Shown piece after piece: positions 1 through 64,000 of a stretch of DNA of 64,000 nt (its first letter is position 1; every line of letters starts with the position of its first letter). Where the stretch lies: NCBI GenBank assembly GCA_018798825.1, contig CP076355.1, positions 271,001 through 335,000 of the forward strand, written 5' to 3'. The notes below the pieces were generated by a model. The model did not search any database, was not told where the DNA came from, and saw nothing but the letters and a program-made list of their open reading frames with translations. Source of the DNA: Ochrobactrum sp. BTU1 (GTDB lineage Bacteria; Pseudomonadota; Alphaproteobacteria; Rhizobiales; Rhizobiaceae). A program made the position numbers and the translations under genes.

Positions 1-1454
1 GCAAGACGGGCGCTCAGGTCTTTCTCTTGCTGCACGGAACGCGCAACTTCGACCTGCAGTGAAGCGCGAATGCGGCGCAGTTCCGCATCAATATCATTGA
101 GAACAGTCTGCTTCTGCGATTGAAGCTGAATGAATTGCGGATGGCGGGGCCCAAGCTGGGTGGACGCACCATTGGCGTTCTGGCTCGCCAGCGCATACTG
201 CGCGCGCAAGGCTGTCAGCGTGTTGGAACGCAAATCTTCCGGCAGGGTGCCGGAGATAACGCTGCCGGTATTGGCATCGCTAAGCACCTGTACCCGCGCC
301 TGAAGCCGCATGGTTTCCGCGCGCTGATTGGTCAGCTGGTCGTTGAGGCGCGACAGATCATTGTCACTGATAAGCTTGCCATCGACATCAACCAGATCGC
401 GTGAGGCGCGATAATCTGCAGCTGCCTTCTCCGCATTCTCGACATTGCCCCGCATATCGGCGAGACGCTTTGAAAGTTCGTCTGCATTGCGGCGCGCCAC
501 ATCTGACTGAAGCGAATCAAGCTCTGTTTGGAAAACGGAACCAATAAGATTGGCGATATCAGCCGATTTCTCAGCATTTCGCGTCTTGACCGAAATCGAA
601 TAGATGAAGGTCTTGGCATCTCGACCGATGGTCAGACTATCATAGAGATTGTAGAGAACGCGGGTTTCAAGCGCCTGACCGTCACTGGCCGTTTTCGGCC
701 GGAACATGGTTTTCAGCTGCGCGAAGAAACCGGCGACACCCGTAGGCACAAAACTACCGTTAAACTCGGGGTCTTTGGTGAGATCTGCTTTATCAATAAC
801 TTTGAGAAGCACGCTGCTCGAATCGAGCAGGCGTGCCTGACTTTCAGCGATGGCCAAAGAGGCGTCGGTCGGTAATTGTCCCGGGGTGAGCTCGGTGCCA
901 ACAGACCGCACATTACGCGGATCGACGAGAATATCGGTGGAGGCCACAAACATCTGCGGAATGGTCAGCGCATAAAGCGTAGCCACTATGCCGCCGAGCA
1001 AGGTCGTGGCCAGTAGCAAGCGACGAGAACCCTTCACCACTTCGATCGCAACACGCGGATCGATCAGCGGTTTCCATTCATTGTCCGGTGCATCACGTCG
1101 GGCAGGCAGAGCGGCTGCTTCCTGTACTGGTTCGGAAGGCTGTGGCAGCGCATCATTCGGTGCCTTTTCACGCGCTTCACGCTCGGCAATCTTGCGCTCA
1201 AGCTCGGCCTTGATCGCGGCCATGCGACTGCGAAGCTCGGAAACTTCTTTCTCTTCTGCTGCTTTATTTGCCTGCTGGGAGCGGAAAAGCTCTGCCCGTT
1301 CTTCAGGCGTTGCAGGGGGTGTCCATGGCGGCGCAATGGTCTGAGATTCGTTTTTGGACGCGTCAGATTCTTCGCGGCTCGTCTCGGGCGCGTCTGAAAA
1401 TGCCAGAAGAGGCTTTTCTTCTCTTCCTTTGTTGCGCTTGTCGTCACCGCTCAT
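1..1454 (-). CDS. Wzz/ExoP-type polysaccharide chain-length (co-polymerase) protein, partial at 3' end
   Basis: The reading frame opens at ATG 1454 and stays open to the left edge, giving about 484 codons with the C-terminus missing. Residues 1-130 are charged and proline-rich, with a probable coiled coil near 60-95. A membrane segment lies at about 145-165, followed by a periplasmic Wzz-like stretch (IPQMFVASTDILVDPRN) and long helical repeats. This is the pattern of inner-membrane polysaccharide co-polymerases (Wzz, GumC, ExoP) that set chain length. Whether a C-terminal tyrosine-kinase domain follows cannot be seen. It is divergent from the Wzx-like gene and heads the glycosyltransferase locus. 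Family assignment is firm; the polymer made is unknown. Confidence 0.85.
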   Translation of the reverse strand, partial: MSGDDKRNKGREEKPLLAFSDAPETSREESDASKNESQTIAPPWTPPATPEERAELFRSQQANKAAEEKEVSELRSRMAAIKAELERKIAEREAREKAPNDALPQPSEPVQEAAALPARRDAPDNEWKPLIDPRVAIEVVKGSRRLLLATTLLGGIVATLYALTIPQMFVASTDILVDPRNVRSVGTELTPGQLPTDASLAIAESQARLLDSSSVLLKVIDKADLTKDPEFNGSFVPTGVAGFFAQLKTMFRPKTASDGQALETRVLYNLYDSLTIGRDAKTFIYSISVKTRNAEKSADIANLIGSVFQTELDSLQSDVARRNADELSKRLADMRGNVENAEKAAADYRASRDLVDVDGKLISDNDLSRLNDQLTNQRAETMRLQARVQVLSDANTGSVISGTLPEDLRSNTLTALRAQYALASQNANGASTQLGPRHPQFIQLQSQKQTVLNDIDAELRRIRASLQVEVARSVQQEKDLSARL

Positions 1455-1649
1455 CGTCAAAGATGTCCGTACCCCGAAATACCGCTTACTCGCATCGGAC
1501 TATAGGTTTTTTATGGAGAACAAATGGTTAATTTGCATCGCGATATTCGCGTTAGTGCTTTTTAATTAAGTCTTTTTCGCTAAGTATCGATTTACGGTCG
1601 GCATGTTCGAGTAAACAAGCAACAGGTAATATAAAGACGAGGCCCTTGG

Positions 1650-2915
1650 GTGATCGCGAAAGCAGTCCAGAAATTATTGGGTAGCAGAGGCGGCATGGTG
1701 CGGGATTATTTCTCGCTGTTTTCGGGTTCCGCCGGACGGCTGGTGGTTTCGCTTCTTTATTTCATTGCACTTGCAAACACCTTGCCGACAGGTGATTTCG
1801 GTATTTTTGCCACTGCATCTGGAACAGGTGTGGTGCTTTCGCGTCTGGTTTCGCTTGGGTTCAGCTCGCCGCTTTATCGCATCTCGACCGTCAAGCCTTT
1901 GCTGCTGGGAACCTATACCGCGGGCTATCTGGTGGCGGTGCTGTTGTCGCTGCCGCTTTTCGCGCTTAGTTCCTGGATCGTCTATTTCATCTTCTTCAGC
2001 CGCGATATTTCATTCCTGCCCTTTGCTGTGGTGGTGGTTGCCGAAGCACTGTTGTGGCGCTCAACCGAAATGATCATCATCGTCAATAATGGTCTGCGCC
2101 GCTTCGGCATCTCAGCGCTTCTGGTGATTTTTGGTACAACCACGCGTGCCATTGCTGCCGTGCTGTTCATGTTTCTGGCAGCTCACCATGATGTCGCCCA
2201 TTGGGCATGGTGGTATCTGGCTGCCAATGCTGTAGCATTGCTTGTCGCGTTGCGCTTTTATCCGAAAGTGAAACTGCGTTTTGAGCCGCGCCTTTATTTA
2301 AGACGCGTTTCCGATTCCATCGCCGTGATGGGGGCGGAATTGTTGTTCTATATCCAGAGCGAACTCGACAAGCTTCTGGTTCTGAGCATTGGCGGGCCGA
2401 CCACGGCGGGTATCTATGCGATCATCATGCGCCTTGTGGACCTGACGGCACTGCCGATCCGTTCGTTTAATATGATGCTGGTGCAAAAGCTCATGCGCAA
2501 TCCGAATATGCTGGCGTCGCTGCGCATCAGGGCCGGGCTGGAACTTGCGGTTTTTGCCGTGTCGATTGCAGGTCTTGGCGCAATGGTGATCTTCCTGCAG
2601 TTCTTCCCGACAGCACTTGGTGCAAGTGTGGCGCCGATTGTCGGTCTTCTGCCGCTGGTCCTGCTCGTGCCGGGGTTCCGCAATCTCATCGAGTATCAGA
2701 CAGAAATTCTTTATGCGCGCGGTCAGTCTGGCCTGCGCACTATAAGCATGGTGCTGATGACTGCGGCCAAGGCTTTGTTCGTCTGGCTGCTGCTGCTTTA
2801 TCACGGCGACAACAACGACTGGATTGCCGGGCTTAACTTCGTCTTTGCCGGCATCTACATCCTCTCGCTGGTTTTCACCTATACGAGCATGAGACTGCCT
2901 GCAAAGCGGGTATAA
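1650..2915 (+). CDS. Wzx-like polysaccharide flippase (MOP superfamily membrane protein)
   Basis: A 421-residue protein made almost wholly of hydrophobic segments, about 10-12 by eye. The pattern is that of oligosaccharide flippases that move lipid-linked repeat units across the inner membrane. The frame opens with GTG at 1650; ATG 1695 (MVRDYFSLFSG) is an alternative start, and neither has a strong ribosome site. The position between a Wzz-type gene and several glycosyltransferases supports a Wzx role. A strong hairpin follows directly after the stop codon. Similarity to the family is judged from hydropathy and context rather than from a diagnostic motif. Confidence 0.78.
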   Translation: MIAKAVQKLLGSRGGMVRDYFSLFSGSAGRLVVSLLYFIALANTLPTGDFGIFATASGTGVVLSRLVSLGFSSPLYRISTVKPLLLGTYTAGYLVAVLLSLPLFALSSWIVYFIFFSRDISFLPFAVVVVAEALLWRSTEMIIIVNNGLRRFGISALLVIFGTTTRAIAAVLFMFLAAHHDVAHWAWWYLAANAVALLVALRFYPKVKLRFEPRLYLRRVSDSIAVMGAELLFYIQSELDKLLVLSIGGPTTAGIYAIIMRLVDLTALPIRSFNMMLVQKLMRNPNMLASLRIRAGLELAVFAVSIAGLGAMVIFLQFFPTALGASVAPIVGLLPLVLLVPGFRNLIEYQTEILYARGQSGLRTISMVLMTAAKALFVWLLLLYHGDNNDWIAGLNFVFAGIYILSLVFTYTSMRLPAKRV

Positions 2916-2916
2916 A

Positions 2917-2945
2917 AAAGCCCGGAGTTTGGTGCTCCGGGCTTT
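2917..2945. terminator. Bidirectional terminator between convergent genes
   Basis: A perfect 11-bp inverted repeat (AAAGCCCGGAG / CTCCGGGCTTT) with a 7-base loop. Runs of A on the left and T on the right let it work in both directions. It starts two bases after the flippase stop and lies 20 bases from the stop of the convergent glycosyltransferase gene. Confidence 0.9.
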
Positions 2946-2965
2946 ACTCTTCTGAATTCAATAGA

Positions 2966-3829
2966 TCACGCGCCGATGATCCGGCGAATGTCATTCACTG
3001 ACAGGCTCAGGAATGACTGCATACCAATGGCAACCTGATGCGGTTCCATCTCGGCAATGAAGGTGCGGAACTCTTCTTCGCTCGGCGGTGGTGCAAACCA
3101 CTGCATACGACAGAGATCGTGGGTATCGTGGAAGTGGTCTGCGCCTTCCAGAACATCATCGACATAATGGCCGTAGATGAAACACTCCGAGAAGCGACGA
3201 ACATTGCCGATTGCGGCAACCCAATGCTGACCGGTGTGCTTTTCGATCCGCTCGCACATGCCGACGACTGAATCTCTGCGCCAGGAAACAAGCTGGCCGA
3301 TATAATCATTCAGTGCGCTTTTGCCGTTTTTGACGCCAAGTAATTTCCCGGCATTTTCCGCCCAGACCGGATGCTCCGGCCATTCGGGATTGGCAAGTGC
3401 ATTGGGCCGATAGAACAGGCGCAACTTATCGCTCTGCCAGAGTGTGCTGCAATCAAAGGGCTTTACAAAAGCAGTGTCTGAATCGGTATAGAGAAGACCG
3501 TCTTCTTCCACCTTGCTGGCCAGCGCAATGCGGCGCAACTGCTGCACATGCCAGCCGCGCAACGGCTTGGTTTTGAAAGAAAGCCAGACACGACGGCGAC
3601 CGAGATAGGTGGGATCGGGAAATGGGCGAATCCATGAAGGCAGCAAATCGCGCTCGTCGATAACGATGCGGTTTGCACTCTCAATCTGCCGGAAGAGGGC
3701 TACATCCTTGCTGTCGACAAGAATGTAATGCTTGGTGAAACCGGTGACATGCTTGTCCATGGTTTCGCATAAGAGCTTGCAGCGCTCAAAGTCCTGATCC
3801 CAGCTGGCGGTAACAATTGCTGTCTTCAA
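2966..3829 (-). CDS. DUF6492-like putative glycosyltransferase
   Basis: A 287-residue soluble protein starting MKTAIVTASWDQDFERCKLL. The fold pattern resembles GT-A glycosyltransferases: an N-terminal beta-alpha unit, then LLYTDSDTAF with a DxD motif at about residues 116-118 that would bind metal and nucleotide sugar. I associate this with the rhizobial DUF6492 family, whose substrates are not established. The start overlaps the end of the upstream WecG-type gene by four bases (ATGA), so the two are translationally coupled and probably act on the same polymer. Confidence 0.72.
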   Translation of the reverse strand: MKTAIVTASWDQDFERCKLLCETMDKHVTGFTKHYILVDSKDVALFRQIESANRIVIDERDLLPSWIRPFPDPTYLGRRRVWLSFKTKPLRGWHVQQLRRIALASKVEEDGLLYTDSDTAFVKPFDCSTLWQSDKLRLFYRPNALANPEWPEHPVWAENAGKLLGVKNGKSALNDYIGQLVSWRRDSVVGMCERIEKHTGQHWVAAIGNVRRFSECFIYGHYVDDVLEGADHFHDTHDLCRMQWFAPPPSEEEFRTFIAEMEPHQVAIGMQSFLSLSVNDIRRIIGA

Positions 3830-4590
3830 GGCTTACCCCCTGAGAGCTTTTCCTTCGCCACGCGCCAGAGGAAAACCGGATTGCCAACGAGGTAGCGTTT
3901 CGCAAGACGGCGTGGTTCCTGCAGCAGACGATGCACCCACTCCATCTTGACTGTGCGGACCCAATGGGGCGCACGCTGTACGCGGCCGGTATGCAGGTCG
4001 AACAAGGCACCCACAGCACTCGCAATGGTGCAATGTTCTGCCGTGATATGCTTGTCGATGAACATTTCCTGCCGGGGAACGCCCATGGCGACCAGCAGAA
4101 TATCCGGGTGATACACTTTAAGCTGGGTGAGAATGCCGTCGATATCGGCGGGCTTGAAATAGCCGTCCGAGATTACGCGGAAGTCGTGCTGCGGGATTTG
4201 CTTCTTGAACAAATGTGCCGCATCTGCAGCAACGCTGGGACCGCCACCCAGAAGTGCCACTTTCATCGGGCGCTTGATATGCTGCATGAGGCCGGGAATG
4301 AAGTCCGTACCGTTGAGATTGGCCGGGAATTTTTCACCGTAGGCGACCTTGCTTGCGATATCGACGCCAATACCATCAGGCAGGATCAGATAATCTTTAA
4401 GCGCTGCCATATAGGCCGGGTCTTCATGCGCAATATTGGCATTGTTGGCATTCAACCAGCCCTGCTTCATGAATTCACGGTTTTCGATCCGCTTCTCAAA
4501 ATAAGCGAATGAACTGTCCCAGTCGAAACAGACAACTTTGATGCCGAGAATATTTCGATATTCGAGTTTTTCGGATGAACTATTCGTCAT
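3826..4590 (-). CDS. WecG/TagA/CpsF-family glycosyltransferase (GT26)
   Basis: A 254-residue protein with the family landmarks in order: LPDGIG (about 70-75), NGTDFIPGL (93-101), GGGP (115-118) and MGVPRQEMFI (169-178). These proteins transfer a sugar, often ManNAc(A) or galactose, to an undecaprenyl-linked acceptor at the cytoplasmic membrane face. It is the middle gene of a three-gene leftward operon, two bases from the GT4 gene upstream and overlapping the DUF6492 gene downstream. Family call is strong; sugar specificity cannot be read from sequence. Confidence 0.9.
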   Translation of the reverse strand: MTNSSSEKLEYRNILGIKVVCFDWDSSFAYFEKRIENREFMKQGWLNANNANIAHEDPAYMAALKDYLILPDGIGVDIASKVAYGEKFPANLNGTDFIPGLMQHIKRPMKVALLGGGPSVAADAAHLFKKQIPQHDFRVISDGYFKPADIDGILTQLKVYHPDILLVAMGVPRQEMFIDKHITAEHCTIASAVGALFDLHTGRVQRAPHWVRTVKMEWVHRLLQEPRRLAKRYLVGNPVFLWRVAKEKLSGGKP

Positions 4591-4592
4591 AT

Positions 4593-5780
4593 TCAGTCTG
4601 CTTTTCCTGTGACGTCCTGAAGGTTCTTTAAGCCTCGGGCGATAGCACTGTCCATGCCTGCGATTTGTGCCTGTTTGAAGGCTTTGCCATCAAGTCTTTG
4701 ATCGTCACCTTCGTTGATCGCTTTGAGGCGTTCCACGATGGCTGCGGCAAATTCTGCAGGCTTGTCGGCGATTGTGCAGTTCGCTGGAATATTGCCAATG
4801 CCGCGAACAGAATGCGCGGTCGCGACACTTGGCTTGCCCAACTCGAATGTCTCTATGGTTTTAAGCTGTACGCCTGTGCCAGCACGGCTGATAAGCGGTA
4901 TCAGCTTGCCGCTTTCGACAAAGGCTGTGGCATCCGGCACTTTGCCGAGAAAATTCACGCCCGGCCATGCTGCAATCAGATCAGCCGGCGTGTTTCCGGC
5001 GATGGCGATTGAGACATCCTTTGGCAGGAGAGGCTTTACTTCCCGCAGGAACCATTCAAGGCCAATGCGGTTCGGATGCCATGTCCATGTGCCGATCAGC
5101 GTGAGATCATATTTGGCTGCTTCTGGCTTTACGGTCTGGCTATTGCCCGGCATTACGAGGGGCAGGGTTGCAAACTTGTCGTTGTTGAGGCCCAGCGCCG
5201 GGCCGTCATCTTCCGCAAAAGTGAAGACAAAGCTGGCCTGTTTGCAAAGCCGGTTTTCTAATTTTTTGAGAATGCGCGCCTCTCGGCCAAACAGGAATTT
5301 CTGGACCTTACCTTTGGCATCGGCCGCGTTTTCCTCTGCCGAGCGATACTCGACGTTGTGGGCAACGAAAAGCGACGGCTTGTCCTTAAAAATTCCTTCA
5401 AATGCGCCTGGTAGAGTAACGCCATTGAGCACGTAAGCATCGAATTCACCAAGTTCGGTGATCGCATTGTGCAATTCGATTGCCGGGATCACCCGTAACT
5501 TTGCCGAGGAAACTGTGAGGCCGGTCATGAAAGATTTGAGCACCCATCCGATCTTGCGCTTGATGCCCGCACCTTCAGTGCGGACTTCGACTTCGCCAAG
5601 TACAATTGTGTCCTTGTCTTCCGCAGCCTTGTGGCCCGGCCATGTAAAGCCCAGAACGGTCACATGCGCGCCAGCACGGCGAAGCCCATCAATAACCGCG
5701 GCATTTGCGACTTCATAACCTGTTGAGGCGACTGCATGTGGAACAAGCGATGTCACAAAGACAAGACGAAACGGTTGCAA
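4593..5780 (-). CDS. Glycosyltransferase, GT4-like (group 1)
   Basis: A 395-residue GT-B type protein. The N-terminus (FVTSLVPHAVASTGYEVANAAV) matches the acceptor-side loop of GT4 enzymes. The C-terminal half has GTWTWHPNRIGLEWFL, typical of the family, and a GTGVQLKTIETFELGKPSVAT stretch corresponding to the nucleotide-sugar E-x7-E region. It is the first gene of the leftward glycosyltransferase operon, with a 135-bp divergent promoter region shared with the GT2 gene. It probably adds one sugar of the repeat unit; donor and acceptor are unknown. Confidence 0.85.
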   Translation of the reverse strand: MQPFRLVFVTSLVPHAVASTGYEVANAAVIDGLRRAGAHVTVLGFTWPGHKAAEDKDTIVLGEVEVRTEGAGIKRKIGWVLKSFMTGLTVSSAKLRVIPAIELHNAITELGEFDAYVLNGVTLPGAFEGIFKDKPSLFVAHNVEYRSAEENAADAKGKVQKFLFGREARILKKLENRLCKQASFVFTFAEDDGPALGLNNDKFATLPLVMPGNSQTVKPEAAKYDLTLIGTWTWHPNRIGLEWFLREVKPLLPKDVSIAIAGNTPADLIAAWPGVNFLGKVPDATAFVESGKLIPLISRAGTGVQLKTIETFELGKPSVATAHSVRGIGNIPANCTIADKPAEFAAAIVERLKAINEGDDQRLDGKAFKQAQIAGMDSAIARGLKNLQDVTGKAD

Positions 5781-5918
5781 TTCAACTCCTGACGGCTCTT
5801 AATGAATGTTTATTGAAGCTAGTGTCTACAGCTATGCGGTGAACTTTTCTTTAAGCGTTTATCAATAGTGGAAAGATAAACATAAAAACCAAAATCCTAG
5901 AAATAATCGGATGCTGTG

Positions 5919-6911
5919 ATGCCAGATTTACCGGATCATATTGAAGTAATCGCTAAAACGCCTGGTCTTCCCTATGACGAGATCGACATCGTCGTTTCGC
6001 TCCCGACATTCAAGCGGCCAGAGCACCTGATACGCACGCTCGACACGCTGAATGCGCAGACAACCAAGCGCAAATGGGCGGTTGTCGTGATCGAGAACGA
6101 AACCGAAAAGAAGGAAGGCGCAACCGTTGCCGCTCCGCTTTTCGAAGCCGGCAAATATCGTGGTATGCTGATCGGTGAATCCCACCGCGGCAACTGCAAT
6201 GCCTATAATGCTGGTTGGTTGACAGCGACCAAATTTTTCCCGAACTTCAAATATGTCATCGTCATTGATGACGATGAGTTGGCCGATCCCGATTGGATCG
6301 AAAACATGGTTGCAACCGCTGAGCGTTACGACGTTAGCCTCGTTGGTGGTCCACAGTTTCCGATTTTTGAAAAGCCAAATTCGGAACAGTGGGCAAAGCA
6401 CCCGGTCTTCCTGCCGCACTATACCAAGACAGGTCCGGTTCCGATCATCTACTCCTCGGGCAATCTGCTGATCGCACGCGCAGTTCTTGAGGCCCATAGC
6501 TATCCGTTTATGGATCTCAAGTTCAACTTCACAGGCGGCGGCGATTCCGACTTCCTGTCCCGCTCAATCGCCAAGGGCTTTAAAGTTGCCTGGTGTGCGG
6601 AAGGCATTGTGCGCGAAACTATTCCTGCACGCCGCCTGGAGAATGACTGGATCAGATCTCGCGGTCTGCGAAATGGCGTACTTTCAACTTTGATCGAACA
6701 GCGCAAGCGCAAGGATGAGCCTTTCGGTCAGGTGCGCGTGTTCCTGAAGAGCCTTGCTCTGCTGGCTTACTCGCCGATCAAGGCAGTCAGAAGAGGTGTT
6801 GCTGCTGGCTTTGCACCTGTCGGCACCTACTTCATCCATATCGGTCTGGGCCGAGTGATGGCCCATTTTGGATATCTGAATGAGCAGTATCGCAACCCGG
6901 ACAAGAACTAG
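5919..6911 (+). CDS. Glycosyltransferase family 2
   Basis: A 330-residue GT-A enzyme. VVSLPTFKRPEHLIRTLDTL is the nucleotide-sugar binding N-terminus. VIVIDDDELADPDWI holds the catalytic acidic cluster (DDD at about 117-119). FTGGGDSDFLSRS is the later acidic motif. I prefer ATG 5919 to the GTG immediately before it at 5916. The end overlaps the possible upstream start of the next gene, the O-antigen polymerase/ligase-like protein, so the two are probably one operon. The C-terminal hydrophobic stretch (about 265-310) may touch the membrane. Confidence 0.88.
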   Translation: MPDLPDHIEVIAKTPGLPYDEIDIVVSLPTFKRPEHLIRTLDTLNAQTTKRKWAVVVIENETEKKEGATVAAPLFEAGKYRGMLIGESHRGNCNAYNAGWLTATKFFPNFKYVIVIDDDELADPDWIENMVATAERYDVSLVGGPQFPIFEKPNSEQWAKHPVFLPHYTKTGPVPIIYSSGNLLIARAVLEAHSYPFMDLKFNFTGGGDSDFLSRSIAKGFKVAWCAEGIVRETIPARRLENDWIRSRGLRNGVLSTLIEQRKRKDEPFGQVRVFLKSLALLAYSPIKAVRRGVAAGFAPVGTYFIHIGLGRVMAHFGYLNEQYRNPDKN

Positions 6912-6930
6912 TTCAGGTTCGTCCGATCCG

Positions 6931-8199
6931 ATGCGGGTGACGATGCGCCAGATTGCGCTCGTCACCGCGACGGTTATTTTCTGCATTCTGCTGATTTCTT
7001 TCCGCCCGTTTTCCATGCCCGTCGCACCCGATGGGCCGCAAGCGGGCGACACCGTCAATCAGCTGGGCTTTGGTCTCGTTGGCGCAATTGCACTGGCTGC
7101 ATTGGCCATGTTTGCTGATCCGCGCAAACTGATGCGGCTGGTCAGTCTTGGCTGGCTGCTCATGTTTGGCTTGTTGCTGGCATCCGCTTTCGTAAGTCCT
7201 GATCCGGGAACTGCCATTCGCGGGGTCATGCTGACACTGATCGGTGTTCTGGCAATTGTTGCAGTACTCGCCCTGCCACAAGATGCTGAGGGTTATTCCG
7301 TGATGCTGCTCACAGTAGCCTCCATCGTTATTGTCGTTTCTTATGCCGGTGTCGTGCTGCTGCCTAATCTTGGCACACATGGCGTTGATGTGAGCGAGCC
7401 ACAGAATTCGTTTCTCTGGCGTGGTGTTTTCACACACAAGAACATCGGCGGGCCAGTCATGGCGCTCTTCGCTTTTGGAGGCATCTATTTGTGGCGGCGC
7501 GGCTGGCGGGTCAGCGGTGCGATTATTGCTTTGTTGGCTTTGTTCTTCGTGGCGCATACCGGCTCAAAAACCACGGTTGCTCTGGTTCCCTTCGCCATGC
7601 TTCTGGTCATTGGTCCGGGCGTGTTCGGTATTCGTGGACTGGCACCGCTCATGATCCTTGCTATTCAGGTGGTATTTGCGCTGTTCACCATCGGCACGGT
7701 TCTGTTCGAGCCGCTGCACCAGATTGTCCTGAAGTTCTCCGTTGACCCAACCTTTACCGGGCGCACATCAATCTGGGCTTTTGCCGTCGAGGCGCTGCAC
7801 AGCCGCCCGTGGATCGGCTTTGGCTATGAAAGTTTCTGGGGCACTGATCGAGTCAAGGAAGCGGCCCATCCTTATTATCTCGACTGGGATGTGCGTGGCA
7901 TCGTGCATGGCCACAATGGCTATCTCGACATCACGCTTTCCATGGGGCTTATCGGTCTGATCTGCGCAATTTTCGTCATAATCATCATGCCGCTGGTCAA
8001 TTACATGCGGTGCAGGCCGACACGCGAAAACCTGTTGCTGGCAGATTTCTTCCTGATGTTTGTATTTTTCGGCACGCTCAACGCGATGCTGGAAAGCTTC
8101 TTCTTCCGTCGCATGGACCCGGTCTGGCTCATGCTCATCTTTGCCATTTTTGGCCTGCGCATGACGGCCAAAGTCACCATCCCAGAACGGTCTGTCTAG
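6931..8199 (+). CDS. O-antigen ligase/polymerase-like membrane protein (Wzy/WaaL superfamily)
   Basis: A multi-spanning membrane protein of about 422 residues. Its long periplasmic loop includes GRTSIWAFAVEALHSRPWIGFGYESFW, the landmark of the Wzy_C / O-antigen ligase family. The frame extends upstream to ATG 6880 inside the GT2 gene. ATG 6931 (MRVTMRQIALV), just before the first membrane segment, is the likelier start, but neither has a clear ribosome site. With Wzz- and Wzx-type genes in the same locus it could be the polymerase; a ligase role cannot be excluded from sequence. Confidence 0.8.
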   Translation: MRVTMRQIALVTATVIFCILLISFRPFSMPVAPDGPQAGDTVNQLGFGLVGAIALAALAMFADPRKLMRLVSLGWLLMFGLLLASAFVSPDPGTAIRGVMLTLIGVLAIVAVLALPQDAEGYSVMLLTVASIVIVVSYAGVVLLPNLGTHGVDVSEPQNSFLWRGVFTHKNIGGPVMALFAFGGIYLWRRGWRVSGAIIALLALFFVAHTGSKTTVALVPFAMLLVIGPGVFGIRGLAPLMILAIQVVFALFTIGTVLFEPLHQIVLKFSVDPTFTGRTSIWAFAVEALHSRPWIGFGYESFWGTDRVKEAAHPYYLDWDVRGIVHGHNGYLDITLSMGLIGLICAIFVIIIMPLVNYMRCRPTRENLLLADFFLMFVFFGTLNAMLESFFFRRMDPVWLMLIFAIFGLRMTAKVTIPERSV

Positions 8200-8302
8200 A
8201 GCGGTTCCTGTTGAAAAAGAATAGTAGGAACCGCTCTATCTTTTTGTTTTTACGCATTATCCTAAGCAAAGCCGCTTCGCACTTTTGCTGGAAATGCTCT
8301 AA
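8197..8302 (+). repeat. Dispersed intergenic repeat, long copy A
   Basis: It starts inside the stop codon of the preceding gene with a perfect 13-bp inverted repeat (TAGAGCGGTTCCT at 8197-8209, its complement at 8226-8238). A unique-looking arm of about 60 bases follows, containing GTTTTTACGCATTATCC and CTTCGCACTTTTGCTGG. The same arm occurs at 57091-57150 and, degraded and reversed, near 37850 and 58146. The hairpin may also end transcription of the polysaccharide operon. Confidence 0.85.
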
Positions 8303-8314
8303 TCGGAGTTATCC

Positions 8315-9451
8315 ATGAATATTGCGATCATTGGCACAGGCTTCGTCGCCGATTACTACATGACCACGCTGCGCAATTATCCGCAATTGAGGTTGCTCGG
8401 TGCCTTTGATCGCTCGGCTGAACGGCTCAAGGTATTTGCAGCGCATTATAAGGTGCGTGCCTATGAAAGCTTTGAGGCAATTCTTGCCGATAAAGACGTG
8501 CAGATCGTTCTCAACCTGACGACGCCGGAAAGTCATTATGCCATTTCACGCGCGGCTCTTGAGGCGAGCAAGCATGTCTATTCCGAAAAGCCGCTGGCGA
8601 TGGATTTCAATGATGCCAAAGGGCTGGTTGAGTTTGCAGCCGCAAACGGACTGACACTGGCAGCCGCACCGGCCAATGGTCTCAGTGACGCGCAGAAATT
8701 GGTCTCACAATCCATGGGCGAGATCGGCACGCCGCGTCTGGTCTATGCCGAAATGGAAGACGGCCCGGTTTTTCGCGATAAATGGGCGACATGGCGCTCG
8801 CAATCGGGCGCGCCTTGGCCGGGTCTGCATGAGTTTGAGATTGGTTGCACACTGGAACATGCAGGTTATGCACTGTCTTGGCTCGTGTCGCTTTTTGGCC
8901 CCGTTGAAAGTGTGACCGCCTTCTCCTCGATCACCTTCCATAACAAGGGGCCGGGAACGGAGCATCTGCACATGGCACCGGATTTCTCCGTCGGCTGCTT
9001 GCGTTTCAAATCCGGTCTTGTTGCGCGTCTGACGTCCGGCCTTGCAATGCCGAAGGATCGCAGCCTGACAATCGTGGCCGACAAGGGTTCCATCACTGTC
9101 GATGATCTTTGGGACAACCGTTCTGCTGTGCGGCTTGAATCGACCACCAGAAAGCGTTCTATCCTGTCGCGCGTCTTTGGTCGCGTGGAAGCAAAGCTCG
9201 GCAAGACTTTGCCTTGGAAACCGGCTGTTGGCAGCAAGCTCGCCTATCCAAAAGGCGATGCGCTAAGCCTGCCGTCATTCCCATCGCAGATCGATTTTAT
9301 GCGTGGCGTGGCTGATCAGGCGCGCGCCATTGAAACCGGTAAGATGGCCTTTTTCTCCGGTGCGGTGGCCCTGCACATCACCGAAGTAGCCCTCGCGCTC
9401 AATAATGCTGGCGAAAACGCTGCACCCTATAAGGTTCAGAGCAGCTTCTAA
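8315..9451 (+). CDS. Gfo/Idh/MocA-family NAD(P)-dependent oxidoreductase
   Basis: A 378-residue enzyme with an N-terminal Rossmann motif (MNIAIIGTGFVADYY) and the family signature SEKPLAMDF at about residues 90-98, where the lysine is catalytic. Members oxidise or reduce sugar rings or their nucleotide derivatives. A ribosome site (CGGAG) lies 8-12 bases before ATG 8315. The position next to glycosyltransferase genes suggests a modified-sugar precursor enzyme. It converges with a second, only distantly similar Gfo-family gene; the two stop codons overlap. Confidence 0.87.
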   Translation: MNIAIIGTGFVADYYMTTLRNYPQLRLLGAFDRSAERLKVFAAHYKVRAYESFEAILADKDVQIVLNLTTPESHYAISRAALEASKHVYSEKPLAMDFNDAKGLVEFAAANGLTLAAAPANGLSDAQKLVSQSMGEIGTPRLVYAEMEDGPVFRDKWATWRSQSGAPWPGLHEFEIGCTLEHAGYALSWLVSLFGPVESVTAFSSITFHNKGPGTEHLHMAPDFSVGCLRFKSGLVARLTSGLAMPKDRSLTIVADKGSITVDDLWDNRSAVRLESTTRKRSILSRVFGRVEAKLGKTLPWKPAVGSKLAYPKGDALSLPSFPSQIDFMRGVADQARAIETGKMAFFSGAVALHITEVALALNNAGENAAPYKVQSSF

Positions 9452-10503
9452 TCAGGTTGCATACTAAGCACAGTGTTGACGATGTCTGCCACCGCAGCAC
9501 TGTGTTCAAGCGGCATGATCGGGCTTGAAATCTCGCCGCGTGTCACGGCATCGCGCACGGCTTGCGCCTGAAACTGCAATCCGTTTCCAGCAAAAGCGTG
9601 GTGTTCAACCGTTCTGCCGGGCAAAGGCAGGCGGTTCAAAACCTTGCCAATCAACCCACCCGGTCCTTTCGGACCAAGGGCTGAATTCAGCACATTCGGG
9701 GAAAAAATCGCCAGACGCTGTGCTTTCAGAAACGGTGCGTGAATGAGGATCGCGCCGTTTGTACCTTCAATCAGCATCTGGTTCTGACCATCCCGATCAA
9801 AGCCGCATGAGAGCTCAGCTGTGGCATTTGCATATGTCAGCGTGATTTCCGTTCGCATGTCGACGCCGCTTTTGGCCTTGGTCCAACGTCCGCTAACAGC
9901 GTCGGGCAGGCCGAGAAAACTCAGCGCAAGCGAAACCGGATAGACGCCTAGATCGAAGGCGGCACCGCCGCCAAGTGCCGGATTGAAAAACCGGCTTTGC
10001 GGATCTTCCGCACGGAAATAGGAGAGGTCCGCTTCGATACGCTTTACCGTCCCGATGCGACCGCTTTTGATATGCTCACGGGTGGCATGAATCGCCGGAA
10101 GGAACCGGCTCCACATCGCTTCCATGGCAAAGACATTATGCGCGCGGCTCGCGGAAGCAATCTGATTGGCGCCGTCTGCATCGAGCGTTACCGGCTTTTC
10201 CGTTAGACAGGCTTTGCCTGCGGCGATTGCCTGTAATGTTTGCTGCACATGCATTGCACTGGGTGTGGCAATGTAAACGGCGTCAATTTCAGCGGTGTTG
10301 AGAAAAGCTGCCGGATCATCAAAAGCTTTGTCCGCGCCGATGCGGGTTTTGAAGCTTGTCGCACTCTCCATCGAGCGCGAACAGACCGCAGTCACGCGCA
10401 TGTCGCCGCTTGTCTGAATGTCGGCTGCAAAGGCGCTGGCAATCGTGCCTGTACCCCAGATGCCCCAGCGAAAATCCTTGCCGTCGCGCTGCTTACTCGT
10501 CAT
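9448..10503 (-). CDS. Gfo/Idh/MocA-family oxidoreductase (second copy)
   Basis: The Rossmann motif is WGIWGTGTIASAFAADI and the catalytic signature is TEKPVTLDA. The frame opens at 10545, but the second Met (MTSKQRDGKDF) at 10503 has an excellent purine-rich ribosome site (AAGGGGGGTGG) just upstream, so I use it, giving 351 residues. It resembles the dimeric dihydrodiol/xylose dehydrogenase branch more than its convergent neighbour does. The substrate is unknown. The coding end overlaps the neighbour's stop by four bases on the opposite strand. Confidence 0.87.
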   Translation of the reverse strand: MTSKQRDGKDFRWGIWGTGTIASAFAADIQTSGDMRVTAVCSRSMESATSFKTRIGADKAFDDPAAFLNTAEIDAVYIATPSAMHVQQTLQAIAAGKACLTEKPVTLDADGANQIASASRAHNVFAMEAMWSRFLPAIHATREHIKSGRIGTVKRIEADLSYFRAEDPQSRFFNPALGGGAAFDLGVYPVSLALSFLGLPDAVSGRWTKAKSGVDMRTEITLTYANATAELSCGFDRDGQNQMLIEGTNGAILIHAPFLKAQRLAIFSPNVLNSALGPKGPGGLIGKVLNRLPLPGRTVEHHAFAGNGLQFQAQAVRDAVTRGEISSPIMPLEHSAAVADIVNTVLSMQPD

Positions 10504-10624
10504 GGTTTTACCGCCACCCCCCTTCGCGATACCCTTGTCATCCATCTGTTGTATATCGCATGATATGCGGGATTACGACCGGCTTTGCCTGCCGCGTCCT
10601 TCTTCATGCGATCAAGGTAAAAAT

Positions 10625-11167
10625 ATGGGTGGAATTGTTGTAGCCGTTGCGCGCGACGCCGAGCATCGTTTCTCGAAACAGCTGGTTTCAGAGATAAGCA
10701 TTGTTGCAGGTCAGGGCGTTGAAGGCGACGCGCATAAGGGTGTTACCGTCAAACATCGTTCGCGCGTAAAGGTCGATCCGACTCAGCCGAACTTGCGTCA
10801 GGTCCATCTTATTCAGGCGGAGCTTTTCGATGAGCTCACCGAGAAGGGCTTTGACATTGCGCCCGCGCAGCTTGGTGAAAACATCACCACGCGCGGGATT
10901 GACCTGCTCGCACTGCCCAAGTCGGCCATCCTCAAAATCGGGTCCGATGTTGTTCTTGAACTCACCGGCCTGCGCAATCCATGTTCGCAGATTGAAAGCT
11001 TTGAAAAGGGGCTTCTTGGTGCTGTCCTCGATAAAACGGAAGACGGCGAACTGGTGCGTAAAGCAGGCGTCATGTCGATCGTTATTGCGGGCGGAAATGT
11101 GCAGGCTGGTGATAATATCGAGATTGAACTGCCACCGCTGCCACATGTGAAACTGGAGCGTGTCTGA
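10625..11167 (+). CDS. MOSC-domain protein
   Basis: A 180-residue MOSC domain: MGGIVVAVARDAEHRFSKQ, then VEGDAHKG, a GENITTRGIDL strand, and LRNPCSQIE with the conserved cysteine thought to carry sulfur. The family relates to the molybdenum-cofactor sulfurase C-terminal domain and to YiiM-type proteins. A longer frame from 10418 runs through the promoter and overlaps the divergent oxidoreductase, so it is not the start. It stands alone between divergent and unrelated genes. The sulfur acceptor is unknown. Confidence 0.88.
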   Translation: MGGIVVAVARDAEHRFSKQLVSEISIVAGQGVEGDAHKGVTVKHRSRVKVDPTQPNLRQVHLIQAELFDELTEKGFDIAPAQLGENITTRGIDLLALPKSAILKIGSDVVLELTGLRNPCSQIESFEKGLLGAVLDKTEDGELVRKAGVMSIVIAGGNVQAGDNIEIELPPLPHVKLERV

Positions 11168-11361
11168 GGATTTAAATCGGTTAGTATTCTGGAAAAAGGC
11201 CTATCAAATTTGTGTCATATGCCCTAGATCATCCCACAATAGGATACAGACTGTACGCGCTGGCGCTAAATACTGCGACAGCAGCAGCTAAGACAGTCCA
11301 GTCTGTCGGCTCTCTATTTCTGTATGACAAGCCAGTTGGCTGTGTTTCAAAAGGGCAAAAA

Positions 11362-12774
11362 ATGGAAAAAGCAGATATCGGAATGGTCGGCCTCGGCGTT
11401 ATGGGTTCGAACCTTGCGCTGAACATCGCCGAGAAGGGCTACACGGTAGCCGTCTATGACCGCGACGAGCCCGTGCTGCAGGCATTCATCGAAAAAGCTG
11501 GCGCGTTGCGTGACAAGATTATCCCTTGCTCAACTTTTGAAGAGCTGGCTGACAGTATCCGCAAGCCACGTCCAATCATCTTCTTGATCAAGGCTGGCGC
11601 ACCAGTTGACGCCGAAACTACCCGCCTCAAGGCTTATCTTGAGCAGGGCGACATCATGATCGATGCAGGCAACTCCGACTATCGCGACACCATGCGTCGT
11701 CTAAAGGCGCTCGGCCCGAATGATCCTACATTCGTTGGCATGGGTGTATCGGGTGGCGCAGAAGGTGCCCGCAACGGACCATCGATGATGGTTGGCGGCA
11801 CGCAGGAAGCCTATGATCGCATCGCGCCAATTCTTTTGGCTGCCGCTGCAAAATATAAGGGCGAGCCTTGCTGTGCGCTAGTTGGCCCGGATGGTGCAGG
11901 CCATTTCGTCAAGACAATTCACAACGGTATCGAATATGCTGATATGCAGATGATCGCCGAAATATACGGCATACTGCGTGATGGACTCGGCCTTTCGGCG
12001 CCAGCAATCGGTGATGTATTCGAAAAGTGGAACGCCGGCCCACTTAATTCTTACCTCATTGAAATCACTGCAAAAGTTCTGAAAGCAACTGACCCTGAAA
12101 CCGGCAAGGCGATGGTCGATATGATCCTCGATCAAGCTGGACAGAAGGGCACTGGCCGTTGGTCGGCGATTGAAGCACAGATGCTCGGCGTTCCTGCAAC
12201 CGGCATTGAAGCAGCCGTTGACGCACGCTCGATTTCGTCGCTGAAAGCTGAGCGTGAGGCCGCTGAAAAGGCCTATAAGCCTGCACCACGCACGCTTGAT
12301 ATTGCTGATCAGGCGCAGTTCCTTGCTGATCTTGAGCAGGGTCTGCTGGCTGGCAAGATCGTTGCCTATGCACAAGGTTTTGCAGTTCTGGCGGCCGCAT
12401 CCAAGGAGCACGGCTGGAACATCCCGCTTGCAACCACCGCCCGCATCTGGCGCGAAGGCTGCATCATCCGTTCGCTGTTCCTCGACGATATTGCGCAGGC
12501 TTTTGAAGGTCAGGAAATCGAGAACCTCCTGTTGGTTCCTGCCTTTGTTGAACGCATGGGCAAGGCATCGAAGGGTCTTCGCAAGATCGTTGCACAGGCA
12601 GCACTTGCAGGTCTGCCGCTTCCGGCAATTGGTTCGGCATTGAGCTACTTCGACAGCTTTACGCAGTCGCAGGGTACGGCCAATGTGATTCAGGGCCAGC
12701 GCGATTTCTTCGGTTCGCACGGCTTCAAGCGCATTGACAAGGACGGTGACTTCCATGGTCCATGGGTCAACTAA
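11362..12774 (+). CDS. gnd: 6-phosphogluconate dehydrogenase, decarboxylating
   Basis: A 470-residue enzyme of the oxidative pentose phosphate pathway, turning 6-phosphogluconate into ribulose 5-phosphate, CO2 and NADPH. Visible motifs are GLGVMGSNLALN (NADP binding), GVSGGAEGARNGPSMM and KTIHNGIEYADMQMIAE (active-site Lys and substrate loop). The long form of about 470 residues fits the dimeric type. The frame extends to 11212, but the first 50 codons are not part of the family; ATG 11362 follows AAAAGGGCAAAA. It has its own promoter region and a strong terminator. Confidence 0.97.
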   Translation: MEKADIGMVGLGVMGSNLALNIAEKGYTVAVYDRDEPVLQAFIEKAGALRDKIIPCSTFEELADSIRKPRPIIFLIKAGAPVDAETTRLKAYLEQGDIMIDAGNSDYRDTMRRLKALGPNDPTFVGMGVSGGAEGARNGPSMMVGGTQEAYDRIAPILLAAAAKYKGEPCCALVGPDGAGHFVKTIHNGIEYADMQMIAEIYGILRDGLGLSAPAIGDVFEKWNAGPLNSYLIEITAKVLKATDPETGKAMVDMILDQAGQKGTGRWSAIEAQMLGVPATGIEAAVDARSISSLKAEREAAEKAYKPAPRTLDIADQAQFLADLEQGLLAGKIVAYAQGFAVLAAASKEHGWNIPLATTARIWREGCIIRSLFLDDIAQAFEGQEIENLLLVPAFVERMGKASKGLRKIVAQAALAGLPLPAIGSALSYFDSFTQSQGTANVIQGQRDFFGSHGFKRIDKDGDFHGPWVN

Positions 12775-12861
12775 GCGCTTAAAGAGAGCTTAAAGTTATG
12801 GCCCTGAATGACCAAAAACGCTGAAGTGCCATTATTCTCTTGCCTTGAATACAAGGTTCAC

Positions 12862-12890
12862 AAAAAAGCCGCCCTTTTGGGCGGCTTTTT
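12862..12890. terminator. Bidirectional terminator after gnd
   Basis: An inverted repeat AAAAAGCCGCCC / GGGCGGCTTTTT with a short loop, A-rich on the left and T-rich on the right. It sits between the convergent ends of gnd and the ABC transporter operon and should serve both. Confidence 0.92.
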
Positions 12891-12906
12891 TCTCAGCTTA
12901 TATAGC

Positions 12907-13968
12907 TTAATCTGCTAGAACGAGCAGATCGTGCGATGCAAAATGTACTGTCACTTTATCACCGCGCTGTGGTGGTGGCTGGGTGGGATCATTAAATGTG
13001 TCGAAGGACAACTGGTTCTTGCCAAGTGCCACACGCGTACGAATAACCGAACCGAGGAAGTGCACATCTTCGATGGTCGCATCAAGTGATGTGTCGTGGC
13101 TTTTGCGTGCTTCCATACTGACCGCCTCCGGACGTAGCGCGAGTGTGATCGCCTTGCCTTTCTGGTGATGGCTGAGTTCTTCATTTACCTTGATAGTGCG
13201 ACCGTCAAGGTCGATGCTGTTCTGGCCTGGTTCGGCGACCGATGCCTCCAGCATGTTAAGCGTGCCGACAAAGGAAGCAACGAAACGAGATGCAGGGCGA
13301 TTATAAATATCGAATGGTGTGCCGATCTGATCAGCACGGCCTTCATGCATGACGACGATACGATCAGATATCGAAAGCGCTTCTTCCTGATCATGTGTTA
13401 CGAACACCGTGGTAATTCCCAATTTCTGCTGGATCGCACGGATTTCTTGACGGAGCGAGATACGGATCTTTGCATCGAGTGCTGAAAGCGGTTCATCAAG
13501 CAGAAGTACCTGCGGCTTGGTTGCAAGCGCACGTGCCAAGGCCACACGCTGCTGCTGGCCGCCGGACATCTGATAAGGATAACGATCGGCAAGATGCTCG
13601 AGCTTTATGAGGCTGAGCATTTCCTTGACCGTCGCCTCGATTTCAGCCTTCGACTTGCCTGAAACACGCAGGCCGAATGCCACGTTCTGGGCAACGGTCA
13701 TGTTTGGAAACAGCGCATAGGCCTGAAAGACCATACCGATATTGCGCTGGTTTGGCTTGAGATCAACAACATCTTTGCCGTCAATTTCGATTGCGCCCTG
13801 ATCCGCACTCTCAAACCCTGCGATCATACGCAGAACAGTGGTCTTGCCGCATCCCGATGGGCCGAGGAAGGAAACGAATTCTCCCTTTTCGACAGCGAGA
13901 TTGAAATCGTGGACGACAGTGGTTGCGCCGAAGCTCTTTTTCAGGTGCTTGAGATTAAGAAAAGCCAT
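12907..13968 (-). CDS. ABC importer ATP-binding protein (Fbp/Pot type, TOBE domain)
   Basis: About 353 residues from MAFLNLKHLKKSFG. It has Walker A GPSGCGKTT, the Q-loop MVFQAYALF, the signature MSGGQQQRVALARAL, Walker B LLLDEPLSALD and the switch VTHDQEEAL, then a C-terminal TOBE-like regulatory domain. The track Met at 14040 lies inside the permease gene; ATG 13968 sits five bases after the permease stop. It is the last gene of a four-gene importer operon. Such ATPases serve iron(III), spermidine/putrescine, 2-aminoethylphosphonate or thiamine transporters, so the substrate stays open. Confidence 0.9.
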   Translation of the reverse strand: MAFLNLKHLKKSFGATTVVHDFNLAVEKGEFVSFLGPSGCGKTTVLRMIAGFESADQGAIEIDGKDVVDLKPNQRNIGMVFQAYALFPNMTVAQNVAFGLRVSGKSKAEIEATVKEMLSLIKLEHLADRYPYQMSGGQQQRVALARALATKPQVLLLDEPLSALDAKIRISLRQEIRAIQQKLGITTVFVTHDQEEALSISDRIVVMHEGRADQIGTPFDIYNRPASRFVASFVGTLNMLEASVAEPGQNSIDLDGRTIKVNEELSHHQKGKAITLALRPEAVSMEARKSHDTSLDATIEDVHFLGSVIRTRVALGKNQLSFDTFNDPTQPPPQRGDKVTVHFASHDLLVLAD

Positions 13969-13973
13969 GAATG

Positions 13974-14774
13974 TTACCCGGCGGTTGTCTTGAATTTGTT
14001 GAGGCGCGAAACGAGCTGCAACATAATAATGCTGAGCCAAGTGATACCGAAGGAGATAATCGCCAGCGCGGATGGTTCATAAGCGCGATTTGCGCCGACG
14101 AGCTGAAGATAAGGACCAAAGGCAGGACGGTTGAGCAAGGATGCCAGCGTGAACTCACCGATGACGATAGCAAAAGTGATGAATGCACCACTCATGACAC
14201 CCGAGATAACATTTGGAAAAATGACCTTGAACATGATCCGACCCCAGCCAGCGCCAAGGCTCTGGGCTGCTTCGGTCAGTGTGCGAACATCAATTGTGCG
14301 CATGGCAGTGTCGACTGCGCGATACATGTAGGGCAGGGCCAGCGTTACGTAACCAAACATCAGCAACAGATCTGTTGCGCGCGTGGATGAGGTAAATGGC
14401 AGCCAAGACGAAGAGTTATAGATGCGCAGATAGCCGAACACGATGACAATTGCCGGAATGACGAGCGGCATCAGTGTGATGAACTCGATCAATGGACGCA
14501 GATGCGGCAGACGCAGACGAACCCAATAAGCAGTTGGCACAACAAGCAGCACACCAAAAATGATCGTGAGAATACCAAGCAGGATTGAATAGCCGAAAGT
14601 TGCCTGGAAATTAGGATCGCTGAAAACCACGCGATAGGCATCGAAGGAATATTCGCCACGACGCATGCGCAGCGAAAATTCAAAGGTCCCGATCAGCGGA
14701 ACGAGGAAGTAGATTGCTCCAATGAGGAAGGCAATCCACGCACCGATCTTTTGGAGATTGAACCCCTTTTTCAT
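13974..14774 (-). CDS. ABC importer permease (second)
   Basis: About 266 residues with six predicted membrane segments. The cytoplasmic EAA-type loop (LTEAAQSLGAGWGRIMFKVIFPNV) docks to the ATPase. I place the start at ATG 14774 (MKKGFNLQKIG), which overlaps the stop of the first permease by four bases (ATGA). The upstream Met at 14807 would overlap far more. It pairs with the other permease and, through the ATPase, imports the ligand of the solute-binding protein encoded upstream. Confidence 0.88.
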   Translation of the reverse strand: MKKGFNLQKIGAWIAFLIGAIYFLVPLIGTFEFSLRMRRGEYSFDAYRVVFSDPNFQATFGYSILLGILTIIFGVLLVVPTAYWVRLRLPHLRPLIEFITLMPLVIPAIVIVFGYLRIYNSSSWLPFTSSTRATDLLLMFGYVTLALPYMYRAVDTAMRTIDVRTLTEAAQSLGAGWGRIMFKVIFPNVISGVMSGAFITFAIVIGEFTLASLLNRPAFGPYLQLVGANRAYEPSALAIISFGITWLSIIMLQLVSRLNKFKTTAG

Positions 14775-15664
14775 CGCTGCCACCTTTCGGCACGCATACG
14801 CAGCCAAATGTAAAGCAGGTTCGAAAGACCGGTGATAACGATCATGCCGAGAGCCAACGCGTAGCCCAGATTCTGGTTATGCAGAACGTCGCCTCTGATT
14901 TGTGCATAGAGCAGGATCGGAACGATGTTGAGCGACGAGCCGGTGAGCGCGTAGGCTGTTGCAATTGCACCAAAGGCGTTTGCGAACAGAAGCAACGTCG
15001 TACCGAGCAGGCTTGGCCAGAGAATCGGAAACGCAACCATGCGCCAATATTGAAGATTGGTCGCGCCCAGGATCGAAGAGGCTTCACGCCATTCTTTCTT
15101 CAGGCCGTCCAGAGCGGGCGTCAGAATGAGCACCATCAGCGGAATCTGGAAGAACAGATAGGTGATGGTCAGACCGAAAAAGCTTAGAAGGTTGAAGCCG
15201 GTCGAGTACAGATTGAAACCGAACCACTCACGCAACAGGATTGTTACGAAGCCGGTACGGCCAAGGGTTGCGAGGAACGCGAAGGCCAGCGGAACGCCAG
15301 CGAAATTCGATGCAACGCCCGAGAAGGTCAGAACTGTTGGGCGCAGCCAGCGTGGCAGATTGCCAAGCACCACAGCCCAGGCCAGAAAGAAGCCGATCAA
15401 TGCGCCACCGAGCGCTGATGCGAGGCTTACTTTGATCGAAATCCAGTAGGCACTCATAATCTGAGGCTGGAAGAGATCATAGACATTCTGAAGCGTGAAA
15501 TTGCCATCGGGGTCCTGAAACGCACCGATGATGAGATACATTGTCGGCCAAAGCAGGAACAGAATGGCAAACAAGAAGAAAGGCGCGACGCCAATCCACG
15601 ATAGCGGCAACTGACGCTTTCGCACCCCGCTGACCGGTGCGGTTGTTTCGGCTGATGAACTCAT
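14771..15664 (-). CDS. ABC importer permease (first)
   Basis: A 297-residue inner-membrane protein with a basic N-terminus, six membrane segments and an EAA-like loop (KEWREASSILGATNLQYWRMVAFPIL). It forms the heterodimeric channel with the following permease, to which it is coupled by a four-base overlap. A 230-bp gap with repeats and a perfect hairpin separates it from the solute-binding gene upstream, which probably allows more of the binding protein than of the channel. Confidence 0.88.
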   Translation of the reverse strand: MSSSAETTAPVSGVRKRQLPLSWIGVAPFFLFAILFLLWPTMYLIIGAFQDPDGNFTLQNVYDLFQPQIMSAYWISIKVSLASALGGALIGFFLAWAVVLGNLPRWLRPTVLTFSGVASNFAGVPLAFAFLATLGRTGFVTILLREWFGFNLYSTGFNLLSFFGLTITYLFFQIPLMVLILTPALDGLKKEWREASSILGATNLQYWRMVAFPILWPSLLGTTLLLFANAFGAIATAYALTGSSLNIVPILLYAQIRGDVLHNQNLGYALALGMIVITGLSNLLYIWLRMRAERWQR

Positions 15665-15680
15665 GCGTTCTTTCTTTAAG

Positions 15681-15725
15681 GCATAATCCCGAAGAGCGGT
15701 TCGCTTTTTCGGATGTGATTATGCG
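15681..15725 (-). repeat. Short intergenic repeat (palindromic REP-like unit)
   Basis: An imperfect palindrome: GCATAATCCCGAA at its left and TTCGGATGTGATTATGC at its right. The TCCGAAAA / TTTTCGGA core resembles the elements at 23860-23907 and 33416-33492. It lies just upstream of the first permease gene. Confidence 0.55.
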
Positions 15726-15800
15726 TGAAGTAAAGAGACAATGATCTCTTTCGGTCCAGATTCAATACAGTGTTTGCCGGATCTAAAAGTTCAGGAAGCA

Positions 15801-15828
15801 ATGCGACGACCATTTCTGGTCGTCGCAT
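15801..15828 (-). other. Perfect intercistronic hairpin between binding-protein and permease genes
   Basis: ATGCGACGACCA (15801-15812) pairs exactly with TGGTCGTCGCAT (15817-15828) around a TTTC loop. No T-run follows in the direction of transcription. It therefore looks more like an mRNA-stabilising or attenuating hairpin behind the solute-binding gene than a full terminator. Confidence 0.75.
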
Positions 15829-15894
15829 GCCATAACAGGGTGAGTTAAAGCGATTTTTGTGCGTCCAAGAGGGCGTACAGCGCTCTAAATCCTC

Positions 15895-16998
15895 TTACTG
15901 AACGTTTGCGCCAACAACGCTGTCCCAGTTCTTGGTGATTTCTGCCTGAGCGGCCTCAATCTGTTCAAGAGTTGGGAAGATAGCCTTTTCATAGGCTTCT
16001 GCAGGTGGAAGCTTGTCGAGCAGTTCCTGTGGGATCTTGCCAGCCTTCGCCATTGCATTGAAGCGGATCGGGTGGCAGTAGCCCTTCAGATAGCCAAGCT
16101 GACCTTCGTCGGAATACAGGTGCTCCATCCACAGCTTTGCAGCGTTTGGATGCGGCGCGTAAGCGCTGATCGCCTGAACGTAAACGCCAGCAACAACGCC
16201 CGATTTTGGAATTACGGTTTCGATTTCCGGGTTGCCCTTCAGGGTATCACGGTCTGCGAGAGCGTTATAATCCCAACGAATAACGATTGGGGTCGATCCC
16301 TGTGCCAGCGAAGCAGCCTTGCCGATGACTGGTACGAAGTTGCCGTTGGCGTTAAGTTCCTTGTAGAATTCAAGACCCTTCTTGCCAGCTTCGGCACCAG
16401 GTTCCGCGCCGCGCGCGATGCCTGCAGCGTGAACCCCCAGGATTGCCTGTGCGGAAACGCGTGGATCACCAGCGAGAGCAACCGAGTTTGCGTAATCGCT
16501 CTTGAGCAGGTCTTCCCAATCCTGTGGGACGTCTTTAACGATGTCTTTGTTCACTTCGAAACCAAGAACGCCGTAATAGTCGCCGTACCAGTAACCTTCA
16601 GGGTCCTTGGCGCTGTCTGGAATTTCGTCCCAGGTTGCGACCTTGTAAGGCTGGATCAGGCCGTCTTTCTTGGCGGTGGTGCCGAAAGCAAAGCCAACGT
16701 CGATCACGTCAGGAGCCTGTGGGCCCTTGTTATCCTTGTTTGCCTTGATAGCTTCAATTTCGTCGCCCGAACCAGCATCAGGGTTCAGTTCGTTGACCTT
16801 AAGGCCATACTTGTCTTTGAAGCTTTTGATGATTTCGCCGTAGCCACACCAGTCGTGCGGTAGCGCGATTGTGGTCAGTTCGCCTTCGGCCTTTGCCGCA
16901 GCGATGAGCTCAGCTGATGGTTCAGCAGCAGCAATAGAAACCCCGCCAACAGCGATTGCAGTCGATAGCGACAGCAGGCGCGCAGTAAATCCAAGCAT
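15895..16998 (-). CDS. ABC importer periplasmic solute-binding protein
   Basis: A 367-residue protein with a signal peptide (about residues 1-25, cleavage near AAAEPS). It has a two-lobed binding-protein layout like the PotD/FbpA/aminoethylphosphonate group, e.g. GELTTIALPHDWCGYGEIIKSFKDKYG and VIDVGFAFGTTAKKDGL. ATG 16998 has a good ribosome site (GGGGAG). It is first in the importer operon. The ligand cannot be fixed: I see no obvious iron-binding tyrosine pair and do not assign a metal. Confidence 0.88.
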   Translation of the reverse strand: MLGFTARLLSLSTAIAVGGVSIAAAEPSAELIAAAKAEGELTTIALPHDWCGYGEIIKSFKDKYGLKVNELNPDAGSGDEIEAIKANKDNKGPQAPDVIDVGFAFGTTAKKDGLIQPYKVATWDEIPDSAKDPEGYWYGDYYGVLGFEVNKDIVKDVPQDWEDLLKSDYANSVALAGDPRVSAQAILGVHAAGIARGAEPGAEAGKKGLEFYKELNANGNFVPVIGKAASLAQGSTPIVIRWDYNALADRDTLKGNPEIETVIPKSGVVAGVYVQAISAYAPHPNAAKLWMEHLYSDEGQLGYLKGYCHPIRFNAMAKAGKIPQELLDKLPPAEAYEKAIFPTLEQIEAAQAEITKNWDSVVGANVQ

Positions 16999-17359
16999 TG
17001 TTTGACTCCCCTGTTAAAGTCGGGCGAACGCTCCCGGTCGATTCCAGTGTTCGCGCACTCCCGATAGCCGTCCTAGATGACGGTTGGATGACAGTTTGCT
17101 CAATGTCACAAAATGTCAACGGCGGAAAGTGAAACACGTTTTCAGGGACTTAGCAATTGATCCAAAGGAGTTAACTGCATTTTTATGACAATAAATATGA
17201 CAAAGGTTTCGTCACTGTCACAATTTAAAAAGACGCTTTTCCTAAAGCGACAGGAGTTTGTCTGCGCGCGGCATGGAGTGCGCAGCGCACTTTCAAACGA
17301 AAAATTTTGAAATACTTGCGAAGCGGTTTCGGTTTCGTATGAAATCAAATCTGGATTAT
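16999..17359. promoter_or_regulatory. 361-bp gap: leader and probable promoter of the importer operon
   Basis: No supported gene. Reading leftward there is a TTGACA hexamer (complement of 17112-17117) that could be a -35 box, though no good -10 follows at standard spacing. A hairpin is possible in the leader (GCGAACGCT 17024-17032 with AGTGTTCGC 17046-17054, one G-U pair). TGTCA-type 5-mers recur at 17104-17118 and near 17188-17219. A 92-codon frame here overlaps the efflux gene and has no ribosome site, so I do not call it. Confidence 0.4.
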
Positions 17360-18940
17360 TTAGTGACCGCCGCCGCCACCTCCAGCTGCTTGCTTTGGCT
17401 TGCGTAACATCACGGCACAAGCTGCGAGCGTGCAGAACATCATCGTGAGTATGAAGAATACGTCGATAAAGGACATGAGCGTTGCCTGCTGGCGCACCAT
17501 GCCCGACATTTTGGAAATGGCGATTGTCGCGCCATCCAGGCCGGCTGAATTATACTTAGCAGTCAGGTTTGCCAACATCTGCTCAGCCTCGGCATTGCCC
17601 CAGCGCACATGTTCAGCCAAACGCTCATAGTGCATATCGCTGCGACGGGTGAGAATGGTGTTGATGACGGCCAGACCAACAGCACCACCGAGATTTCGGG
17701 TCAGGTTGAAAAGACCGGAAGCGTTTTTCAGCAGCGCAGGCGGCAAGGTGCCGAGCGCCAGATTGTTGATCGGCACCATGCAAAGCATCAGCGAACAGCC
17801 GCGCAGGATCTGCGGCAGCAGAAGCTCATAGAAATCCCAGTCAGCAGTCAGCCCTGTGACCATCCATGTTCCCGCGGCAAAGCCAAGGAAGCCGATCATC
17901 ATCATCAGGCGAGGGTCCATGCGCGTCGACAGGAATCCTGCTAGCGGTGCAGTAAAGAACATGGCAAGGCCGCTGACAAACAGCGCTTCCCCGATCATCA
18001 GGGCGTCGTAACCCCGGATGCTACTGAGAAAGAGGGGATAAAGATAAGTGAGGCCATAAAGGCCAACACCCATCACAAACGAGAACAGTGAGCCAAAGGC
18101 AAAGTTGACATTCTTGAAGGCACGTAAGTCCACAATGGGTTCTTCGGCTGTGAACGCTCGGAAGAAGAAGAGAATGCCGCCTATAACCATCACGCCGCTC
18201 AGAATGAAGATCGCTTCATCCTGCAGCCAGTCGTTGCGCGGTCCTTCTTCAAGCACGTATTCCATCGAGCCTAAGAAGGCTGCCATGCCCGCGAGGCCCC
18301 ACCAGTCGAATTTGCTGAGAAGCGAGCTGTCGCCTTCGTCGAAGTCAATGAGGTTCCAAGCTGCGATTGTGACGAGTATGCCTGGTCCGACATTAACAAG
18401 AAACAGCCAGTGCCACGAGAATGCGTGGCTGAGATAGCCGCCAACGGTCGGGCCGATGGTTGGTGCAAGCGTCGCGACAAGGCCGATCATCGGCGATACG
18501 ATGGAGCGCTTTGATGGCGGGAAGATCGTGAATGCGGCTGCAAACACACTCGGGATCATACCGCCGCCGATGAAGCCCTGAATGGCACGATAGACGATCA
18601 TCTGATCGATATTGGTGGCAGTTGCGCAGAGCATGGAGGCAAGCGTGAAGCCAGCGGCGGAAACCGTAAACAGCACGCGGGTGGAGACAAGACGTCCGAG
18701 GAAGCCTGACAGCGGGATCATGATGACCTCCGCAATCAGATAGGAAGTCTGAACCCACGAGATTTCATCGGAACTAGCGCTGAGGCCTGCCTGAATTTCG
18801 GACAGCGATGCAGACACAATCTGGATGTCCAGAATTGCCATGAACATGCCGAACACCATTGCAAGAAAGGCAATTGCCTTCTTGGGATCGATGCGATCTT
18901 CTGCGGGAGCCATAGGCCCCATCGTGGTGTTTGCAGCCAT
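17360..18940 (-). CDS. DHA2 (EmrB/QacA) family MFS multidrug efflux transporter
   Basis: About 526 residues with a 14-segment pattern. The N-terminal motif MFMAILDIQIVSASLSEIQAGLSAS and PLSGFLGRLVSTR are typical of the EmrB branch. I use ATG 18940 (MAANTTMGPM), which has CGGAGTG as ribosome site, rather than the upstream frame start at 19000. The C-terminus ends in a glycine run before a final His. It follows the EmrA-like adaptor by about 140 bp on the same strand and exports toxic compounds with it by proton antiport. Confidence 0.92.
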   Translation of the reverse strand: MAANTTMGPMAPAEDRIDPKKAIAFLAMVFGMFMAILDIQIVSASLSEIQAGLSASSDEISWVQTSYLIAEVIMIPLSGFLGRLVSTRVLFTVSAAGFTLASMLCATATNIDQMIVYRAIQGFIGGGMIPSVFAAAFTIFPPSKRSIVSPMIGLVATLAPTIGPTVGGYLSHAFSWHWLFLVNVGPGILVTIAAWNLIDFDEGDSSLLSKFDWWGLAGMAAFLGSMEYVLEEGPRNDWLQDEAIFILSGVMVIGGILFFFRAFTAEEPIVDLRAFKNVNFAFGSLFSFVMGVGLYGLTYLYPLFLSSIRGYDALMIGEALFVSGLAMFFTAPLAGFLSTRMDPRLMMMIGFLGFAAGTWMVTGLTADWDFYELLLPQILRGCSLMLCMVPINNLALGTLPPALLKNASGLFNLTRNLGGAVGLAVINTILTRRSDMHYERLAEHVRWGNAEAEQMLANLTAKYNSAGLDGATIAISKMSGMVRQQATLMSFIDVFFILTMMFCTLAACAVMLRKPKQAAGGGGGGH

Positions 18941-19083
18941 GAAGGCGCACTCCGAATAGGAAGAGGAACGGCGCGCGAAACTTGTCCGCTGCGCTACCAA
19001 ATTTTTCTAATGAGCCGTTTTCACGCGCATACCGAAAGCTGTTTCCTAAATCCGGATATGCGCTCTGCAAAGTAATCGCTTCT

Positions 19084-20313
19084 TTAGTTGACCTTGTCTT
19101 CAGGTGCGGTGCGGGTGTCCACATCAACCGTCACGCTGAGACCTGCACGAATTTTGCCCGAATCGAGCGCTTCCTGCGGGATCATGATACGAACCGGAAC
19201 ACGCTGGACGATCTTGGTGAAGTTGCCCGTCGCATTTTCAGGTGGCAGCAGCGAGAACACGGCGCCCGATGCCGGAGCAACCGATGCGACCTTGCCTTCT
19301 AAGTAAGGGCCGTCGATGGCATCAACATAGATACGCGCAGTTTCGCCGGTTTTGATGTGGCCGAGTTGCGTTTCCTTGAAGTTGGCATCGATATAGAGCG
19401 CATTCACAGGAACGAGTGCTGCGATCTTCTGGCCAGCCGAAACGAGATCGCCCTTCTTGCCGGAAAGATTGCCGACAACACCGTCAAAAGGCGCGCGCAG
19501 GGTGGTGAAATTGAGGTCTCGCGCAGCTTTGTCGCGGGCGAGCTCCAGCGAACGCATGGTGCTTTCCGCTTCCTTATACTGCGCATTCAGCACTTCGATA
19601 TTCGCATTTGCCGAAGCAATCTGCGCATTCGAGCCGGCAAGCTTTGCCTTGGCCTGATCGAGCGCTGACTGTGCGTTATCGAGTTCGGACTGTGCAGAGA
19701 AGCGCGTATCATGCAGCTTCTGCACGCGGACCATCGTGCTTTCGGCATTCTTCAGAACGGCCTGCGAAGCCTGTTCGTCTGCCTGCGCCTGCTGCAAACT
19801 CGCCTTCGAAGCGTCAACCTGCGCATTGATGCGTGCAAGTGTCTGTTTCTGCGTGTTGAGCTTGGCTTCCGCATCGTCAAGCGCGATCTGATAGTCGCCA
19901 GCATCGAGCTGGAAGATCACATCGCCAGCTTTAAGGTGCTGGTTGGCGACAACTGGAATGTTTTCGATATAGCCGGTGACTTTCGGAGCAATCGATGCAA
20001 TGTCGCCCTGCACATAAGCGTCGTCCGTTGAAACCATGAAGCGGCCAACCGTCCACCAGTCATAACCATACCAAAGGCCGCCAGCGACAGCAACAATGAG
20101 AATGCCCGGAAGCAGAACGCGCTTCCCGAAGCCTTTTTTCTTTCCACCCTTTGCGTCAGTGGGCGGGGCGCTTGGTGCTGCCGTATCCGGAGCAGTCCGC
20201 GGAGCAAGCCGTTCCCCCATGGGTTCGGCGTTCACTCTGGACTGTTCTCCCTGACCAGCGGGTGTAGGGAATGGACGGATATCAGCCGTATCAACAGACT
20301 TGGGGGCGGACAT
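19084..20313 (-). CDS. HlyD/EmrA-type membrane fusion protein
   Basis: 409 residues. There is a proline-rich cytoplasmic tail (1-60), one membrane segment (about 66-84), a biotinyl-lipoyl half-motif (VQGDIASIAPKVTGYIENIPV), a long coiled coil (about 150-255) and the second lipoyl half (LRAPFDGVVGNLSGKKGDLVSAG). It joins the MFS pump to the outer membrane. It is divergent from a TetR gene with two palindromic operators in the gap, so the pump is probably repressed by that TetR protein. Confidence 0.92.
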   Translation of the reverse strand: MSAPKSVDTADIRPFPTPAGQGEQSRVNAEPMGERLAPRTAPDTAAPSAPPTDAKGGKKKGFGKRVLLPGILIVAVAGGLWYGYDWWTVGRFMVSTDDAYVQGDIASIAPKVTGYIENIPVVANQHLKAGDVIFQLDAGDYQIALDDAEAKLNTQKQTLARINAQVDASKASLQQAQADEQASQAVLKNAESTMVRVQKLHDTRFSAQSELDNAQSALDQAKAKLAGSNAQIASANANIEVLNAQYKEAESTMRSLELARDKAARDLNFTTLRAPFDGVVGNLSGKKGDLVSAGQKIAALVPVNALYIDANFKETQLGHIKTGETARIYVDAIDGPYLEGKVASVAPASGAVFSLLPPENATGNFTKIVQRVPVRIMIPQEALDSGKIRAGLSVTVDVDTRTAPEDKVN

Positions 20314-20342
20314 AAGGCAAACTTTCTGTATAACCGCTTCAA

Positions 20343-20358
20343 CGAACCGCTTGGTTCG
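20343..20358. promoter_or_regulatory. TetR operator, copy 1
   Basis: The 16-mer CGAACCGCTTGGTTCG has perfect 6-bp arms (CGAACC/GGTTCG). It lies 30 bases upstream of the EmrA-like start. A near-identical copy starts 57 bp further right. The position between pump and TetR gene makes it a probable TetR site. Confidence 0.85.
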
Positions 20359-20399
20359 ATGTTGACTTAGAGCAATAAGTCGCCCATATCAAGTGACAT

Positions 20400-20415
20400 C
20401 GAACCGTTTGGTTCG
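20400..20415. promoter_or_regulatory. TetR operator, copy 2
   Basis: CGAACCGTTTGGTTCG differs from copy 1 at one central base and lies 22 bases before the TetR ATG. A TTGACT hexamer at 20362-20367 lies between the copies. This pair could let one repressor control both the pump and its own gene. Confidence 0.85.
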
Positions 20416-20437
20416 AAAAAGTTGCGAGTTTTATACA

Positions 20438-21172
20438 ATGAATCGTGAACAATGCTTAAAGGAAGGTCCTGATGCCACCGTCGACGGTAGCGGTTCAGAC
20501 CCGATCGCTTGCGAAACCGATGCGGAAAGCACGCGCACGCGCCTTGGTGCAGGACAGGATCCGATAAAGCGTCAGCAAATTCTCGAAGGCGCCCAGAACG
20601 TGTTTCTGCGTATGGGCTTTGATGCTGCCAGCATGAACGACATCACACGGGAAGCTGGTGTCTCCAAGGGAACGATTTACGTTTACTTCAACAGCAAGGA
20701 AGATCTGTTTGTCGCTTTGTGCGAGCATTATCGCATGACGACATTTAGCCAGATGGTTGCCAAAATCGACAAGGGATTCTCCACGCGCGAAGAGCTCGCC
20801 GATTTTGGTGTGACACTGGTCACGCTTATTACATCGACCACAGCGATCCGAGCGCAGCGCATCATTCTTGGGGTTAGCGAACGCAAGCCGGAATTGTCGG
20901 CACGTTTTTATGAACGCGGTCCCAAGCGTAGTCACTTGATTATGTCAGACTTTCTGTCCAGGATGATTGACGCTGGAGAGCTGGAGCCGTTCGATCCGCT
21001 GGAGAAAGCCTATCAACTCACGGATCTGTTTCTGTCGGGACTTTATCGGCCTCGCCTCTTTGGCGTCCTGACGGAGCCGCCTTCCGAGCAGGCTATTTCC
21101 AAGAATGTCGAGAATGCGTTAGAGTTTTTCTTCAGGGCATACGGAAAAAAACAGTCTGATGTTTCAAAATAG
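20438..21172 (+). CDS. TetR/AcrR-family transcriptional repressor
   Basis: From ATG 20438 it has 244 residues. The DNA-binding domain follows an unusually long N-terminal tail of about 45 residues: RQQILEGAQNVFLRMGFDAASMNDITREAGVSKGTIYVYFNSKEDLFVAL, the classic TetR helix-turn-helix. The C-terminal half should bind the inducer. A GTG at 20393 would place an operator inside the gene, so I reject it; ATG 20438 lacks a clear ribosome site. It is divergent from the efflux genes and is the probable repressor of both. Confidence 0.92.
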   Translation: MNREQCLKEGPDATVDGSGSDPIACETDAESTRTRLGAGQDPIKRQQILEGAQNVFLRMGFDAASMNDITREAGVSKGTIYVYFNSKEDLFVALCEHYRMTTFSQMVAKIDKGFSTREELADFGVTLVTLITSTTAIRAQRIILGVSERKPELSARFYERGPKRSHLIMSDFLSRMIDAGELEPFDPLEKAYQLTDLFLSGLYRPRLFGVLTEPPSEQAISKNVENALEFFFRAYGKKQSDVSK

Positions 21173-21422
21173 TACATCGGGCTCGCGCCGAGACGCTGTT
21201 TCACGGAAATCTCATTTGTAAATCATTTTTCATTTGCCCCTGCCTTATTTCGACATGCTTTTTGTGTGTAATACATAGCAATCAATTTATTGCGGGTTGC
21301 ATAGCAGCCCATTTTTTATGTGACTTATAAGTGATTGAAGGCCTGATGAAGACGATTCGCCGCCGGTATTTTTTGGCGCCAGATGAAGCTCGTTCATGCT
21401 TTATTACCAAGGATATTATGCA
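21173..21422 (+). promoter_or_regulatory. AT-rich promoter region of vjbR
   Basis: 250 bp without a gene. It is clearly more AT-rich than its surroundings. It holds the short palindrome ACTTATAAGT near 21322-21331 and a ribosome site AAGGA at about 21409-21413 before ATG 21423. No TTAA-N7-TTAA site or CAAGC-type flagellar motif is seen. I cannot fix a -10/-35 pair. Confidence 0.45.
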
Positions 21423-22205
21423 ATGACTCTCGACTTAATTCATTTCCCAAATTTCAAAAAGACATTCTTCGGCACGTCGTTTCAGGGCGACTCTTTGGCA
21501 CTTCTGACGCGTATCCGAGATGAAATCGGATGTCGTTACATTATGCACACCTATCGTGGGCGAGTAGGGGATTGTACGAAGACAAACTCGTCTGACCTAA
21601 CTGTGGTTATGACGTTTCCTTCGAGTTGGGTCACACGGTACTCGACAAAAAACTATTTTGTAGTTGATCCGATTTTCCAGGAGGATGCTCCTTACTTCAG
21701 AAATGATTCCGGCGGCATTGTGCGGGATCTCAAATTGGACGCGGATGTCTGTCCAGATGTAGCGGAGATGATGCAAGATGCCGAGAAGCACGGACTCGGC
21801 AATGTTTTCCTCGCCGTTTCTGCACGCAATCCGAAAGCAGCATCTGGTTGCACACTATTTTGTTTTGATCTGGGCGAGGGAGAACCGCGCGATTATTTCG
21901 TCTCCAGGATGCGTCCACGATTGCTTAGCGTTTCCGGCATCATTCACAATAAGCTCTGCGGGTGTGACGAAACGAAATCTGCTGCATCACTTTTGACCCC
22001 GCGTGAGATTGACTGTCTGCGATGGGCTGCAAATGGCAAAACCGATGGTGAGATCGCGGAAATTCTCAGCATTGCTCGTTGGACCGTTGTGACCTATCTT
22101 CAAAATGCGAAGATCAAGCTCAACTGTTCAAACCGGACGTCTGCTGTGGCGACCGCCCTTTCGCTGGGCCTTATTGAGATGCCCGAAGTGGCGCATCTGA
22201 TTTAA
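21423..22205 (+). CDS. vjbR: LuxR-family quorum-sensing-type regulator VjbR
   Basis: 260 residues. The N-terminal half is an autoinducer-binding-type domain and the C-terminal half a LuxR helix-turn-helix ([58 protein letters not shown]). From memory it aligns nearly colinearly with Brucella VjbR (MSLDLVHFPNYKKTFFGSS start, same DNA-binding domain). In Brucella VjbR controls virB and flagellar genes and responds to C12-homoserine lactone. I choose ATG 21423 (MTLDLIHFP), which has AAGGA upstream. Its place beside the flagellar island fits that role; VisN/VisR-type LuxR regulators hold a similar spot in rhizobia. Confidence 0.9.
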
Positions 22206-22272
22206 TTTCGGGGTCAGCGCCAAACTGTTGACACCGGGCGCTCAAGCTTCCGATGCTTCCTGGCCACATGAG

Positions 22273-22701
22273 TTAGGCGATTTTTCGCAATGGAAGCCGC
22301 GCGCTGTCTATTGCGTCGATTAGCCTTGTCGTGTTCTGCGCAGGATTTTCATCGGGATTCTCGAACACGATATGGCTGAGTTCCACGCTAGCGGTCTTGC
22401 CTGAAAGGGTGAGCCGGAAGTAGGCATAGACACCCCTACTACGAAACTCCATGTCGAGAACAATGGAAGGGGGGCCGTACCAGTCGCACTGGAACTCACC
22501 GCCATGCCCCAGCTCGAGAGTACCAGGGAAGAAATGCAACTCCGTCGCCGAAGCGACGATATCGGCAATGTTTGCAAACAATTCGCAGCGTATGAAGGCG
22601 ATATAGTCGGCAGGATCAACTAGTCGAAGTTCAGCAACGACTTCTCGGATGTTTTCGGCAATGATTGCCTCGCGTTCGTTTGAGAATTGAAGACTCTTCA
22701 T
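22273..22701 (-). CDS. Conserved-looking protein of unknown function
   Basis: 142 residues, soluble, no signal peptide and no motif I recognise. The N-terminus is helical and acidic (NEREAIIAENIREVVAELRLVDPADYIAFIR). The middle has beta-rich segments (FHFFPGTLELG-like, YGPPSIVLDMEFRSRGVYAYFRLTLSGK). Codon use is like its neighbours. It follows flhB on the same strand after 70 bp, so it may be the last gene of the motA-flhB operon. No function can be assigned. Confidence 0.65.
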   Translation of the reverse strand: MKSLQFSNEREAIIAENIREVVAELRLVDPADYIAFIRCELFANIADIVASATELHFFPGTLELGHGGEFQCDWYGPPSIVLDMEFRSRGVYAYFRLTLSGKTASVELSHIVFENPDENPAQNTTRLIDAIDSARLPLRKIA

Positions 22702-22771
22702 CGTGTAACCGCCGATCAGTAAGAACAGACTGATAATATATTAGAATACTCTAAAGTCATCTGAAAACCTG

Positions 22772-23842
22772 TCATCGTATAGTATGCCGGGCATTGATGA
22801 CGCGGATCAGTTCGGCGACCGCCTTATAGAATTCAGGTGCGATCATCTGGTCGACATTCACCTGCTTATAGAGAGCACGTGCCAATTGTACATCCTCAAA
22901 TACTGGAATGGAATTTGCGGTTGCTATTTCTCTTATCTTGAGGGCGATGAGATCTTGTCCTTTTGCAACAACGATTGGTGCTGCCTCCTCATGAGGTCGA
23001 TAGCGTAATGCTACAGAAAAGTGGGTCGGATTTGCGACAATCAGCGTGGCTGTTGGAACTGCGTTGATCATGCGGCGCCGAGCGCGGTCGCGGCCCAGCG
23101 AGCGCAGCCGTGCTTTAACCAGTGGATCGCCTTCTGACTGCTTGAGCTCGTCCTTTATTTCCTGCTTGGTCATGCGCAGTTCCTGTTTCCAGTGAATGCG
23201 CGACCATGCAAGATCGAAGCCGGCAATCGCGGTGATCGCGAGGACATTTGCCACCAAAAGCCGCACGAGATTCTCACGCAGAAACTCGGGTAATGCGCTC
23301 GGGTCGGTAGCGACCGCTTCGGTGAAGAGGTTATTGCCTTTGAAGAAGACAAAGAAAACGATCACGCTGGCGGCAACGAATTTTGCCAATGATTTGAGGA
23401 ATTCGACCTGACCGGCACGACCGAAAATGCGCGTCCAGCCTTTGAGCAAGGAAATGCGCGATGCTTGTGGGCGAATACGTTCACCGACCAATCGCGGCGC
23501 ATTTTGGAAGACAGAAGCAGCAATGCCTGCAAGTGGAATGATGATGAAGACCGGAATGAGGGCTGCACCGACAGAAAGCGACAGAATGCCAAACAGATGG
23601 CTTGCATCTTCCGCGCTGTTTAGAGTCCAATCTTCTGGACGGTCCATTAGTTCGCGCAAGAAAACAGCCAGTTTGGTTGTTGCGGGTGCCGCGACGAAGA
23701 CCGCAATCACCAGAAAGGATGCGATACCAGCAAGGATTGGCGTTTCGCGGGAGAAAGGCATGTTGCCCTTGTCCAAAGCGTCGCGGATCTTTTTCTCGGT
23801 CGCGTCCTCGGTTTTACTCTCTTTATCGGTATCGTCGGACAT
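22772..23842 (-). CDS. flhB: Flagellar export gate protein FlhB
   Basis: 356 residues. The N-terminus is soluble (SDDTDKESKTEDATEKKIRDALDKGN), four membrane segments follow, then a cytoplasmic domain with the self-cleavage site NPTH at 271-274 (VANPTHFSVALRY). FlhB switches the export apparatus from rod/hook to filament substrates, together with FliK (44033). It is downstream of fliG in the leftward motA operon, separated by about 114 bp containing a repeat. The start has no clear ribosome site. Confidence 0.96.
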   Translation of the reverse strand: MSDDTDKESKTEDATEKKIRDALDKGNMPFSRETPILAGIASFLVIAVFVAAPATTKLAVFLRELMDRPEDWTLNSAEDASHLFGILSLSVGAALIPVFIIIPLAGIAASVFQNAPRLVGERIRPQASRISLLKGWTRIFGRAGQVEFLKSLAKFVAASVIVFFVFFKGNNLFTEAVATDPSALPEFLRENLVRLLVANVLAITAIAGFDLAWSRIHWKQELRMTKQEIKDELKQSEGDPLVKARLRSLGRDRARRRMINAVPTATLIVANPTHFSVALRYRPHEEAAPIVVAKGQDLIALKIREIATANSIPVFEDVQLARALYKQVNVDQMIAPEFYKAVAELIRVINARHTIR

Positions 23843-23859
23843 ATGTTACACGCAAGATT

Positions 23860-23907
23860 AGAGCGCATTCCGAACAGTGTGAAACGGTTTTTCGGACAGA
23901 GATGCGC
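23860..23907 (-). repeat. Intergenic REP-like element between fliG and flhB
   Basis: Read leftward it contains GCATCTCTGTCCGAAAAACC and ends in TTCGGAATGCGCTC. It closely resembles the element at 33416-33492 (TGGTCCGAAAACCGGTTCC, TTCGGGATGTGCTCC). It can fold and may modulate flhB relative to fliG. Confidence 0.7.
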
Positions 23908-23956
23908 GTTAGGACAGTTGACTAGAATGCCGATCCGCTCCAATCAGTTCGGCGCC

Positions 23957-25003
23957 CTATTTCGGGTCTGCGCCTGGATCGAGAGTGATGATACCGCGCT
24001 CAGAAAGATCGATAGCGATGCGTGCAATTGCGCGCCGTGCGTTTGCGATGTTCTGACTGGTGATGTTGCCTTGTTCGGCTGCCAATTCGCTTTCGACCAT
24101 ACGGCGACCGCGTGTGGAAAGCGAGGATAGCACCATTTCCTGAAGAGACGTGTCGGCACCACGCAATGCGGTTGCAATCTGTTCGGTCTGGACTTCATCG
24201 AATAGCAGAAGACGGGCGCGTTGCGAGAGACGTTCGACATCTTCAAAGTTGAAGAGTTTCGCCTTGATGCGTGCGATGTCGTCTTGACTGAGATCTTTGA
24301 GACTAGACATGAGCTCTTCCATCTCCTGCCGGTCGAGCTGGTTGAAGATATTGGCGATCTGGCCGTGATGGGCTTTGACAGGGCCTGCATCGGTGCGGCC
24401 GAGCAGGTCGCGGCGCAATACATCTTCCAGAAGATCGGCTGCAGCTGGTGCAACATTCCCAATATGCAGCGAACGCTGCACGACGGCACTGCGCAACTGT
24501 GGCGGTAGACTTACAAACATGCGGGCGGCGAGATCCGATGGCAGCTTGGAGACGATATAAGCGATGATCTGCGGATGCTGATCCGAGAGATAGGCCTGCA
24601 GGCTCTCAACCGGCAGTCTCGCAAGTTGTACCCAAATGGATTCCTGAACTAGCTGCGGCTGAACGCGCTCTTCAAACACGGCATCGGCTTCGTCTTGCGG
24701 CAAGGCTTCGCGCAGCAGGCCTTCAAAGCGCTGTGCTGCCTCTGAAACGGGCGCGCCTTCGGCAAATGAATCTTCGAACTGTTTCACCAGATGTTCAAAG
24801 TCGAGCGGTGAAATGGGTTCAAGCGTGCGGGCATGGCCTGCAAGCTTGCGCAAATCGTCGGCGTTGAAATGTTTGAGCAGCCGAGCGGCAGAAGGGCGGC
24901 CGATTGCGACAAGGATCGCAGCCGCTTTCTGCGGACCGGAAAGAGTGTCAACCACTCCGCTTGTGCTGTCATCGAGAGGCTTCTGCGATTCATTATCGGC
25001 CAT
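23957..25003 (-). CDS. fliG: Flagellar rotor/switch protein FliG
   Basis: 348 residues from MADNESQKPLDD. It holds the FliG middle-domain marker HPQIIAYIVSKLPSDLAARMF and a C-terminal charged torque helix region (LLLFDEVQTEQIATALRGADTSLQEMVLSSLSTRGRRMVESEL). FliG links the FliF ring to FliM/FliN and interacts with MotA. The frame extends to 25093, but ATG 25003 lies 10 bp after the fliN stop and has ACGGA upstream. Confidence 0.95.
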   Translation of the reverse strand: MADNESQKPLDDSTSGVVDTLSGPQKAAAILVAIGRPSAARLLKHFNADDLRKLAGHARTLEPISPLDFEHLVKQFEDSFAEGAPVSEAAQRFEGLLREALPQDEADAVFEERVQPQLVQESIWVQLARLPVESLQAYLSDQHPQIIAYIVSKLPSDLAARMFVSLPPQLRSAVVQRSLHIGNVAPAAADLLEDVLRRDLLGRTDAGPVKAHHGQIANIFNQLDRQEMEELMSSLKDLSQDDIARIKAKLFNFEDVERLSQRARLLLFDEVQTEQIATALRGADTSLQEMVLSSLSTRGRRMVESELAAEQGNITSQNIANARRAIARIAIDLSERGIITLDPGADPK

Positions 25004-25013
25004 GGTCGATCCG

Positions 25014-25358
25014 TTACTTACCGATGATTTCGGTGAGGCTGACGCCGAAGCGCGAAGAATCGTCTTCAAGAACGATAACTTCACCGCGCGCAATCACTCG
25101 CCCATTGACGACGATATCGACCGGGTCGCCGATCTGCTTGTCGAGGGTGATAACAGCACCGCGACCAAGCTTCATTAGATTGGCGACAGGCATGGTTGTT
25201 CCGCCCAGCACGACCTGAACGTCGACCGGAATGCCCATGATGAGCTCGAGATTGGGCTTCGCTGCGCCTGTCTTTTCAGCGCGCGGCTTATCTTCCTGCA
25301 ACTCTTCGATTGCTTCGTCGAGCTCATGCTGCATTTCTTCATCCTTGTTCTTGCTCAT
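25014..25358 (-). CDS. fliN: Flagellar switch protein FliN
   Basis: 114 residues: an acidic linker ([23 protein letters not shown]) followed by the C-ring SpoA domain ([61 protein letters not shown]), the FliN/FliM C-terminal fold. Its ATG overlaps the stop of the upstream coiled-coil gene by four bases. It forms the base of the C ring with FliM. Confidence 0.96.
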
Positions 25359-25816
25359 GCCTGCCCCGCAATTTCAACGGTCGCCTTCTTGACGGCGCGA
25401 CGTACGAAAACAGGTAATGCGTTCTTTTCTTTTGGCGAAGGCTCGCTCATAGGAGGAAAAGCCTGCTCCTCAATACGAGCAACTGCTGCCGTAACATTGC
25501 GCGCCTGACGCACATCACGGGAAAGAGCCTTTCGCACTCGGTTCAGCTCCTCAATCGCTTCATCCATTTCCCGACGAACGCGGGCAGTTTCAGCGATACG
25601 GGCTTCAATGCGGACGGTTTCATCTGCAAGATCGGTACGCTGGTTCTGCAAAGATTTTGCAACGCGCTCCAGACCGTTGGAGGCCGCAGCCACACGAAGC
25701 GTTAGCAACTTGCCCAGCTTGATTGTCTCATTGGCCTTGCGCCCGACGATGATGAGCGCGCCGAGCGAGCCGAGAGCCATCAGCGTGGAAAGTATGTTAG
25801 CCAGCAACAAGCTCAT
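25355..25816 (-). CDS. Small membrane-anchored coiled-coil protein in the C-ring operon, unknown role
   Basis: About 152 residues from ATG 25816 ([27 protein letters not shown]). It has one N-terminal membrane segment (about 5-25), then a long, strongly heptad-like charged helix (about 35-105) and a basic tail. The start overlaps the end of fliM by 20 bp and has GAGGAT upstream; the stop overlaps fliN by four bases. The frame extends to 25942 but would then overlap fliM by 146 bp. Such tight coupling between fliM and fliN implies a flagellar role. No family is recognised. Confidence 0.82.
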
Positions 25817-26735
25817 CGATGAGATCCTCTTCCTGATTGACCGCATCGCCAACCTTGACTGTAAAGTGAATGCCGGACTTCCCGAGCGTGCATTTGAAAA
25901 GCTGCTGATCGCCAGCACGCAAACGCACCTGTTCCATTGCATCCGTCGGCAGCTTCAGAACCTGACCGATTTCAAGTTTTGAAAGAACGTCGAGCGTTAG
26001 GCTTCCTTGCTGGATGAAGGCTTCAAGCTCGATCCGTGCGCGGCTGACTTCGCTGCGCATTCGCTTGCTCCAAGCAGGATCTGCTTGATCCAGCGGGCGG
26101 CGCAGGAATGCAGCCACGGCGTCTTGCATCGGCTTATGAGTGCTGCGGGGCAAAAGAAGATGCACGGCCCCTGTCTTACCTGCCGCTACCACATCAATGC
26201 GGCAGACGAAGAGGCGCGAATGCTCGAATTCGTCGCGGTTGAACTCGGCCGTGTCCGTGCATTCGCCAGCGGCAAACAGCGCCTGCGAAGTGGTTGCGAA
26301 TACCTGATCAAGAGCTGCAGCCATGTGAGACGTCAGTAGGCTCGAGATTTTGCGCTCCAGCAAACCGAACGGACGTTCCAGATCGAAGTTGCCGAGATTT
26401 CCCTGTGCGCCAAACATGGCCTCAATGATAGAAAATACCATTGCCGCATCGGCGGTTAGGTAAAGTGTACATCCCCAACGATCGGCTTTGAGGGGCGCGA
26501 TGATCGCAGCCTTACCCATGATGGCATCGAATGAAGCATTGTCCGCAGCTTCAACCTGGCCTGCTTCCGCATCAAATGCAGCAGCGCTGCCCTGTTTGAG
26601 ACGGCCGCAAAAATGCGCAGACGCATCCTTGAACACGTGTGAAAGCGACTTCAGATCGTCGCCCGACAATCCTGCCGCTCGTAACAGATTTTCAGCAAGC
26701 GCGTCGTTTTTGCGGCTCTGGCCCTGAGTGGTCAT
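25797..26735 (-). CDS. fliM: Flagellar switch protein FliM
   Basis: 312 residues from MTTQGQSRKNDALAENLL. The middle is a divergent CheC-like domain. The C-terminal third is a SpoA domain (LTLDVLSKLEIGQVLKLPTDAMEQVRLRAGDQQLFKCTLGKSG), as in FliN. ATG 26735 sits one base after the motA stop; the frame's earlier Met is inside motA. The N-terminal CheY-binding LSQxEIDALL motif of enteric FliM is not obvious. This agrees with rhizobial FliM divergence and is noted as a difference. Confidence 0.92.
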   Translation of the reverse strand: MTTQGQSRKNDALAENLLRAAGLSGDDLKSLSHVFKDASAHFCGRLKQGSAAAFDAEAGQVEAADNASFDAIMGKAAIIAPLKADRWGCTLYLTADAAMVFSIIEAMFGAQGNLGNFDLERPFGLLERKISSLLTSHMAAALDQVFATTSQALFAAGECTDTAEFNRDEFEHSRLFVCRIDVVAAGKTGAVHLLLPRSTHKPMQDAVAAFLRRPLDQADPAWSKRMRSEVSRARIELEAFIQQGSLTLDVLSKLEIGQVLKLPTDAMEQVRLRAGDQQLFKCTLGKSGIHFTVKVGDAVNQEEDLIDELVAG

Positions 26736-26736
26736 A

Positions 26737-27609
26737 TCAGGCTGCCTGCTGGATCGGCGTTGTCGCCATTGTTTCCTGCTCGACAACGTCGATGCTTGGA
26801 CGTTCATAAGCTGAGATGGTCTTGCGGCCGTATTCAACGGCGATCTGTGGCAGAGAACCGTTCATATATGCAAGCAGTGTCTGCTTAACTACGGTGTAAA
26901 GACGGTTATTCTTGTCTCGCGTCGACTTGATCTTGGTAGCAATCGGGCCAACGACACCATAGGAAAAAAAGATACCCGCGAAGGTACCAACAAGCGCCGC
27001 ACCAATCAGATGGCCCAGTACTTCGGGGGACTGGTTGAGCGCACCCATCGCTTTAATAACACCAAGAACAGCTGCGACGATACCTAGGGCCGGCAGCGCT
27101 TCGGAAATGCTGACCATCGCCTGGTAAGGCTTGAGCTTGTCGCGCGAAAGCGTGTGGATTTCTTCATCCATAAGCGCTTCAATTTCATGTGAGCGAACAT
27201 TGCCAACGATGATAAGGCGGCAATAATCGCAGATGAAGTGGATGAGATCGTCTCTCTTCAGGATGCTGGGATATGCCTGAAAGATCGGCGATTCCTTGGG
27301 GTTGTCGATATGGGCTTCCACTTCGTTGCGCGACTTGGCGCGCAGCTCACGCATCAGGCTATAAAGCAATCCGAGAAGATCGAGATAATCACGCTGCTTT
27401 GGCACTGCATTGGTGAAGGCCTCAACGCAAGCCTTGCCCGTATCTTTCACAAGTGAAAACGGGTTGGCGATGAAGAATGTGCCAAGGGCTGCGCCAAGAA
27501 TAATGACGAATTCCCACGGCTGAACAAGCACGCCGACGTGACCGCCCATGGCGATGAAACCGCCGAGCATACAGCCCAGTGTGATGGCGAGGCCGATGAG
27601 AATACCCAA
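26737..27609 (-). CDS. motA: Flagellar stator protein MotA
   Basis: 290 residues with four membrane segments and a large cytoplasmic loop. The segments include [42 protein letters not shown] and the conserved proline stretch [23 protein letters not shown]. It forms the proton channel with MotB (41611) and pushes on FliG. First gene of the leftward operon motA-fliM-orf-fliN-fliG-flhB. Its upstream region carries the CAAGC-type flagellar motif on this strand. Confidence 0.97.
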
Positions 27610-27659
27610 AGCGCAAGACTCCCGTTGGTTCGAACTTATTTCGCACTCTAGGGAATGCG

Positions 27660-27681
27660 CCTTGCGCGAAGCTTGTCACAT
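27660..27681 (-). promoter_or_regulatory. 11-bp tandem CAAGC-type motif upstream of motA
   Basis: Read leftward, two adjacent 11-mers ATGTGACAAGC and TTCGCGCAAGG put CAAG cores exactly 11 bp apart, ending 50 bp before the motA ATG. The same arrangement precedes six other flagellar units. It is a candidate binding site of the OmpR-type regulator FtcR; that link is inferred. Confidence 0.6.
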
Positions 27682-27700
27682 GACGCTAAAATGCATCAGC

Positions 27701-27722
27701 TTCGGACAAGCTTGAGGCTGCA
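27701..27722 (+). promoter_or_regulatory. CAAGC-type motif upstream of the DUF1217 gene
   Basis: TTCGGACAAGC followed by TTGAGGCTGCA, ending 33 bp before the TTG start of the rightward operon. With the motA copy it forms an inverted pair (AAGCTTGTC 27669-27677, GACAAGCTT 27705-27713) across the 146-bp divergent promoter region. Confidence 0.6.
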
Positions 27723-27755
27723 TAAAGGTTGCGAAAAATTGCAGGGGGTTCTCGC

Positions 27756-28544
27756 TTGGTCAACACGATGATGAGTTATCGGCTGATCGCGTCCGATATG
27801 ACGCGGTCGTTGCAGCGTGTTTCGAAGGAGCCGCTGGTCGAGCGAGAAACCGCCTATTACAAAGAGAACATCGGCAAGGTGAAATCCATTGATGATTTCA
27901 TGTCTGACACCCGACTCTATAACTATGCCATGAAGTCATTCGGCCTGGAAGACATGGCCTATGCTAAGGCTTTCGTTCGTAAGATACTCACTGAGGGCGT
28001 CAAAGACGATGACGCCATGGCGAACAAGCTGACCGACAAGCGGTATAAAGAGTTTGCGACGACATTCGATTTTGCAGGCAAGGGTGAAAAAGCCACCGAC
28101 GGCACGGCCGCCCAGCAAGGTGTGATGGATAAGTATATCCGTCAGACACTGGAGACAGAGGCTGGCAGCCAGAACGAGGGTGTCCGTCTGGCACTCTATT
28201 TCGAGCGCAAAGCGTCCACCATTACCAATGCGTACGAAATCCTTGGCGATAAGGCTTTGCTAACCGTTATGCAGACAACGTTTGGCTGGCCCTCGGTGAT
28301 GTCAAATGCCGACATCGACAAGCAAGCGAAGATGATCGAGGCCAAAGTCGATTTTTCGAGAATGTCAGATCCTGATTATGTATCGAAGATGATCTCGCGC
28401 TTCACGGCCATGTACGAGATGAACAATCCAACCACGAGCAGCCCTGCATCTATCGCCTCGCTGTTGTTGGGTGGCACGTCATCGGTCGGCATATCGTCGA
28501 GCATTCTGACTACTTTGCAGAACTTCAAGCCGGGCGGACGTTGA
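27756..28544 (+). CDS. DUF1217 flagellar protein
   Basis: 262 residues from a TTG start (VNTMMSYRLIASDMTRSLQRVSKEPLVERETAYYKENIGKVKSIDDFM). GGGGG lies at 27745-27749, a good distance for that start; ATG 27768 is the alternative. Several DUF1217 repeats of the form ..DFM.D.RLYNYAMKSFGLEDMAYAKAFVRKIL.. are visible. The family occurs only with alphaproteobacterial flagellar genes and its role is not established. It is first in the operon with flgF-fliI and separated from flgF by three bases. Confidence 0.88.
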   Translation: MVNTMMSYRLIASDMTRSLQRVSKEPLVERETAYYKENIGKVKSIDDFMSDTRLYNYAMKSFGLEDMAYAKAFVRKILTEGVKDDDAMANKLTDKRYKEFATTFDFAGKGEKATDGTAAQQGVMDKYIRQTLETEAGSQNEGVRLALYFERKASTITNAYEILGDKALLTVMQTTFGWPSVMSNADIDKQAKMIEAKVDFSRMSDPDYVSKMISRFTAMYEMNNPTTSSPASIASLLLGGTSSVGISSSILTTLQNFKPGGR

Positions 28545-28547
28545 TAA

Positions 28548-29279
28548 ATGCAAAATAATTCCATCTACGTAGGGCTGTCTTCCCTTGTCACACTTGAACG
28601 GCGGATGGATGCCATTGCGCATAATGTGGCAAATATTTCGACGCCGGGCTTTCGCGGCGAAGGCACGAAATTCAATACAATCGTCTCCAACAAGGCAAGC
28701 GAAGACGTAAGCTTCGCGACAGCAGGCAAGAGCTATATTCGCACAGAAGCGGGCTCAATGCTGGAAACCGGTAATCCTTTTGATGTTGCCGTCAAAGGCG
28801 ATGCCTGGATGTCGGTCAACACCCCGCAGGGTGTTGTCTATACTCGCGACGGCCGCATGAAGATGATGCCAACCGGTGAACTGGTGTCTGTCACAGGCAA
28901 TTCGGTTCTGGATGTGGGCGGTGCGCCTATCGTTCTCAATCCGGATGGCGGTGCGCCGAAGATTTCCAGTGACGGTGCTGTCTACCAGAACGGCGCACAG
29001 ATCGGTGCAATTGGCCTGTTCTCGATACCAGTAGATGCCGATCTCACCTATGCAGGCAATTCCGGTGTTGTACCAAGTAAGCCCGCGCAGGCTGTCGTTG
29101 ACGATATGAGTGTTGGAGTTGTGCAGGGGATGATCGAAGGTTCCAATGTTGATGGCATGACGGAAATGACCCGTCTCATCAGCGTTAGCCGAGCTTTTGA
29201 GCAGGTGAATAATCTACTTTCACAACAGGAAAGCACAGTGGCTGAAGCCATCAGGACGCTGGGCTCCAAAAACGGATGA
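28548..29279 (+). CDS. flgF: Flagellar proximal rod protein FlgF
   Basis: 243 residues with the rod/hook N-terminal domain (VTLERRMDAIAHNVANISTPGFRGEGTKF) and C-terminal coiled coil (MTEMTRLISVSRAFEQVNNLLSQQESTVAEAIRTLG). These are the ends that pack in the rod core. It is shorter and more divergent than FlgG (32625). The stop overlaps the fliI start by four bases. Confidence 0.95.
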   Translation: MQNNSIYVGLSSLVTLERRMDAIAHNVANISTPGFRGEGTKFNTIVSNKASEDVSFATAGKSYIRTEAGSMLETGNPFDVAVKGDAWMSVNTPQGVVYTRDGRMKMMPTGELVSVTGNSVLDVGGAPIVLNPDGGAPKISSDGAVYQNGAQIGAIGLFSIPVDADLTYAGNSGVVPSKPAQAVVDDMSVGVVQGMIEGSNVDGMTEMTRLISVSRAFEQVNNLLSQQESTVAEAIRTLGSKNG

Positions 29280-30625
29280 CTCCTGACTTACCGCTCGCGC
29301 GGCTCGCCGCCTTTGCCCGCCAACAATCGATAGCGCCAAAGTCTCTGACAGGAATTGGCGGTACGGTGAGCGATGTGTCGCGTTCGGCGATTGCAGTGCG
29401 GGGCCTCTCGCGCAATGCGCGCTTGGGTGATGCGGTGGCTATCCGCACTGACAGTGGTCAGAGCCTTGCTGAGATCATTCGTGTGGCTGATCATCAGGTG
29501 CTTGCGAAGCCGTTTGATGATCGTATAATTCCCTCACTTGGCGCTGCTGTGTTTGAAGAAGGGCCGCTTCGCATTCGGCCTGCGCCGGAATGGCGGGGCA
29601 GGGTAATCAATGCATTGGGCGAAGCGGTGGATGGAAAAGGCTCACTCCAACCCGGTTTACGCCCCATGGCATCGGAAAACCTTCCACCAGCTGCGTTGCG
29701 ACGCGCACGCGTGGATCGCGGATTGCGGACCGGCGTCAATGTAATCGATATTTTCACGCCGCTCTGTTTTGGGCAACGTATCGGCATTTTTGCAGGCTCA
29801 GGTGTGGGTAAATCCACCTTGCTCGCCATGATGACCCGCGCTGCCGATTTCGATACGGTTGTTCTGGCACTGACCGGTGAACGCGGTCGCGAAGTGCGCG
29901 AGATGCTCGAAGAAACAATGGCGGGGCATCTCGATAAAACGGTAACGGTGGTTGCGACCGGCGACGAAAGCCCGATGATGCGCCGCCTTGCCCCTAATAC
30001 AGCAACCGCGATTGCGGAATATTTCCGCGATCTTGGACAGAATGTCCTGCTGATTGTAGATTCCGTCACACGCTTTGCCCATGCTGCGCGCGAGGTGGCT
30101 ATTGCCGCGGAAGAGCCGCCGGTATCGCGGGGTTATCCGCCAAGCGTGTTCAGTCAGTTACCGCGTTTGCTAGAGCGCGCTGGTCCCGGCATTACTGACG
30201 CGGGTGGCAGTATCACGGGCATTTATTCGGTGCTGGTCGATGGTGACGATCACAATGACCCGGTCTCCGATACCATTCGCGGCACGTTGGATGGGCATAT
30301 TGTTCTTGATCGCGCAATTGCGGCTCAGGGACGTTATCCGGCAGTCGATATTCCTGCATCGGTTTCGCGTCTGGCAAAACATAACTGGACACCAGAACAG
30401 CGCAAGCTTGCCACTCAGTTGCGCAGTATGGTTGCACGTTTTGAAGAGACGCGCGATCTGCGTGCGATTGGTGCCTATCAGAAGGGTAATGACGGATTGC
30501 TGGATCAGGCCGTCGATTTTGTTCCGCGCATTTATGATGCGCTCCAACAATCGCCTGAGACAGGGCTGTCTGCTGACCCCTATCACGATCTTGCCGCGGC
30601 ACTGCGCGGGGAAAAACAGGCATGA
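29276..30625 (+). CDS. fliI: Flagellum-specific export ATPase FliI
   Basis: 449 residues of the F1-beta-like type III export ATPase family. Walker A is GSGVGKST (174-181), Walker B is VLLIVDSVTRFAHAAREV, and GEPPVSRGYPPSVFSQLPRLLERAG is the conserved catalytic region. FliI powers unfolding and delivery of export substrates with FliH and FliJ; candidates for these are at 40922 and 55801. ATGA overlaps link it to flgF before and the next gene after. Confidence 0.97.
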   Translation: MTPDLPLARLAAFARQQSIAPKSLTGIGGTVSDVSRSAIAVRGLSRNARLGDAVAIRTDSGQSLAEIIRVADHQVLAKPFDDRIIPSLGAAVFEEGPLRIRPAPEWRGRVINALGEAVDGKGSLQPGLRPMASENLPPAALRRARVDRGLRTGVNVIDIFTPLCFGQRIGIFAGSGVGKSTLLAMMTRAADFDTVVLALTGERGREVREMLEETMAGHLDKTVTVVATGDESPMMRRLAPNTATAIAEYFRDLGQNVLLIVDSVTRFAHAAREVAIAAEEPPVSRGYPPSVFSQLPRLLERAGPGITDAGGSITGIYSVLVDGDDHNDPVSDTIRGTLDGHIVLDRAIAAQGRYPAVDIPASVSRLAKHNWTPEQRKLATQLRSMVARFEETRDLRAIGAYQKGNDGLLDQAVDFVPRIYDALQQSPETGLSADPYHDLAAALRGEKQA

Positions 30626-31236
30626 AGGTCATGAAGACGGGTTCGCGTAAAACCATGGAAGAGTCCATTCTTGCTGACTTGGCAGCAGAGGTGGAAGCTG
30701 CGACTGTGAGGGAAACCAAAAAGCCGCAAAGTCAGGTTGACCGCTATCTCAAGATTGCGGCGATCACACTTGCTGTTGGCTGCTCGATGCTTCCGTTCGT
30801 CACCTATCTTCAGCGTGTCGATCTGAGCCAGGATAAGAAGACCGACAGCAAGATTGTTGATCCGCTTGACCGCTCCGACCAGAAGACCGTGCGTCATTTT
30901 CCGTCCTTCCGCCCGAATGATCAAGTCGCCCCGAGCGAGGATATCGACACCACCACAACAGGTTCGGTCATGTCGAACGGCAAGGGTTTGCCTGGAACAG
31001 GTGCGGGTAATGGTCGTGAAGGCGGCGAGAGGCAGACATTGCCAAAGCCGGTATTCGCATTGCGGGAAGTGGTCGGCGGTATGGCGATGATCGAAGATAC
31101 GTCGGGCTATTGGTTCGTGGAAAAGGGTTCGCTCCTGCCAGACGGCAGCCATCTGGTTTCCATCGGCCGGGGTAATCAGGTCGGAATGTGGAAGCTGACG
31201 ACATCATCTGGCGATGTGATCGAAATGCGCAGATGA
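30622..31236 (+). CDS. Single-pass membrane protein after fliI, unknown role
   Basis: 204 residues: a cytoplasmic helical tail (1-40), one membrane segment (about 42-62), then a polar, gly/thr-rich linker and a compact C-terminal domain (REVVGGMAMIEDTSGYWFVEKGSLLPDGSHLVSIGRGNQVGMWKLTTSSGDVIEMRR). It is translationally coupled to fliI (ATGA) and ends the DUF1217-flgF-fliI operon. It is not FliJ, which is soluble and helical. A periplasmic partner of the basal body is possible but unproven. Confidence 0.78.
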   Translation: MKVMKTGSRKTMEESILADLAAEVEAATVRETKKPQSQVDRYLKIAAITLAVGCSMLPFVTYLQRVDLSQDKKTDSKIVDPLDRSDQKTVRHFPSFRPNDQVAPSEDIDTTTTGSVMSNGKGLPGTGAGNGREGGERQTLPKPVFALREVVGGMAMIEDTSGYWFVEKGSLLPDGSHLVSIGRGNQVGMWKLTTSSGDVIEMRR

Positions 31237-31396
31237 GGCCATGAGCTGGCCTTTTTGAAGCTTGCGTAAATCTGCCTTGAAAACAGATTGGTTCACTTCT
31301 CTGAATCAGAGTCGATATTAATATAACTATCTGATTTAAATATATTTTATGAACGTTATCCAAGTGTTGGAATGCTCTGCCTTTGCGAAACCTTGC

Positions 31397-31418
31397 TCTA
31401 CGCAAGCTTGACGCAAGT
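31397..31418 (+). promoter_or_regulatory. 11-bp tandem repeat motif upstream of flgB
   Basis: TCTACGCAAGC followed by TTGACGCAAGT; the heptamer ACGCAAG recurs exactly 11 bp apart (31400 and 31411). It ends 41 bp before flgB. This is the clearest direct repeat of the shared flagellar motif. TTGACG at 31408 could double as a -35 box. Confidence 0.65.
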
Positions 31419-31459
31419 TCCGGCCTTTAAGTTAACGAACTGTAAAGGCGGGAAACTCA

Positions 31460-31840
31460 ATGAGCTCCATTCATCTTTTCGATCTGGCTGCAAGGCAGGC
31501 GCAGTGGTTGTCGGTACGACAGGCCACGGTTGCAGGCAATGTCGCCAATGCGAATACGCCAGATTTCCGGGCGCGCGACGTTCAGCCCTTCGCTGACGTG
31601 CTGGACAAAACCCAGCTCACCATGGCTGCAACAAGCTCGCAGCATCTAGAGGTTGAGGCGAATGGCATCGCAGGCGCGCGGCTGCGCCCGGAAGATATCA
31701 CCGAGCAGACCCATTCGGGCAATACGGTCGATGTCGAGCGAGAAATGATGAAGGCAGGCGAGATCTCGCGTGAATATTCGCTTAACACAAGCATCGTCAA
31801 AGCGTTTCACCGTATGATGCTGACTGTAGCGAAGGGGTAA
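31460..31840 (+). CDS. flgB: Flagellar proximal rod protein FlgB
   Basis: 126 residues. The N-terminus LAARQAQWLSVRQATVAGNVANANTPDFRARDVQPF is the rod-protein signature. The C-terminus EREMMKAGEISREYSLNTSIVKAFHRMML is the helical core. It heads a ten-gene operon (flgB to fliP) with many overlaps. The ribosome site AAGGCGGG lies just before ATG 31460. Confidence 0.96.
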   Translation: MSSIHLFDLAARQAQWLSVRQATVAGNVANANTPDFRARDVQPFADVLDKTQLTMAATSSQHLEVEANGIAGARLRPEDITEQTHSGNTVDVEREMMKAGEISREYSLNTSIVKAFHRMMLTVAKG

Positions 31841-31843
31841 GCC

Positions 31844-32263
31844 GTGTCGGATGCCTTGCAAAATACCCTCAAGATTGCCGCGTCAGGACTGTCGGCTCAG
31901 TCGACCCGGTTGCGCATCGTTTCTGAAAATCTTGCCAATGCGCAGGCGACAGCCAAGACCGCCGATACCGATCCTTACCGCCGCAAAACTGTATCCTTCC
32001 GCACTGAAATCGAACAGGGTACGGGTGCTGCCGAAGTCAGGGTTGCTGAAGTCGGTAAGGATACGTCGGCCTTTATCGAACAATATGACCCAAGCCATCC
32101 GGCAGCGGATGCGCGTGGCTATGTGAAATATCCAAACGTCAACATGGTCGTCGAGATGGCGGACATGCGTGAAGCTAACCGTTCTTACGAAGCCAATTTG
32201 CAGGTCGTCAAACAAGCCCGAGAGCTGATTTCAATGACCATCGATCTCCTGAGGAGCACATAA
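31844..32263 (+). CDS. flgC: Flagellar proximal rod protein FlgC
   Basis: 139 residues from GTG 31844, three bases after flgB. The N-terminus [44 protein letters not shown] and the C-terminal [29 protein letters not shown] are diagnostic. The stop codon shares a base with the fliE start. Confidence 0.96.
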
Positions 32264-32598
32264 TGTACGACTCAATCATGAGTGTTTCGGCGCGAAACGC
32301 TCTATCGCGTCTTTCTGAAACGGTTGCTGAAAAGAGCGTGGGCTCGACCTCGGCCCCGCAAGCTATTCCAACAACGTCCGGCGCTTCTTTCGGAGAAGTA
32401 CTGTCGCAGATGACGGATTCCGTCGGACAGAAGCTACAGGCCGCGGAAGCCAAATCGATCCAGGGCATCAAGGGCGACGCACCGCTGCGTGATGTGGTCG
32501 GTTCGGTCATGGAGGCTGAGCAGTCGCTTCAGACGGCAATCGCGATTCGTGACAAGATCGTACAGGCCTATCTCGAAATCAGCCGTATGCCGGTTTGA
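32263..32598 (+). CDS. fliE: Flagellar MS ring-rod junction protein FliE
   Basis: 111 residues, small and helical, with the family C-terminus [37 protein letters not shown]. FliE joins the MS ring to the rod and is exported first. It begins at the last base of the flgC stop and sits 26 bp before flgG. Confidence 0.95.
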
Positions 32599-32624
32599 GT
32601 GCTCTCAGTGAATAAGGACCTGCT

Positions 32625-33413
32625 ATGAAAGCCCTGACGATTGCCGCAACCGGTATGAACGCCCAGCAGCTCAATCTGGAAGTGATCGCCAACAACATCG
32701 CCAATATCAATACGACAGGCTTCAAGCGTGCCCGCGCTGAGTTCTCCGATCTTCTCTATCAATCGGAACGGACAGCTGGAGTGCCAAATCAGGCCAATCA
32801 GGCAATCGTTCCCGAAGGCGCGCTGGTCGGGCTTGGTGTTCAGACAGCCGCAGTGCGTAATCTGCATATTCAGGGCAGCTTCAATCAAACCGGCAATCCC
32901 TATGACGTGGCGCTGACGGGTCGCGGCTGGTTCCAAATCCAGAGCCCGACGGGAGAAACGCTTTACACGCGCGCTGGTGCATTCAACAAGAATGCCGACG
33001 GCCAGCTGGTAACGCTCGATGGCAATCCGGTCGAACCTGCGATCACCATTCCACCTGACGCCATTGAGGTTACCGTTACAGAGACCGGTCAGGTTTTCGC
33101 CAAGCTGCAGGATCAGGTCAATCAGGTCGATCTCGGTCAGCTGACACTTGCCAATTTCACCAACGAAGCCGGTCTGGAGCCACTGGGTGGCAATCTCTAC
33201 CGCGAAACGGAAGCCTCTGGTGGCCCGTTGGTCGGTGTCCCGGGTGATCCGGGCTATGGCGCGATCAAGCAGGGTTACCTCGAAGCATCAAACGTCGATC
33301 CGGTGAAGGAAATCACCGATTTGATTTCGGCACAGCGTGCCTATGAAATGAACTCGAAGGTCATTCAGGCAGCTGACGAAATGGCCGCTACTGTATCGAA
33401 GAATCTGCGCTAA
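32625..33413 (+). CDS. flgG: Flagellar distal rod protein FlgG
   Basis: 262 residues: N-terminus [46 protein letters not shown], central [46 protein letters not shown]-terminus [34 protein letters not shown]. All three match FlgG closely at the standard length. It is followed by an intergenic repeat and then flgA. Confidence 0.97.
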
Positions 33414-33415
33414 AG

Positions 33416-33492
33416 CATCAGAAATGCTTTCTTTTTGTTTCCACGCACATCTTGGTCCGAAAACCGGTTCCACTTTTCGGGATGTGCTCCAA
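33416..33492 (+). repeat. REP-like element between flgG and flgA
   Basis: Contains GCATCAGAAATGCTTTC, then TGGTCCGAAAACCGGTTCC and TTCGGGATGTGCTCC, matching the reverse complement of 23860-23907 at most positions. It lies inside an operon, immediately before the flgA start, where it could modulate translation or mRNA stability. Confidence 0.7.
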
Positions 33493-33497
33493 CGGTG

Positions 33498-33998
33498 ATG
33501 GCGATGAGTTATGCGAAGGCGATTTCCCGGAAAACAAGGCTGGTCACTGCCGCCCTTCTGCTGTCCGCAGTAATGGGGTCTGCGACCATGGCCGTAAGCG
33601 CTGCCGACCGCATAGCTTTTGTCGTGCCTTCGGCAACCGTCTATCCCGGTCAGATTGTAAGCGATACCGCACTGCTGGAAAAGAAGTTCTTCATCAGCGC
33701 ACCGGCTGCAAGCCAGTATGTGCTGTCGCAAGATCAGGCGGCAGGCAAGGTTGCACGCAAGACGCTGCTTCCGGGCAAGCCGATCCTCGTATCTGCCCTT
33801 AGTGAGCCATCGCTGGTCAAGCGTGGTGTTCCGGCTCCGTTAGTATTCACGTCTGGTACGCTTGTCATCACCGCTATGGGCACACCGCTTGAATCGGGTG
33901 CTGCTGGCGATTTTATCAAAATCCGTAATATCGATAGTGGTATCATCGTGTCGGGCACAGTGCTTGCGGATGGCCGTATTCAGGTGGGGATGCAGTGA
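33498..33998 (+). CDS. flgA: Flagellar P-ring assembly chaperone FlgA
   Basis: About 166 residues from ATG 33498 (MAMSYAKAISRK); ATG 33504 is possible. A signal peptide (to about SAADRIAF) precedes the SAF-type domain (FVVPSATVYPGQIVSDTALLEKKFFIS and GDFIKIRNIDSGIIVSGTVLADGRIQVGMQ). FlgA assists FlgI polymerisation in the periplasm. The frame begins at 33435 in the repeat, so the upstream Met is not credible. The stop overlaps the GTG of flgI. Confidence 0.93.
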   Translation: MAMSYAKAISRKTRLVTAALLLSAVMGSATMAVSAADRIAFVVPSATVYPGQIVSDTALLEKKFFISAPAASQYVLSQDQAAGKVARKTLLPGKPILVSALSEPSLVKRGVPAPLVFTSGTLVITAMGTPLESGAAGDFIKIRNIDSGIIVSGTVLADGRIQVGMQ

Positions 33999-35224
33999 GA
34001 AAAGCACGCGCAGCCCTGATTGCCCTTCTGGCTATTGCACTGCAGCCCGTTGCGGGCTTTGCGGATGAATCATCCAAGAACGCGCGCGAGTTTGGGTCGG
34101 CCGTAGAAGCCGACGCAGACTGGCTTGGCTCAGGTGGCGATCCGTCGAAAATGACTTATGCCGAACTGGGCAGGGGCAGCGCTGTTGCGCGCCTGAAAGA
34201 CATTGCGACCATTCAGGGCGTACGTGAAAATCAGCTCGTAGGTTATGGTCTCGTTATCGGTCTGAAAGGCAGCGGCGACAGTCTGCGCAATTCGCCTTTC
34301 ACGGAACAATCCATGCGCGCCATGTTGGACAATTTGGGTATCAGCGCTCCGCGCAATTCGACCCGTTCCAAGAACACCGCAGCTGTTATCGTAACCGCCA
34401 ATCTGCCCGCATTTGCAGGAACCGGCTCCCGTATTGACGTGACTGTGTCTTCGCTGGGTGACGCAACATCGTTGCAAGGCGGTACGCTGGTGATGACGCC
34501 CCTGATGGGTGCAGATAATCAGGTTTATGCGGTCGCGCAGGGTAACATGATCGTTTCAGGATTTTCGGCTGAAGGCGAAGCTGCGAGCATAACGCAGGGT
34601 GTTCCGACCTCGGGCCGTATCCCGAACGGTGCTCTTGTTGAGCGCGAAGTTGCAGGCAATTTCGGCAATGACAGTGAAATGGTCGTCGAATTGCGCGACC
34701 CTGATTTCACCACTGCTGTACGTGCCGCCGATACGATCAACGTTTTTGCCAAACGCCGGTATGGCCGCGGTGTGGCGATTGCACGCGATGCCAAGACCAT
34801 TCGGCTTCAGCGTCCGAAGAACGTGCCTGCCGCTCGCTTCCTTGCTGAGCTGGAAGGTTTGCCAATCACCACGGATGAAGTTGCGCGCGTCGTCGTGGAT
34901 GAACGAACGGGCACGGTCGTCATTGGCGAGAAAGTACGGATTTCCAAAGTGGCGATCAGCCATGGTAGCCTGACCGTGCGCGTGACGGAAACACCGATAG
35001 TCGTCCAGCCGGATCCATTTAGCTACGGCGAAACTGAGGTTGAGCCGAATACTGATATTGCGGTCAATCAGGGTGACTCCAAGATCGGCATCCTGACGGG
35101 GGCCAATCTTGAAAACCTTGTCAAAGGACTGAACCAGATCGGCGTTAAACCAAATGGCATCATTGCTATTCTGCAGGCTATCAAGACTTCAGGTGCCCTT
35201 CACGCAGAACTGGTGGTGCAATGA
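33995..35224 (+). CDS. flgI: Flagellar P-ring protein FlgI
   Basis: 409 residues starting at GTG 33995 with a signal peptide (about 1-24) and an N-terminal extension (about 25-65) before the conserved RLKDIATIQGVRENQLVGYGLVIGLKGSGDSLRNSPFTEQSMRAMLDNLG. The end GVKPNGIIAILQAIKTSGALHAELVVQ is typical. It is about 40 residues longer than the usual 365-375, because of the extension. It forms the periplasmic ring around the rod, and overlaps motE by four bases. Confidence 0.96.
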   Translation: MRKARAALIALLAIALQPVAGFADESSKNAREFGSAVEADADWLGSGGDPSKMTYAELGRGSAVARLKDIATIQGVRENQLVGYGLVIGLKGSGDSLRNSPFTEQSMRAMLDNLGISAPRNSTRSKNTAAVIVTANLPAFAGTGSRIDVTVSSLGDATSLQGGTLVMTPLMGADNQVYAVAQGNMIVSGFSAEGEAASITQGVPTSGRIPNGALVEREVAGNFGNDSEMVVELRDPDFTTAVRAADTINVFAKRRYGRGVAIARDAKTIRLQRPKNVPAARFLAELEGLPITTDEVARVVVDERTGTVVIGEKVRISKVAISHGSLTVRVTETPIVVQPDPFSYGETEVEPNTDIAVNQGDSKIGILTGANLENLVKGLNQIGVKPNGIIAILQAIKTSGALHAELVVQ

Positions 35225-35844
35225 TTATGGCTAGATACGTCATTGGCTTTGGTTCAGTTCTTGCAGTGCTTTTCGGTACAGGTTTTCCGGCTTTTGCACA
35301 GCAGCCGCTTCCACCTGTTCCAGCCCCAAATCAGGCCGAAGGGCTCGCGCCATCAACCGCTGCTCAGCAGTTGGCGGCTTCTGCGCCCATCGGCAATCTT
35401 GATGAAATTCGCAAATTCTGCGGCAACATCGACGATCAGGCCGCTGATGCGCGCTATTCGCTGCAGGCCAAGCAGCTTGCTGATCTCAAGGCCGACGTTG
35501 AAGAGCGTATGCGCGCGCTGGAAGCCAAGCGCAAAGAATATGAGATGTGGCTGAAGCGTCGCGACGAGTTCGTAAACAAAGCACAGGATTCCCTTGTCGA
35601 TATCATCTCCAAGATGAAACCTGATGCGGCTGCGGCGCAAATGTCGCTGATTGGCGATGAAGCGGCGGCGGCTTTGATACTCAAACTCAATCCGCGTGTT
35701 TCGAGCATCATCCTCAATGAAATGCCGCCTGAAAAGGCAGCCAAGCTCGCAAGGGTTATTGTTGGTTCGCAGCGCACGACCGCAGCGCCGCAGCTCACCA
35801 GGGAACAGCGCGCGCAGGCGGAATCCGGGAATTCGGTGCAATGA
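35221..35844 (+). CDS. motE: Periplasmic motility protein MotE (MotC chaperone)
   Basis: 207 residues: a signal peptide (about 1-28, to AFAQQ), a proline-rich linker, a coiled coil (about 80-125) and a MgtE_N-like end (MKPDAAAAQMSLIGDEAAAALILKLNPRVSSIILNEMPPEKAAKLARVI). In Sinorhizobium MotE lies between flgI and flgH, as here, and stabilises MotC. ATG 35221 overlaps flgI; ATG 35227 is possible. The stop overlaps flgH. Confidence 0.9.
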   Translation: MIMARYVIGFGSVLAVLFGTGFPAFAQQPLPPVPAPNQAEGLAPSTAAQQLAASAPIGNLDEIRKFCGNIDDQAADARYSLQAKQLADLKADVEERMRALEAKRKEYEMWLKRRDEFVNKAQDSLVDIISKMKPDAAAAQMSLIGDEAAAALILKLNPRVSSIILNEMPPEKAAKLARVIVGSQRTTAAPQLTREQRAQAESGNSVQ

Positions 35845-36569
35845 CGAAAAGCATAAACAAAGCGCTCTTTGCAGCGGCAACCTTAGCCCTTTTAGCGGGC
35901 TGTGCCACAAAGCCGGAAGAGATCGGCCGTGCGCCGGACCTTTCGCCTGTGGCGGCTAATCTCGGTGTCCAGAACAACCCGCAATATAGCGGCTATCCTG
36001 TTCGCCCAAGCAAGGCATCCTATTCGCTTTGGGATCAGCGTTCTACGAACTTCTTCAAAGATCCACGCGCCGCCGAGCCCGGCGATGTCCTGACGGTTAT
36101 CATCTCGATAAATGATCGGGCGAACATGGACAACAAGACCGATCGTGAACGCGTGTCGAAAGGCCTCTACGGCGGTGGCGCTTCGTTCGACACAAGTAGC
36201 CTTTCGGGTGCAGGAGCAGGTGGTACCATGGATGCGTCGGTCAACACGCGATCAAACAGCTCATCGAAGGGCAAAGGCACGATTGAGCGCAGTGAAGATA
36301 TCCGTCTGCAGGTCGCAGCCATTGTCACCGATACGTTGCCGAACGGTAATATGATCATTCGTGGTTCGCAGGAAGTGCGCGTTAACAACGAGCTGCGCGT
36401 GCTAAACGTTGTCGGTGTTGTACGTCCGCGCGATATTTCAGGCAACAACACCATTTCCTACGACAAGATTGCCGAGGCGCGTATTTCTTACGGTGGACGC
36501 GGTCGCCTGAGCGAAATTCAGCAGCCGCCTTACGGTCAGCAGATTCTCGATCAGATTTCTCCGTTCTGA
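35841..36569 (+). CDS. flgH: Flagellar L-ring lipoprotein FlgH
   Basis: 242 residues with a lipoprotein signal ending in the lipobox LLAGC (Cys about 21). The conserved parts are SLWDQRSTNFFKDPRAAEPGDVLTVIISINDRANMDNKT and LRVLNVVGVVRPRDISGNNTISYDKIAEARISYGGRG. It builds the outer-membrane ring. It is coupled to motE by a four-base overlap. Confidence 0.97.
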   Translation: MTKSINKALFAAATLALLAGCATKPEEIGRAPDLSPVAANLGVQNNPQYSGYPVRPSKASYSLWDQRSTNFFKDPRAAEPGDVLTVIISINDRANMDNKTDRERVSKGLYGGGASFDTSSLSGAGAGGTMDASVNTRSNSSSKGKGTIERSEDIRLQVAAIVTDTLPNGNMIIRGSQEVRVNNELRVLNVVGVVRPRDISGNNTISYDKIAEARISYGGRGRLSEIQQPPYGQQILDQISPF

Positions 36570-36581
36570 AGTTGAGCAGGT

Positions 36582-37073
36582 ATGAGCGATACGGCAATCG
36601 ATAAGGACGGTAAAGCAAAAGGCTCTTTGGTGGGCCTGTTGGGCGCTGTTGCAGTGCTGACTGCAATCGCTGGCGGTGGAGGATGGTATCTGGGTGGCGT
36701 TATCTCAGATGACCAGCAAGCCGCAGTTAAATCGACGACGAAGGAGGACAAGCCGAAGCAGGGTGATTTTGAATCGCGCTCCATTGGAACCATCATCCCT
36801 CTGCAGCCGATTGTGACCAATCTTGGTATTCCTCAGACCACATGGGTCCGACTTGAGGCGGCGCTTGTTGCAAAGCCGGGCCGTGAAATTCCGCCCTCAG
36901 TTGCGGCCAGTGTGGGCGATGATTTCATGAGCTTCCTGCGGAGCGTCAATCTCATGCAGTTGCAGGGTGCCGCTGGTTTGGCCTATTTGCGTGCCGATCT
37001 TGAAGAACGGGCGCGGATGCGTTCGGAAGGCGCGGTCGACCGCGTTTTCATTTCGACGCTGGTAGTAGAATGA
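36582..37073 (+). CDS. fliL: Flagellar basal body-associated protein FliL
   Basis: 163 residues: short cytoplasmic N-terminus, one glycine-rich membrane segment (about 16-42), and a periplasmic domain ending MRSEGAVDRVFISTLVVE, the FliL hallmark end. FliL surrounds or supports the stator. Coupled to fliP by a four-base overlap. Confidence 0.94.
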   Translation: MSDTAIDKDGKAKGSLVGLLGAVAVLTAIAGGGGWYLGGVISDDQQAAVKSTTKEDKPKQGDFESRSIGTIIPLQPIVTNLGIPQTTWVRLEAALVAKPGREIPPSVAASVGDDFMSFLRSVNLMQLQGAAGLAYLRADLEERARMRSEGAVDRVFISTLVVE

Positions 37074-37807
37074 AGAAAATTTTCGCCCTGAGTGGCTTGC
37101 TGACGTTGGTCTTTATTTCTGTTGCCCATGCACAAGCCTTGTCACTGGATAGTCTTCTTCCAGCCGGAAGTGGTGCAGCCAGCGGACAGATTGTTCAGCT
37201 GTTTGGCATTCTGACGGTTCTGTCGGTGGCGCCCGGCTTGCTGATCATGGTCACAAGCTTCACCCGTTTTGCCATTGCATTCTCGCTTTTGCGCTCGGGG
37301 CTTGGGCTTCAGACGGCTCCTGCAAGCATGGTGATGATCTCGCTGGCTTTATTCATGACCTTCTATGTCATGGCACCAGTGTTTGATCGTGCCTGGAACA
37401 ATGGCTTGCAGCCTTTGATGCGCAATGAGATCACGCAGGACGTGGCATTTCGTGAAATTTCGAATCCATTTCGGGAATTTATGATGCGCGAAGTGCGCGA
37501 CAAGGACTTACGCCTGTTTGAAGATCTAGCAGATCCGGCATTTCGCACGGGTGAAGACGGCATTGTTGATTTCCGCGTGTTGGTTCCGGCCTTCATGATT
37601 TCTGAATTACGACGTGGTTTTGAAATCGGCTTCCTGATCGTTCTGCCGTTTCTGGTGATCGATTTAGTGGTGGCGACGCTCACCATGTCGATGGGTATGA
37701 TGATGTTGCCGCCGACCGTGATATCCCTGCCGTTCAAAATACTATTTTTCGTGCTGATCGATGGCTGGAATATCTTGGTCGGAAGCCTGATACGATCATT
37801 CTCCTAA
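37070..37807 (+). CDS. fliP: Flagellar export gate protein FliP
   Basis: 245 residues with a cleavable signal (to about AHAQA) and four membrane segments. FTRFAIAFSLLRSGLGLQTAPASMVMISLALFMTFYVM and FMISELRRGFEIGFLIVLPFLVIDLVVATLTMSMGMMMLPPTVISLPFKILFFVLIDGW are strongly conserved. It is part of the FliPQR core, and last in the flgB operon. Confidence 0.97.
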   Translation: MKKIFALSGLLTLVFISVAHAQALSLDSLLPAGSGAASGQIVQLFGILTVLSVAPGLLIMVTSFTRFAIAFSLLRSGLGLQTAPASMVMISLALFMTFYVMAPVFDRAWNNGLQPLMRNEITQDVAFREISNPFREFMMREVRDKDLRLFEDLADPAFRTGEDGIVDFRVLVPAFMISELRRGFEIGFLIVLPFLVIDLVVATLTMSMGMMMLPPTVISLPFKILFFVLIDGWNILVGSLIRSFS

Positions 37808-37849
37808 GTCGACGGGTGCCAAATCAATAGCTTGTTAGGCATTTCTAAC

Positions 37850-37917
37850 AAAAGTGCGAAGCGGCTTTGTGTGGGATAATGCGCCAAAAAAATGGGTTTA
37901 GAGCGGTACCAACGTTT
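37850..37917 (-). repeat. Dispersed intergenic repeat, reversed copy
   Basis: Its reverse complement reads GGCGCATTATCCCACACAAA then GCCGCTTCGCACTTTTG, matching the arm of the copy at 8239-8302 with several changes. It ends in ACCGCTCTA, like that copy's hairpin. Confidence 0.75.
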
Positions 37918-37999
37918 CCATTTTAACTGGACTGCAATACGCCTCCCAAGGAGGTGGCATCCTCCAAAATGAAGGTTCATTAAAAACGATCGCATTATA

Positions 38000-38014
38000 T
38001 TAATATATTCTTAA
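38000..38014 (+). promoter_or_regulatory. CtrA-type box upstream of fliC
   Basis: TTAA at 38000-38003 and TTAA at 38011-38014 (followed by C) separated by exactly seven bases, matching the alphaproteobacterial CtrA consensus TTAA-N7-TTAAC. It lies 10 bp before a -10-like TATAGT. The site is in an AT-rich stretch, so a chance match is possible. Confidence 0.5.
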
Positions 38015-38147
38015 CAATTGGATTATAGTGCTACTAGCCATAGTAGGTCCCACGCGTTTCGTGGTGACAGGCATGATGCCGCTCTCCTATGCCGGTAATT
38101 TTCAATCCGGCCTGTCCCTCAAGTTTGTTTTCCCAAGGGGCAATTCA

Positions 38148-39035
38148 ATGTCTAGCATTCTTACTAACTCTTCAGCTCTTACCGCTCTTCAGACCCTTTC
38201 CTCGACCAACAAGTCGCTGGAAACCACGCAGAACCGTATTTCGACCGGCTTGCGCATCGGTGAAGCTGCTGACAATGCATCTTACTGGTCGATTGCAACC
38301 TCGATGAAGTCCGACAACAAGGCCAATTCGGCTGTTCAGGACGCTCTTGGCCTCGGTGCCGGCAAGGTCGACACTGCATATACTGCAATCAACGACATCA
38401 AGGACCAGGTTGACAAGATGAAGTCGCTTCTGGTTAGCGCTCAGGGCGCCAGCCAGGAAGACCAGAAGAAGGTCGCGACCGAACTGAAAGCAATCCAGTC
38501 GCAGATCAAGTCGTCTGCCAGCAACGCGAACTACGCTGGTTCGAACCTGCTCGTGAACGACGCCGCTGCAACTTCGGACCTTAAGGTTGTTGCATCGTAC
38601 AACCGTACCGGCACCACCGTAACGATCGATACCGTTGACGTTGCTGCTGCTGACGTACAGGTTTTTGCTGACGCTGCAGGCACCGGCGGTATCGCTGGCG
38701 GTCTTGTTGCCGATACGTTCTTCGACCCATCCACAGCAAAGCTTGACGACGCTGCAATCAAGACTGCTCTGGAATCGGTTGAAACCGCTCTGGACAAGCT
38801 CACCACCGGTGCAGCCTCGCTCGGTGCTGCAAAGGCACGTATCGACACCCAGAAGAGCTTCATTTCCAAGCTCAGCGACTCGGTTGAAAAGGGCGTTGGT
38901 ACGCTCGTTGACGCCGACATGAACAAGGAATCGGCTCGTTTGTCGGCTCTGCAGGTTCAGCAGCAGCTGGGCGTTCAGGCTCTCTCGATCGCTAACTCGT
39001 CGAGCCAGTCAATCCTGTCGCTGTTCCGCGGCTAA
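38148..39035 (+). CDS. fliC: Flagellin FliC
   Basis: 295 residues, a short flagellin. The N-terminal core is MSSILTNSSALTALQTLSSTNKSLETTQNRISTGLRIGEAADNASYWSIATSMKSDNKANSAVQDALGL-like. The C-terminal core is MNKESARLSALQVQQQLGVQALSIANSSSQSILSLFRG. The central part is brief, so outer filament domains are small, as in rhizobia and Brucella. It is a single copy in this window. It has its own long upstream region and strong terminator, as expected for the most abundant flagellar protein; FlaF and FlbT (51023, 51369) probably tune it. Confidence 0.97.
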   Translation: MSSILTNSSALTALQTLSSTNKSLETTQNRISTGLRIGEAADNASYWSIATSMKSDNKANSAVQDALGLGAGKVDTAYTAINDIKDQVDKMKSLLVSAQGASQEDQKKVATELKAIQSQIKSSASNANYAGSNLLVNDAAATSDLKVVASYNRTGTTVTIDTVDVAAADVQVFADAAGTGGIAGGLVADTFFDPSTAKLDDAAIKTALESVETALDKLTTGAASLGAAKARIDTQKSFISKLSDSVEKGVGTLVDADMNKESARLSALQVQQQLGVQALSIANSSSQSILSLFRG

Positions 39036-39065
39036 TCATTTAGCTGATACAGTTGATACTTCGAG

Positions 39066-39089
39066 GGGCGTGGAATTTATTCCGCGCCC
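39066..39089 (+). terminator. fliC terminator
   Basis: GGGCGTGGAA and TTCCGCGCCC form a 10-bp stem with one G-U pair around TTTA, followed by TTCTTCTTTT. It lies 30 bases after the flagellin stop. Confidence 0.88.
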
Positions 39090-39132
39090 TTCTTCTTTTC
39101 TAAAAAGCTACTTCTTCAGTCATGTCGACACT

Positions 39133-39154
39133 TTCGCGCAAGCTTCGCGATCTA
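39133..39154 (+). promoter_or_regulatory. CAAGC-type 11-bp repeat motif upstream of fliF
   Basis: TTCGCGCAAGC followed by TTCGCGATCTA: the hexamer TTCGCG repeats exactly 11 bp apart. In Brucella the fliF promoter is the reported target of FtcR, so this copy best links the motif to that regulator (inference). It ends 16 bp before ATG 39171 and 31 bp before ATG 39186. Confidence 0.65.
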
Positions 39155-39170
39155 TTTTGTTCGCATCAGG

Positions 39171-40919
39171 ATGGCGGTGGTATCGATGCAGCAAAATTTC
39201 CAGCAATTACTCCAACAGCTTAAGGGAACGCTCGGCAAGCTTGGCGCGCGAAAACTTATTGCGCTCGGACTTGTCGGGGCTGCATTGATGGGCGCTATTC
39301 TTTATACGAGCGTCTATCTGAGTCGCCCCTCCTATGAGACACTTTATGTCGGCCTTTCGCGCGATGACGTGAATCGTATGGGTTTGGCGCTCGGTGAAGC
39401 GGGCATCGCTTTCGACGTAAAGTCTGACGGTTCATCGATCCTTGTTCCTGTCGGCAAGGCAGAACAGGCGCGTATGTATCTGGCTGAAAAAGGTCTGCCG
39501 ACGTCAAATAACGCCGGTTACGAGCTTTTCGACAATATGGGCTCGCTTGGCTTGACGTCGTTTATGCAGGAAATCACACATGTTCGTGCGCTTGAAGGTG
39601 AGATCGCCCGCACCATTCAGGCCATTCGAGGCGTCAAAGCTGCACGTGTCCACATCGTCATGGCCGAAAAAGGCTCGTTCCGTCGCGGTGACCAGAAGCC
39701 GTCTGCCTCGGTTGTGATCCGTGCTGAAGGCGGGTTTGCCGCTGAATCCGCACAGTCGATCCGCCAACTGGTTGCAGCCGCCGTACCATCGCTTGATGCT
39801 TCGTCCATTACGGTTCTCGATACCAATGGTCGTCTGCTCGCTTCGGCCGGGGAAGCTGCGAATGGTGCTGCTCTTCTGACTGCGTCGCTTGAACAGCAAG
39901 TGGCTGGCAATGTGGATGAGAGCATCCGCAAGGCGCTTGCTCCATATCTCGGTGTTGGTCACTTTCAGAGCAGTGTTCAGGCAACGCTTGATACCGACCG
40001 CCGTCAGACCAACGAAACTCAGTTCGATCCTGAATCGCGTGTTGAACGTTCTGTTCGTGTTGTTCGCGAAAGCGGGGACTCCCGCAACGCACGCAATGAC
40101 AATGCCACCGGCGTTGAGCAGAATATTCCGCAAGAAGAAATTCAGAACCGCAACGGCGAAAGCTCGTCTGAAAAGACCGATCGCCGCGAAGAACTCACTA
40201 ATTACGAAATGAACACCAAGACGGTGTCCACAGTCAGCGATGGCTACACCATCAAACGTCTGTCGATTGCCGTCGTTATCGATCAGGCGCGTCTGCTTGA
40301 AACGGCGGGCACCACGCCGCCTCCTGCAGATTTCGTCGATCAGCAGATCTTGAGAATCCGCGACCTCGTTGCAACGGCCGCCGGTCTCAATGCCGACCGT
40401 GGGGATGTGATCAACGTAACGGCTGTCAACTTTCTCAGCCCTGCTGGCGCGGATATGGAGCCGGTTTCCACGCCATGGTCCGAGCAGCTGATGCGTCAGA
40501 GTGGTTCTTACGTCAATGCGTTGGCAATTCTTGCTGCCGTTGCGTTCCTGATCTGGTTTGGTGTTCGTCCTTTGCTCCGCGATCAGAACGCAAAGCCATC
40601 CGGAACAGAAGTTGCGCTGCGTCAACCGGCTGATGTCGCTGTGCCAAACTTTGTTGGTGATGCACAGCAGGCCATCGCCGGTGAGGGCGCTAAGGCAGTG
40701 ATCGGTGGACCAGAAGCCTATGCTGATCAGATGAAGACGAGCCTTAGCGACCTGCGTCAGCGTATGCGTATGCCTGCTAAGCTACGTCTCGAACAGATGA
40801 TTGAGATGGATGAAGAGCGCGTCGCTGCAGTTCTCAAGCAATGGATCCACGAAACCGCTATCAAGCAGGATGCAGCATCAAACCAGCGATCTGTAATGCC
40901 GGAGCTCGAGGCTGCCTGA
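39171..40919 (+). CDS. fliF: Flagellar MS-ring protein FliF
   Basis: 582 residues with a membrane segment at each end (about 29-50 and 442-462) and a large periplasmic ring-building region (YVGLSRDDVNRMGLALGEAGIAFDVKSDGSSILVP, RALEGEIARTIQAIRGVKAARVHIVMAEK). The C-terminal tail (EEMIEMDEERVAAVLKQWIH-like) binds FliG. ATG 39171 is annotated; ATG 39186 (MQQNFQQLL) has a better GGTGG site. The latter would leave more room for the upstream motif, so it may be the true start. First gene of an operon reaching the transglycosylase. Confidence 0.95.
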   Translation: MAVVSMQQNFQQLLQQLKGTLGKLGARKLIALGLVGAALMGAILYTSVYLSRPSYETLYVGLSRDDVNRMGLALGEAGIAFDVKSDGSSILVPVGKAEQARMYLAEKGLPTSNNAGYELFDNMGSLGLTSFMQEITHVRALEGEIARTIQAIRGVKAARVHIVMAEKGSFRRGDQKPSASVVIRAEGGFAAESAQSIRQLVAAAVPSLDASSITVLDTNGRLLASAGEAANGAALLTASLEQQVAGNVDESIRKALAPYLGVGHFQSSVQATLDTDRRQTNETQFDPESRVERSVRVVRESGDSRNARNDNATGVEQNIPQEEIQNRNGESSSEKTDRREELTNYEMNTKTVSTVSDGYTIKRLSIAVVIDQARLLETAGTTPPPADFVDQQILRIRDLVATAAGLNADRGDVINVTAVNFLSPAGADMEPVSTPWSEQLMRQSGSYVNALAILAAVAFLIWFGVRPLLRDQNAKPSGTEVALRQPADVAVPNFVGDAQQAIAGEGAKAVIGGPEAYADQMKTSLSDLRQRMRMPAKLRLEQMIEMDEERVAAVLKQWIHETAIKQDAASNQRSVMPELEAA

Positions 40920-40921
40920 TT

Positions 40922-41614
40922 ATGAGCACGCTCGCACTCAGCCGCTACCTTCCTGATTTCTCGACGCATCGTATCGCCGACGAAGCGGTCGAAATCATTG
41001 CGGCCCCCGCACAGCCGCAACCTTTGTCGGAGCGCTTGCAGCACACCGATCTGCAAATAGAAGCTTCAGAGAAGCCTCTATTTGCAGAGCAGGAGGAAGT
41101 CGCATGCATTATCGCGATTGAAGAGGAAAAGCGGGCTGCATTTGAGGCCGGTCGCGAAGACGGTCACAAGGAGGCAGAAGCGCTTTACGAAGCCGAGAAG
41201 ACCAGATTGCTGCGTGAGCATGAAGCGGACGTTGAAGCATTGCGTGCGAGTTTCTCTCGTGAGCAGGCCAATCTCCTGGCGGGTGCTTTGACGGAAGCTG
41301 TGAGCGAGCTTGAACAATCCATATCGGCGCAGATTGCCGAGGCTCTGGCACCGTTGCTGGTAGCCAGAATCGAACAGGACGCAATTGCCGGTTTCGCGCA
41401 GCGGATCAGCAAGCTGGCTCTGGAAGGAGAAGCGCCTGAAATCTTCGGTCCAGCGCATCTGCTTGAGCCGCTCAAGGATCATGCCGACCTTCTGCCACCT
41501 GGATGTCGTTATACTGAGAACGCATCCAGCGAACTCTCATTTTCCTTTGGCGATCGTGTGCTTGAAACACGCGTCGCGCCAGTTCTGGAAGAACTAAGGG
41601 AAGCTACCAGATGA
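40922..41614 (+). CDS. FliH-like protein (putative FliI regulator)
   Basis: 230 residues from ATG 40922 (MSTLALSRYLPDFSTHRI), three bases after fliF. The middle is a long charged coiled coil (EEEKRAAFEAGREDGHKEAEALYEAEKTRLLREHEADVEALRASF). This is the A/G-xxx-G-type helix of FliH, followed by a globular end resembling the V/A-ATPase E-subunit fold. The position in an export/motor operon and the lack of any other fliH in the window support FliH. Sequence similarity to classic FliH is weak by eye. Overlaps motB by four bases. Confidence 0.7.
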   Translation: MSTLALSRYLPDFSTHRIADEAVEIIAAPAQPQPLSERLQHTDLQIEASEKPLFAEQEEVACIIAIEEEKRAAFEAGREDGHKEAEALYEAEKTRLLREHEADVEALRASFSREQANLLAGALTEAVSELEQSISAQIAEALAPLLVARIEQDAIAGFAQRISKLALEGEAPEIFGPAHLLEPLKDHADLLPPGCRYTENASSELSFSFGDRVLETRVAPVLEELREATR

Positions 41615-42735
41615 GCATTGATCCGGAGACCAAGCGCGAAATCATAATTGTCCGCCGTGGCAAGAACGATGATCATGATGGTCATCATGGCGGCGTTTGG
41701 AAGATCGCTTACGCCGACTTCATGACGGCGATGATGGCGTTCTTCCTGGTCATGTGGCTCATCAATGCCGCCAACGAAGAAAGCAAAGCGGCTGTCGCCA
41801 GTTACTTCAATCCCGTTAAGCTGATGGACCGTCATTCAAGTCCCAAGGGCGTGCAGGACATTGACGAACAGAACGGCAAAGTTCGCTTCGAGAGCGACAC
41901 GCAGATCGAAAACGGCACCAAGGTTATCAACGATAACGCTGCTTCTCCGCCCATTGAGCAGGAAGAAAGCCGCATGTTCCGCGAGCCATACGCTGTGTTG
42001 TCGGAACTTGCGCATGAAACTGGCGTTTTACAGAACCAGTCCGCAAAAGGCGATGGCGGCAGCGCACAGGCTGGCACCCAGACAGGCAGTGACGGCGGCG
42101 ATGCCTATCGAGATCCTTTCAGTCCCGATTACTGGTCGAACAGGGCTGCGGAAGAACTGACGCCGCCGGAAGCTGCTCCGGCTACGCCGCCACAACAGAC
42201 AGCGGAAGCCAAAGCCAAGTCAAAAGCCGAAGGGGCTGAAAAGCCAGTAGGAGCCCAGGAAAAACTGATTTCTGATTTGAAGAAGGCAGCGGAGGGAAAT
42301 ACGACGACGGATGACGGCAAAGCGGCACAGGCTGAACCTATGCCGGACGTTACAGTCGTCCCGGTCGATGGCGGTGTCATGATTCAGCTGACCGACAAAG
42401 TCGACTTCGGCATGTTCACGATTGGCTCCGCCAAGCCGGATGCGCGCGTTGTGCAAATGCTTGAACGCATTGCACAGGTTATCGCGCGGCAGTCGGGTGA
42501 CGTTATCATCAGCGGCCACACTGACGCGCGACCCTTCAAGAGTGCAAACTACGACAATTGGCGTTTGTCTTCGGCGCGTGCGCAGATGGCCTATTATATG
42601 CTGGTGCGTGGCGGGCTTGATGAAAAGCGTGTTCTGAGAGTTGAAGGCTATGCCGACCGCCAACCGAAGAATGCTTCCGATCCAAATGCCGCCGAGAATC
42701 GCCGCATCGACATCTTCCTCAAGTCCAATCCATGA
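41611..42735 (+). CDS. motB: Flagellar stator protein MotB
   Basis: 374 residues. The single membrane segment holds the proton-carrying aspartate (WKIAYADFMTAMMAFFLVMWLINA, Asp about residue 36). A long charged linker of about 170 residues follows, then an OmpA-like peptidoglycan-binding domain (VIISGHTDARPFKSANYDNWRLSSARAQMAYYMLV..RVLRVEGYADRQP). The linker is longer than in enteric MotB, as is usual in rhizobia. ATGA overlaps couple it to its neighbours. Confidence 0.97.
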   Translation: MSIDPETKREIIIVRRGKNDDHDGHHGGVWKIAYADFMTAMMAFFLVMWLINAANEESKAAVASYFNPVKLMDRHSSPKGVQDIDEQNGKVRFESDTQIENGTKVINDNAASPPIEQEESRMFREPYAVLSELAHETGVLQNQSAKGDGGSAQAGTQTGSDGGDAYRDPFSPDYWSNRAAEELTPPEAAPATPPQQTAEAKAKSKAEGAEKPVGAQEKLISDLKKAAEGNTTTDDGKAAQAEPMPDVTVVPVDGGVMIQLTDKVDFGMFTIGSAKPDARVVQMLERIAQVIARQSGDVIISGHTDARPFKSANYDNWRLSSARAQMAYYMLVRGGLDEKRVLRVEGYADRQPKNASDPNAAENRRIDIFLKSNP

Positions 42736-44036
42736 AGAAATTGGTAATGCGCGCACTGCTCGTACTTGTTGCAAGCCTTCCGCTGGCAAGCGGAGGTGTG
42801 GTGTCGTATGCGCAGACGCAAGCAGCAGACGAGCCACGCAGCCTGCCGGTGCTTGAACCCTATAAGCTTGTCCGCTCGCTGCGTATGTTGCAGGATCAGC
42901 TGGTTTCCGGAAAGCCAGAAGCTGTTGTTATGCTCAACAGGCTGTTGATTTTTGTGAGTGCTGATATGGAACGCGCTCCAAAAGAGTTTTGGGACAAGCC
43001 TGAGAATATTTATGCGGCCATCATCTATCTGTTTAACGGTGGTAACCCTGATGCTGTGAGAAAAGTGCTTGCTGGTTTTGATGGCAAGACTGTTCCGCCA
43101 GAGCTCGTCAAAGGTGCGCTTGCCTACGCATCGGGTCAGAATATTGAGGTGGTGAAGCTGTTCTCAATGCCGCTGTCACCACAGCTGCCAGCCGAGCTAC
43201 GCTCTTCCATCGTGTTAGTAACAGCTAGCCAGATGACGGCTTTTGATCCGGCAACAGCACTTCTGCGTCTTGATCAGGTGCGGCTCGATAGTCCGGGTAC
43301 GCTTTTTGAAGAAGCGGCTATTCGTCGTTCGATGCCGATTGCCGCCAAGCTCGGTGATGCAGACAAGATTAGAATGTTGTCACGCAATTACCTTCAACGC
43401 TTCCCGCGCTCTCCCTATATGAGGGATTTTATGAAGCAATTTGTGGACGCGGCGTTGAAACTCAATGACCGCATCGGCAATGCCGAACTGGTCAAGCTGA
43501 TCGGTACAGCTGATACGGTCATGCAATATTCACTTTATCTGCAAATTGCTCGCGGCGCTCTGGTGGATGGGCAGACAGATCGCGCTCGCTTCATGTCGGC
43601 TGAGGCAAGAAAGCTAGCCGACCATCTGAAAGCTGATCCGAGCAGAGCCAATCTTTATGCAGCGGCAAGTGATGTTGCTTCGGATTCCGCCAAAGATGCA
43701 TTGCGTGAATTGTCTCAGATTTCGCCTGATCGTCTGCAGGAACGTGACAGGCAGCTTCTACAGGCGGCCGAAGCTGTAGGATCGTTGGTGACGCGCAAGC
43801 CTCCCGTTGAGAGCATTGCAAAGCCAGCCAGAAGCGAAACTGACATTCCGGCAATGCCGATTGCTGACGGTGATGAGGCGCCCGCCGTGGCCAAGGCGCC
43901 AGAGACCGCTTCTCCTGCTGCCCGATGGAAGCCATCCCAGGCTGCAAAACCGGAAGATGATGTGCAGAAGACCATGGATGATGCGCGGCGCAAGCTTGCG
44001 GAAATTGATGCCTTGCTAGGAAAGACTATTCAATGA
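42732..44036 (+). CDS. motC: Periplasmic motility protein MotC
   Basis: 434 residues with a signal peptide (about 1-28, to SYAQTQA), then an all-helical region (YKLVRSLRMLQDQLVSGKPEAVVMLNRLLIFVSADMERAPKEFWDKPENIYAAIIYLFNGGNPDAVRKVL) and a variable pro/ala-rich tail. The same gene follows motB in Sinorhizobium, where MotC is needed for motor function and is stabilised by MotE. Overlaps motB and fliK by four bases each. Confidence 0.94.
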   Translation: MKKLVMRALLVLVASLPLASGGVVSYAQTQAADEPRSLPVLEPYKLVRSLRMLQDQLVSGKPEAVVMLNRLLIFVSADMERAPKEFWDKPENIYAAIIYLFNGGNPDAVRKVLAGFDGKTVPPELVKGALAYASGQNIEVVKLFSMPLSPQLPAELRSSIVLVTASQMTAFDPATALLRLDQVRLDSPGTLFEEAAIRRSMPIAAKLGDADKIRMLSRNYLQRFPRSPYMRDFMKQFVDAALKLNDRIGNAELVKLIGTADTVMQYSLYLQIARGALVDGQTDRARFMSAEARKLADHLKADPSRANLYAAASDVASDSAKDALRELSQISPDRLQERDRQLLQAAEAVGSLVTRKPPVESIAKPARSETDIPAMPIADGDEAPAVAKAPETASPAARWKPSQAAKPEDDVQKTMDDARRKLAEIDALLGKTIQ

Positions 44037-45310
44037 GCGTAGATCTTTTGCTCACTACGGCTGGAAGACTGGCTTCACTTGCCAGGAGTACAGGCGCCCA
44101 ACAGGGCGCTGTGGCAAAAGCCAACCGCGAAAATCAGGAACAGTCTGAATCGGACAAACTGTTTGGCGCATTGCTGGAAAAGTCTCAAAACAAGCTATCG
44201 CTTGAAGGCGAACAGAAGGATGAGACGCAGTCGGAAGATAGCGACAGAGCTGATCAGGATACGCCCGTTCAATCTTCGGCCTATGGTGTGTCGCAGAACC
44301 TGCTTGCACTTGCTGTAGGGTTCAGCAATCCGAAAGAAGACGACCAGCCAGCTGCACCTAATACTGCTACCCAGCCGTCGATAGATGTATCGGCGCTGGC
44401 AGATACCAAAGAGGCTGCAGACCTTGCACTGACGGCTGCAGTTGCCGATGGCCTGCCTATGCCTGATGCAGAGCCAAAGAAGGATCAGAAGGAAAACGTT
44501 CAGGCAAATAAGCAGACGCAAGCAACAGCCGATCCCAGGGGGGCGGCAAAGCCTGAAAATTTGTTCACTCACACTCGACCTGCTGCAACTCAAGATCAGC
44601 AGACTGACAGCGCCACAGACGGCTCTTCTGCACTGCCCAAGCCTGAGCTTTCACTTCAGTCCAGCAATGCTGCAGAAGCTGATCGTCCAAATGTTCAGCC
44701 GCAGCAGCAAACCGGGAAGTCTGCACCTGCAGACTATGTAAAGGCCCCTGCATCAACTACGCCAACGGCTGCAGCACGCATCGCGGATATCCAAGTCCTC
44801 TCTGAACGCAGCTTTGGTGCTGTGAAGACTTTGCAGATCAGGCTCGACCCGATTGAGCTTGGCAGGGTGACCGCTCGTATTCGTCTGGTTGCTGACAGTG
44901 TGGAAGTGCATCTGGTTGCTGACAAAGCAAATGCTGCCGACGCGCTGGCTGCCGATCGTTCAATGATCGAAAAAGCTTTGAAAGTCGCAGGCATTACCGA
45001 CGACACGAAAATTTCTGTCACAGTGACTGAACGTGGAGCAGCCAGTGCAGTTCAGCACAGCTCCGCAAGCCAAAGTGCGGGGCACCAACAGGCCAGCTCT
45101 CAACAGCAAGGCCAGCAGACCGCTGACATGCAAAATGGCTCGGATGGCCGGGGAAATTCGCAGGCACAATTTATGGGTGGTGAGGGCAGGCAGAATGGTG
45201 AATCTGGACAGGCAGACAGCAATAATGCACGCACTCGTAGACCGACTGAAGACAATGAACGCGAAATTTCTGGTTTTTCTGGCGGCTGGAATCGCGGCAT
45301 CGTCGTTTAG
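44033..45310 (+). CDS. fliK: Flagellar hook-length control protein FliK (rhizobial MotD)
   Basis: 425 residues, mostly low-complexity, gln/asp/ala-rich (exported ruler part). It has a conserved C-terminal core at about 255-335 (VKTLQIRLDPIELGRVTARIRLVADSVEVHLVADKANAADALAADRSMIEKALKVAG). In rhizobia this gene was first called motD and reassigned as FliK. It signals FlhB to switch export. The 3' end overlaps the next gene in another frame by 56 bp. Confidence 0.9.
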   Translation: MSVDLLLTTAGRLASLARSTGAQQGAVAKANRENQEQSESDKLFGALLEKSQNKLSLEGEQKDETQSEDSDRADQDTPVQSSAYGVSQNLLALAVGFSNPKEDDQPAAPNTATQPSIDVSALADTKEAADLALTAAVADGLPMPDAEPKKDQKENVQANKQTQATADPRGAAKPENLFTHTRPAATQDQQTDSATDGSSALPKPELSLQSSNAAEADRPNVQPQQQTGKSAPADYVKAPASTTPTAAARIADIQVLSERSFGAVKTLQIRLDPIELGRVTARIRLVADSVEVHLVADKANAADALAADRSMIEKALKVAGITDDTKISVTVTERGAASAVQHSSASQSAGHQQASSQQQGQQTADMQNGSDGRGNSQAQFMGGEGRQNGESGQADSNNARTRRPTEDNEREISGFSGGWNRGIVV

Positions 45311-45821
45311 TTTAACAGACGCTAAAGCAGAGAACATTTGCGAACGGGAAATGCATCGAGCTTCCGCCCGCTATGATGTGCCACTCGGTATTCTATATTC
45401 TGTTGGTCTGACAGAAACCGGGCGCAAAAACTCGCTTCAGCCCTATGCGATGAACATTGAAGGAAAGGCTGAGTTTTTCCCATCTCAAGCTGCTGCTTTA
45501 AGGCGTTTCACCCAGGCACACGCGGAAGGTGTAAAACTTATTGATCTGGGCTGTATGCAGATCAACCACTATTATCATTCCAGCGAATTTCCGTCTGTCG
45601 GCGCGATGCTGCAACCAAGCCTTAATGTTGATTATGCAGCGCGCTTCCTAAAGCGTCTGCGTGAGCGCGAAGGCAATTGGACGATGGCAGTAGCGCGTTA
45701 TCATGCAGGTCCGAATAACGATCCTGCACAGAAGCGATATGTGTGTCGTGTGATGGCAAATATGATCGCAACAGGCTTCGGAAATTGGACGCCTCAGGCG
45801 AAAAACTTCTGCGCAGGTTGA
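45255..45821 (+). CDS. Lytic transglycosylase, VirB1/SLT type
   Basis: 188 residues from ATG 45255 (MNAKFLVFLAAGIAASSF): signal peptide to about AKAEN, then an SLT domain. The catalytic Glu lies in YSVGLTETGRKNSLQPYAMN, and the glycosidase markers GCMQINHYYHSS and NWTMAVARYHAGPNN are present. A cysteine pair is likely (ENICERE, YVCRV). The frame extends to 45033 within fliK, but a Met at the signal peptide is right. It cuts peptidoglycan, presumably to let the rod through, since the rod-binding protein at 56379 has no muramidase domain. Confidence 0.9.
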   Translation: MNAKFLVFLAAGIAASSFSLTDAKAENICEREMHRASARYDVPLGILYSVGLTETGRKNSLQPYAMNIEGKAEFFPSQAAALRRFTQAHAEGVKLIDLGCMQINHYYHSSEFPSVGAMLQPSLNVDYAARFLKRLREREGNWTMAVARYHAGPNNDPAQKRYVCRVMANMIATGFGNWTPQAKNFCAG

Positions 45822-46162
45822 CCAAGAATCCCACAAAATTCCGGGTTGTAGAGCGGCGCCGTATACACGCTACTTTCATGGGGCTCAACCTCTGATTGCG
45901 CGTGACTAGATAATGTGTTTTAGAGGGTAGTTTTTTAAGTCCTTGTAAAGAATCGTTAAACTTCGTGAGCTCGTTAACGACTTGTTAAGCTTTCCAGACC
46001 AAAAGTGTCTGGCCTATGCAATCATGGCGATTCATATTAAATTAGATATTACTAAAAAGCCTCCCAATTTATTGCGGGCAATTTTGTGTAATTGCCGCTG
46101 ACTCCTCATGCCAGCTACTGCTGTCTTGCGTGGGTTAACATATTGATTCGGAAGGCGGGCCG
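45822..46162 (+). promoter_or_regulatory. 341-bp gap upstream of ftcR
   Basis: AT-rich and without a gene. T(C/T)GTTAA heptamers occur three times (45953-45959, 45971-45977, 45982-45988); the last two make a TTAA-N7-TTAA site. CTTGCGTGGG at about 46125 resembles the flagellar CAAGC motif on the opposite strand. No convincing -35/-10 pair. GGAAGGCGGG before ATG 46163 is a strong ribosome site. Confidence 0.5.
45974..45988 (-). promoter_or_regulatory. CtrA-type box upstream of ftcR
   Basis: TTAA 45974-45977, seven bases, TTAA 45985-45988. On the minus strand it reads TTAA-N7-TTAAC, the full CtrA consensus. It lies 174 bp before the ftcR start. It suggests cell-cycle input into the flagellar master regulator. 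Confidence 0.5.
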
Positions 46163-46846
46163 ATGATCGTAGTCGTAGATGAGCGGAATATTGTGACTGA
46201 GGGGTACTCCTCTTGGTTCAGCCGAGAAGGCATCACGACAACCGGGTTCACACCATCCGATTTCAATGAATGGGTCGAAAGCGTCCCCCATCAGGATATT
46301 ATGGCTGTAGAAGCCTTTCTAATTGGCGAGTGTGAGGCTCAGAACGGTCTGCCAGCGCGTATTCGTGAACGCTGCAAGGCGCCTGTTATTGCCGTAAACG
46401 ACCGCCCGTCACTGGAGCACACTCTGGAGCTTTTTCAATCCGGGGTTGATGATGTCGTCCGCAAGCCAGTTCACGTCCGCGAAATCCTCGCCCGCATCAA
46501 CGCCATTCGCCGCCGAACAGGTGCTTCGGCTGCATCAGGTAATGATGGAACCGAGGTTGGACCGATCCGCGTTTTCTCCGATGGTCGTGATCCACAGATA
46601 AATGGTGTGGATTTTCCGTTGCCACGTCGTGAGCGCCGGATCCTTGAATATCTAATTGCAAACCGTGGTCGCCGCTTGAACAAGGCGCAGATTTTCAGCG
46701 CGATCTACGGCATTTTCGATAGCGAAGTCGAAGAGAATGTGGTCGAAAGCCATATTAGTAAGCTTCGCAAAAAATTGCGTGAAAAGCTTGGTTTTGATCC
46801 TGTTGATTCAAAGCGTTTTCTTGGATACTCAATTAATATCGATTGA
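46163..46846 (+). CDS. ftcR: Flagellar master regulator FtcR (OmpR-type; Rem homologue)
   Basis: 227 residues: a degenerate receiver-like domain ([29 protein letters not shown]..) and a C-terminal winged helix ([74 protein letters not shown]). The usual phosphorylatable Asp context is not clear, so it may act without a kinase. In Brucella FtcR activates fliF and the flagellar cascade; Rem does so in Sinorhizobium. No histidine kinase gene lies nearby. Confidence 0.93.
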
Positions 46847-46982
46847 GATTCGTGTCTTTTCTATCGAGCTTTTACAAAGCTCAAATCCAACAATTCGCGG
46901 TTTTTGAAGGTAGTCTTGTCCGGGCAAGCCTGAAACTGATTGTGTCCTCAGTAAAAGCGTAAAAAAATTCTAAGGCTACAGT

Positions 46983-47004
46983 TTCACGCAAGCGTGGCCC
47001 GATA
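46983..47004 (+). promoter_or_regulatory. CAAGC-type motif upstream of flgE
   Basis: TTCACGCAAGC then GTGGCCCGATA, ending 37 bp before ATG 47042. The first 11-mer differs from the fliF copy by one base; the second half is degenerate. Confidence 0.55.
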
Positions 47005-47041
47005 GCTTATCTGCGGATTCTCAAATTCTCAGGAGTTGCCA

Positions 47042-48244
47042 ATGAGCCTCTACGGTATGATGCGGACCGGCGTTTCAGGCATGAACGCGCAGGCTAACCG
47101 CTTGTCGGCAGTCGCAGATAATATCGCGAATGCAAGCACGGTCGGCTACAAGCGCGCCGATGCGCAGTTCTCATCGCTCGTTCTGCCAAGCACCGCAGGC
47201 CAGTATAACTCCGGTAGCGTCGCGACCAATATCCGCTATGGTATTTCAGATCAGGGCGGCATTCGTTCGACAGCCTCCGCGACCGACCTTGCAATCGACG
47301 GCAATGGCTATTTCGTCGTCAGCAACGCTGATGGCACACCTTACCTCACGCGTGCAGGTTCGTTTGTGCCGGATCAGTTCGGCAATCTCGTCAATACGGC
47401 TGGTTATTACCTGATGGGTTATCCTGCGGATGCTAACGGCAATGTTAATACGGTCGCCAACAGCTTTGACGGTCTGGAACGTGTAAACGTGAAGCCGTCG
47501 GATCTTATTGCGACGCCTAGCACGTCCGGCAACTTTACCGTCAACCTGCCTTCTACTGATTCGGTCCCTGCTGCTGGCGAATTCAATCACAAGACATCGC
47601 TGATCGCTTACGACAATCTCGGCGGCAAGATCACGCTGGATGTCTATTTTACCAAGACCGCCGATAATACCTGGGATGTTTCGATTAAGAACGCCGCAGA
47701 TGGTGTTGAAGTCGGCACGACAACGCTGAACTTCGATGGCACAAATGGTAAGCTGCTTTCTGGCGGTGACGTTGCTGTCGATCTGACAGCTTATAACGGT
47801 CAGGCGTTGAACCTTAATCTTGGTTCGTCCAAGCAACTCGCAAAAGACTATACGATCACTGAAGCTGTTATCAACGGTCAGGCCCCTTCGTCTATCAAGG
47901 GGGTTGATATCGGTAAAGACGGTTCGGTTGTTGCTCTTTATGAAAACGGTTCGCAGAAGCTGCTTTACCGTATTCCACTGGGAACTGTGGCAAGCCCGGA
48001 TCGCATGTCGGTGATAAGCGGCAACGTTTTCTCGCCAAGTGCAGAATCCGGCAATATTCAGCTAGGTTTCCCTGAAAACGGGGGCATGGGCAAGGTTTCT
48101 GCAGGTGCGCTTGAAGAATCCAATGCGGATATCGCGCAAGAGCTGACTGATATGATCGAAGCTCAGCGCAGCTACACCGCTAATTCGAAGGTCTTCCAGA
48201 CCGGCTCCGAATTGATGGACGTGTTGGTTAACCTGAAAAGATAA
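47042..48244 (+). CDS. flgE: Flagellar hook protein FlgE
   Basis: 400 residues from ATG 47042 (MSLYGMMRTGVSGMNAQANRLSAVADNIANASTVGYKRADAQFSSLV) with AGGAG at 47031-47035. The C-terminus (LEESNADIAQELTDMIEAQRSYTANSKVFQTGSELMDVLVNLKR) is typical. A TTG codon six bases upstream opens the frame but is not the start. It is a single-gene unit with motif upstream and terminator downstream, fitting a hook protein needed at about 130 copies. Confidence 0.97.
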   Translation: MSLYGMMRTGVSGMNAQANRLSAVADNIANASTVGYKRADAQFSSLVLPSTAGQYNSGSVATNIRYGISDQGGIRSTASATDLAIDGNGYFVVSNADGTPYLTRAGSFVPDQFGNLVNTAGYYLMGYPADANGNVNTVANSFDGLERVNVKPSDLIATPSTSGNFTVNLPSTDSVPAAGEFNHKTSLIAYDNLGGKITLDVYFTKTADNTWDVSIKNAADGVEVGTTTLNFDGTNGKLLSGGDVAVDLTAYNGQALNLNLGSSKQLAKDYTITEAVINGQAPSSIKGVDIGKDGSVVALYENGSQKLLYRIPLGTVASPDRMSVISGNVFSPSAESGNIQLGFPENGGMGKVSAGALEESNADIAQELTDMIEAQRSYTANSKVFQTGSELMDVLVNLKR

Positions 48245-48250
48245 ATTGAT

Positions 48251-48287
48251 GCAATTCCGGGGAGGTGGTCAGCCTCTCCGGAATTGC
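48251..48287 (+). terminator. flgE terminator
   Basis: GCAATTCCGGGGAGG pairs with CCTCTCCGGAATTGC (one G-U) around a 7-base loop, followed by AGTTTTAAAA. It lies six bases after the flgE stop and separates flgE from flgK. Confidence 0.88.
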
Positions 48288-48345
48288 AGTTTTAAAACTG
48301 GACTGTTTTCGCAACAAAGACGGTTCGATGTAGGATGGGGATAAG

Positions 48346-49800
48346 ATGTCGCTTAGTTCTGCTCTTCTGACGGCCAAAAGCTCGCTTGCGGCAACGTCCA
48401 AGCAGACGTCAGTCGTCTCTCGCAATATTGCGGGAGTCAATGATCCTGATTACTCGCGCCGCACTGCGTCGCTGGCTTCGGGGCCGTATGGTTCGCTTTA
48501 TGTCAATATAAGCCGATCCGCTGACGAAGCGTTGTTCAACCGCTTTATTCAGTCAAACAGTGCTGCATCGTCATCATCCATTCTTGCAGGCGGACTTGAC
48601 CGCCTTTCGTCGCTTTATTCTGCAGATAATTTCTCGGGTTCGCCTTCGGCGTTGATCGGCGATCTTCGCGATGCGCTCCAGACTTTTGCTGCCTCGCCAT
48701 CCAATTCGGCTCTTGGTGATAGCGTTGTTTCGACTGCCCAGTCACTAGCCAATGCACTGAATACAGGCACGAAACAGATCCAGTCTCTGCGCACAGATGC
48801 AGATAATGAAATCGCGGACTCCGTTGCCAATATCAACGATGTGTTGGCGAAGTTCGAGAAGATCAATCAGCAGATCGTTAGCGGCACACGTGCCGGCAAT
48901 GATGTGTCCGATTTTCTTGATCAGCGCGATTCATTGCTGAAGCAGCTTTCCGGCGAACTGGGCATCACAACAATGGTCCGCGGCGATAATGACATGGTCA
49001 TCTTTGCGGAAAATGGCGTGACGCTGTTTGAAACCACGGCGCGCAACATCAGCTTCGAACCCTCTGGCGGTCTGGCGGCTGGTGTTGCTGGCAATCCAGT
49101 TCTCGTCGATGGTGTGCCACTTACACATGAAACATTCGATCAGCCTTATGGCACCGGCCGTCTGAGTGGGCTTCTGCAGCTGCGTGATCAGATTGCGCCG
49201 CAATATCAGATGCAGCTCGATGAGATCGCTCGCGGTCTGGTGTCGATGTTTGCAGAAACCGAACAGGCTGATGCAGGTCCAAAACTAACAGGCCTTTTCG
49301 GCTGGTCAAATTCGCCTGCCATTCCGGGCGCGGGTGTTACAGCTGGTCTCGCAGGCACGATCAATGTGTCATCGGCGTTTGTTGCAGCCGAAGGCGGCAG
49401 CTCGCTGCTGCTGCGCGATGGCGGTGCAAATGGCGCGAATTACAAGTATAACTCAGCCGGTGCGAGCGGCTTTAGCGATCGTCTGCGTGCTTTAAATGAG
49501 GCGTTCTCCGAGCCACTGACGTTCGCTTCGTCGGCTGGGCTCAGTTCAAATGCGAGCCTGATCGATTACAGCGCGTCGTCCATCAGTTGGCTGGAAGGCA
49601 AGCGCAAGACTGCGAATGCCAATTTCTCTTATAACCAGACTGTAGCAGTTCAGGCCGATCAGGCTCTGTCCAATGCCAACGGTGTCGATATAAACACCGA
49701 AATGGCGCTGCTTCTCGATCTGGAACATTCCTATCAGGCATCAAGCCGCGTGTTGACGACGGTCAACGCCATGCTTGACGAACTCCTCAGAGCGGTGTGA
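48346..49800 (+). CDS. flgK: Hook-filament junction protein FlgK (HAP1)
   Basis: 484 residues. The N-terminal coiled core is SLSSALLTAKSSLAATSKQTSVVSRNIAGVNDPDYSRRTASL, and the C-terminus is VDINTEMALLLDLEHSYQASSRVLTTVNAMLDELLRAV, both diagnostic. LDQRDSLLKQLSGELGI is also conserved. It begins about 100 bp after flgE and runs directly into flgL. Confidence 0.96.
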   Translation: MSLSSALLTAKSSLAATSKQTSVVSRNIAGVNDPDYSRRTASLASGPYGSLYVNISRSADEALFNRFIQSNSAASSSSILAGGLDRLSSLYSADNFSGSPSALIGDLRDALQTFAASPSNSALGDSVVSTAQSLANALNTGTKQIQSLRTDADNEIADSVANINDVLAKFEKINQQIVSGTRAGNDVSDFLDQRDSLLKQLSGELGITTMVRGDNDMVIFAENGVTLFETTARNISFEPSGGLAAGVAGNPVLVDGVPLTHETFDQPYGTGRLSGLLQLRDQIAPQYQMQLDEIARGLVSMFAETEQADAGPKLTGLFGWSNSPAIPGAGVTAGLAGTINVSSAFVAAEGGSSLLLRDGGANGANYKYNSAGASGFSDRLRALNEAFSEPLTFASSAGLSSNASLIDYSASSISWLEGKRKTANANFSYNQTVAVQADQALSNANGVDINTEMALLLDLEHSYQASSRVLTTVNAMLDELLRAV

Positions 49801-49805
49801 GGCTT

Positions 49806-50852
49806 ATGAAAGCGCAATCTATTTCTACCTATGGTGCAGCTTCAGCCCTCAAGGTTCTCGTAGCAAAGACGAAGGCTGAGCTTGCAAAGGCGCAGCAGGA
49901 AGCCACCACTGGTACGGTTTTCGATGTTGGTTTGTCGCTTGGTTCCAAGGCTGGACAGACTATATCGCTGCGCAAAGAATATGATCGCCTTACCGTTCTC
50001 ACCGACATGAACAAGCTACTGCAGCAGCGCATGACGACGACACAGACTGCGACCACGACCATTATTGAGAACACGCAAGATTTTCTTGGTGATCTAACAG
50101 GTGCCAACAGCACCGTTGAAAGTGCCCAGACTGCGGCGAAAGTGGCAAAGTCTTTGCTGGATTCAGTCACAGGCCTGCTAAACACCAGCTATAACGGCGA
50201 ATATCTCTTCTCAGGTGTCAACACGGATGTGAAGCCGATTGCTGACTACACGGAAGGCAGCCGGGCGCAGAATGCAGTTCGCCAGGCATTTGAAGTTCAT
50301 TTCGGCTTTGCTATGGATGATCCGCAGGTCGCCAATATCACTGGCGACCAAATGAAGACCTTCCTTGAAGGTGATTTTGCCGAGCAATTCAATGATGCCA
50401 ACTGGGATGCCAATTGGTCGAATGCCTCTGATACGGTGATCAAGAGCCGCATTTCACCGACCGAAACAGCTTCGACCTCCATTTCGGCGAATGCTGATGG
50501 TTTCCGCAAGACCATAATGTCTGCTGTCATGGTTTCCGAGTTCGCAACGATTAGCTTGAGTAATTCGGCGTTTCAGGCTCTGACAAATCAGGCAATGCAG
50601 ACCACAACGCAGGCAATTACGGAGACGACTTCTGAGCAGACGACGCTGGGTCTCGCTCAGCAGCGCACTAATGCCGCTACAACACGGATCGGGGCGCAGC
50701 AGAAAATCCTCAATGAATCGGTTCTGGACCTTGAATCGGTCGATCCTTATGAGGCTGCCACGCGCGTCAATGCGCTGATGTCGCAGATCGAGACTTCTTA
50801 TGCGCTAACTGTTCAGCTGCAGAATATGAGTTTGCTCAACTATCTGAAATAA
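49806..50852 (+). CDS. flgL: Hook-filament junction protein FlgL (HAP3)
   Basis: 348 residues from ATG 49806 (MKAQSISTYGAASALKVLVAKTKAELAKAQQEATTGTVFDVGLSLG), five bases after the flgK stop. The GTG at 49797 is a weaker option. It is flagellin-like at both ends (AATRVNALMSQIETSYALTVQLQNMSLLNYLK). It sits between FlgK and the filament. Confidence 0.94.
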   Translation: MKAQSISTYGAASALKVLVAKTKAELAKAQQEATTGTVFDVGLSLGSKAGQTISLRKEYDRLTVLTDMNKLLQQRMTTTQTATTTIIENTQDFLGDLTGANSTVESAQTAAKVAKSLLDSVTGLLNTSYNGEYLFSGVNTDVKPIADYTEGSRAQNAVRQAFEVHFGFAMDDPQVANITGDQMKTFLEGDFAEQFNDANWDANWSNASDTVIKSRISPTETASTSISANADGFRKTIMSAVMVSEFATISLSNSAFQALTNQAMQTTTQAITETTSEQTTLGLAQQRTNAATTRIGAQQKILNESVLDLESVDPYEAATRVNALMSQIETSYALTVQLQNMSLLNYLK

Positions 50853-51022
50853 AACCATTTGAGCGCTATACGCTCTCTCGATGCATAAAGGTCGGTGTCA
50901 ATTATGAGGTCGACGAATCGTGCTTTTAATACGGTGGGGCGCTCACCCGACCTGAAGAAGAACATCACAAATCGGGCAGCGTGATGCGGTTCGTACGAGT
51001 GATGCCGGAAAACGGAGACTAA

Positions 51023-51367
51023 ATGTATCAGCTGCGCTACGAAGACGTCATGAATGATGATATGGCGAGCGCCAAGGAACGCGAGCGGATGCTTTTTGAT
51101 CGCTCGATTGAAATGCTCGCCGCTGCGAAAGCCCATGGTGCGGGATCGCGCGAGGGCATCGATGCTTCCTACTTCACAACCAAGCTGTGGACCACAATCA
51201 TTGAAGATCTTGGTTCAGAAGAGAATGTGCTTCCAAAAGAACTGAAAGCCGCAATCATTTCGGTTGGAATCTTCATTCTCAAAGAAATCGAGCAAATTCG
51301 ACAGGGTGAAAGCACCGATTACGACACTCTGATCGAGGTTACTCAATCTATACGTGACGGACTTTGA
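51023..51367 (+). CDS. flaF: Flagellar biosynthesis regulator FlaF
   Basis: 114 residues, helical ([80 protein letters not shown]), the alphaproteobacterial FlaF family. FlaF promotes flagellin secretion and opposes FlbT. GGAGA lies just before ATG. The 170 bp upstream carries no clear motif beyond a GAGCG/CGCTC palindrome at 50862-50876. Confidence 0.94.
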
Positions 51368-51368
51368 C

Positions 51369-51860
51369 ATGACGACGAGCGGCAAATCAGCGATCCGTCT
51401 TTCGCTACGTGCAGGCGAAAAGATTTATATCAACGGTGCGGTTTTGAAAGCTGACCGTAAGGTTTCGCTGGAGCTTTTGAACGACGCGACATTTCTTCTG
51501 GAAAACCACGTTTTGCAGCCGGAAGAGACGACATCCCCGCTGCGTCAGCTCTATTTTGCGGCACAGACGATCCTGATTGAGCCGGCTCTGAGGGAACAGG
51601 CGCGCAACACATTTGCACAGATGTTGAAGGGCATGTTTGCGACGTTCAAGGATGCGGAAATCCTCAATGCGCTCAAGCTCGTTGATGAGCTGGTGCATAA
51701 CGGGCGCGTCTTCGAGGCACTGAAAACAATTCGCACGCAATATAAGCGTGAGGCAGAGCTGATGGGTGAAAAAGGCCTGTCGGTGCCTGCCATACAAACA
51801 GAAAAGCCTATGGCATCGGCCCAAGAATCTAAGTCAGTTTTTGGAACCAGAGCCGTGTAA
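51369..51860 (+). CDS. flbT: Flagellin mRNA regulator FlbT
   Basis: 163 residues from ATG 51369 ([72 protein letters not shown]). In Caulobacter FlbT binds the flagellin mRNA 5' leader and limits translation. The frame opens at 51354 inside flaF; the chosen ATG is one base after the flaF stop. The 100-base-plus fliC leader in this window is a plausible target. Confidence 0.95.
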
Positions 51861-51872
51861 AAACAAACAGAT

Positions 51873-51941
51873 AGAGCATTTCCAGTAATTCAGCTTTAAC
51901 AGGAAATGCTCTAGAGCGTCCTTTGGGACAAACAGCGCTCT
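51873..51941 (+). repeat. Two adjacent palindromic repeat units between flbT and flgD
   Basis: AGAGCATTTCC (51873-51883) pairs with GGAAATGCTCT (51902-51912). Directly after, AGAGCG (51913-51918) pairs with CGCTCT (51936-51941). The GGAAATGCTCT end matches the 3' end of the repeat copy at 8290-8302. A similar GCG...GCGCTCTAA unit occurs near 15860-15888. Confidence 0.7.
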
Positions 51942-51954
51942 AAGGGGCAAGTCT

Positions 51955-52362
51955 ATGACGACAACATCGACAGTCGGCGCCAACAATACGGCAAACTCGT
52001 CATCAAGCAGCAGTTCCGCCGCCGCCAAGGCGAGTGTGGATTATGATTCCTTTCTGAAGCTTCTCGTTACCCAGATGCAGAACCAGGACCCCACACAGCC
52101 GATGGATGCGACGCAATATGTCTCGCAGCTTGCGACATTCTCCAATGTCGAACAGGCAGTGCAGATGAACAGCAAGCTCGAAACGCTGATCGCCAATTCG
52201 TCGCTTTCGCAGGCTGAAGGCTGGATTGGTCGCACGCTGACGAGTGCTGACGGCGCGGTTACGGGTGTGGTCAAGTCTGTCACGATTCAGTCTTCGGGGA
52301 TGCTTGCTGAACTCGAAGACGGCAAGACGATGCTGATCGGCCAGGGCGTCAAGATCAGTTAA
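51955..52362 (+). CDS. flgD: Hook-capping protein FlgD
   Basis: 135 residues: Ser-rich N-terminus, then the FlgD core YDSFLKLLVTQMQNQDPTQPMDATQYVSQLATFSNVEQAVQMNSKLETLI and a short C-terminal beta part (AEGWIGRTLTSADGAVTGVVKSVTIQSSGMLAELEDGKTMLIGQGVKIS). It is shorter than enteric FlgD (about 230), lacking the Ig-like domains, as in rhizobia. A hook-assembly scaffold. Confidence 0.94.
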   Translation: MTTTSTVGANNTANSSSSSSSAAAKASVDYDSFLKLLVTQMQNQDPTQPMDATQYVSQLATFSNVEQAVQMNSKLETLIANSSLSQAEGWIGRTLTSADGAVTGVVKSVTIQSSGMLAELEDGKTMLIGQGVKIS

Positions 52363-52492
52363 ACGATGTCTCCAAAACCGACTGCGGGTTTAGAGACAAT
52401 CGCATGCGCTAAAAATCTAGATTGAGACGAAGTTTCGATAGTTCATTTGAACCGAAACTGGGCAAAAGCGCTGTGCGCTGAGGACCTTACCT

Positions 52493-52759
52493 GTGAACGA
52501 AGCTGATGCGCTCGATATCGTAAATTCGGCGATCTGGACCGTGCTTATGGCGAGCGGTCCAGCCGTACTTGCGGCAATGCTTGCAGGTATCGGCATCGCG
52601 CTTTTTCAGGCTTTGACCCAGATTCAGGAAATGACGCTGACTTTCGTGCCGAAGATCATCGTTATTTTTGTGGTGCTTGCCTTTACCGCGCCATTTGTTG
52701 GCGCGCAGATCAACTCTTTCACGCTGCTGGCCTATTCGCGCATCGAAAAGGGTTTCTAG
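52493..52759 (+). CDS. fliQ: Flagellar export gate protein FliQ
   Basis: 88 residues from GTG 52493 with two membrane hairpin helices (AVLAAMLAGIGIALFQALTQIQEMTLTFVPKIIVIFVVLAFTAPF). Full length for the family. It completes the FliP-FliQ-FliR gate with genes at 37070 and 55017. GAGG precedes the start. Confidence 0.95.
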   Translation: MNEADALDIVNSAIWTVLMASGPAVLAAMLAGIGIALFQALTQIQEMTLTFVPKIIVIFVVLAFTAPFVGAQINSFTLLAYSRIEKGF

Positions 52760-52796
52760 AGCGCGTTCCGATCTGATTTTATCAGATCGACGCCCT
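52757..52796 (+). repeat. Short palindromic unit after fliQ
   Basis: Starts within the fliQ stop (TAGAGCG) and contains GATCTGA (52770-52776) with TCAGATC (52782-52788), a perfect 7-bp hairpin. It may act as a weak terminator or belong to the TAGAGCG repeat class seen at 8197. Confidence 0.55.
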
Positions 52797-52869
52797 AAGC
52801 CGTCTTATTGGAAACATAATCTTATCGATCTTCGTTTCACTCCGACAGGATTTTTGCTCTAACGCAGCC

Positions 52870-52891
52870 CTCGCGCAAGCTTCGTCGTTTA
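52870..52891 (+). promoter_or_regulatory. CAAGC-type motif upstream of flhA
   Basis: CTCGCGCAAGC followed by TTCGTCGTTTA, ending 27 bp before GTG 52919. The first unit differs from the fliF copy at one base. A TGATAAC stretch at about 52901-52907 could be the -10. Confidence 0.6.
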
Positions 52892-52918
52892 TGTTCCGTC
52901 TGATAACAGGAGACGGAC

Positions 52919-55009
52919 GTGCAGCAGGCAGTAGCTAAGCCATTGACAAAACGTGGAATTCTGACCGGTGGCGACATGGGCCTTGCTGCCGGTATCGTCA
53001 TTATTTTGACAGTGCTTTTCCTGCCGGTTCCAGCGGTTGTTCTGGATATCGGCCTTGCTTTCTCGATTGCTTTCTCCGTTCTTATCCTTATGGTTTCGCT
53101 GTGGATTCAGCGCCCGCTTGATTTTTCGGCGTTCCCGACGGTGCTGCTTATTGCGACCATGATGCGTCTGTCGCTCAATATTGCGACGACACGCGTGATC
53201 CTGACCCATGGTAACGAGGGCTATCTGGCGGCAGGCCATGTTATTCATGGCTTTTCGCAGTTTGTGATGGGCGGTGATTTTGTCATCGGTCTTGTGGTTT
53301 TCACCATCCTCATCATCGTCAACTTCCTGGTTATCACCAAGGGCGCGACACGTATTGCGGAAGTAGGTGCCCGCTTCACGCTCGATGCTATTCCCGGTAA
53401 GCAGATGGCGATTGACGCCGATCTTTCGTCGGGTCTGATCGACGAAAAGCAGGCACAGCATCGCCGTCGTGAACTGGAAGAAGAAAGCTCGTTCTTCGGT
53501 TCGATGGACGGTGCGTCCAAGTTCGTCCGCGGTGATGCGATTGCCGGTTTGATCATCACCGCTGTCAATATTTTCGGCGGGATTATCATTGGCGTTACCC
53601 GCCATGGTATGGATATTTCGGAAGCTGCTGACGTCTTCACCAAGCTCTCGGTTGGTGACGGTCTGGTTACGCAGATCCCTGCGCTGATCGTTTCGCTCGC
53701 AGCAGGTCTTCTGGTGTCCAAAGGCGGGACCCGCGGTTCCGCAGATCAGGCGATCTTTGGCCAGCTCGGCGCTTACCCCAAGGCGCTTTTGATTGCTGCC
53801 TTCCTTCTCTTTGTTCTCGGCATCATGCCAGGCCTCCCGGCTTTCCCGTTCTTCCTGCTTGGTGGTGCGATGGCATTTGTCGGTATTGCCGTGCCACGCC
53901 GTCAGGCGCGTCAGCGCGAGGCAGAAGAGGCAGAAGCACAGTCGAAGCAGCGTGACGCAGAAGACCTGGAACGCAACTCGGTCAAGGCTTCGCTGGAAAC
54001 CACACAGATTGAACTTTGCCTGGGCAAGCAGCTTTCCGCACGCCTTATTGCTTCGCAGCAGGAACTTGCGCACCGCGTTGCCAAGATGCGCAAGAAGTTT
54101 GCGCAGGAATATGGTTTCGTCATCCCAGAGATCAAAGTTACCGACGATATTTCGCTGCCGCCAAAGAGCTATCGCATCAAAATTCACGGTACCGCAGTTG
54201 CGAGCCATGAATTGCGGGTCGGTGAAATTCTCGTGGTGTTGGGCGAGCGTCCATTGCCATCCATTCCGGGTGAGGAAGTACGGGAACCAGCTTTCGGTAT
54301 GCGTGCTTATTCCGTGCCCGAGACTTTTGCTTCAGATCTTCGCCGCGATGGCTATATGACTGTCGACAACTTGTCGGTTCTGCTTACCCATCTTAGCGAA
54401 ATCGTGCGCAATAATCTGGCGCAGCTTCTCTCCTACAAGGATATGCGTATTCTGCTGGACCGCCTTGGTCCGGAATACCGCAAGCTTCTGGATGACATTT
54501 GCCCAGCCAATATTTCCTATTCTGGTTTGCAGGCAGTCTTGAAGCTGTTGCTTGCGGAGCGCGTCTCGATCCGCAATCTGCATCTTATTCTCGAATCCAT
54601 CGCCGAAATTGCACCTCTGGTCCGTCGACCGGAGATGATCGTCGAGCATGTTCGGATGCGGATGGCGCAGCAGATATGCGGCGATCTTTCAGACAATGGT
54701 GTTCTGAACGTGCTTCGTCTTGGTAATCGTTGGGACCTCGTGTTCCACCAGAGCCTCAAGCGCGACAACAAGGGTGAAATCGTCGAATTTGACATCGACC
54801 CGCGCCAGCTTGAGCAGTTCGGCACAGAAGCAACCACAGCAATCCGCAAACATTTCGATAGTGGCGAGCGTTTCGTCCTCGTTTCTTCGCCGGAAGCGCG
54901 CCCTTACATCCGAATGATTATCGAGCGGCTGTTTGCAACGCTTCCCGTGCTTTCACATGTGGAGATTGCGCGTGGTGTCGAAGTGAAATCGCTCGGCGCG
55001 ATTTCCTGA
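52919..55009 (+). CDS. flhA: Flagellar export gate protein FlhA
   Basis: 696 residues from GTG 52919. There are about eight membrane segments (residues 20-325) with the FHIPEP-family region ([33 protein letters not shown]) and [31 protein letters not shown] cytoplasmic nonameric-ring domain ends in [51 protein letters not shown] long open frame on the opposite strand here is a shadow. Followed by fliR after seven bases. Confidence 0.98.
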
Positions 55010-55016
55010 CGGGGGA

Positions 55017-55793
55017 GTGAACCCGTTGCCCATCACGCAACTGCCGATCAATGAACTTGTCTTTGCGGCCATGCTTGCATTCTGCCGCGTTGGCGCGTGT
55101 CTGATGCTGATGCCCGGCATTTCAAGCGGACGCATTCCCTTGCAGGTACGATTGTTTATCGCGCTTGCCTGTTCATTTGCGGTCTTGCCTTTGGTGATCC
55201 AAAATATTGCTCCGAGCCTTGATGGCAGCCATCCGCTCGCGATGTTCCGCCTCATGCTCAGCGAAATGTTCATCGGAGGGGTGATCGGGATTCTGGCGCA
55301 TATCTATTTTTGGGCATTGCAGTTTATGGCCAACATGATGGCAATGGCGGTTGGTTATTCGGGTACCCCAGCAGATGCGATTACGGAAGCAGAACCACAG
55401 GCAACGCTTGCGACCATTGTTACTTTCAGCGCGCTATTCCTATTTTTCGTCACGGATTTGCATCTTGAAATTCTGCGAGCACTGCTGAGCTCCTATACGG
55501 CTATCCCTGTTGACGGGCATTTCAGGCCTGATGCTGCGATGATCGACATCAGCGATGCGCTTTCTACAGCATTTCTGGCGACGTTACGCATCGCAGCACC
55601 CTTTATCGTGTTTGCGATTCTGGTCAATTTCGCCATCGGTCTTATCAATAAGCTGACGCCGACGATCCCGATCTACTTTGTGTCGATGCCCTTCGTGCTG
55701 GGCGGGGGGCTTCTGGTTGTCTACTTCATCCTGCCCGAATTGCTGCGTTTTTTCACCGGCGAAGCTGCAACGCAGCTGCGCGATCTGTTCTGA
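55017..55793 (+). CDS. fliR: Flagellar export gate protein FliR
   Basis: 258 residues from GTG 55017 with GGGGGAG before it. Six membrane segments; conserved FRLMLSEMFIGGVIGILAHIYFWALQFMANMMAMAVGYS and LRIAAPFIVFAILVNFAIGLINKLTPTIPIYFVSMPFVLGGGLLVVYFILPE. Last core gate gene, in an operon with flhA and the FliJ-like gene. Confidence 0.96.
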   Translation: MNPLPITQLPINELVFAAMLAFCRVGACLMLMPGISSGRIPLQVRLFIALACSFAVLPLVIQNIAPSLDGSHPLAMFRLMLSEMFIGGVIGILAHIYFWALQFMANMMAMAVGYSGTPADAITEAEPQATLATIVTFSALFLFFVTDLHLEILRALLSSYTAIPVDGHFRPDAAMIDISDALSTAFLATLRIAAPFIVFAILVNFAIGLINKLTPTIPIYFVSMPFVLGGGLLVVYFILPELLRFFTGEAATQLRDLF

Positions 55794-55800
55794 GGATTGC

Positions 55801-56217
55801 ATGGCTCAAACCAATGCCCGTAATCTGAAAAAGCTTATCACCTTGCAGAAGCTCGGCGCTGCACGGCTGGAAGCCTCGCTGTCTGTAACCAGCAACCGCA
55901 AGACTGTTCTGGATGAAGAACGTGACGCGCTGATCGCCATGCAGGATCGCCGTTATGACGGCGATGCCTTTACGGTCGATCCATCTCTGCTCATCAAACG
56001 GCTGGGGGCGAATGCGCTCGCAACAGACCAAATTGAGCAGCAGCTCGAATCAGAACGTATATGCCTTTTGAAAGAACAACGTCGGGTAGAACTTTTGGAA
56101 GATCGGCTCGAAACTGTTCGCAATGGTGCCGAAAGACGAGAGCTTGCAAGCCTAATTGAAGAGTTTGTTAGCCGGAAAACCACCGCGCCGCAAGACTATA
56201 AGTCGCGATCTCGATAG
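55801..56217 (+). CDS. FliJ-like small coiled-coil protein
   Basis: 138 residues, almost all helical and charged (MAQTNARNLKKLITLQKLGAARLEASLSVTSNRKTVLDEERDALIAM..DQIEQQLESERICLLKEQRRVELLEDRLETVRNGAERRELASLIEEF). It has no membrane segment. Length and two-helix layout fit FliJ, the FliI stalk and escort protein. No other fliJ is in the window. It follows fliR by seven bases with GAGG as ribosome site. Direct sequence similarity to FliJ is too weak to be sure. Confidence 0.68.
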   Translation: MAQTNARNLKKLITLQKLGAARLEASLSVTSNRKTVLDEERDALIAMQDRRYDGDAFTVDPSLLIKRLGANALATDQIEQQLESERICLLKEQRRVELLEDRLETVRNGAERRELASLIEEFVSRKTTAPQDYKSRSR

Positions 56218-56311
56218 AAAAAAAGTAATAAAATCAGTTGTTTGCAATAAATCTGGTGAGTTTGCGCTGGCCGCGTTGACCAAGGTTTTGTCATAAAATT
56301 GAAACTGATTC

Positions 56312-56333
56312 GTACCACAAGCTTCAGTCAAGT
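56312..56333 (+). promoter_or_regulatory. 11-bp tandem CAAG motif upstream of the rod-binding gene
   Basis: GTACCACAAGC followed by TTCAGTCAAGT, with CAAG cores 11 bp apart and TTGACA directly after. It ends 45 bp before ATG 56379. A further TTGACCAAGG lies at about 56276-56285, so the site may hold more units. Confidence 0.6.
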
Positions 56334-56378
56334 TTGACAGATTAATGTGCAATCAAGAGATGAAGAAGGACAAGTTGT

Positions 56379-56960
56379 ATGGCGATTAATCCGCCGTCAG
56401 ATCTGGTTATGGACGTGGCGCGTGCGGCTGACCCGCAGGCGTATCGCCTTGCGGCAGAGCGTCTGAAATCCATATCGGCAAGCACTGGTCCCGTGGGCGC
56501 TGATACGGATACGGGAAAAAACTTCGTCAGTTTTTCTGAAAGCCTGGCTTCAGGCGTTCGGTTCAATCCGCAAGGGGCGAACACAGTCAACCCGGCTTAT
56601 CGGAAGTTTGAAGCTTTCATGCTGCAATCTTTCGTCCAGTCGATGTTTACCAGCGATACGACGGCCACCTTCGGCAAGGGCATCGCAGGCGAATACTGGA
56701 AATCAATGATGGCCGAAGCGATGGCGAACAAGATGGCCGATACCGGCGGCGTTGGTATCGCAAAAATGCTTGAAGCGCAGGCAGCGCAGAAGGTGCGCGC
56801 GGAAAACTCGTCAACCTTGGCCTTAGGAGGCGTGATCGACGATCTGGGACAGGGAATGAACACAGACGCAGTTTCAAAAGATATCGTTCACGGATTTGAA
56901 CGGCAGCTCATTCAGAAACAACTGGGAAACAATGACAGTGGAGATCGCGCTCGTAGCTGA
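56379..56960 (+). CDS. Rod-binding protein (CheL / FlgJ N-terminal domain type)
   Basis: 193 residues. The core YRKFEAFMLQSFVQSMFTSDTTATFGKGIAGEYWKSMMAEAMANKMADTGGVGIAKML is the rod-binding domain of FlgJ, called CheL in Caulobacter and rhizobia. There is no C-terminal muramidase domain, so it is a rod-cap scaffold only. The transglycosylase at 45255 may supply the missing activity. It has its own upstream motif. Confidence 0.9.
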   Translation: MAINPPSDLVMDVARAADPQAYRLAAERLKSISASTGPVGADTDTGKNFVSFSESLASGVRFNPQGANTVNPAYRKFEAFMLQSFVQSMFTSDTTATFGKGIAGEYWKSMMAEAMANKMADTGGVGIAKMLEAQAAQKVRAENSSTLALGGVIDDLGQGMNTDAVSKDIVHGFERQLIQKQLGNNDSGDRARS

Positions 56961-57050
56961 TGCTGAACATCGAGCACAAAATCGAGCGGTCAGGACAGCA
57001 AACCCTTCCAAGACCTGACTGGCGAATAAAACCGCGACCCGCTGATACCT

Positions 57051-57150
57051 ACAGCGGTTCCCGCTAAGAACGAAACTTTGGAACCGCTGTAACTGTTTGT
57101 TTTTACGCATTATCCGACGCAAAGCCACTTCGCACTTTTGCTGGAAATGC
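57051..57150 (+). repeat. Dispersed intergenic repeat, long copy B
   Basis: The hairpin ACAGCGGTTCC (57051-57061) / GGAACCGCTGT (57080-57090) is followed by TGTTTTTACGCATTATCC and ACTTCGCACTTTTGCTGG. It matches the copy at 8197-8302 over its full length with few changes in the 3' arm. It ends just before the FlgN-like gene's ribosome site. Confidence 0.88.
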
Positions 57151-57172
57151 AATATAATTGAGGAACTCGAAA

Positions 57173-57628
57173 ATGACTGACACAAGCTCCGAAATCAGCC
57201 TGCTGCCGCAAGTGGTGGAAGCAGCACTGGAGGCAAGCTCGGTTCAGGACCTGGAACAGCAGCCCGTACTCACGCCGGTCGTGCGTGCAATTCAGCGTCT
57301 TGAGGACGTCATTGATACTGAAACTCGTCTTCTGCTTGAAGGCGGTCATCCGGATCTCGCTGAGATTAATTCACGCAAGAGCCGTGGCCTGTATGACTTC
57401 AACAAAGCAATTAAAAAGGCTGCAAGCCTTGCTGAACCAGCGACGATGAAGGGATTGCAGCCATTGCTCGATAGCCTCAAGCAGAAACTTGAGAAGAATT
57501 GCGAAGCGCTGCAATTGCATCTGCGTGCTGTTGGCGAGCTGGCCGATCTTATTCGCGGTGCGCTTGAAACGCAGGATGCCGACGGCACTTACAGCATGCA
57601 GAGCGCAAGGCTCGGTCACGCAAGATGA
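57173..57628 (+). CDS. FlgN-like export chaperone (putative)
   Basis: 151 residues from ATG 57173 with GAGG upstream. It is an all-helical protein: VVRAIQRLEDVIDTETRLLLEGGHPDLAEINSRKSRGLYDFNKAIKKAA..LQPLLDSLKQKLEKNCEALQLHLRAVGELADLIRGAL. The form (E..LL..G....L......K......) resembles FlgN, the chaperone for FlgK and FlgL. The assignment rests on helix pattern, size and place in the flagellar island. Four-base overlap with the next gene. Confidence 0.7.
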   Translation: MTDTSSEISLLPQVVEAALEASSVQDLEQQPVLTPVVRAIQRLEDVIDTETRLLLEGGHPDLAEINSRKSRGLYDFNKAIKKAASLAEPATMKGLQPLLDSLKQKLEKNCEALQLHLRAVGELADLIRGALETQDADGTYSMQSARLGHAR

Positions 57629-58140
57629 TCCGCACAATCGTAATCGGCCTCTGGATCTGTGCAGTTGCTTTGGGCTCCCTGTTTTTCGCCGTTCGCCAGA
57701 ACGATGGATCATCTGGTGAGGTGAAAGCAGAGGCAGGAGGATTCGGTGGGCTCGATTACGTCAAAACGGATGTGATGAGCGTTCCTATTATCTCCAATGG
57801 TAGCGTTGCTGGCTATGTCGTAACGCAGTTGGTTTATACGATCGATTCTAATATCCGGAAAAAGATCACGGTTCCGCTCGAATATTTCATCAGTGACGAG
57901 ATTTTCCGTAAATTCTACGGCAGCTATTCGGATACGAAAGAAGTCGAGAAAGTGAAGTTCGAGGATGTTCGCGCATCGGTGATCAGCGATTTGAATGCAC
58001 GTTTTCCAGAGCCGGTCATCAAGGACCTGCTCGTCGAGCAGTTCAATTATATTTCCGCTGAAGAAATCCGCGCCATGAATATGCGTGGCGGAGCTGTATC
58101 ACCCAATGCAGCGGGTAAGCAGGCGTCGACTGAACACTAA
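57625..58140 (+). CDS. Single-pass membrane protein at the end of the flagellar island, unknown
   Basis: 171 residues: an N-terminal membrane segment (about 4-22), then a periplasmic domain (LDYVKTDVMSVPIISNGSVAGYVVTQLVYTIDSNIRKKITVPLEYFISDEIFRKFYGSYSDTKEVEKVKFEDVRASVISDLNARFPEPVIKDLLVEQFNYIS). The strand-helix layout, with RxxVxxxLN-type segments, is reminiscent of FliL, but the FliL end motif is missing. It is translationally coupled to the FlgN-like gene. Function unknown. Confidence 0.75.
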   Translation: MIRTIVIGLWICAVALGSLFFAVRQNDGSSGEVKAEAGGFGGLDYVKTDVMSVPIISNGSVAGYVVTQLVYTIDSNIRKKITVPLEYFISDEIFRKFYGSYSDTKEVEKVKFEDVRASVISDLNARFPEPVIKDLLVEQFNYISAEEIRAMNMRGGAVSPNAAGKQASTEH

Positions 58141-58145
58141 ATTAC

Positions 58146-58204
58146 AGCGTTCCGGCAAAAGTGAGAAGCAATTTTGTGCTGGATAATCCAATAAAAAATA
58201 AAGA
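58146..58204 (-). repeat. Dispersed intergenic repeat, degraded reversed copy
   Basis: Its reverse complement contains GGATTATCCAGCACAAAATT and GCTTCTCACTTTTGCCGGAA, a diverged version of the 8197 and 57051 arm. It lies between convergent genes (the unknown membrane protein and the PilZ gene). Confidence 0.6.
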
Positions 58205-58205
58205 G

Positions 58206-58541
58206 TTAGAGTGAATAGTATTTTCCTGCCAGCTGGCTCAGACGTTCGTCATCCAAAGGGGGCAGGGAAGGGTCTACGGTAAACTGAACGCCGACTTCAC
58301 GTTTTTCACGCCAGACGATCTGCGCCAGAATTGCTCGCGCGTAATGATCGTCAAAAAGCCAGAACCGCTCTGGAAGATTCGGAACTTCGGTTATTCTCAA
58401 TCGTGCGCCGTGTGGAGCAATGTCGCAGAATTGGCACTCGATAATGAACCGACCATCAAGATCGATAACTTTTCCTGACCGCAGCCGTGTACGCTGTCGT
58501 TCCTCCCTACGTCGTTCCTGAGACGGCTTGTTGCGTACCAT
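58206..58541 (-). CDS. PilZ-domain protein
   Basis: 111 residues. The N-terminal ERRREERQRTR is the arginine motif and CDIAPHGARLRI stands for the D/NxSxxG motif; beta strands and the late VGVQF strand follow. Typical single-domain PilZ proteins bind cyclic di-GMP, but here the second motif is imperfect (DIAPHG rather than D-S-G), so binding is uncertain. It borders the flagellar island, where such proteins often brake motility. Confidence 0.75.
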   Translation of the reverse strand: MVRNKPSQERRREERQRTRLRSGKVIDLDGRFIIECQFCDIAPHGARLRITEVPNLPERFWLFDDHYARAILAQIVWREKREVGVQFTVDPSLPPLDDERLSQLAGKYYSL

Positions 58542-58611
58542 GAATTTCTGCCTGCTGTTCCCCTTGAAGAGAAAATATAGCAGGCATCGCTTTAGTATGC
58601 GTTACCTAAGT

Positions 58612-59031
58612 TCAGTGCTCACCGCATTTTTCACATCGACCACGCAGTTCCAGCGTGGTTTTACGTGATTTGAACCCGCTTTGGAGGCTCCATGCACTGA
58701 CAAGGTTTTCAATGGCCGGCTCGGAGAACTCCGTCACCTGACCGCATTGCTCGCAAATCGCGAAAGCAATCAGTCCGTGCTGGTGGCATTGCGGATGGGC
58801 ACATGCAACAAAAGCATTGAGACTTTCAAGGCGATGTACCATCCCAAAATCAAGAAGCTTTTCAAGTGCGCGATAGACCTGCAGCGGCGCACGGAAACCG
58901 TCATCGCGAAGCTGATCGAGGATCGTATAGGCGCTGAGAGGTCCATCCGCCTTGGACAACACGTTGAAAACAAGTGTCTGATTGCGGGTCAAATCGTGCG
59001 ATGCATGGTTATGGTGGTGATGATTGCTCAT
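58612..59031 (-). CDS. zur: Zinc uptake regulator Zur (Fur family)
   Basis: 139 residues: a His-rich start (MSNHHHHNHASHD), a winged helix (LTRNQTLVFNVLSKADGPLSAYTILDQLRDDGFRAPLQVYRALEKLLDFGMVHRLESLNAFVAC) and metal ligands (CAHPQCHQHGLIAFAICEQCGQVTEF and a C-terminal CEKCGEH). The two CxxC pairs form the structural zinc site. It is last in the znuC-znuB-zur operon, with a four-base overlap, so it controls its own level. Confidence 0.94.
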   Translation of the reverse strand: MSNHHHHNHASHDLTRNQTLVFNVLSKADGPLSAYTILDQLRDDGFRAPLQVYRALEKLLDFGMVHRLESLNAFVACAHPQCHQHGLIAFAICEQCGQVTEFSEPAIENLVSAWSLQSGFKSRKTTLELRGRCEKCGEH

Positions 59032-59846
59032 TGTCCAGCGGTCCGTTTCAGTGATGCCTCTCCTTTATGTAGGGGCAAGAGGCTGAAAATGAAAATAGCA
59101 AGGGTAGCAACGACGATCGATGGGCCAGATGGCGTGTCGAACTCGACAGAACCATATAGCCCGCCAATGACGCCGAGCGCACCAATCAGAGATGCTAGAA
59201 TGGCCATTCTCTCTGGTGTGGAGGAAAAGCGCCGGGCAGTCGCTGCGGGAATGATCAGAAGCGATGTAATCAGCAAAATGCCGACGATCTTCATCGCAAT
59301 TGCAATCACAATTGCCAGAAGCAGCATGAAGACGATCCGTGAGACGGCAGGGTTCATTCCTTCCGCACGCGCAATGTCCTCGCTGACGGTTGCGGCCAGC
59401 AATGGGCGCCAGAGCCAGGCAATGACACCCAGAACGAGAATGCCGCCGCCATAGATAAAGGCAATGTCGATCCGCGAAACTGCAAGCAGATCGCCGAAAA
59501 GGAATGAGAGGAGATCGATACGCACCCAGGTCATGAAGGCTACGATTACCAGACCAAGTGACAAGGTCGCATGGGACAGAATGCCGAGCAGGGAATCTGC
59601 CGACAAAGTATGGCGTCGCTGCAGAAGCAGAAGAATTGCCGAAATCATGACGGAAACGGCAAAAACCCCGATCATTAGGTTGATGTCGAAGATCAGCGCC
59701 AGCGCCACACCCAGCAGCGCTGAGTGGGCCATCGTGTCGCCAAAATAGGCCATGCGGCGCCACACAATGAAACAGCCAAGCGGACCCGTGGTCAGTGCAA
59801 GACCGACACCGGCAATAAGGGCGCGGGTGAAAAAGTCATCAAGCAT
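59028..59846 (-). CDS. znuB: Zinc ABC importer permease ZnuB
   Basis: 272 residues from ATG 59846 (MLDDFFTRALIAGVGLALTTGPLGCFIVWRRMAYFGDTMAHSALLGVALAL), which is the family N-terminus. The longer frame from 59936 lies in znuC. There are about 7-8 membrane segments; EGMNPAVSRIVFMLLLAIVIAIAMKIVGILLITSLLIIPAATAR is the conserved ATPase-docking region. Overlaps znuC by eight bases and zur by four. Confidence 0.95.
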   Translation of the reverse strand: MLDDFFTRALIAGVGLALTTGPLGCFIVWRRMAYFGDTMAHSALLGVALALIFDINLMIGVFAVSVMISAILLLLQRRHTLSADSLLGILSHATLSLGLVIVAFMTWVRIDLLSFLFGDLLAVSRIDIAFIYGGGILVLGVIAWLWRPLLAATVSEDIARAEGMNPAVSRIVFMLLLAIVIAIAMKIVGILLITSLLIIPAATARRFSSTPERMAILASLIGALGVIGGLYGSVEFDTPSGPSIVVATLAIFIFSLLPLHKGEASLKRTAGQ

Positions 59847-60732
59847 GTGGCTTCTCCTCATGATGATGGTGGCCCTCGTGCCCGTTCCCACCGTGATTGT
59901 GCCCATCATGGTCGTTATGATGGCCGTCATCGGCATGGCAATGATCTGTTACAGAACCATCGGCATGGAGTACGCGGCCATCGGGCAGGTGGGTATGATC
60001 GTGGTGATGTTCATAGACAGCAAGAGGAGCGACCGCTCTGCTGCCGAAAAGTCGCGTATATTCGGGGCTTGAGGTCACATCGCGCGGTGTTCCACTGCAA
60101 CAGACATGGCCGTTTAAGCAGATAACGCGATCTGTTGCTGCCATCACCAGATGCAGATCGTGTGAAATCAGCAGGACACCGCAACCGGAATCATCGCGCA
60201 ATTTTGCAATCAGCTCGTAAAGAGCGGCTTCACCGGAAAAATCGACGCCCTGTACCGGCTCATCCAATACCATAATGTCGGGTTTGCGTGCTAAAGCGCG
60301 CGCCATGAGGGCGCGCTGAAACTCGCCACCGGAAAGATTGGCAATTTCGGCTTTCAGGAGATGGGAAATGCCGACCGCCTGAAGGGCATCCGCAATTTCA
60401 CTTTTGCCGAGGGGGCCAGTCAGTGTCATCAGGCGCTCGACTGAGAGCGGCATGGTACGATCAATATTGATCTTCTGCGGCACATAGCCGATGCGAAGGC
60501 CGCTTTTATGGGCGATCGCGCCCTCATCGGGCTTCAAAACGCGCAGAGCCATTTTGGCAGTAGTGCTTTTCCCCGCGCCGTTCGGTCCAATCAGCGTAAC
60601 GATCTCGCCGTGATGGACGCTAAGGTCGACATTGCGCACAAGCCATCGCCCGTCGCGATAAACGCCGGCGCCTTTCAGCTCTATCAATGGTTCCCGCTTT
60701 GAATTTGCGGGGAGGGAGGTCTTTTGGGCCAT
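59839..60732 (-). CDS. znuC: Zinc ABC importer ATPase ZnuC
   Basis: 297 residues. Walker A GPNGAGKST (49-57), signature LSGGEFQRALMARAL, Walker B IMVLDEPVQGVD, switch LLISHDLHLVM. The C-terminus is strongly His-rich (from about residue 245 to the end: HHHDHTHL..., HHHHEEKPHA), which may hold zinc. Divergent from znuA, with a Zur-box-like palindrome in the gap. Confidence 0.95.
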   Translation of the reverse strand: MAQKTSLPANSKREPLIELKGAGVYRDGRWLVRNVDLSVHHGEIVTLIGPNGAGKSTTAKMALRVLKPDEGAIAHKSGLRIGYVPQKINIDRTMPLSVERLMTLTGPLGKSEIADALQAVGISHLLKAEIANLSGGEFQRALMARALARKPDIMVLDEPVQGVDFSGEAALYELIAKLRDDSGCGVLLISHDLHLVMAATDRVICLNGHVCCSGTPRDVTSSPEYTRLFGSRAVAPLAVYEHHHDHTHLPDGRVLHADGSVTDHCHADDGHHNDHDGHNHGGNGHEGHHHHEEKPHA

Positions 60733-60904
60733 TCTAATTTGGGCTTTCGCTGCCTTTAACGATGCTTTTGGGAAAATGAATCGTGCGTTCTAAAATTCTT
60801 GTCTCAAGAATTAGGGAGAGTATGACGATTCGTGTCTGTTTGCGTTGGCCGTCTCTCGGCTGTGCACATTTCTCCAAAAAGAGGTTGTATCTCCTTATTG
60901 CAGA

Positions 60905-60942
60905 CGTTATAGCATAACGCAAATGACGTAATAAAATAACAT
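60905..60942. promoter_or_regulatory. Zur box region between znuC and znuA
   Basis: A perfect palindrome CGTTATAGCATAACG at 60905-60919 (6-bp arms, 3-bp centre), followed by an imperfect second unit (GTAATAAAATAAC, about 60928-60940). It sits in the 258-bp divergent region, 72 bp before znuA. The form matches the GTTAT-ATAAC type of alphaproteobacterial Zur sites. Confidence 0.8.
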
Positions 60943-60990
60943 ATCACTCATCTATGTTGTTCCCCTCGGCGAATTCTTCAAGAGAGACCC

Positions 60991-62037
60991 ATGAAACATA
61001 TCCGCTCCCTGCTTATGGCATCTGCATTTATGGCGGCTTTCGGTACAGTGGCGTCAGCCGCTGAGCGCGAAGGCGTCGTTGTTTCCATCAAGCCGCTGCA
61101 TTCGCTTGTCGCAGCAGTTATGCAGGGCGTGGGTGAGCCGAAGCTCATTGTTCAGGGCGCGGGCTCTGAGCATTCCTATAGTCTGAAGCCATCGGATGCC
61201 GAAGCCATTGAACATGCCAAGGTGATTTTCTGGGCCGGGCCTTCGATGGAAACGTTTCTCGACAAACCGTTCGACACATTGGGCGAGGGTGCCAAGGTTG
61301 TTGCACTTGGCGAAGCCGACGGGCTGACGAAGCTAAAGTTCCGTGAAGGTGGCCCATTTGAGGCACACGATCATGGCGGCGAGGAAGGCGAGCACGCGCA
61401 TAACAATGACCATGAGGGCCACAAGCACGAAACTCATGACCATGCGCGTGAAAAAAAGCATGACGACCATAATCACGCCGATGAAGCATCAGAAAAAGCC
61501 GATGATCACCACCATCATGGCGAGTTTGATCTTCACTTCTGGCTTGATCCGCAGAACGGCAAGGTTCTCGTCGGTGATATCGCCAAGGTTCTGAGCGAAA
61601 ACGATCCTGAACATGCCGCGCAATATGAAAAGAATGCTGCCGACTATGCCGACAAGCTTGATGCGCTGACCAAAGATATCGACAGCGAACTCCAACCACT
61701 AAAAGATAAACCGTTCATTGTCTTCCATGACGCATATCAGTATTTCGAGAATCGCTTTGGCGTGAAGGCTGCAGGCTCGATCACAGTGAGCCCTGAAAAG
61801 GCGCCGGGTGCTGGACGCATCAAGGATATTCACGAAAAGATCAAATCACTGGGCGCTGTTTGCGTGTTCTCCGAGCCGCAGTTTGAGCCAAAGCTGGTCA
61901 ATACGGTTATCGATGGAACGGATGCGAAAACCGGCACGCTTGATCCGCTTGGCGCGGAATTGAAGGACGGCCCGGATCTCTATCCGCAGCTCATACGCAA
62001 TCTGGCCGATTCCCTCAAGAGTTGCTTGTCGAAGTAA
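60991..62037 (+). CDS. znuA: Periplasmic zinc-binding protein ZnuA
   Basis: 348 residues with a signal peptide (to about ASAAE), the cluster A-I fold and zinc ligands in SEHSY (His about 61), FDLHFWLDPQN (His about 182), and VFHDAYQYFENRFG. A His/Asp-rich loop of about 50 residues (126-176) lies between the first two ligands, typical of ZnuA. The end DPLGAELKDGPDLYPQLIRNLADSL is also standard. High-affinity zinc import is important for intracellular Brucella. Confidence 0.96.
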   Translation: MKHIRSLLMASAFMAAFGTVASAAEREGVVVSIKPLHSLVAAVMQGVGEPKLIVQGAGSEHSYSLKPSDAEAIEHAKVIFWAGPSMETFLDKPFDTLGEGAKVVALGEADGLTKLKFREGGPFEAHDHGGEEGEHAHNNDHEGHKHETHDHAREKKHDDHNHADEASEKADDHHHHGEFDLHFWLDPQNGKVLVGDIAKVLSENDPEHAAQYEKNAADYADKLDALTKDIDSELQPLKDKPFIVFHDAYQYFENRFGVKAAGSITVSPEKAPGAGRIKDIHEKIKSLGAVCVFSEPQFEPKLVNTVIDGTDAKTGTLDPLGAELKDGPDLYPQLIRNLADSLKSCLSK

Positions 62038-62088
62038 CATTGGTCGCACCCTCGTTCTGGGGCCCCACCCGGAAGCGACCTGTTGTGG

Positions 62089-62118
62089 TGCCGGGCTGCC
62101 TGTATGGGCGGCCCGGCA
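62089..62118 (+). terminator. Hairpin after znuA (possible terminator)
   Basis: A GC-rich inverted repeat of about 11 bp with a 6-base loop, 51 bases after the znuA stop. No poly-T tract follows, so termination would be partial or protein-dependent. Confidence 0.55.
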
Positions 62119-62287
62119 TCTTCGATACGCGATGATTGATTTGAAAATCCCTCCATTCAAGTGCAGGTCGGGATTTTGCAGTGTACCAATGTTAAACCAG
62201 CTCCTGCTCACGCCGGATCATCCGTCGAGTATGTTCTAACTGGATCTCTCAAAAGGTGGCTTTGCCGCCTCCTTTTAGCCAATTGAA

Positions 62288-62302
62288 TGTAATGATATAA
62301 CA
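62288..62302. promoter_or_regulatory. Zur-box-like palindrome upstream of the CobW gene
   Basis: TGTAATGATATAACA: arms TGTAAT and ATAACA match as an inverted repeat at five of six positions, with a 3-bp centre as in the znu site. It lies 60 bp before the gene start, a suitable operator position. Confidence 0.65.
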
Positions 62303-62362
62303 TAAATCGCCAGCAACGCTGCAACCGCAGCGTACCTTACAACCGCCAGCAAAGGAGTTCCC

Positions 62363-63562
62363 ATGAAAAGGCTTCCCGTCACTGTACTCTCCGGCTTTCT
62401 CGGTGCAGGCAAAACCACACTTCTCAATCACGTTCTCAACAATCGCGAGAATCGCCGTGTTGCGGTGATCGTCAATGATATGAGCGAAATCAATATCGAT
62501 GCGGCCCTTGTGCGCGAGGGCGGGGCAGACCTCTCCCGGACCGAGGAACAGCTCGTTGAAATGACCAATGGCTGCATTTGCTGCACTTTGCGAGATGATC
62601 TTTTGAAAGAGGTAGCCCAGCTCGCCGCTCAGGATCGCTTCGATTATCTGCTGATCGAATCGACTGGCATATCGGAGCCTCTGCCGGTGGCAGCAACCTT
62701 TGAGTTTCGTGATGAAAAAGGCGAAAGCCTGTCCGATCTGGCGCGCCTCGATACGATGGTAACGGTGGTTGATGCAGCCAATCTGCTGAAAGATTATTCT
62801 TCAAATGATTTTCTGCGCGACCGCGGTGAATCGCTGGGCGATGAGGATGAGCGTACGCTGGTCGACCTGCTGGTCGAACAGATTGAGTTCGCAGATGTTG
62901 TGATACTCAACAAGATTTCGACTGCGAGCGCGGAGGAGCAAGACCTTGCGCGCAAGGTGATCCGGTCGCTCAATCCCGATGCCCAAATTGAAGAAGTGGA
63001 CTTCGGTCAGGTCGGACTTGATGCGATCCTCAATACACGACGCTTCGATTTCAATCGCGCTCATGAACATCCCCTTTGGTACAAAGAGCTTCACGGCTTT
63101 AACGATCATGTGCCTGAAACAGAAGAATATGGCGTGCACTCATTCGTCTATCGTGCGCGTCGTCCCTTCGATCCGGCCCGCTTTCAGGCCTTTATTGATA
63201 AGAGCTGGCCGGGTGTTGTCCGCGCCAAGGGTTTTTTCTGGCTGGCAACAAGGCCCGACTATGTTGGAGAGCTCAGCCAGGCCGGTGCGCTGGTCCGTAC
63301 CAACAAACGTGGTCGCTGGTGGTCGGCAGTTCCGCGCAGCTATTGGCCGGCAGAACCGGAATGGCATCGTGCAATGCAACCCTATCTCGATGCAGAATGG
63401 GGTGATCGTCGGCAGGAGATCGTCTTTATCGGCGTCGATCCAATGAACAGGGCCGCAATTACCGCCGAGCTTGATGGCTGCCTGGTGCCAGAAGAAGTGT
63501 TCAAGCCGGAAAGTTGGCTGCGCCTGAGTGATCCGTTCCCGAGCTGGTCGGTCGCGGCGTAA
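62363..63562 (+). CDS. CobW/Zng-type zinc-related GTPase
   Basis: 399 residues. Walker [10 protein letters not shown] (11-19), the metal-binding CICC motif (71-74, [12 protein letters not shown]), [12 protein letters not shown] (switch/Walker B region) and NKIS for guanine recognition. A C-terminal CobW_C domain ends near residue 390. Zinc-linked G3E GTPases deliver zinc to client enzymes when zinc is scarce. The nearby Zur box and znu genes point to that group, not to cobalamin synthesis. Confidence 0.92.
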
Positions 63563-63566
63563 AAAA

Positions 63567-64000
63567 CTACTCAGCCGACAGCGCGGCGATTTCGGAAGCC
63601 CTGCTGTCGGCAAGCGTGCGATGGTCGAGCACATTGGCGATTGCTTCACGCACGTCGAGCATCATGTGCCGCACTTCACATTCGGTCTCATCGCAGTCAT
63701 CGCACGGCTGGTAGTCGGTCTTGCTGGCGCAGGCGATGGGTGCGAGCGCACCGTCCAATGCGCGGATAATATTGCCAATATGAATTTCACTAGCGGGACG
63801 TGCCAGACAAAAGCCGCCACCCTTGCCTTTGCGACTCAGCACAAAGCCCGCATTGCGTAGTTCGATGAAGATGTTATCGAGAAATTTGCGTGGGATGTGA
63901 TGCCGCTCGGCAATCTCACTTGCGGAAATTAGCTGCCCATTAGACACACCGGCAAGATGAACCATGGCTTTCAGGCCGTATTTGCCTTTTTTGGTTAGCA
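63567..64000 (-). CDS. Rrf2-family transcriptional regulator (start codon cut by one base)
   Basis: The frame runs to the right edge. The last in-window bases read (A)TG CTA ACC AAA AAA, giving MLTKKGKYGLKAMVHLAG, the classic Rrf2 N-terminus, so only the A of ATG is missing. The helix-turn-helix is ISASEIAERHHIPRKFLDNIFIELRNAGFVLSRKGKGGGFCLA. Three later cysteines (IACASKTDYQPCDDCDETECEVRHMM) could hold an Fe-S cluster as in IscR-like members. It converges with the CobW gene four bases away. Confidence 0.9.
   Translation of the reverse strand, partial: LTKKGKYGLKAMVHLAGVSNGQLISASEIAERHHIPRKFLDNIFIELRNAGFVLSRKGKGGGFCLARPASEIHIGNIIRALDGALAPIACASKTDYQPCDDCDETECEVRHMMLDVREAIANVLDHRTLADSRASEIAALSAE

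What the first reader, a model, noticed from the sequence alone, without database searches (positions are those of the whole stretch)
27660..56333. A CAAGC-type 11-bp tandem motif precedes seven flagellar transcription units
Before motA (27660-27681, minus), the DUF1217 gene (27701-27722), flgB (31397-31418), fliF (39133-39154), flgE (46983-47004), flhA (52870-52891) and the rod-binding gene (56312-56333) I find an 11-mer ending CAAGC (best forms TTCGCGCAAGC, CTCGCGCAAGC, TTCACGCAAGC). It is followed in phase by a second, weaker 11-mer usually starting TT. In flgB, ACGCAAG repeats exactly 11 bp apart; in fliF, TTCGCG does; in motA and the rod-binding gene, CAAG does. OmpR/PhoB-type regulators bind such 11-bp direct repeats, and ftcR lies inside the island. 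I infer that this is the FtcR (Rem) box. It is absent before fliC, flgK, flaF and fliQ.
Basis: partly seen in the sequence, partly recalled or inferred. Interest (0 to 1): 0.8.

Follow-up and report, generated by a model that had tools for sequence, protein, structure and literature searches.

The report
Promoter switch for flagellar genes
A short DNA sign sits just in front of flagellar gene groups, is kept in many related soil and plant bacteria, and is most likely where the flagellar master regulator FtcR (also called Rem or LafR) sits to switch those genes on; whether FtcR binds it has not been tested here.

Summary
The seven sites are real. A matrix trained only on relatives outside the genus ranks them as the top seven positions of the window on both strands; five are far above chance, flgJ and DUF1217 are weak. 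The register needs correcting: the unit is an 11-bp direct repeat, CMAGYYTCRCG|CAAGNYYSRNN, ending 3 nt before a sigma70-type -10 (TAnnnT), in the place of a -35. The CAAG to -10 gap is fixed: 50 of 86 rows from 151 genomes at exactly 10 nt, at most 3 at any other gap. A strict pattern occurs in 96 of 129 FtcR-positive and 0 of 22 FtcR-negative family genomes. Before flhA the box is found in 10 of 33 FtcR-linked cases, but 0 of 29 in FtcR-negative genomes and 0 of 12 for the other flhA type of FtcR-positive genomes. FtcR binding is inferred, not shown; the published ChIP motif TGTGGGCA differs and is absent from this cluster.

The parts
27645..27675 (-). Box plus -10 of the motA unit: half-site 1 27665-27675, half-site 2 27654-27664, TAGAGT 27645-27650
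   Evidence: (22.8); both half-sites read CAAG, 11 bp apart
27697..27729 (+). Deviating box before the DUF1217 gene (CAGCTTCGGACAAGCTTG, then CATAAA; -10-like sequence 2 bp further away)
   Evidence: (8.2, weak); similar site in the nearest genera
31403..31433 (+). Box plus -10 (TAAGTT) of the flgB unit; both half-sites CAAG
   Evidence: (25.3); pattern in 15 of 15 flgB upstream regions
39128..39158 (+). Box plus -10 (TATTTT) of the fliF unit; upstream half-site degenerate (ACAC)
   Evidence: (33.2); 73 of 73 named loci scored
46163..46846 (+). ftcR (rem, lafR) gene: pseudo-receiver plus OmpR/PhoB-type winged-helix domain
46978..47008 (+). Box plus -10 (TAGCTT) of the flgE unit, directly downstream of ftcR
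   Evidence: (30.5); 75 of 77 named loci scored
52865..52895 (+). Box plus -10 (TATGTT) of the flhA unit
   Evidence: (28.2); 56 of 56 named loci scored
56318..56348 (+). Weak box plus -10 (TAATGT) of the rod-binding (flgJ-like) unit; both half-sites CAAG
   Evidence: (13.5)

Best explanation
The motif is the operator part of a composite, activator-dependent promoter. An 11-bp direct repeat (CMAGYYTCRCG|CAAGNYYSRNN) takes the place of the -35 element, and 3 nt further on stands a sigma70-type -10 (TAnnnT). FtcR (Rem in rhizobia, LafR in Bradyrhizobium), an orphan OmpR/PhoB-type activator whose receiver lacks the phospho-acceptor Asp, most likely binds as a head-to-tail dimer, one winged helix per repeat, and holds RNA polymerase at a promoter that lacks a good -35, like PhoB at pho boxes. 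This turns on class II flagellar units (stator, rod, MS-ring, hook, export gate). Shown here: the sites, their fixed spacing, their conservation, and their dependence on presence of ftcR across genomes. Inferred: binding by FtcR, dimer geometry, use of the -10, activation.
For: Named loci with score >=12: flgE 75/77, flhA 56/56, fliF 73/73, against flgK 0/77, flaF 1/79, fliQ 0/77, flgD 0/68, flgL 0/78, ftcR 0/80. Fixed gap: 43 occurrences at 10 nt, at most 2 at any other distance; over 151 genomes 50 of 86 rows at 10 nt, 0-3 at each of 20 other gaps. Strict pattern: 147 hits against 2 reversed-control hits in 151 family genomes; 130 of 147 within 40 kb of ftcR. Genomes with a hit: family 96/129 FtcR+ and 0/22 FtcR-, Fisher p 8e-12; order 28/83 and 3/214, p 2e-14. 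Not flagella alone: upstream of flhA 10/33 FtcR-linked cases score >=12, against 0/29 in FtcR- genomes and 0/12 for the 44-49% identical flhA type of FtcR+ genomes. In 44 aligned FtcR sequences the putative recognition helix (189-205) averages 98% identity to the commonest residue, the receiver 77%; residue 50, aligned to the phospho-Asp, is E in 36 and R in 8. Papers, passages only: Rem activates class II genes and works without phosphorylation (PMC9812332); LafR controls lateral but not polar flagella (PMC8429497); FtcR binds upstream of fliF (PMC9456535 citing Leonard).
Against: No binding or transcription-start data were available. FtcR ChIP-seq in B. melitensis gave another motif, TGTGGGCA, in 118 of 363 peaks, with EMSA at ftcR and betI and reported autoregulation (PMC9456535), whereas I see no box before ftcR (0/80). 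The upstream half-site is poor at fliF and flhA (mean 1.6 and 1.76 of 4 matches to CAAG), and a CAAG with TAnnnT at the standard distance was found at only 13/20 flhA, 8/10 fliF, 7/18 flgJ and 3/6 motA regions of the fetched clusters. Genomes are related, so the Fisher p values overstate independence, and 18 of the 22 FtcR- family genomes have no flhA match at all. Outside the family only 16 of 70 FtcR+ genomes match the strict pattern, and 3 of the 15 such hits examined are not before a gene like the window's flagellar genes. Two genus members without detectable FtcR (G448, G469) keep one hit resembling the motA site.
Confidence: 0.85

Rival explanations
1. Another OmpR-family regulator (for example ChvI or CtrA) binds the repeat, and ftcR merely travels with the same gene cluster.
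For: Other OmpR-type regulators of these bacteria use 11-bp repeats, for example the FeuP candidate TTCA-N7-TTCA (PMC3616915, section read). ftcR lies inside the cluster, so linkage and function are confounded.
Against: The box was not found before the other flhA type of FtcR+ genomes (0/12) nor before flhA of FtcR- genomes (0/29). ChvI acts on motility through mirA, an inhibitor of Rem (PMC9731437, passage). The CtrA site as I recall it (TTAA-N7-TTAA) does not resemble it.
Confidence: 0.08
2. CAAG plus TAnnnT is the bipartite promoter of an alternative sigma factor, with no activator.
For: Fixed spacing of two conserved elements.
Against: The 11-bp repetition is not a sigma-factor feature; the downstream element looks like an ordinary sigma70 -10; sigma54, ECF and FliA consensus sequences as I recall them do not match; distribution follows ftcR.
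Confidence: 0.04
3. The true flagellar FtcR site is TGTGGGCA, as reported from ChIP-seq; the repeat has another role.
For: Published ChIP-seq and EMSA with a mutated motif (PMC9456535, passages).
Against: TGTGGGCA occurs once in the 64-kb window, at 5357, outside the flagellar cluster, and not at all in 12 of 20 relatives' flagellar stretches, including both same-genus ones.
Confidence: 0.03

Closest known systems
PhoB and the pho box (class II activation; recalled, not tested here)
   Same: 11-bp direct repeats in place of the -35, close upstream of a -10
   Different: Sequence; FtcR has a pseudo-receiver without the phospho-Asp; the upstream half-site is often degenerate
FtcR of Brucella melitensis with its ChIP-seq motif TGTGGGCA (PMC9456535, passages)
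   Same: Same regulator family; fliF is reported as a direct target
   Different: Motif unrelated to the repeat and absent from this flagellar cluster
Rem (Sinorhizobium, Agrobacterium, Rhizobium) and LafR (Bradyrhizobium)
   Same: Orphan OmpR-like activators of class II or lateral flagellar genes (PMC9812332; PMC8429497; passages)
   Different: No box for them in the passages seen; the primary papers of 2006 and 2007 are not held
FeuP candidate site TTCA-N7-TTCA (PMC3616915, section read)
   Same: 11-bp repeat proposed for a response regulator in a rhizobium
   Different: Other sequence and other target genes

Membership tests
OmpR/PhoB-type tandem binding site | Direct repeat with an 11-bp period | tested here: met
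   in 66 sites offset 11 gives the best mean match to CAAG (2.5 of 4; 24 sites with at least 3 of 4); next best offset 10 with 1.65. Strong at motA (4.0) and flgB (3.79), middling at flgE (2.21), weak at fliF (1.6) and flhA (1.76)
OmpR/PhoB-type tandem binding site | Fixed position in the -35 region relative to a -10 | tested here: met
   gap of exactly 10 nt; among 59 sites chosen without regard to the -10, T 55, A 56 and T 46 at the TAnnnT positions
OmpR/PhoB-type tandem binding site | Protein binding to both half-sites | not testable with these tools
   Needs footprint or EMSA
FtcR/Rem/LafR regulators | Receiver-like plus winged-helix output domain | tested here: met
   Trans_reg_C 52.4 bits, above its cut-off 26.2; Response_reg 24.0 bits, below its cut-off 30.2, as may be expected for a pseudo-receiver
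FtcR/Rem/LafR regulators | Phospho-acceptor Asp missing | tested here: met
   position 50 is E in 36 and R in 8 of 44 aligned sequences; 11 of 55 were left out of that alignment
FtcR/Rem/LafR regulators | Gene goes with a flagellar system of the lateral type | tested here: met
   Window: ftcR between a fliK-like gene and flgE; of 38 FtcR+ genomes outside the family, 34 carry an flhA 59-73% identical to the window's; 4 do not (G116 45%, G167 34%, G017 and G068 no match)
Published FtcR motif TGTGGGCA | Present at flagellar promoters | tested here: not met
   one copy in the window, at 5357, none in the flagellar cluster

The most novel reading that the evidence does not exclude
One operator code, CMAGYYTCRCG|CAAGNYYSRNN-N3-TAnnnT, is the shared recognition site of FtcR, Rem and LafR over much of the order. 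It marks the class II flagellar regulon of the lateral-type flagellar system only, has no site before ftcR itself, and replaces the published TGTGGGCA as the flagellar FtcR site. The regulator reads it with an almost invariant helix and a receiver that cannot be phosphorylated at the usual residue, so control lies in the amount of FtcR rather than in its phosphorylation.
Probability: 0.75. Interest if true: 0.62.

Novelty: new member of a known kind. Interest (0 to 1): 0.55.

Why it matters
FtcR, Rem and LafR are master activators of flagella in many alphaproteobacteria, and in nine paper searches I saw no operator for them other than TGTGGGCA. A base-by-base box with a fixed -10 makes the regulon predictable from sequence, questions a published motif, sets apart two flagellar systems that share one cell, and can be checked against existing start-site tables.

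Tried and rejected
A promoter scan for TTGACA/TATAAT in 27500-28000 found none; expected if the box replaces the -35, but only that stretch was scanned. My first genome pattern had a wrong spacing (second AAG word 16 nt after the first) and found one site on contig 1, not examined. The pattern requires an upstream [AC]AG and so misses fliF (0/10) and flhA (0/20); it gives motA 3/6, DUF1217 1/6 and flgJ 9/18, and also hits flgG in 3/19, flgC in 1/17 and flgF in 1/15 regions, perhaps because tblastn picked flgE-like paralogues; not followed up. No sign of a wider regulon in this genome: up to 2 mismatches give 28 hits against 20 control hits, and 6 of the 28 are flagellar. Of the 17 family hits not within 40 kb of ftcR on its contig, 15 were fetched: 7 of 15 precede genes matching the window's flagellar proteins, 8 do not. 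An AlphaFold2 model of FtcR from one sequence was poor (mean pLDDT 48.8) and was not used. In one search about nine of 42 proteins were misread, so its numbers are replaced.
Full report
SETTING. The window lies on contig 2 of a 5.88-Mb genome in four contigs. Its FtcR is 100% identical to that of Brucella (formerly Ochrobactrum) pseudogrignonensis, an environmental species as far as I recall. ftcR is 46163-46846, between a fliK-like gene (44033-45310, Flg_hook) and flgE; it encodes a weak receiver match and an OmpR/PhoB-type output domain.

OBSERVATION. AAGCTT alone means nothing (39 copies). I fetched the flagellar clusters of 20 relatives, located orthologous genes by tblastn and compared the upstream regions.

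CORRECT REGISTER. Upstream of seven genes, [AC]AG-N7-[CT]AAG is followed by TAnnnT after exactly 10 nt in 43 cases and at most 2 at any other distance from 0 to 29. Among 59 sites chosen without regard to the -10, T, A and T of TAnnnT stand in 55, 56 and 46 (its position labels are shifted by one). The consensus from 58 sites outside the window is CMAGYYTCRCG CAAGNYYSRNN N3 TAGNNT; these sites were chosen with TAnnnT present, so those letters are conditioned, and such sites were found at flgB 15/15, flgE 18/20, flhA 13/20, fliF 8/10, flgJ 7/18 and motA 3/6 regions, the window included. If TAnnnT is -12 to -7, CAAG is at -26 to -23 and its partner at -37 to -34. In the window's motA, flgB and flgJ sites both half-sites read CAAG. 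In 66 sites an offset of 11 gives the best repeat (2.5 of 4 matches; 1.65 at 10; 0.77 at 12), strong for motA and flgB, weak for fliF and flhA.

CHANCE. A matrix from 43 sites of relatives outside the genus gives the window's seven sites ranks 1 to 7 (33.2 to 8.2; next 7.7); 20 Markov sequences reach at most 16.9. The training sites lie before orthologues of four of the seven genes, one site per gene and genome with preference for one having TA, so the ranks of fliF, flgE, flhA and flgB test conservation; motA, flgJ and DUF1217 were not trained on. In the whole genome a strict pattern gives three hits, all flagellar (motA, flgB, flgE), though its reversed control gives four; a second pattern with at most one mismatch gives four hits, all flagellar, against one control hit. 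A gapped pattern over 151 family genomes gives 86 rows: 50 with a gap of 10, 0 to 3 at each of the other 20 gaps.

SPECIFICITY. In 80 named loci around ftcR (per gene only loci with an aligned start, the same strand and enough upstream sequence were scored) a score of 12 or more occurs before flgE 75/77, flhA 56/56, fliF 73/73, but before flgK 0/77, flaF 1/79, fliQ 0/77, flgD 0/68, flgL 0/78 and ftcR 0/80. The loci include Phyllobacterium, Mesorhizobium, Aquamicrobium and Bartonella; in the four Bartonella loci printed the flgE site scores 9.7 to 21.4.

LINK TO FTCR. ftcR (E up to 1e-30) was found in 129 of 151 family genomes and 83 of 297 order genomes. The pattern MAGNYTCRCGYAAGN10TANNNT occurs in 96 of 129 FtcR+ and 0 of 22 FtcR- family genomes, with 147 hits against 2 reversed-control hits; 130 of 147 lie within 40 kb of ftcR, 83 directly downstream of it on the same strand. 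In the order sample it occurs in 28 of 83 FtcR+ and 3 of 214 FtcR- genomes, with 48 hits against 2 control hits by my count of the listing. The next open frames at those 3 FtcR- hits match none of the window's flagellar proteins; of 15 hits of FtcR+ genomes outside the family that came as loci, 12 precede motA, flgE, DUF1217 or fliC relatives and 3 do not. Because 18 of the 22 FtcR- family genomes have no flhA match, and 3 of the 4 matches are only 32% identical, I tested flagellated FtcR- genomes: of 63 FtcR- genomes (22 of the family, 41 of the order's 214) 30 have an flhA relative. Upstream of flhA, 10 of 33 FtcR-linked cases score 12 or more; 0 of 29 in FtcR- genomes (one of 30 too short; three of the 29 are the 30-32% relatives, perhaps not flagellar); and 0 of 12 for the 44-49% identical flhA type in FtcR+ genomes, 11 of them a second flhA and one (G116) that genome's only close one. 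I gave only 38 of the 70 FtcR+ genomes outside the family and scored 33 of the 34 lateral-type flhA genes it found. Many flhA genes may lie inside operons, which would explain the 23 of 33 without a strong box. The box thus goes with the FtcR-linked flagellar system, not with flagella in general.

REGULATOR. Of 55 FtcR sequences 44 were aligned (11 were dropped by frame, length or similarity filters, which raises the conservation values): the putative recognition helix 189-205 averages 98%, the receiver 77%, and residue 50, aligned with the phospho-Asp of RegX3, is E in 36 and R in 8. This agrees with passages calling Rem an aspartate-less regulator active without phosphorylation (PMC9812332).

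GENUS. With at most one mismatch the second pattern occurs in 29 of 35 genus genomes, 121 hits against 35 reversed-control hits by my addition. The six genomes without a hit, and two with a single hit resembling the motA site, have no detectable FtcR; three tested genomes with three hits each have it. Incomplete assembly or withheld stretches could also explain the missing ones.

LITERATURE. Nine searches, passages of ten papers and one section showed no such box. The one FtcR motif found, TGTGGGCA, occurs once in the window, at 5357, outside the cluster. The primary Rem and FtcR papers of 2006 and 2007 are not held, so prior description there cannot be excluded.

VERDICT. A conserved activator-type promoter module; FtcR is by far the likeliest reader of it. 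Binding and start sites remain to be shown.

Noticed in passing
39171-39188: The mechanical fliF start (39171) would leave a leader of only a few bases after the inferred -10; the in-frame ATG at 39186 is more likely, and several relatives' alignments begin at residue 4 to 6 or later.
   Followed up: partly
L236, L237, L238, L250: In relatives strict boxes away from the ftcR cluster precede two related 373-379-aa proteins and a 350-aa protein (L236 and L238 scanned, no Pfam match) and a PAS-domain protein (L250); possible further regulon members or chance.
   Followed up: partly
L191: In Phyllobacterium sp. 628 ftcR lies on a record named plasmid p_3.
   Followed up: no
G448, G469: Two genus members without detectable FtcR keep one hit resembling the motA box; unexplained, may be incomplete or withheld sequence.
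   Followed up: no
27697-27729: The DUF1217 box, and flgJ boxes of some relatives, have the -10-like sequence 2 bp further away than the others.
   Followed up: partly
L323, L324, L326, L331, L332 (flhA upstream): In some more distant FtcR-positive genomes the -10 reads CAnnnT instead of TAnnnT while YAAG is kept.
   Followed up: no
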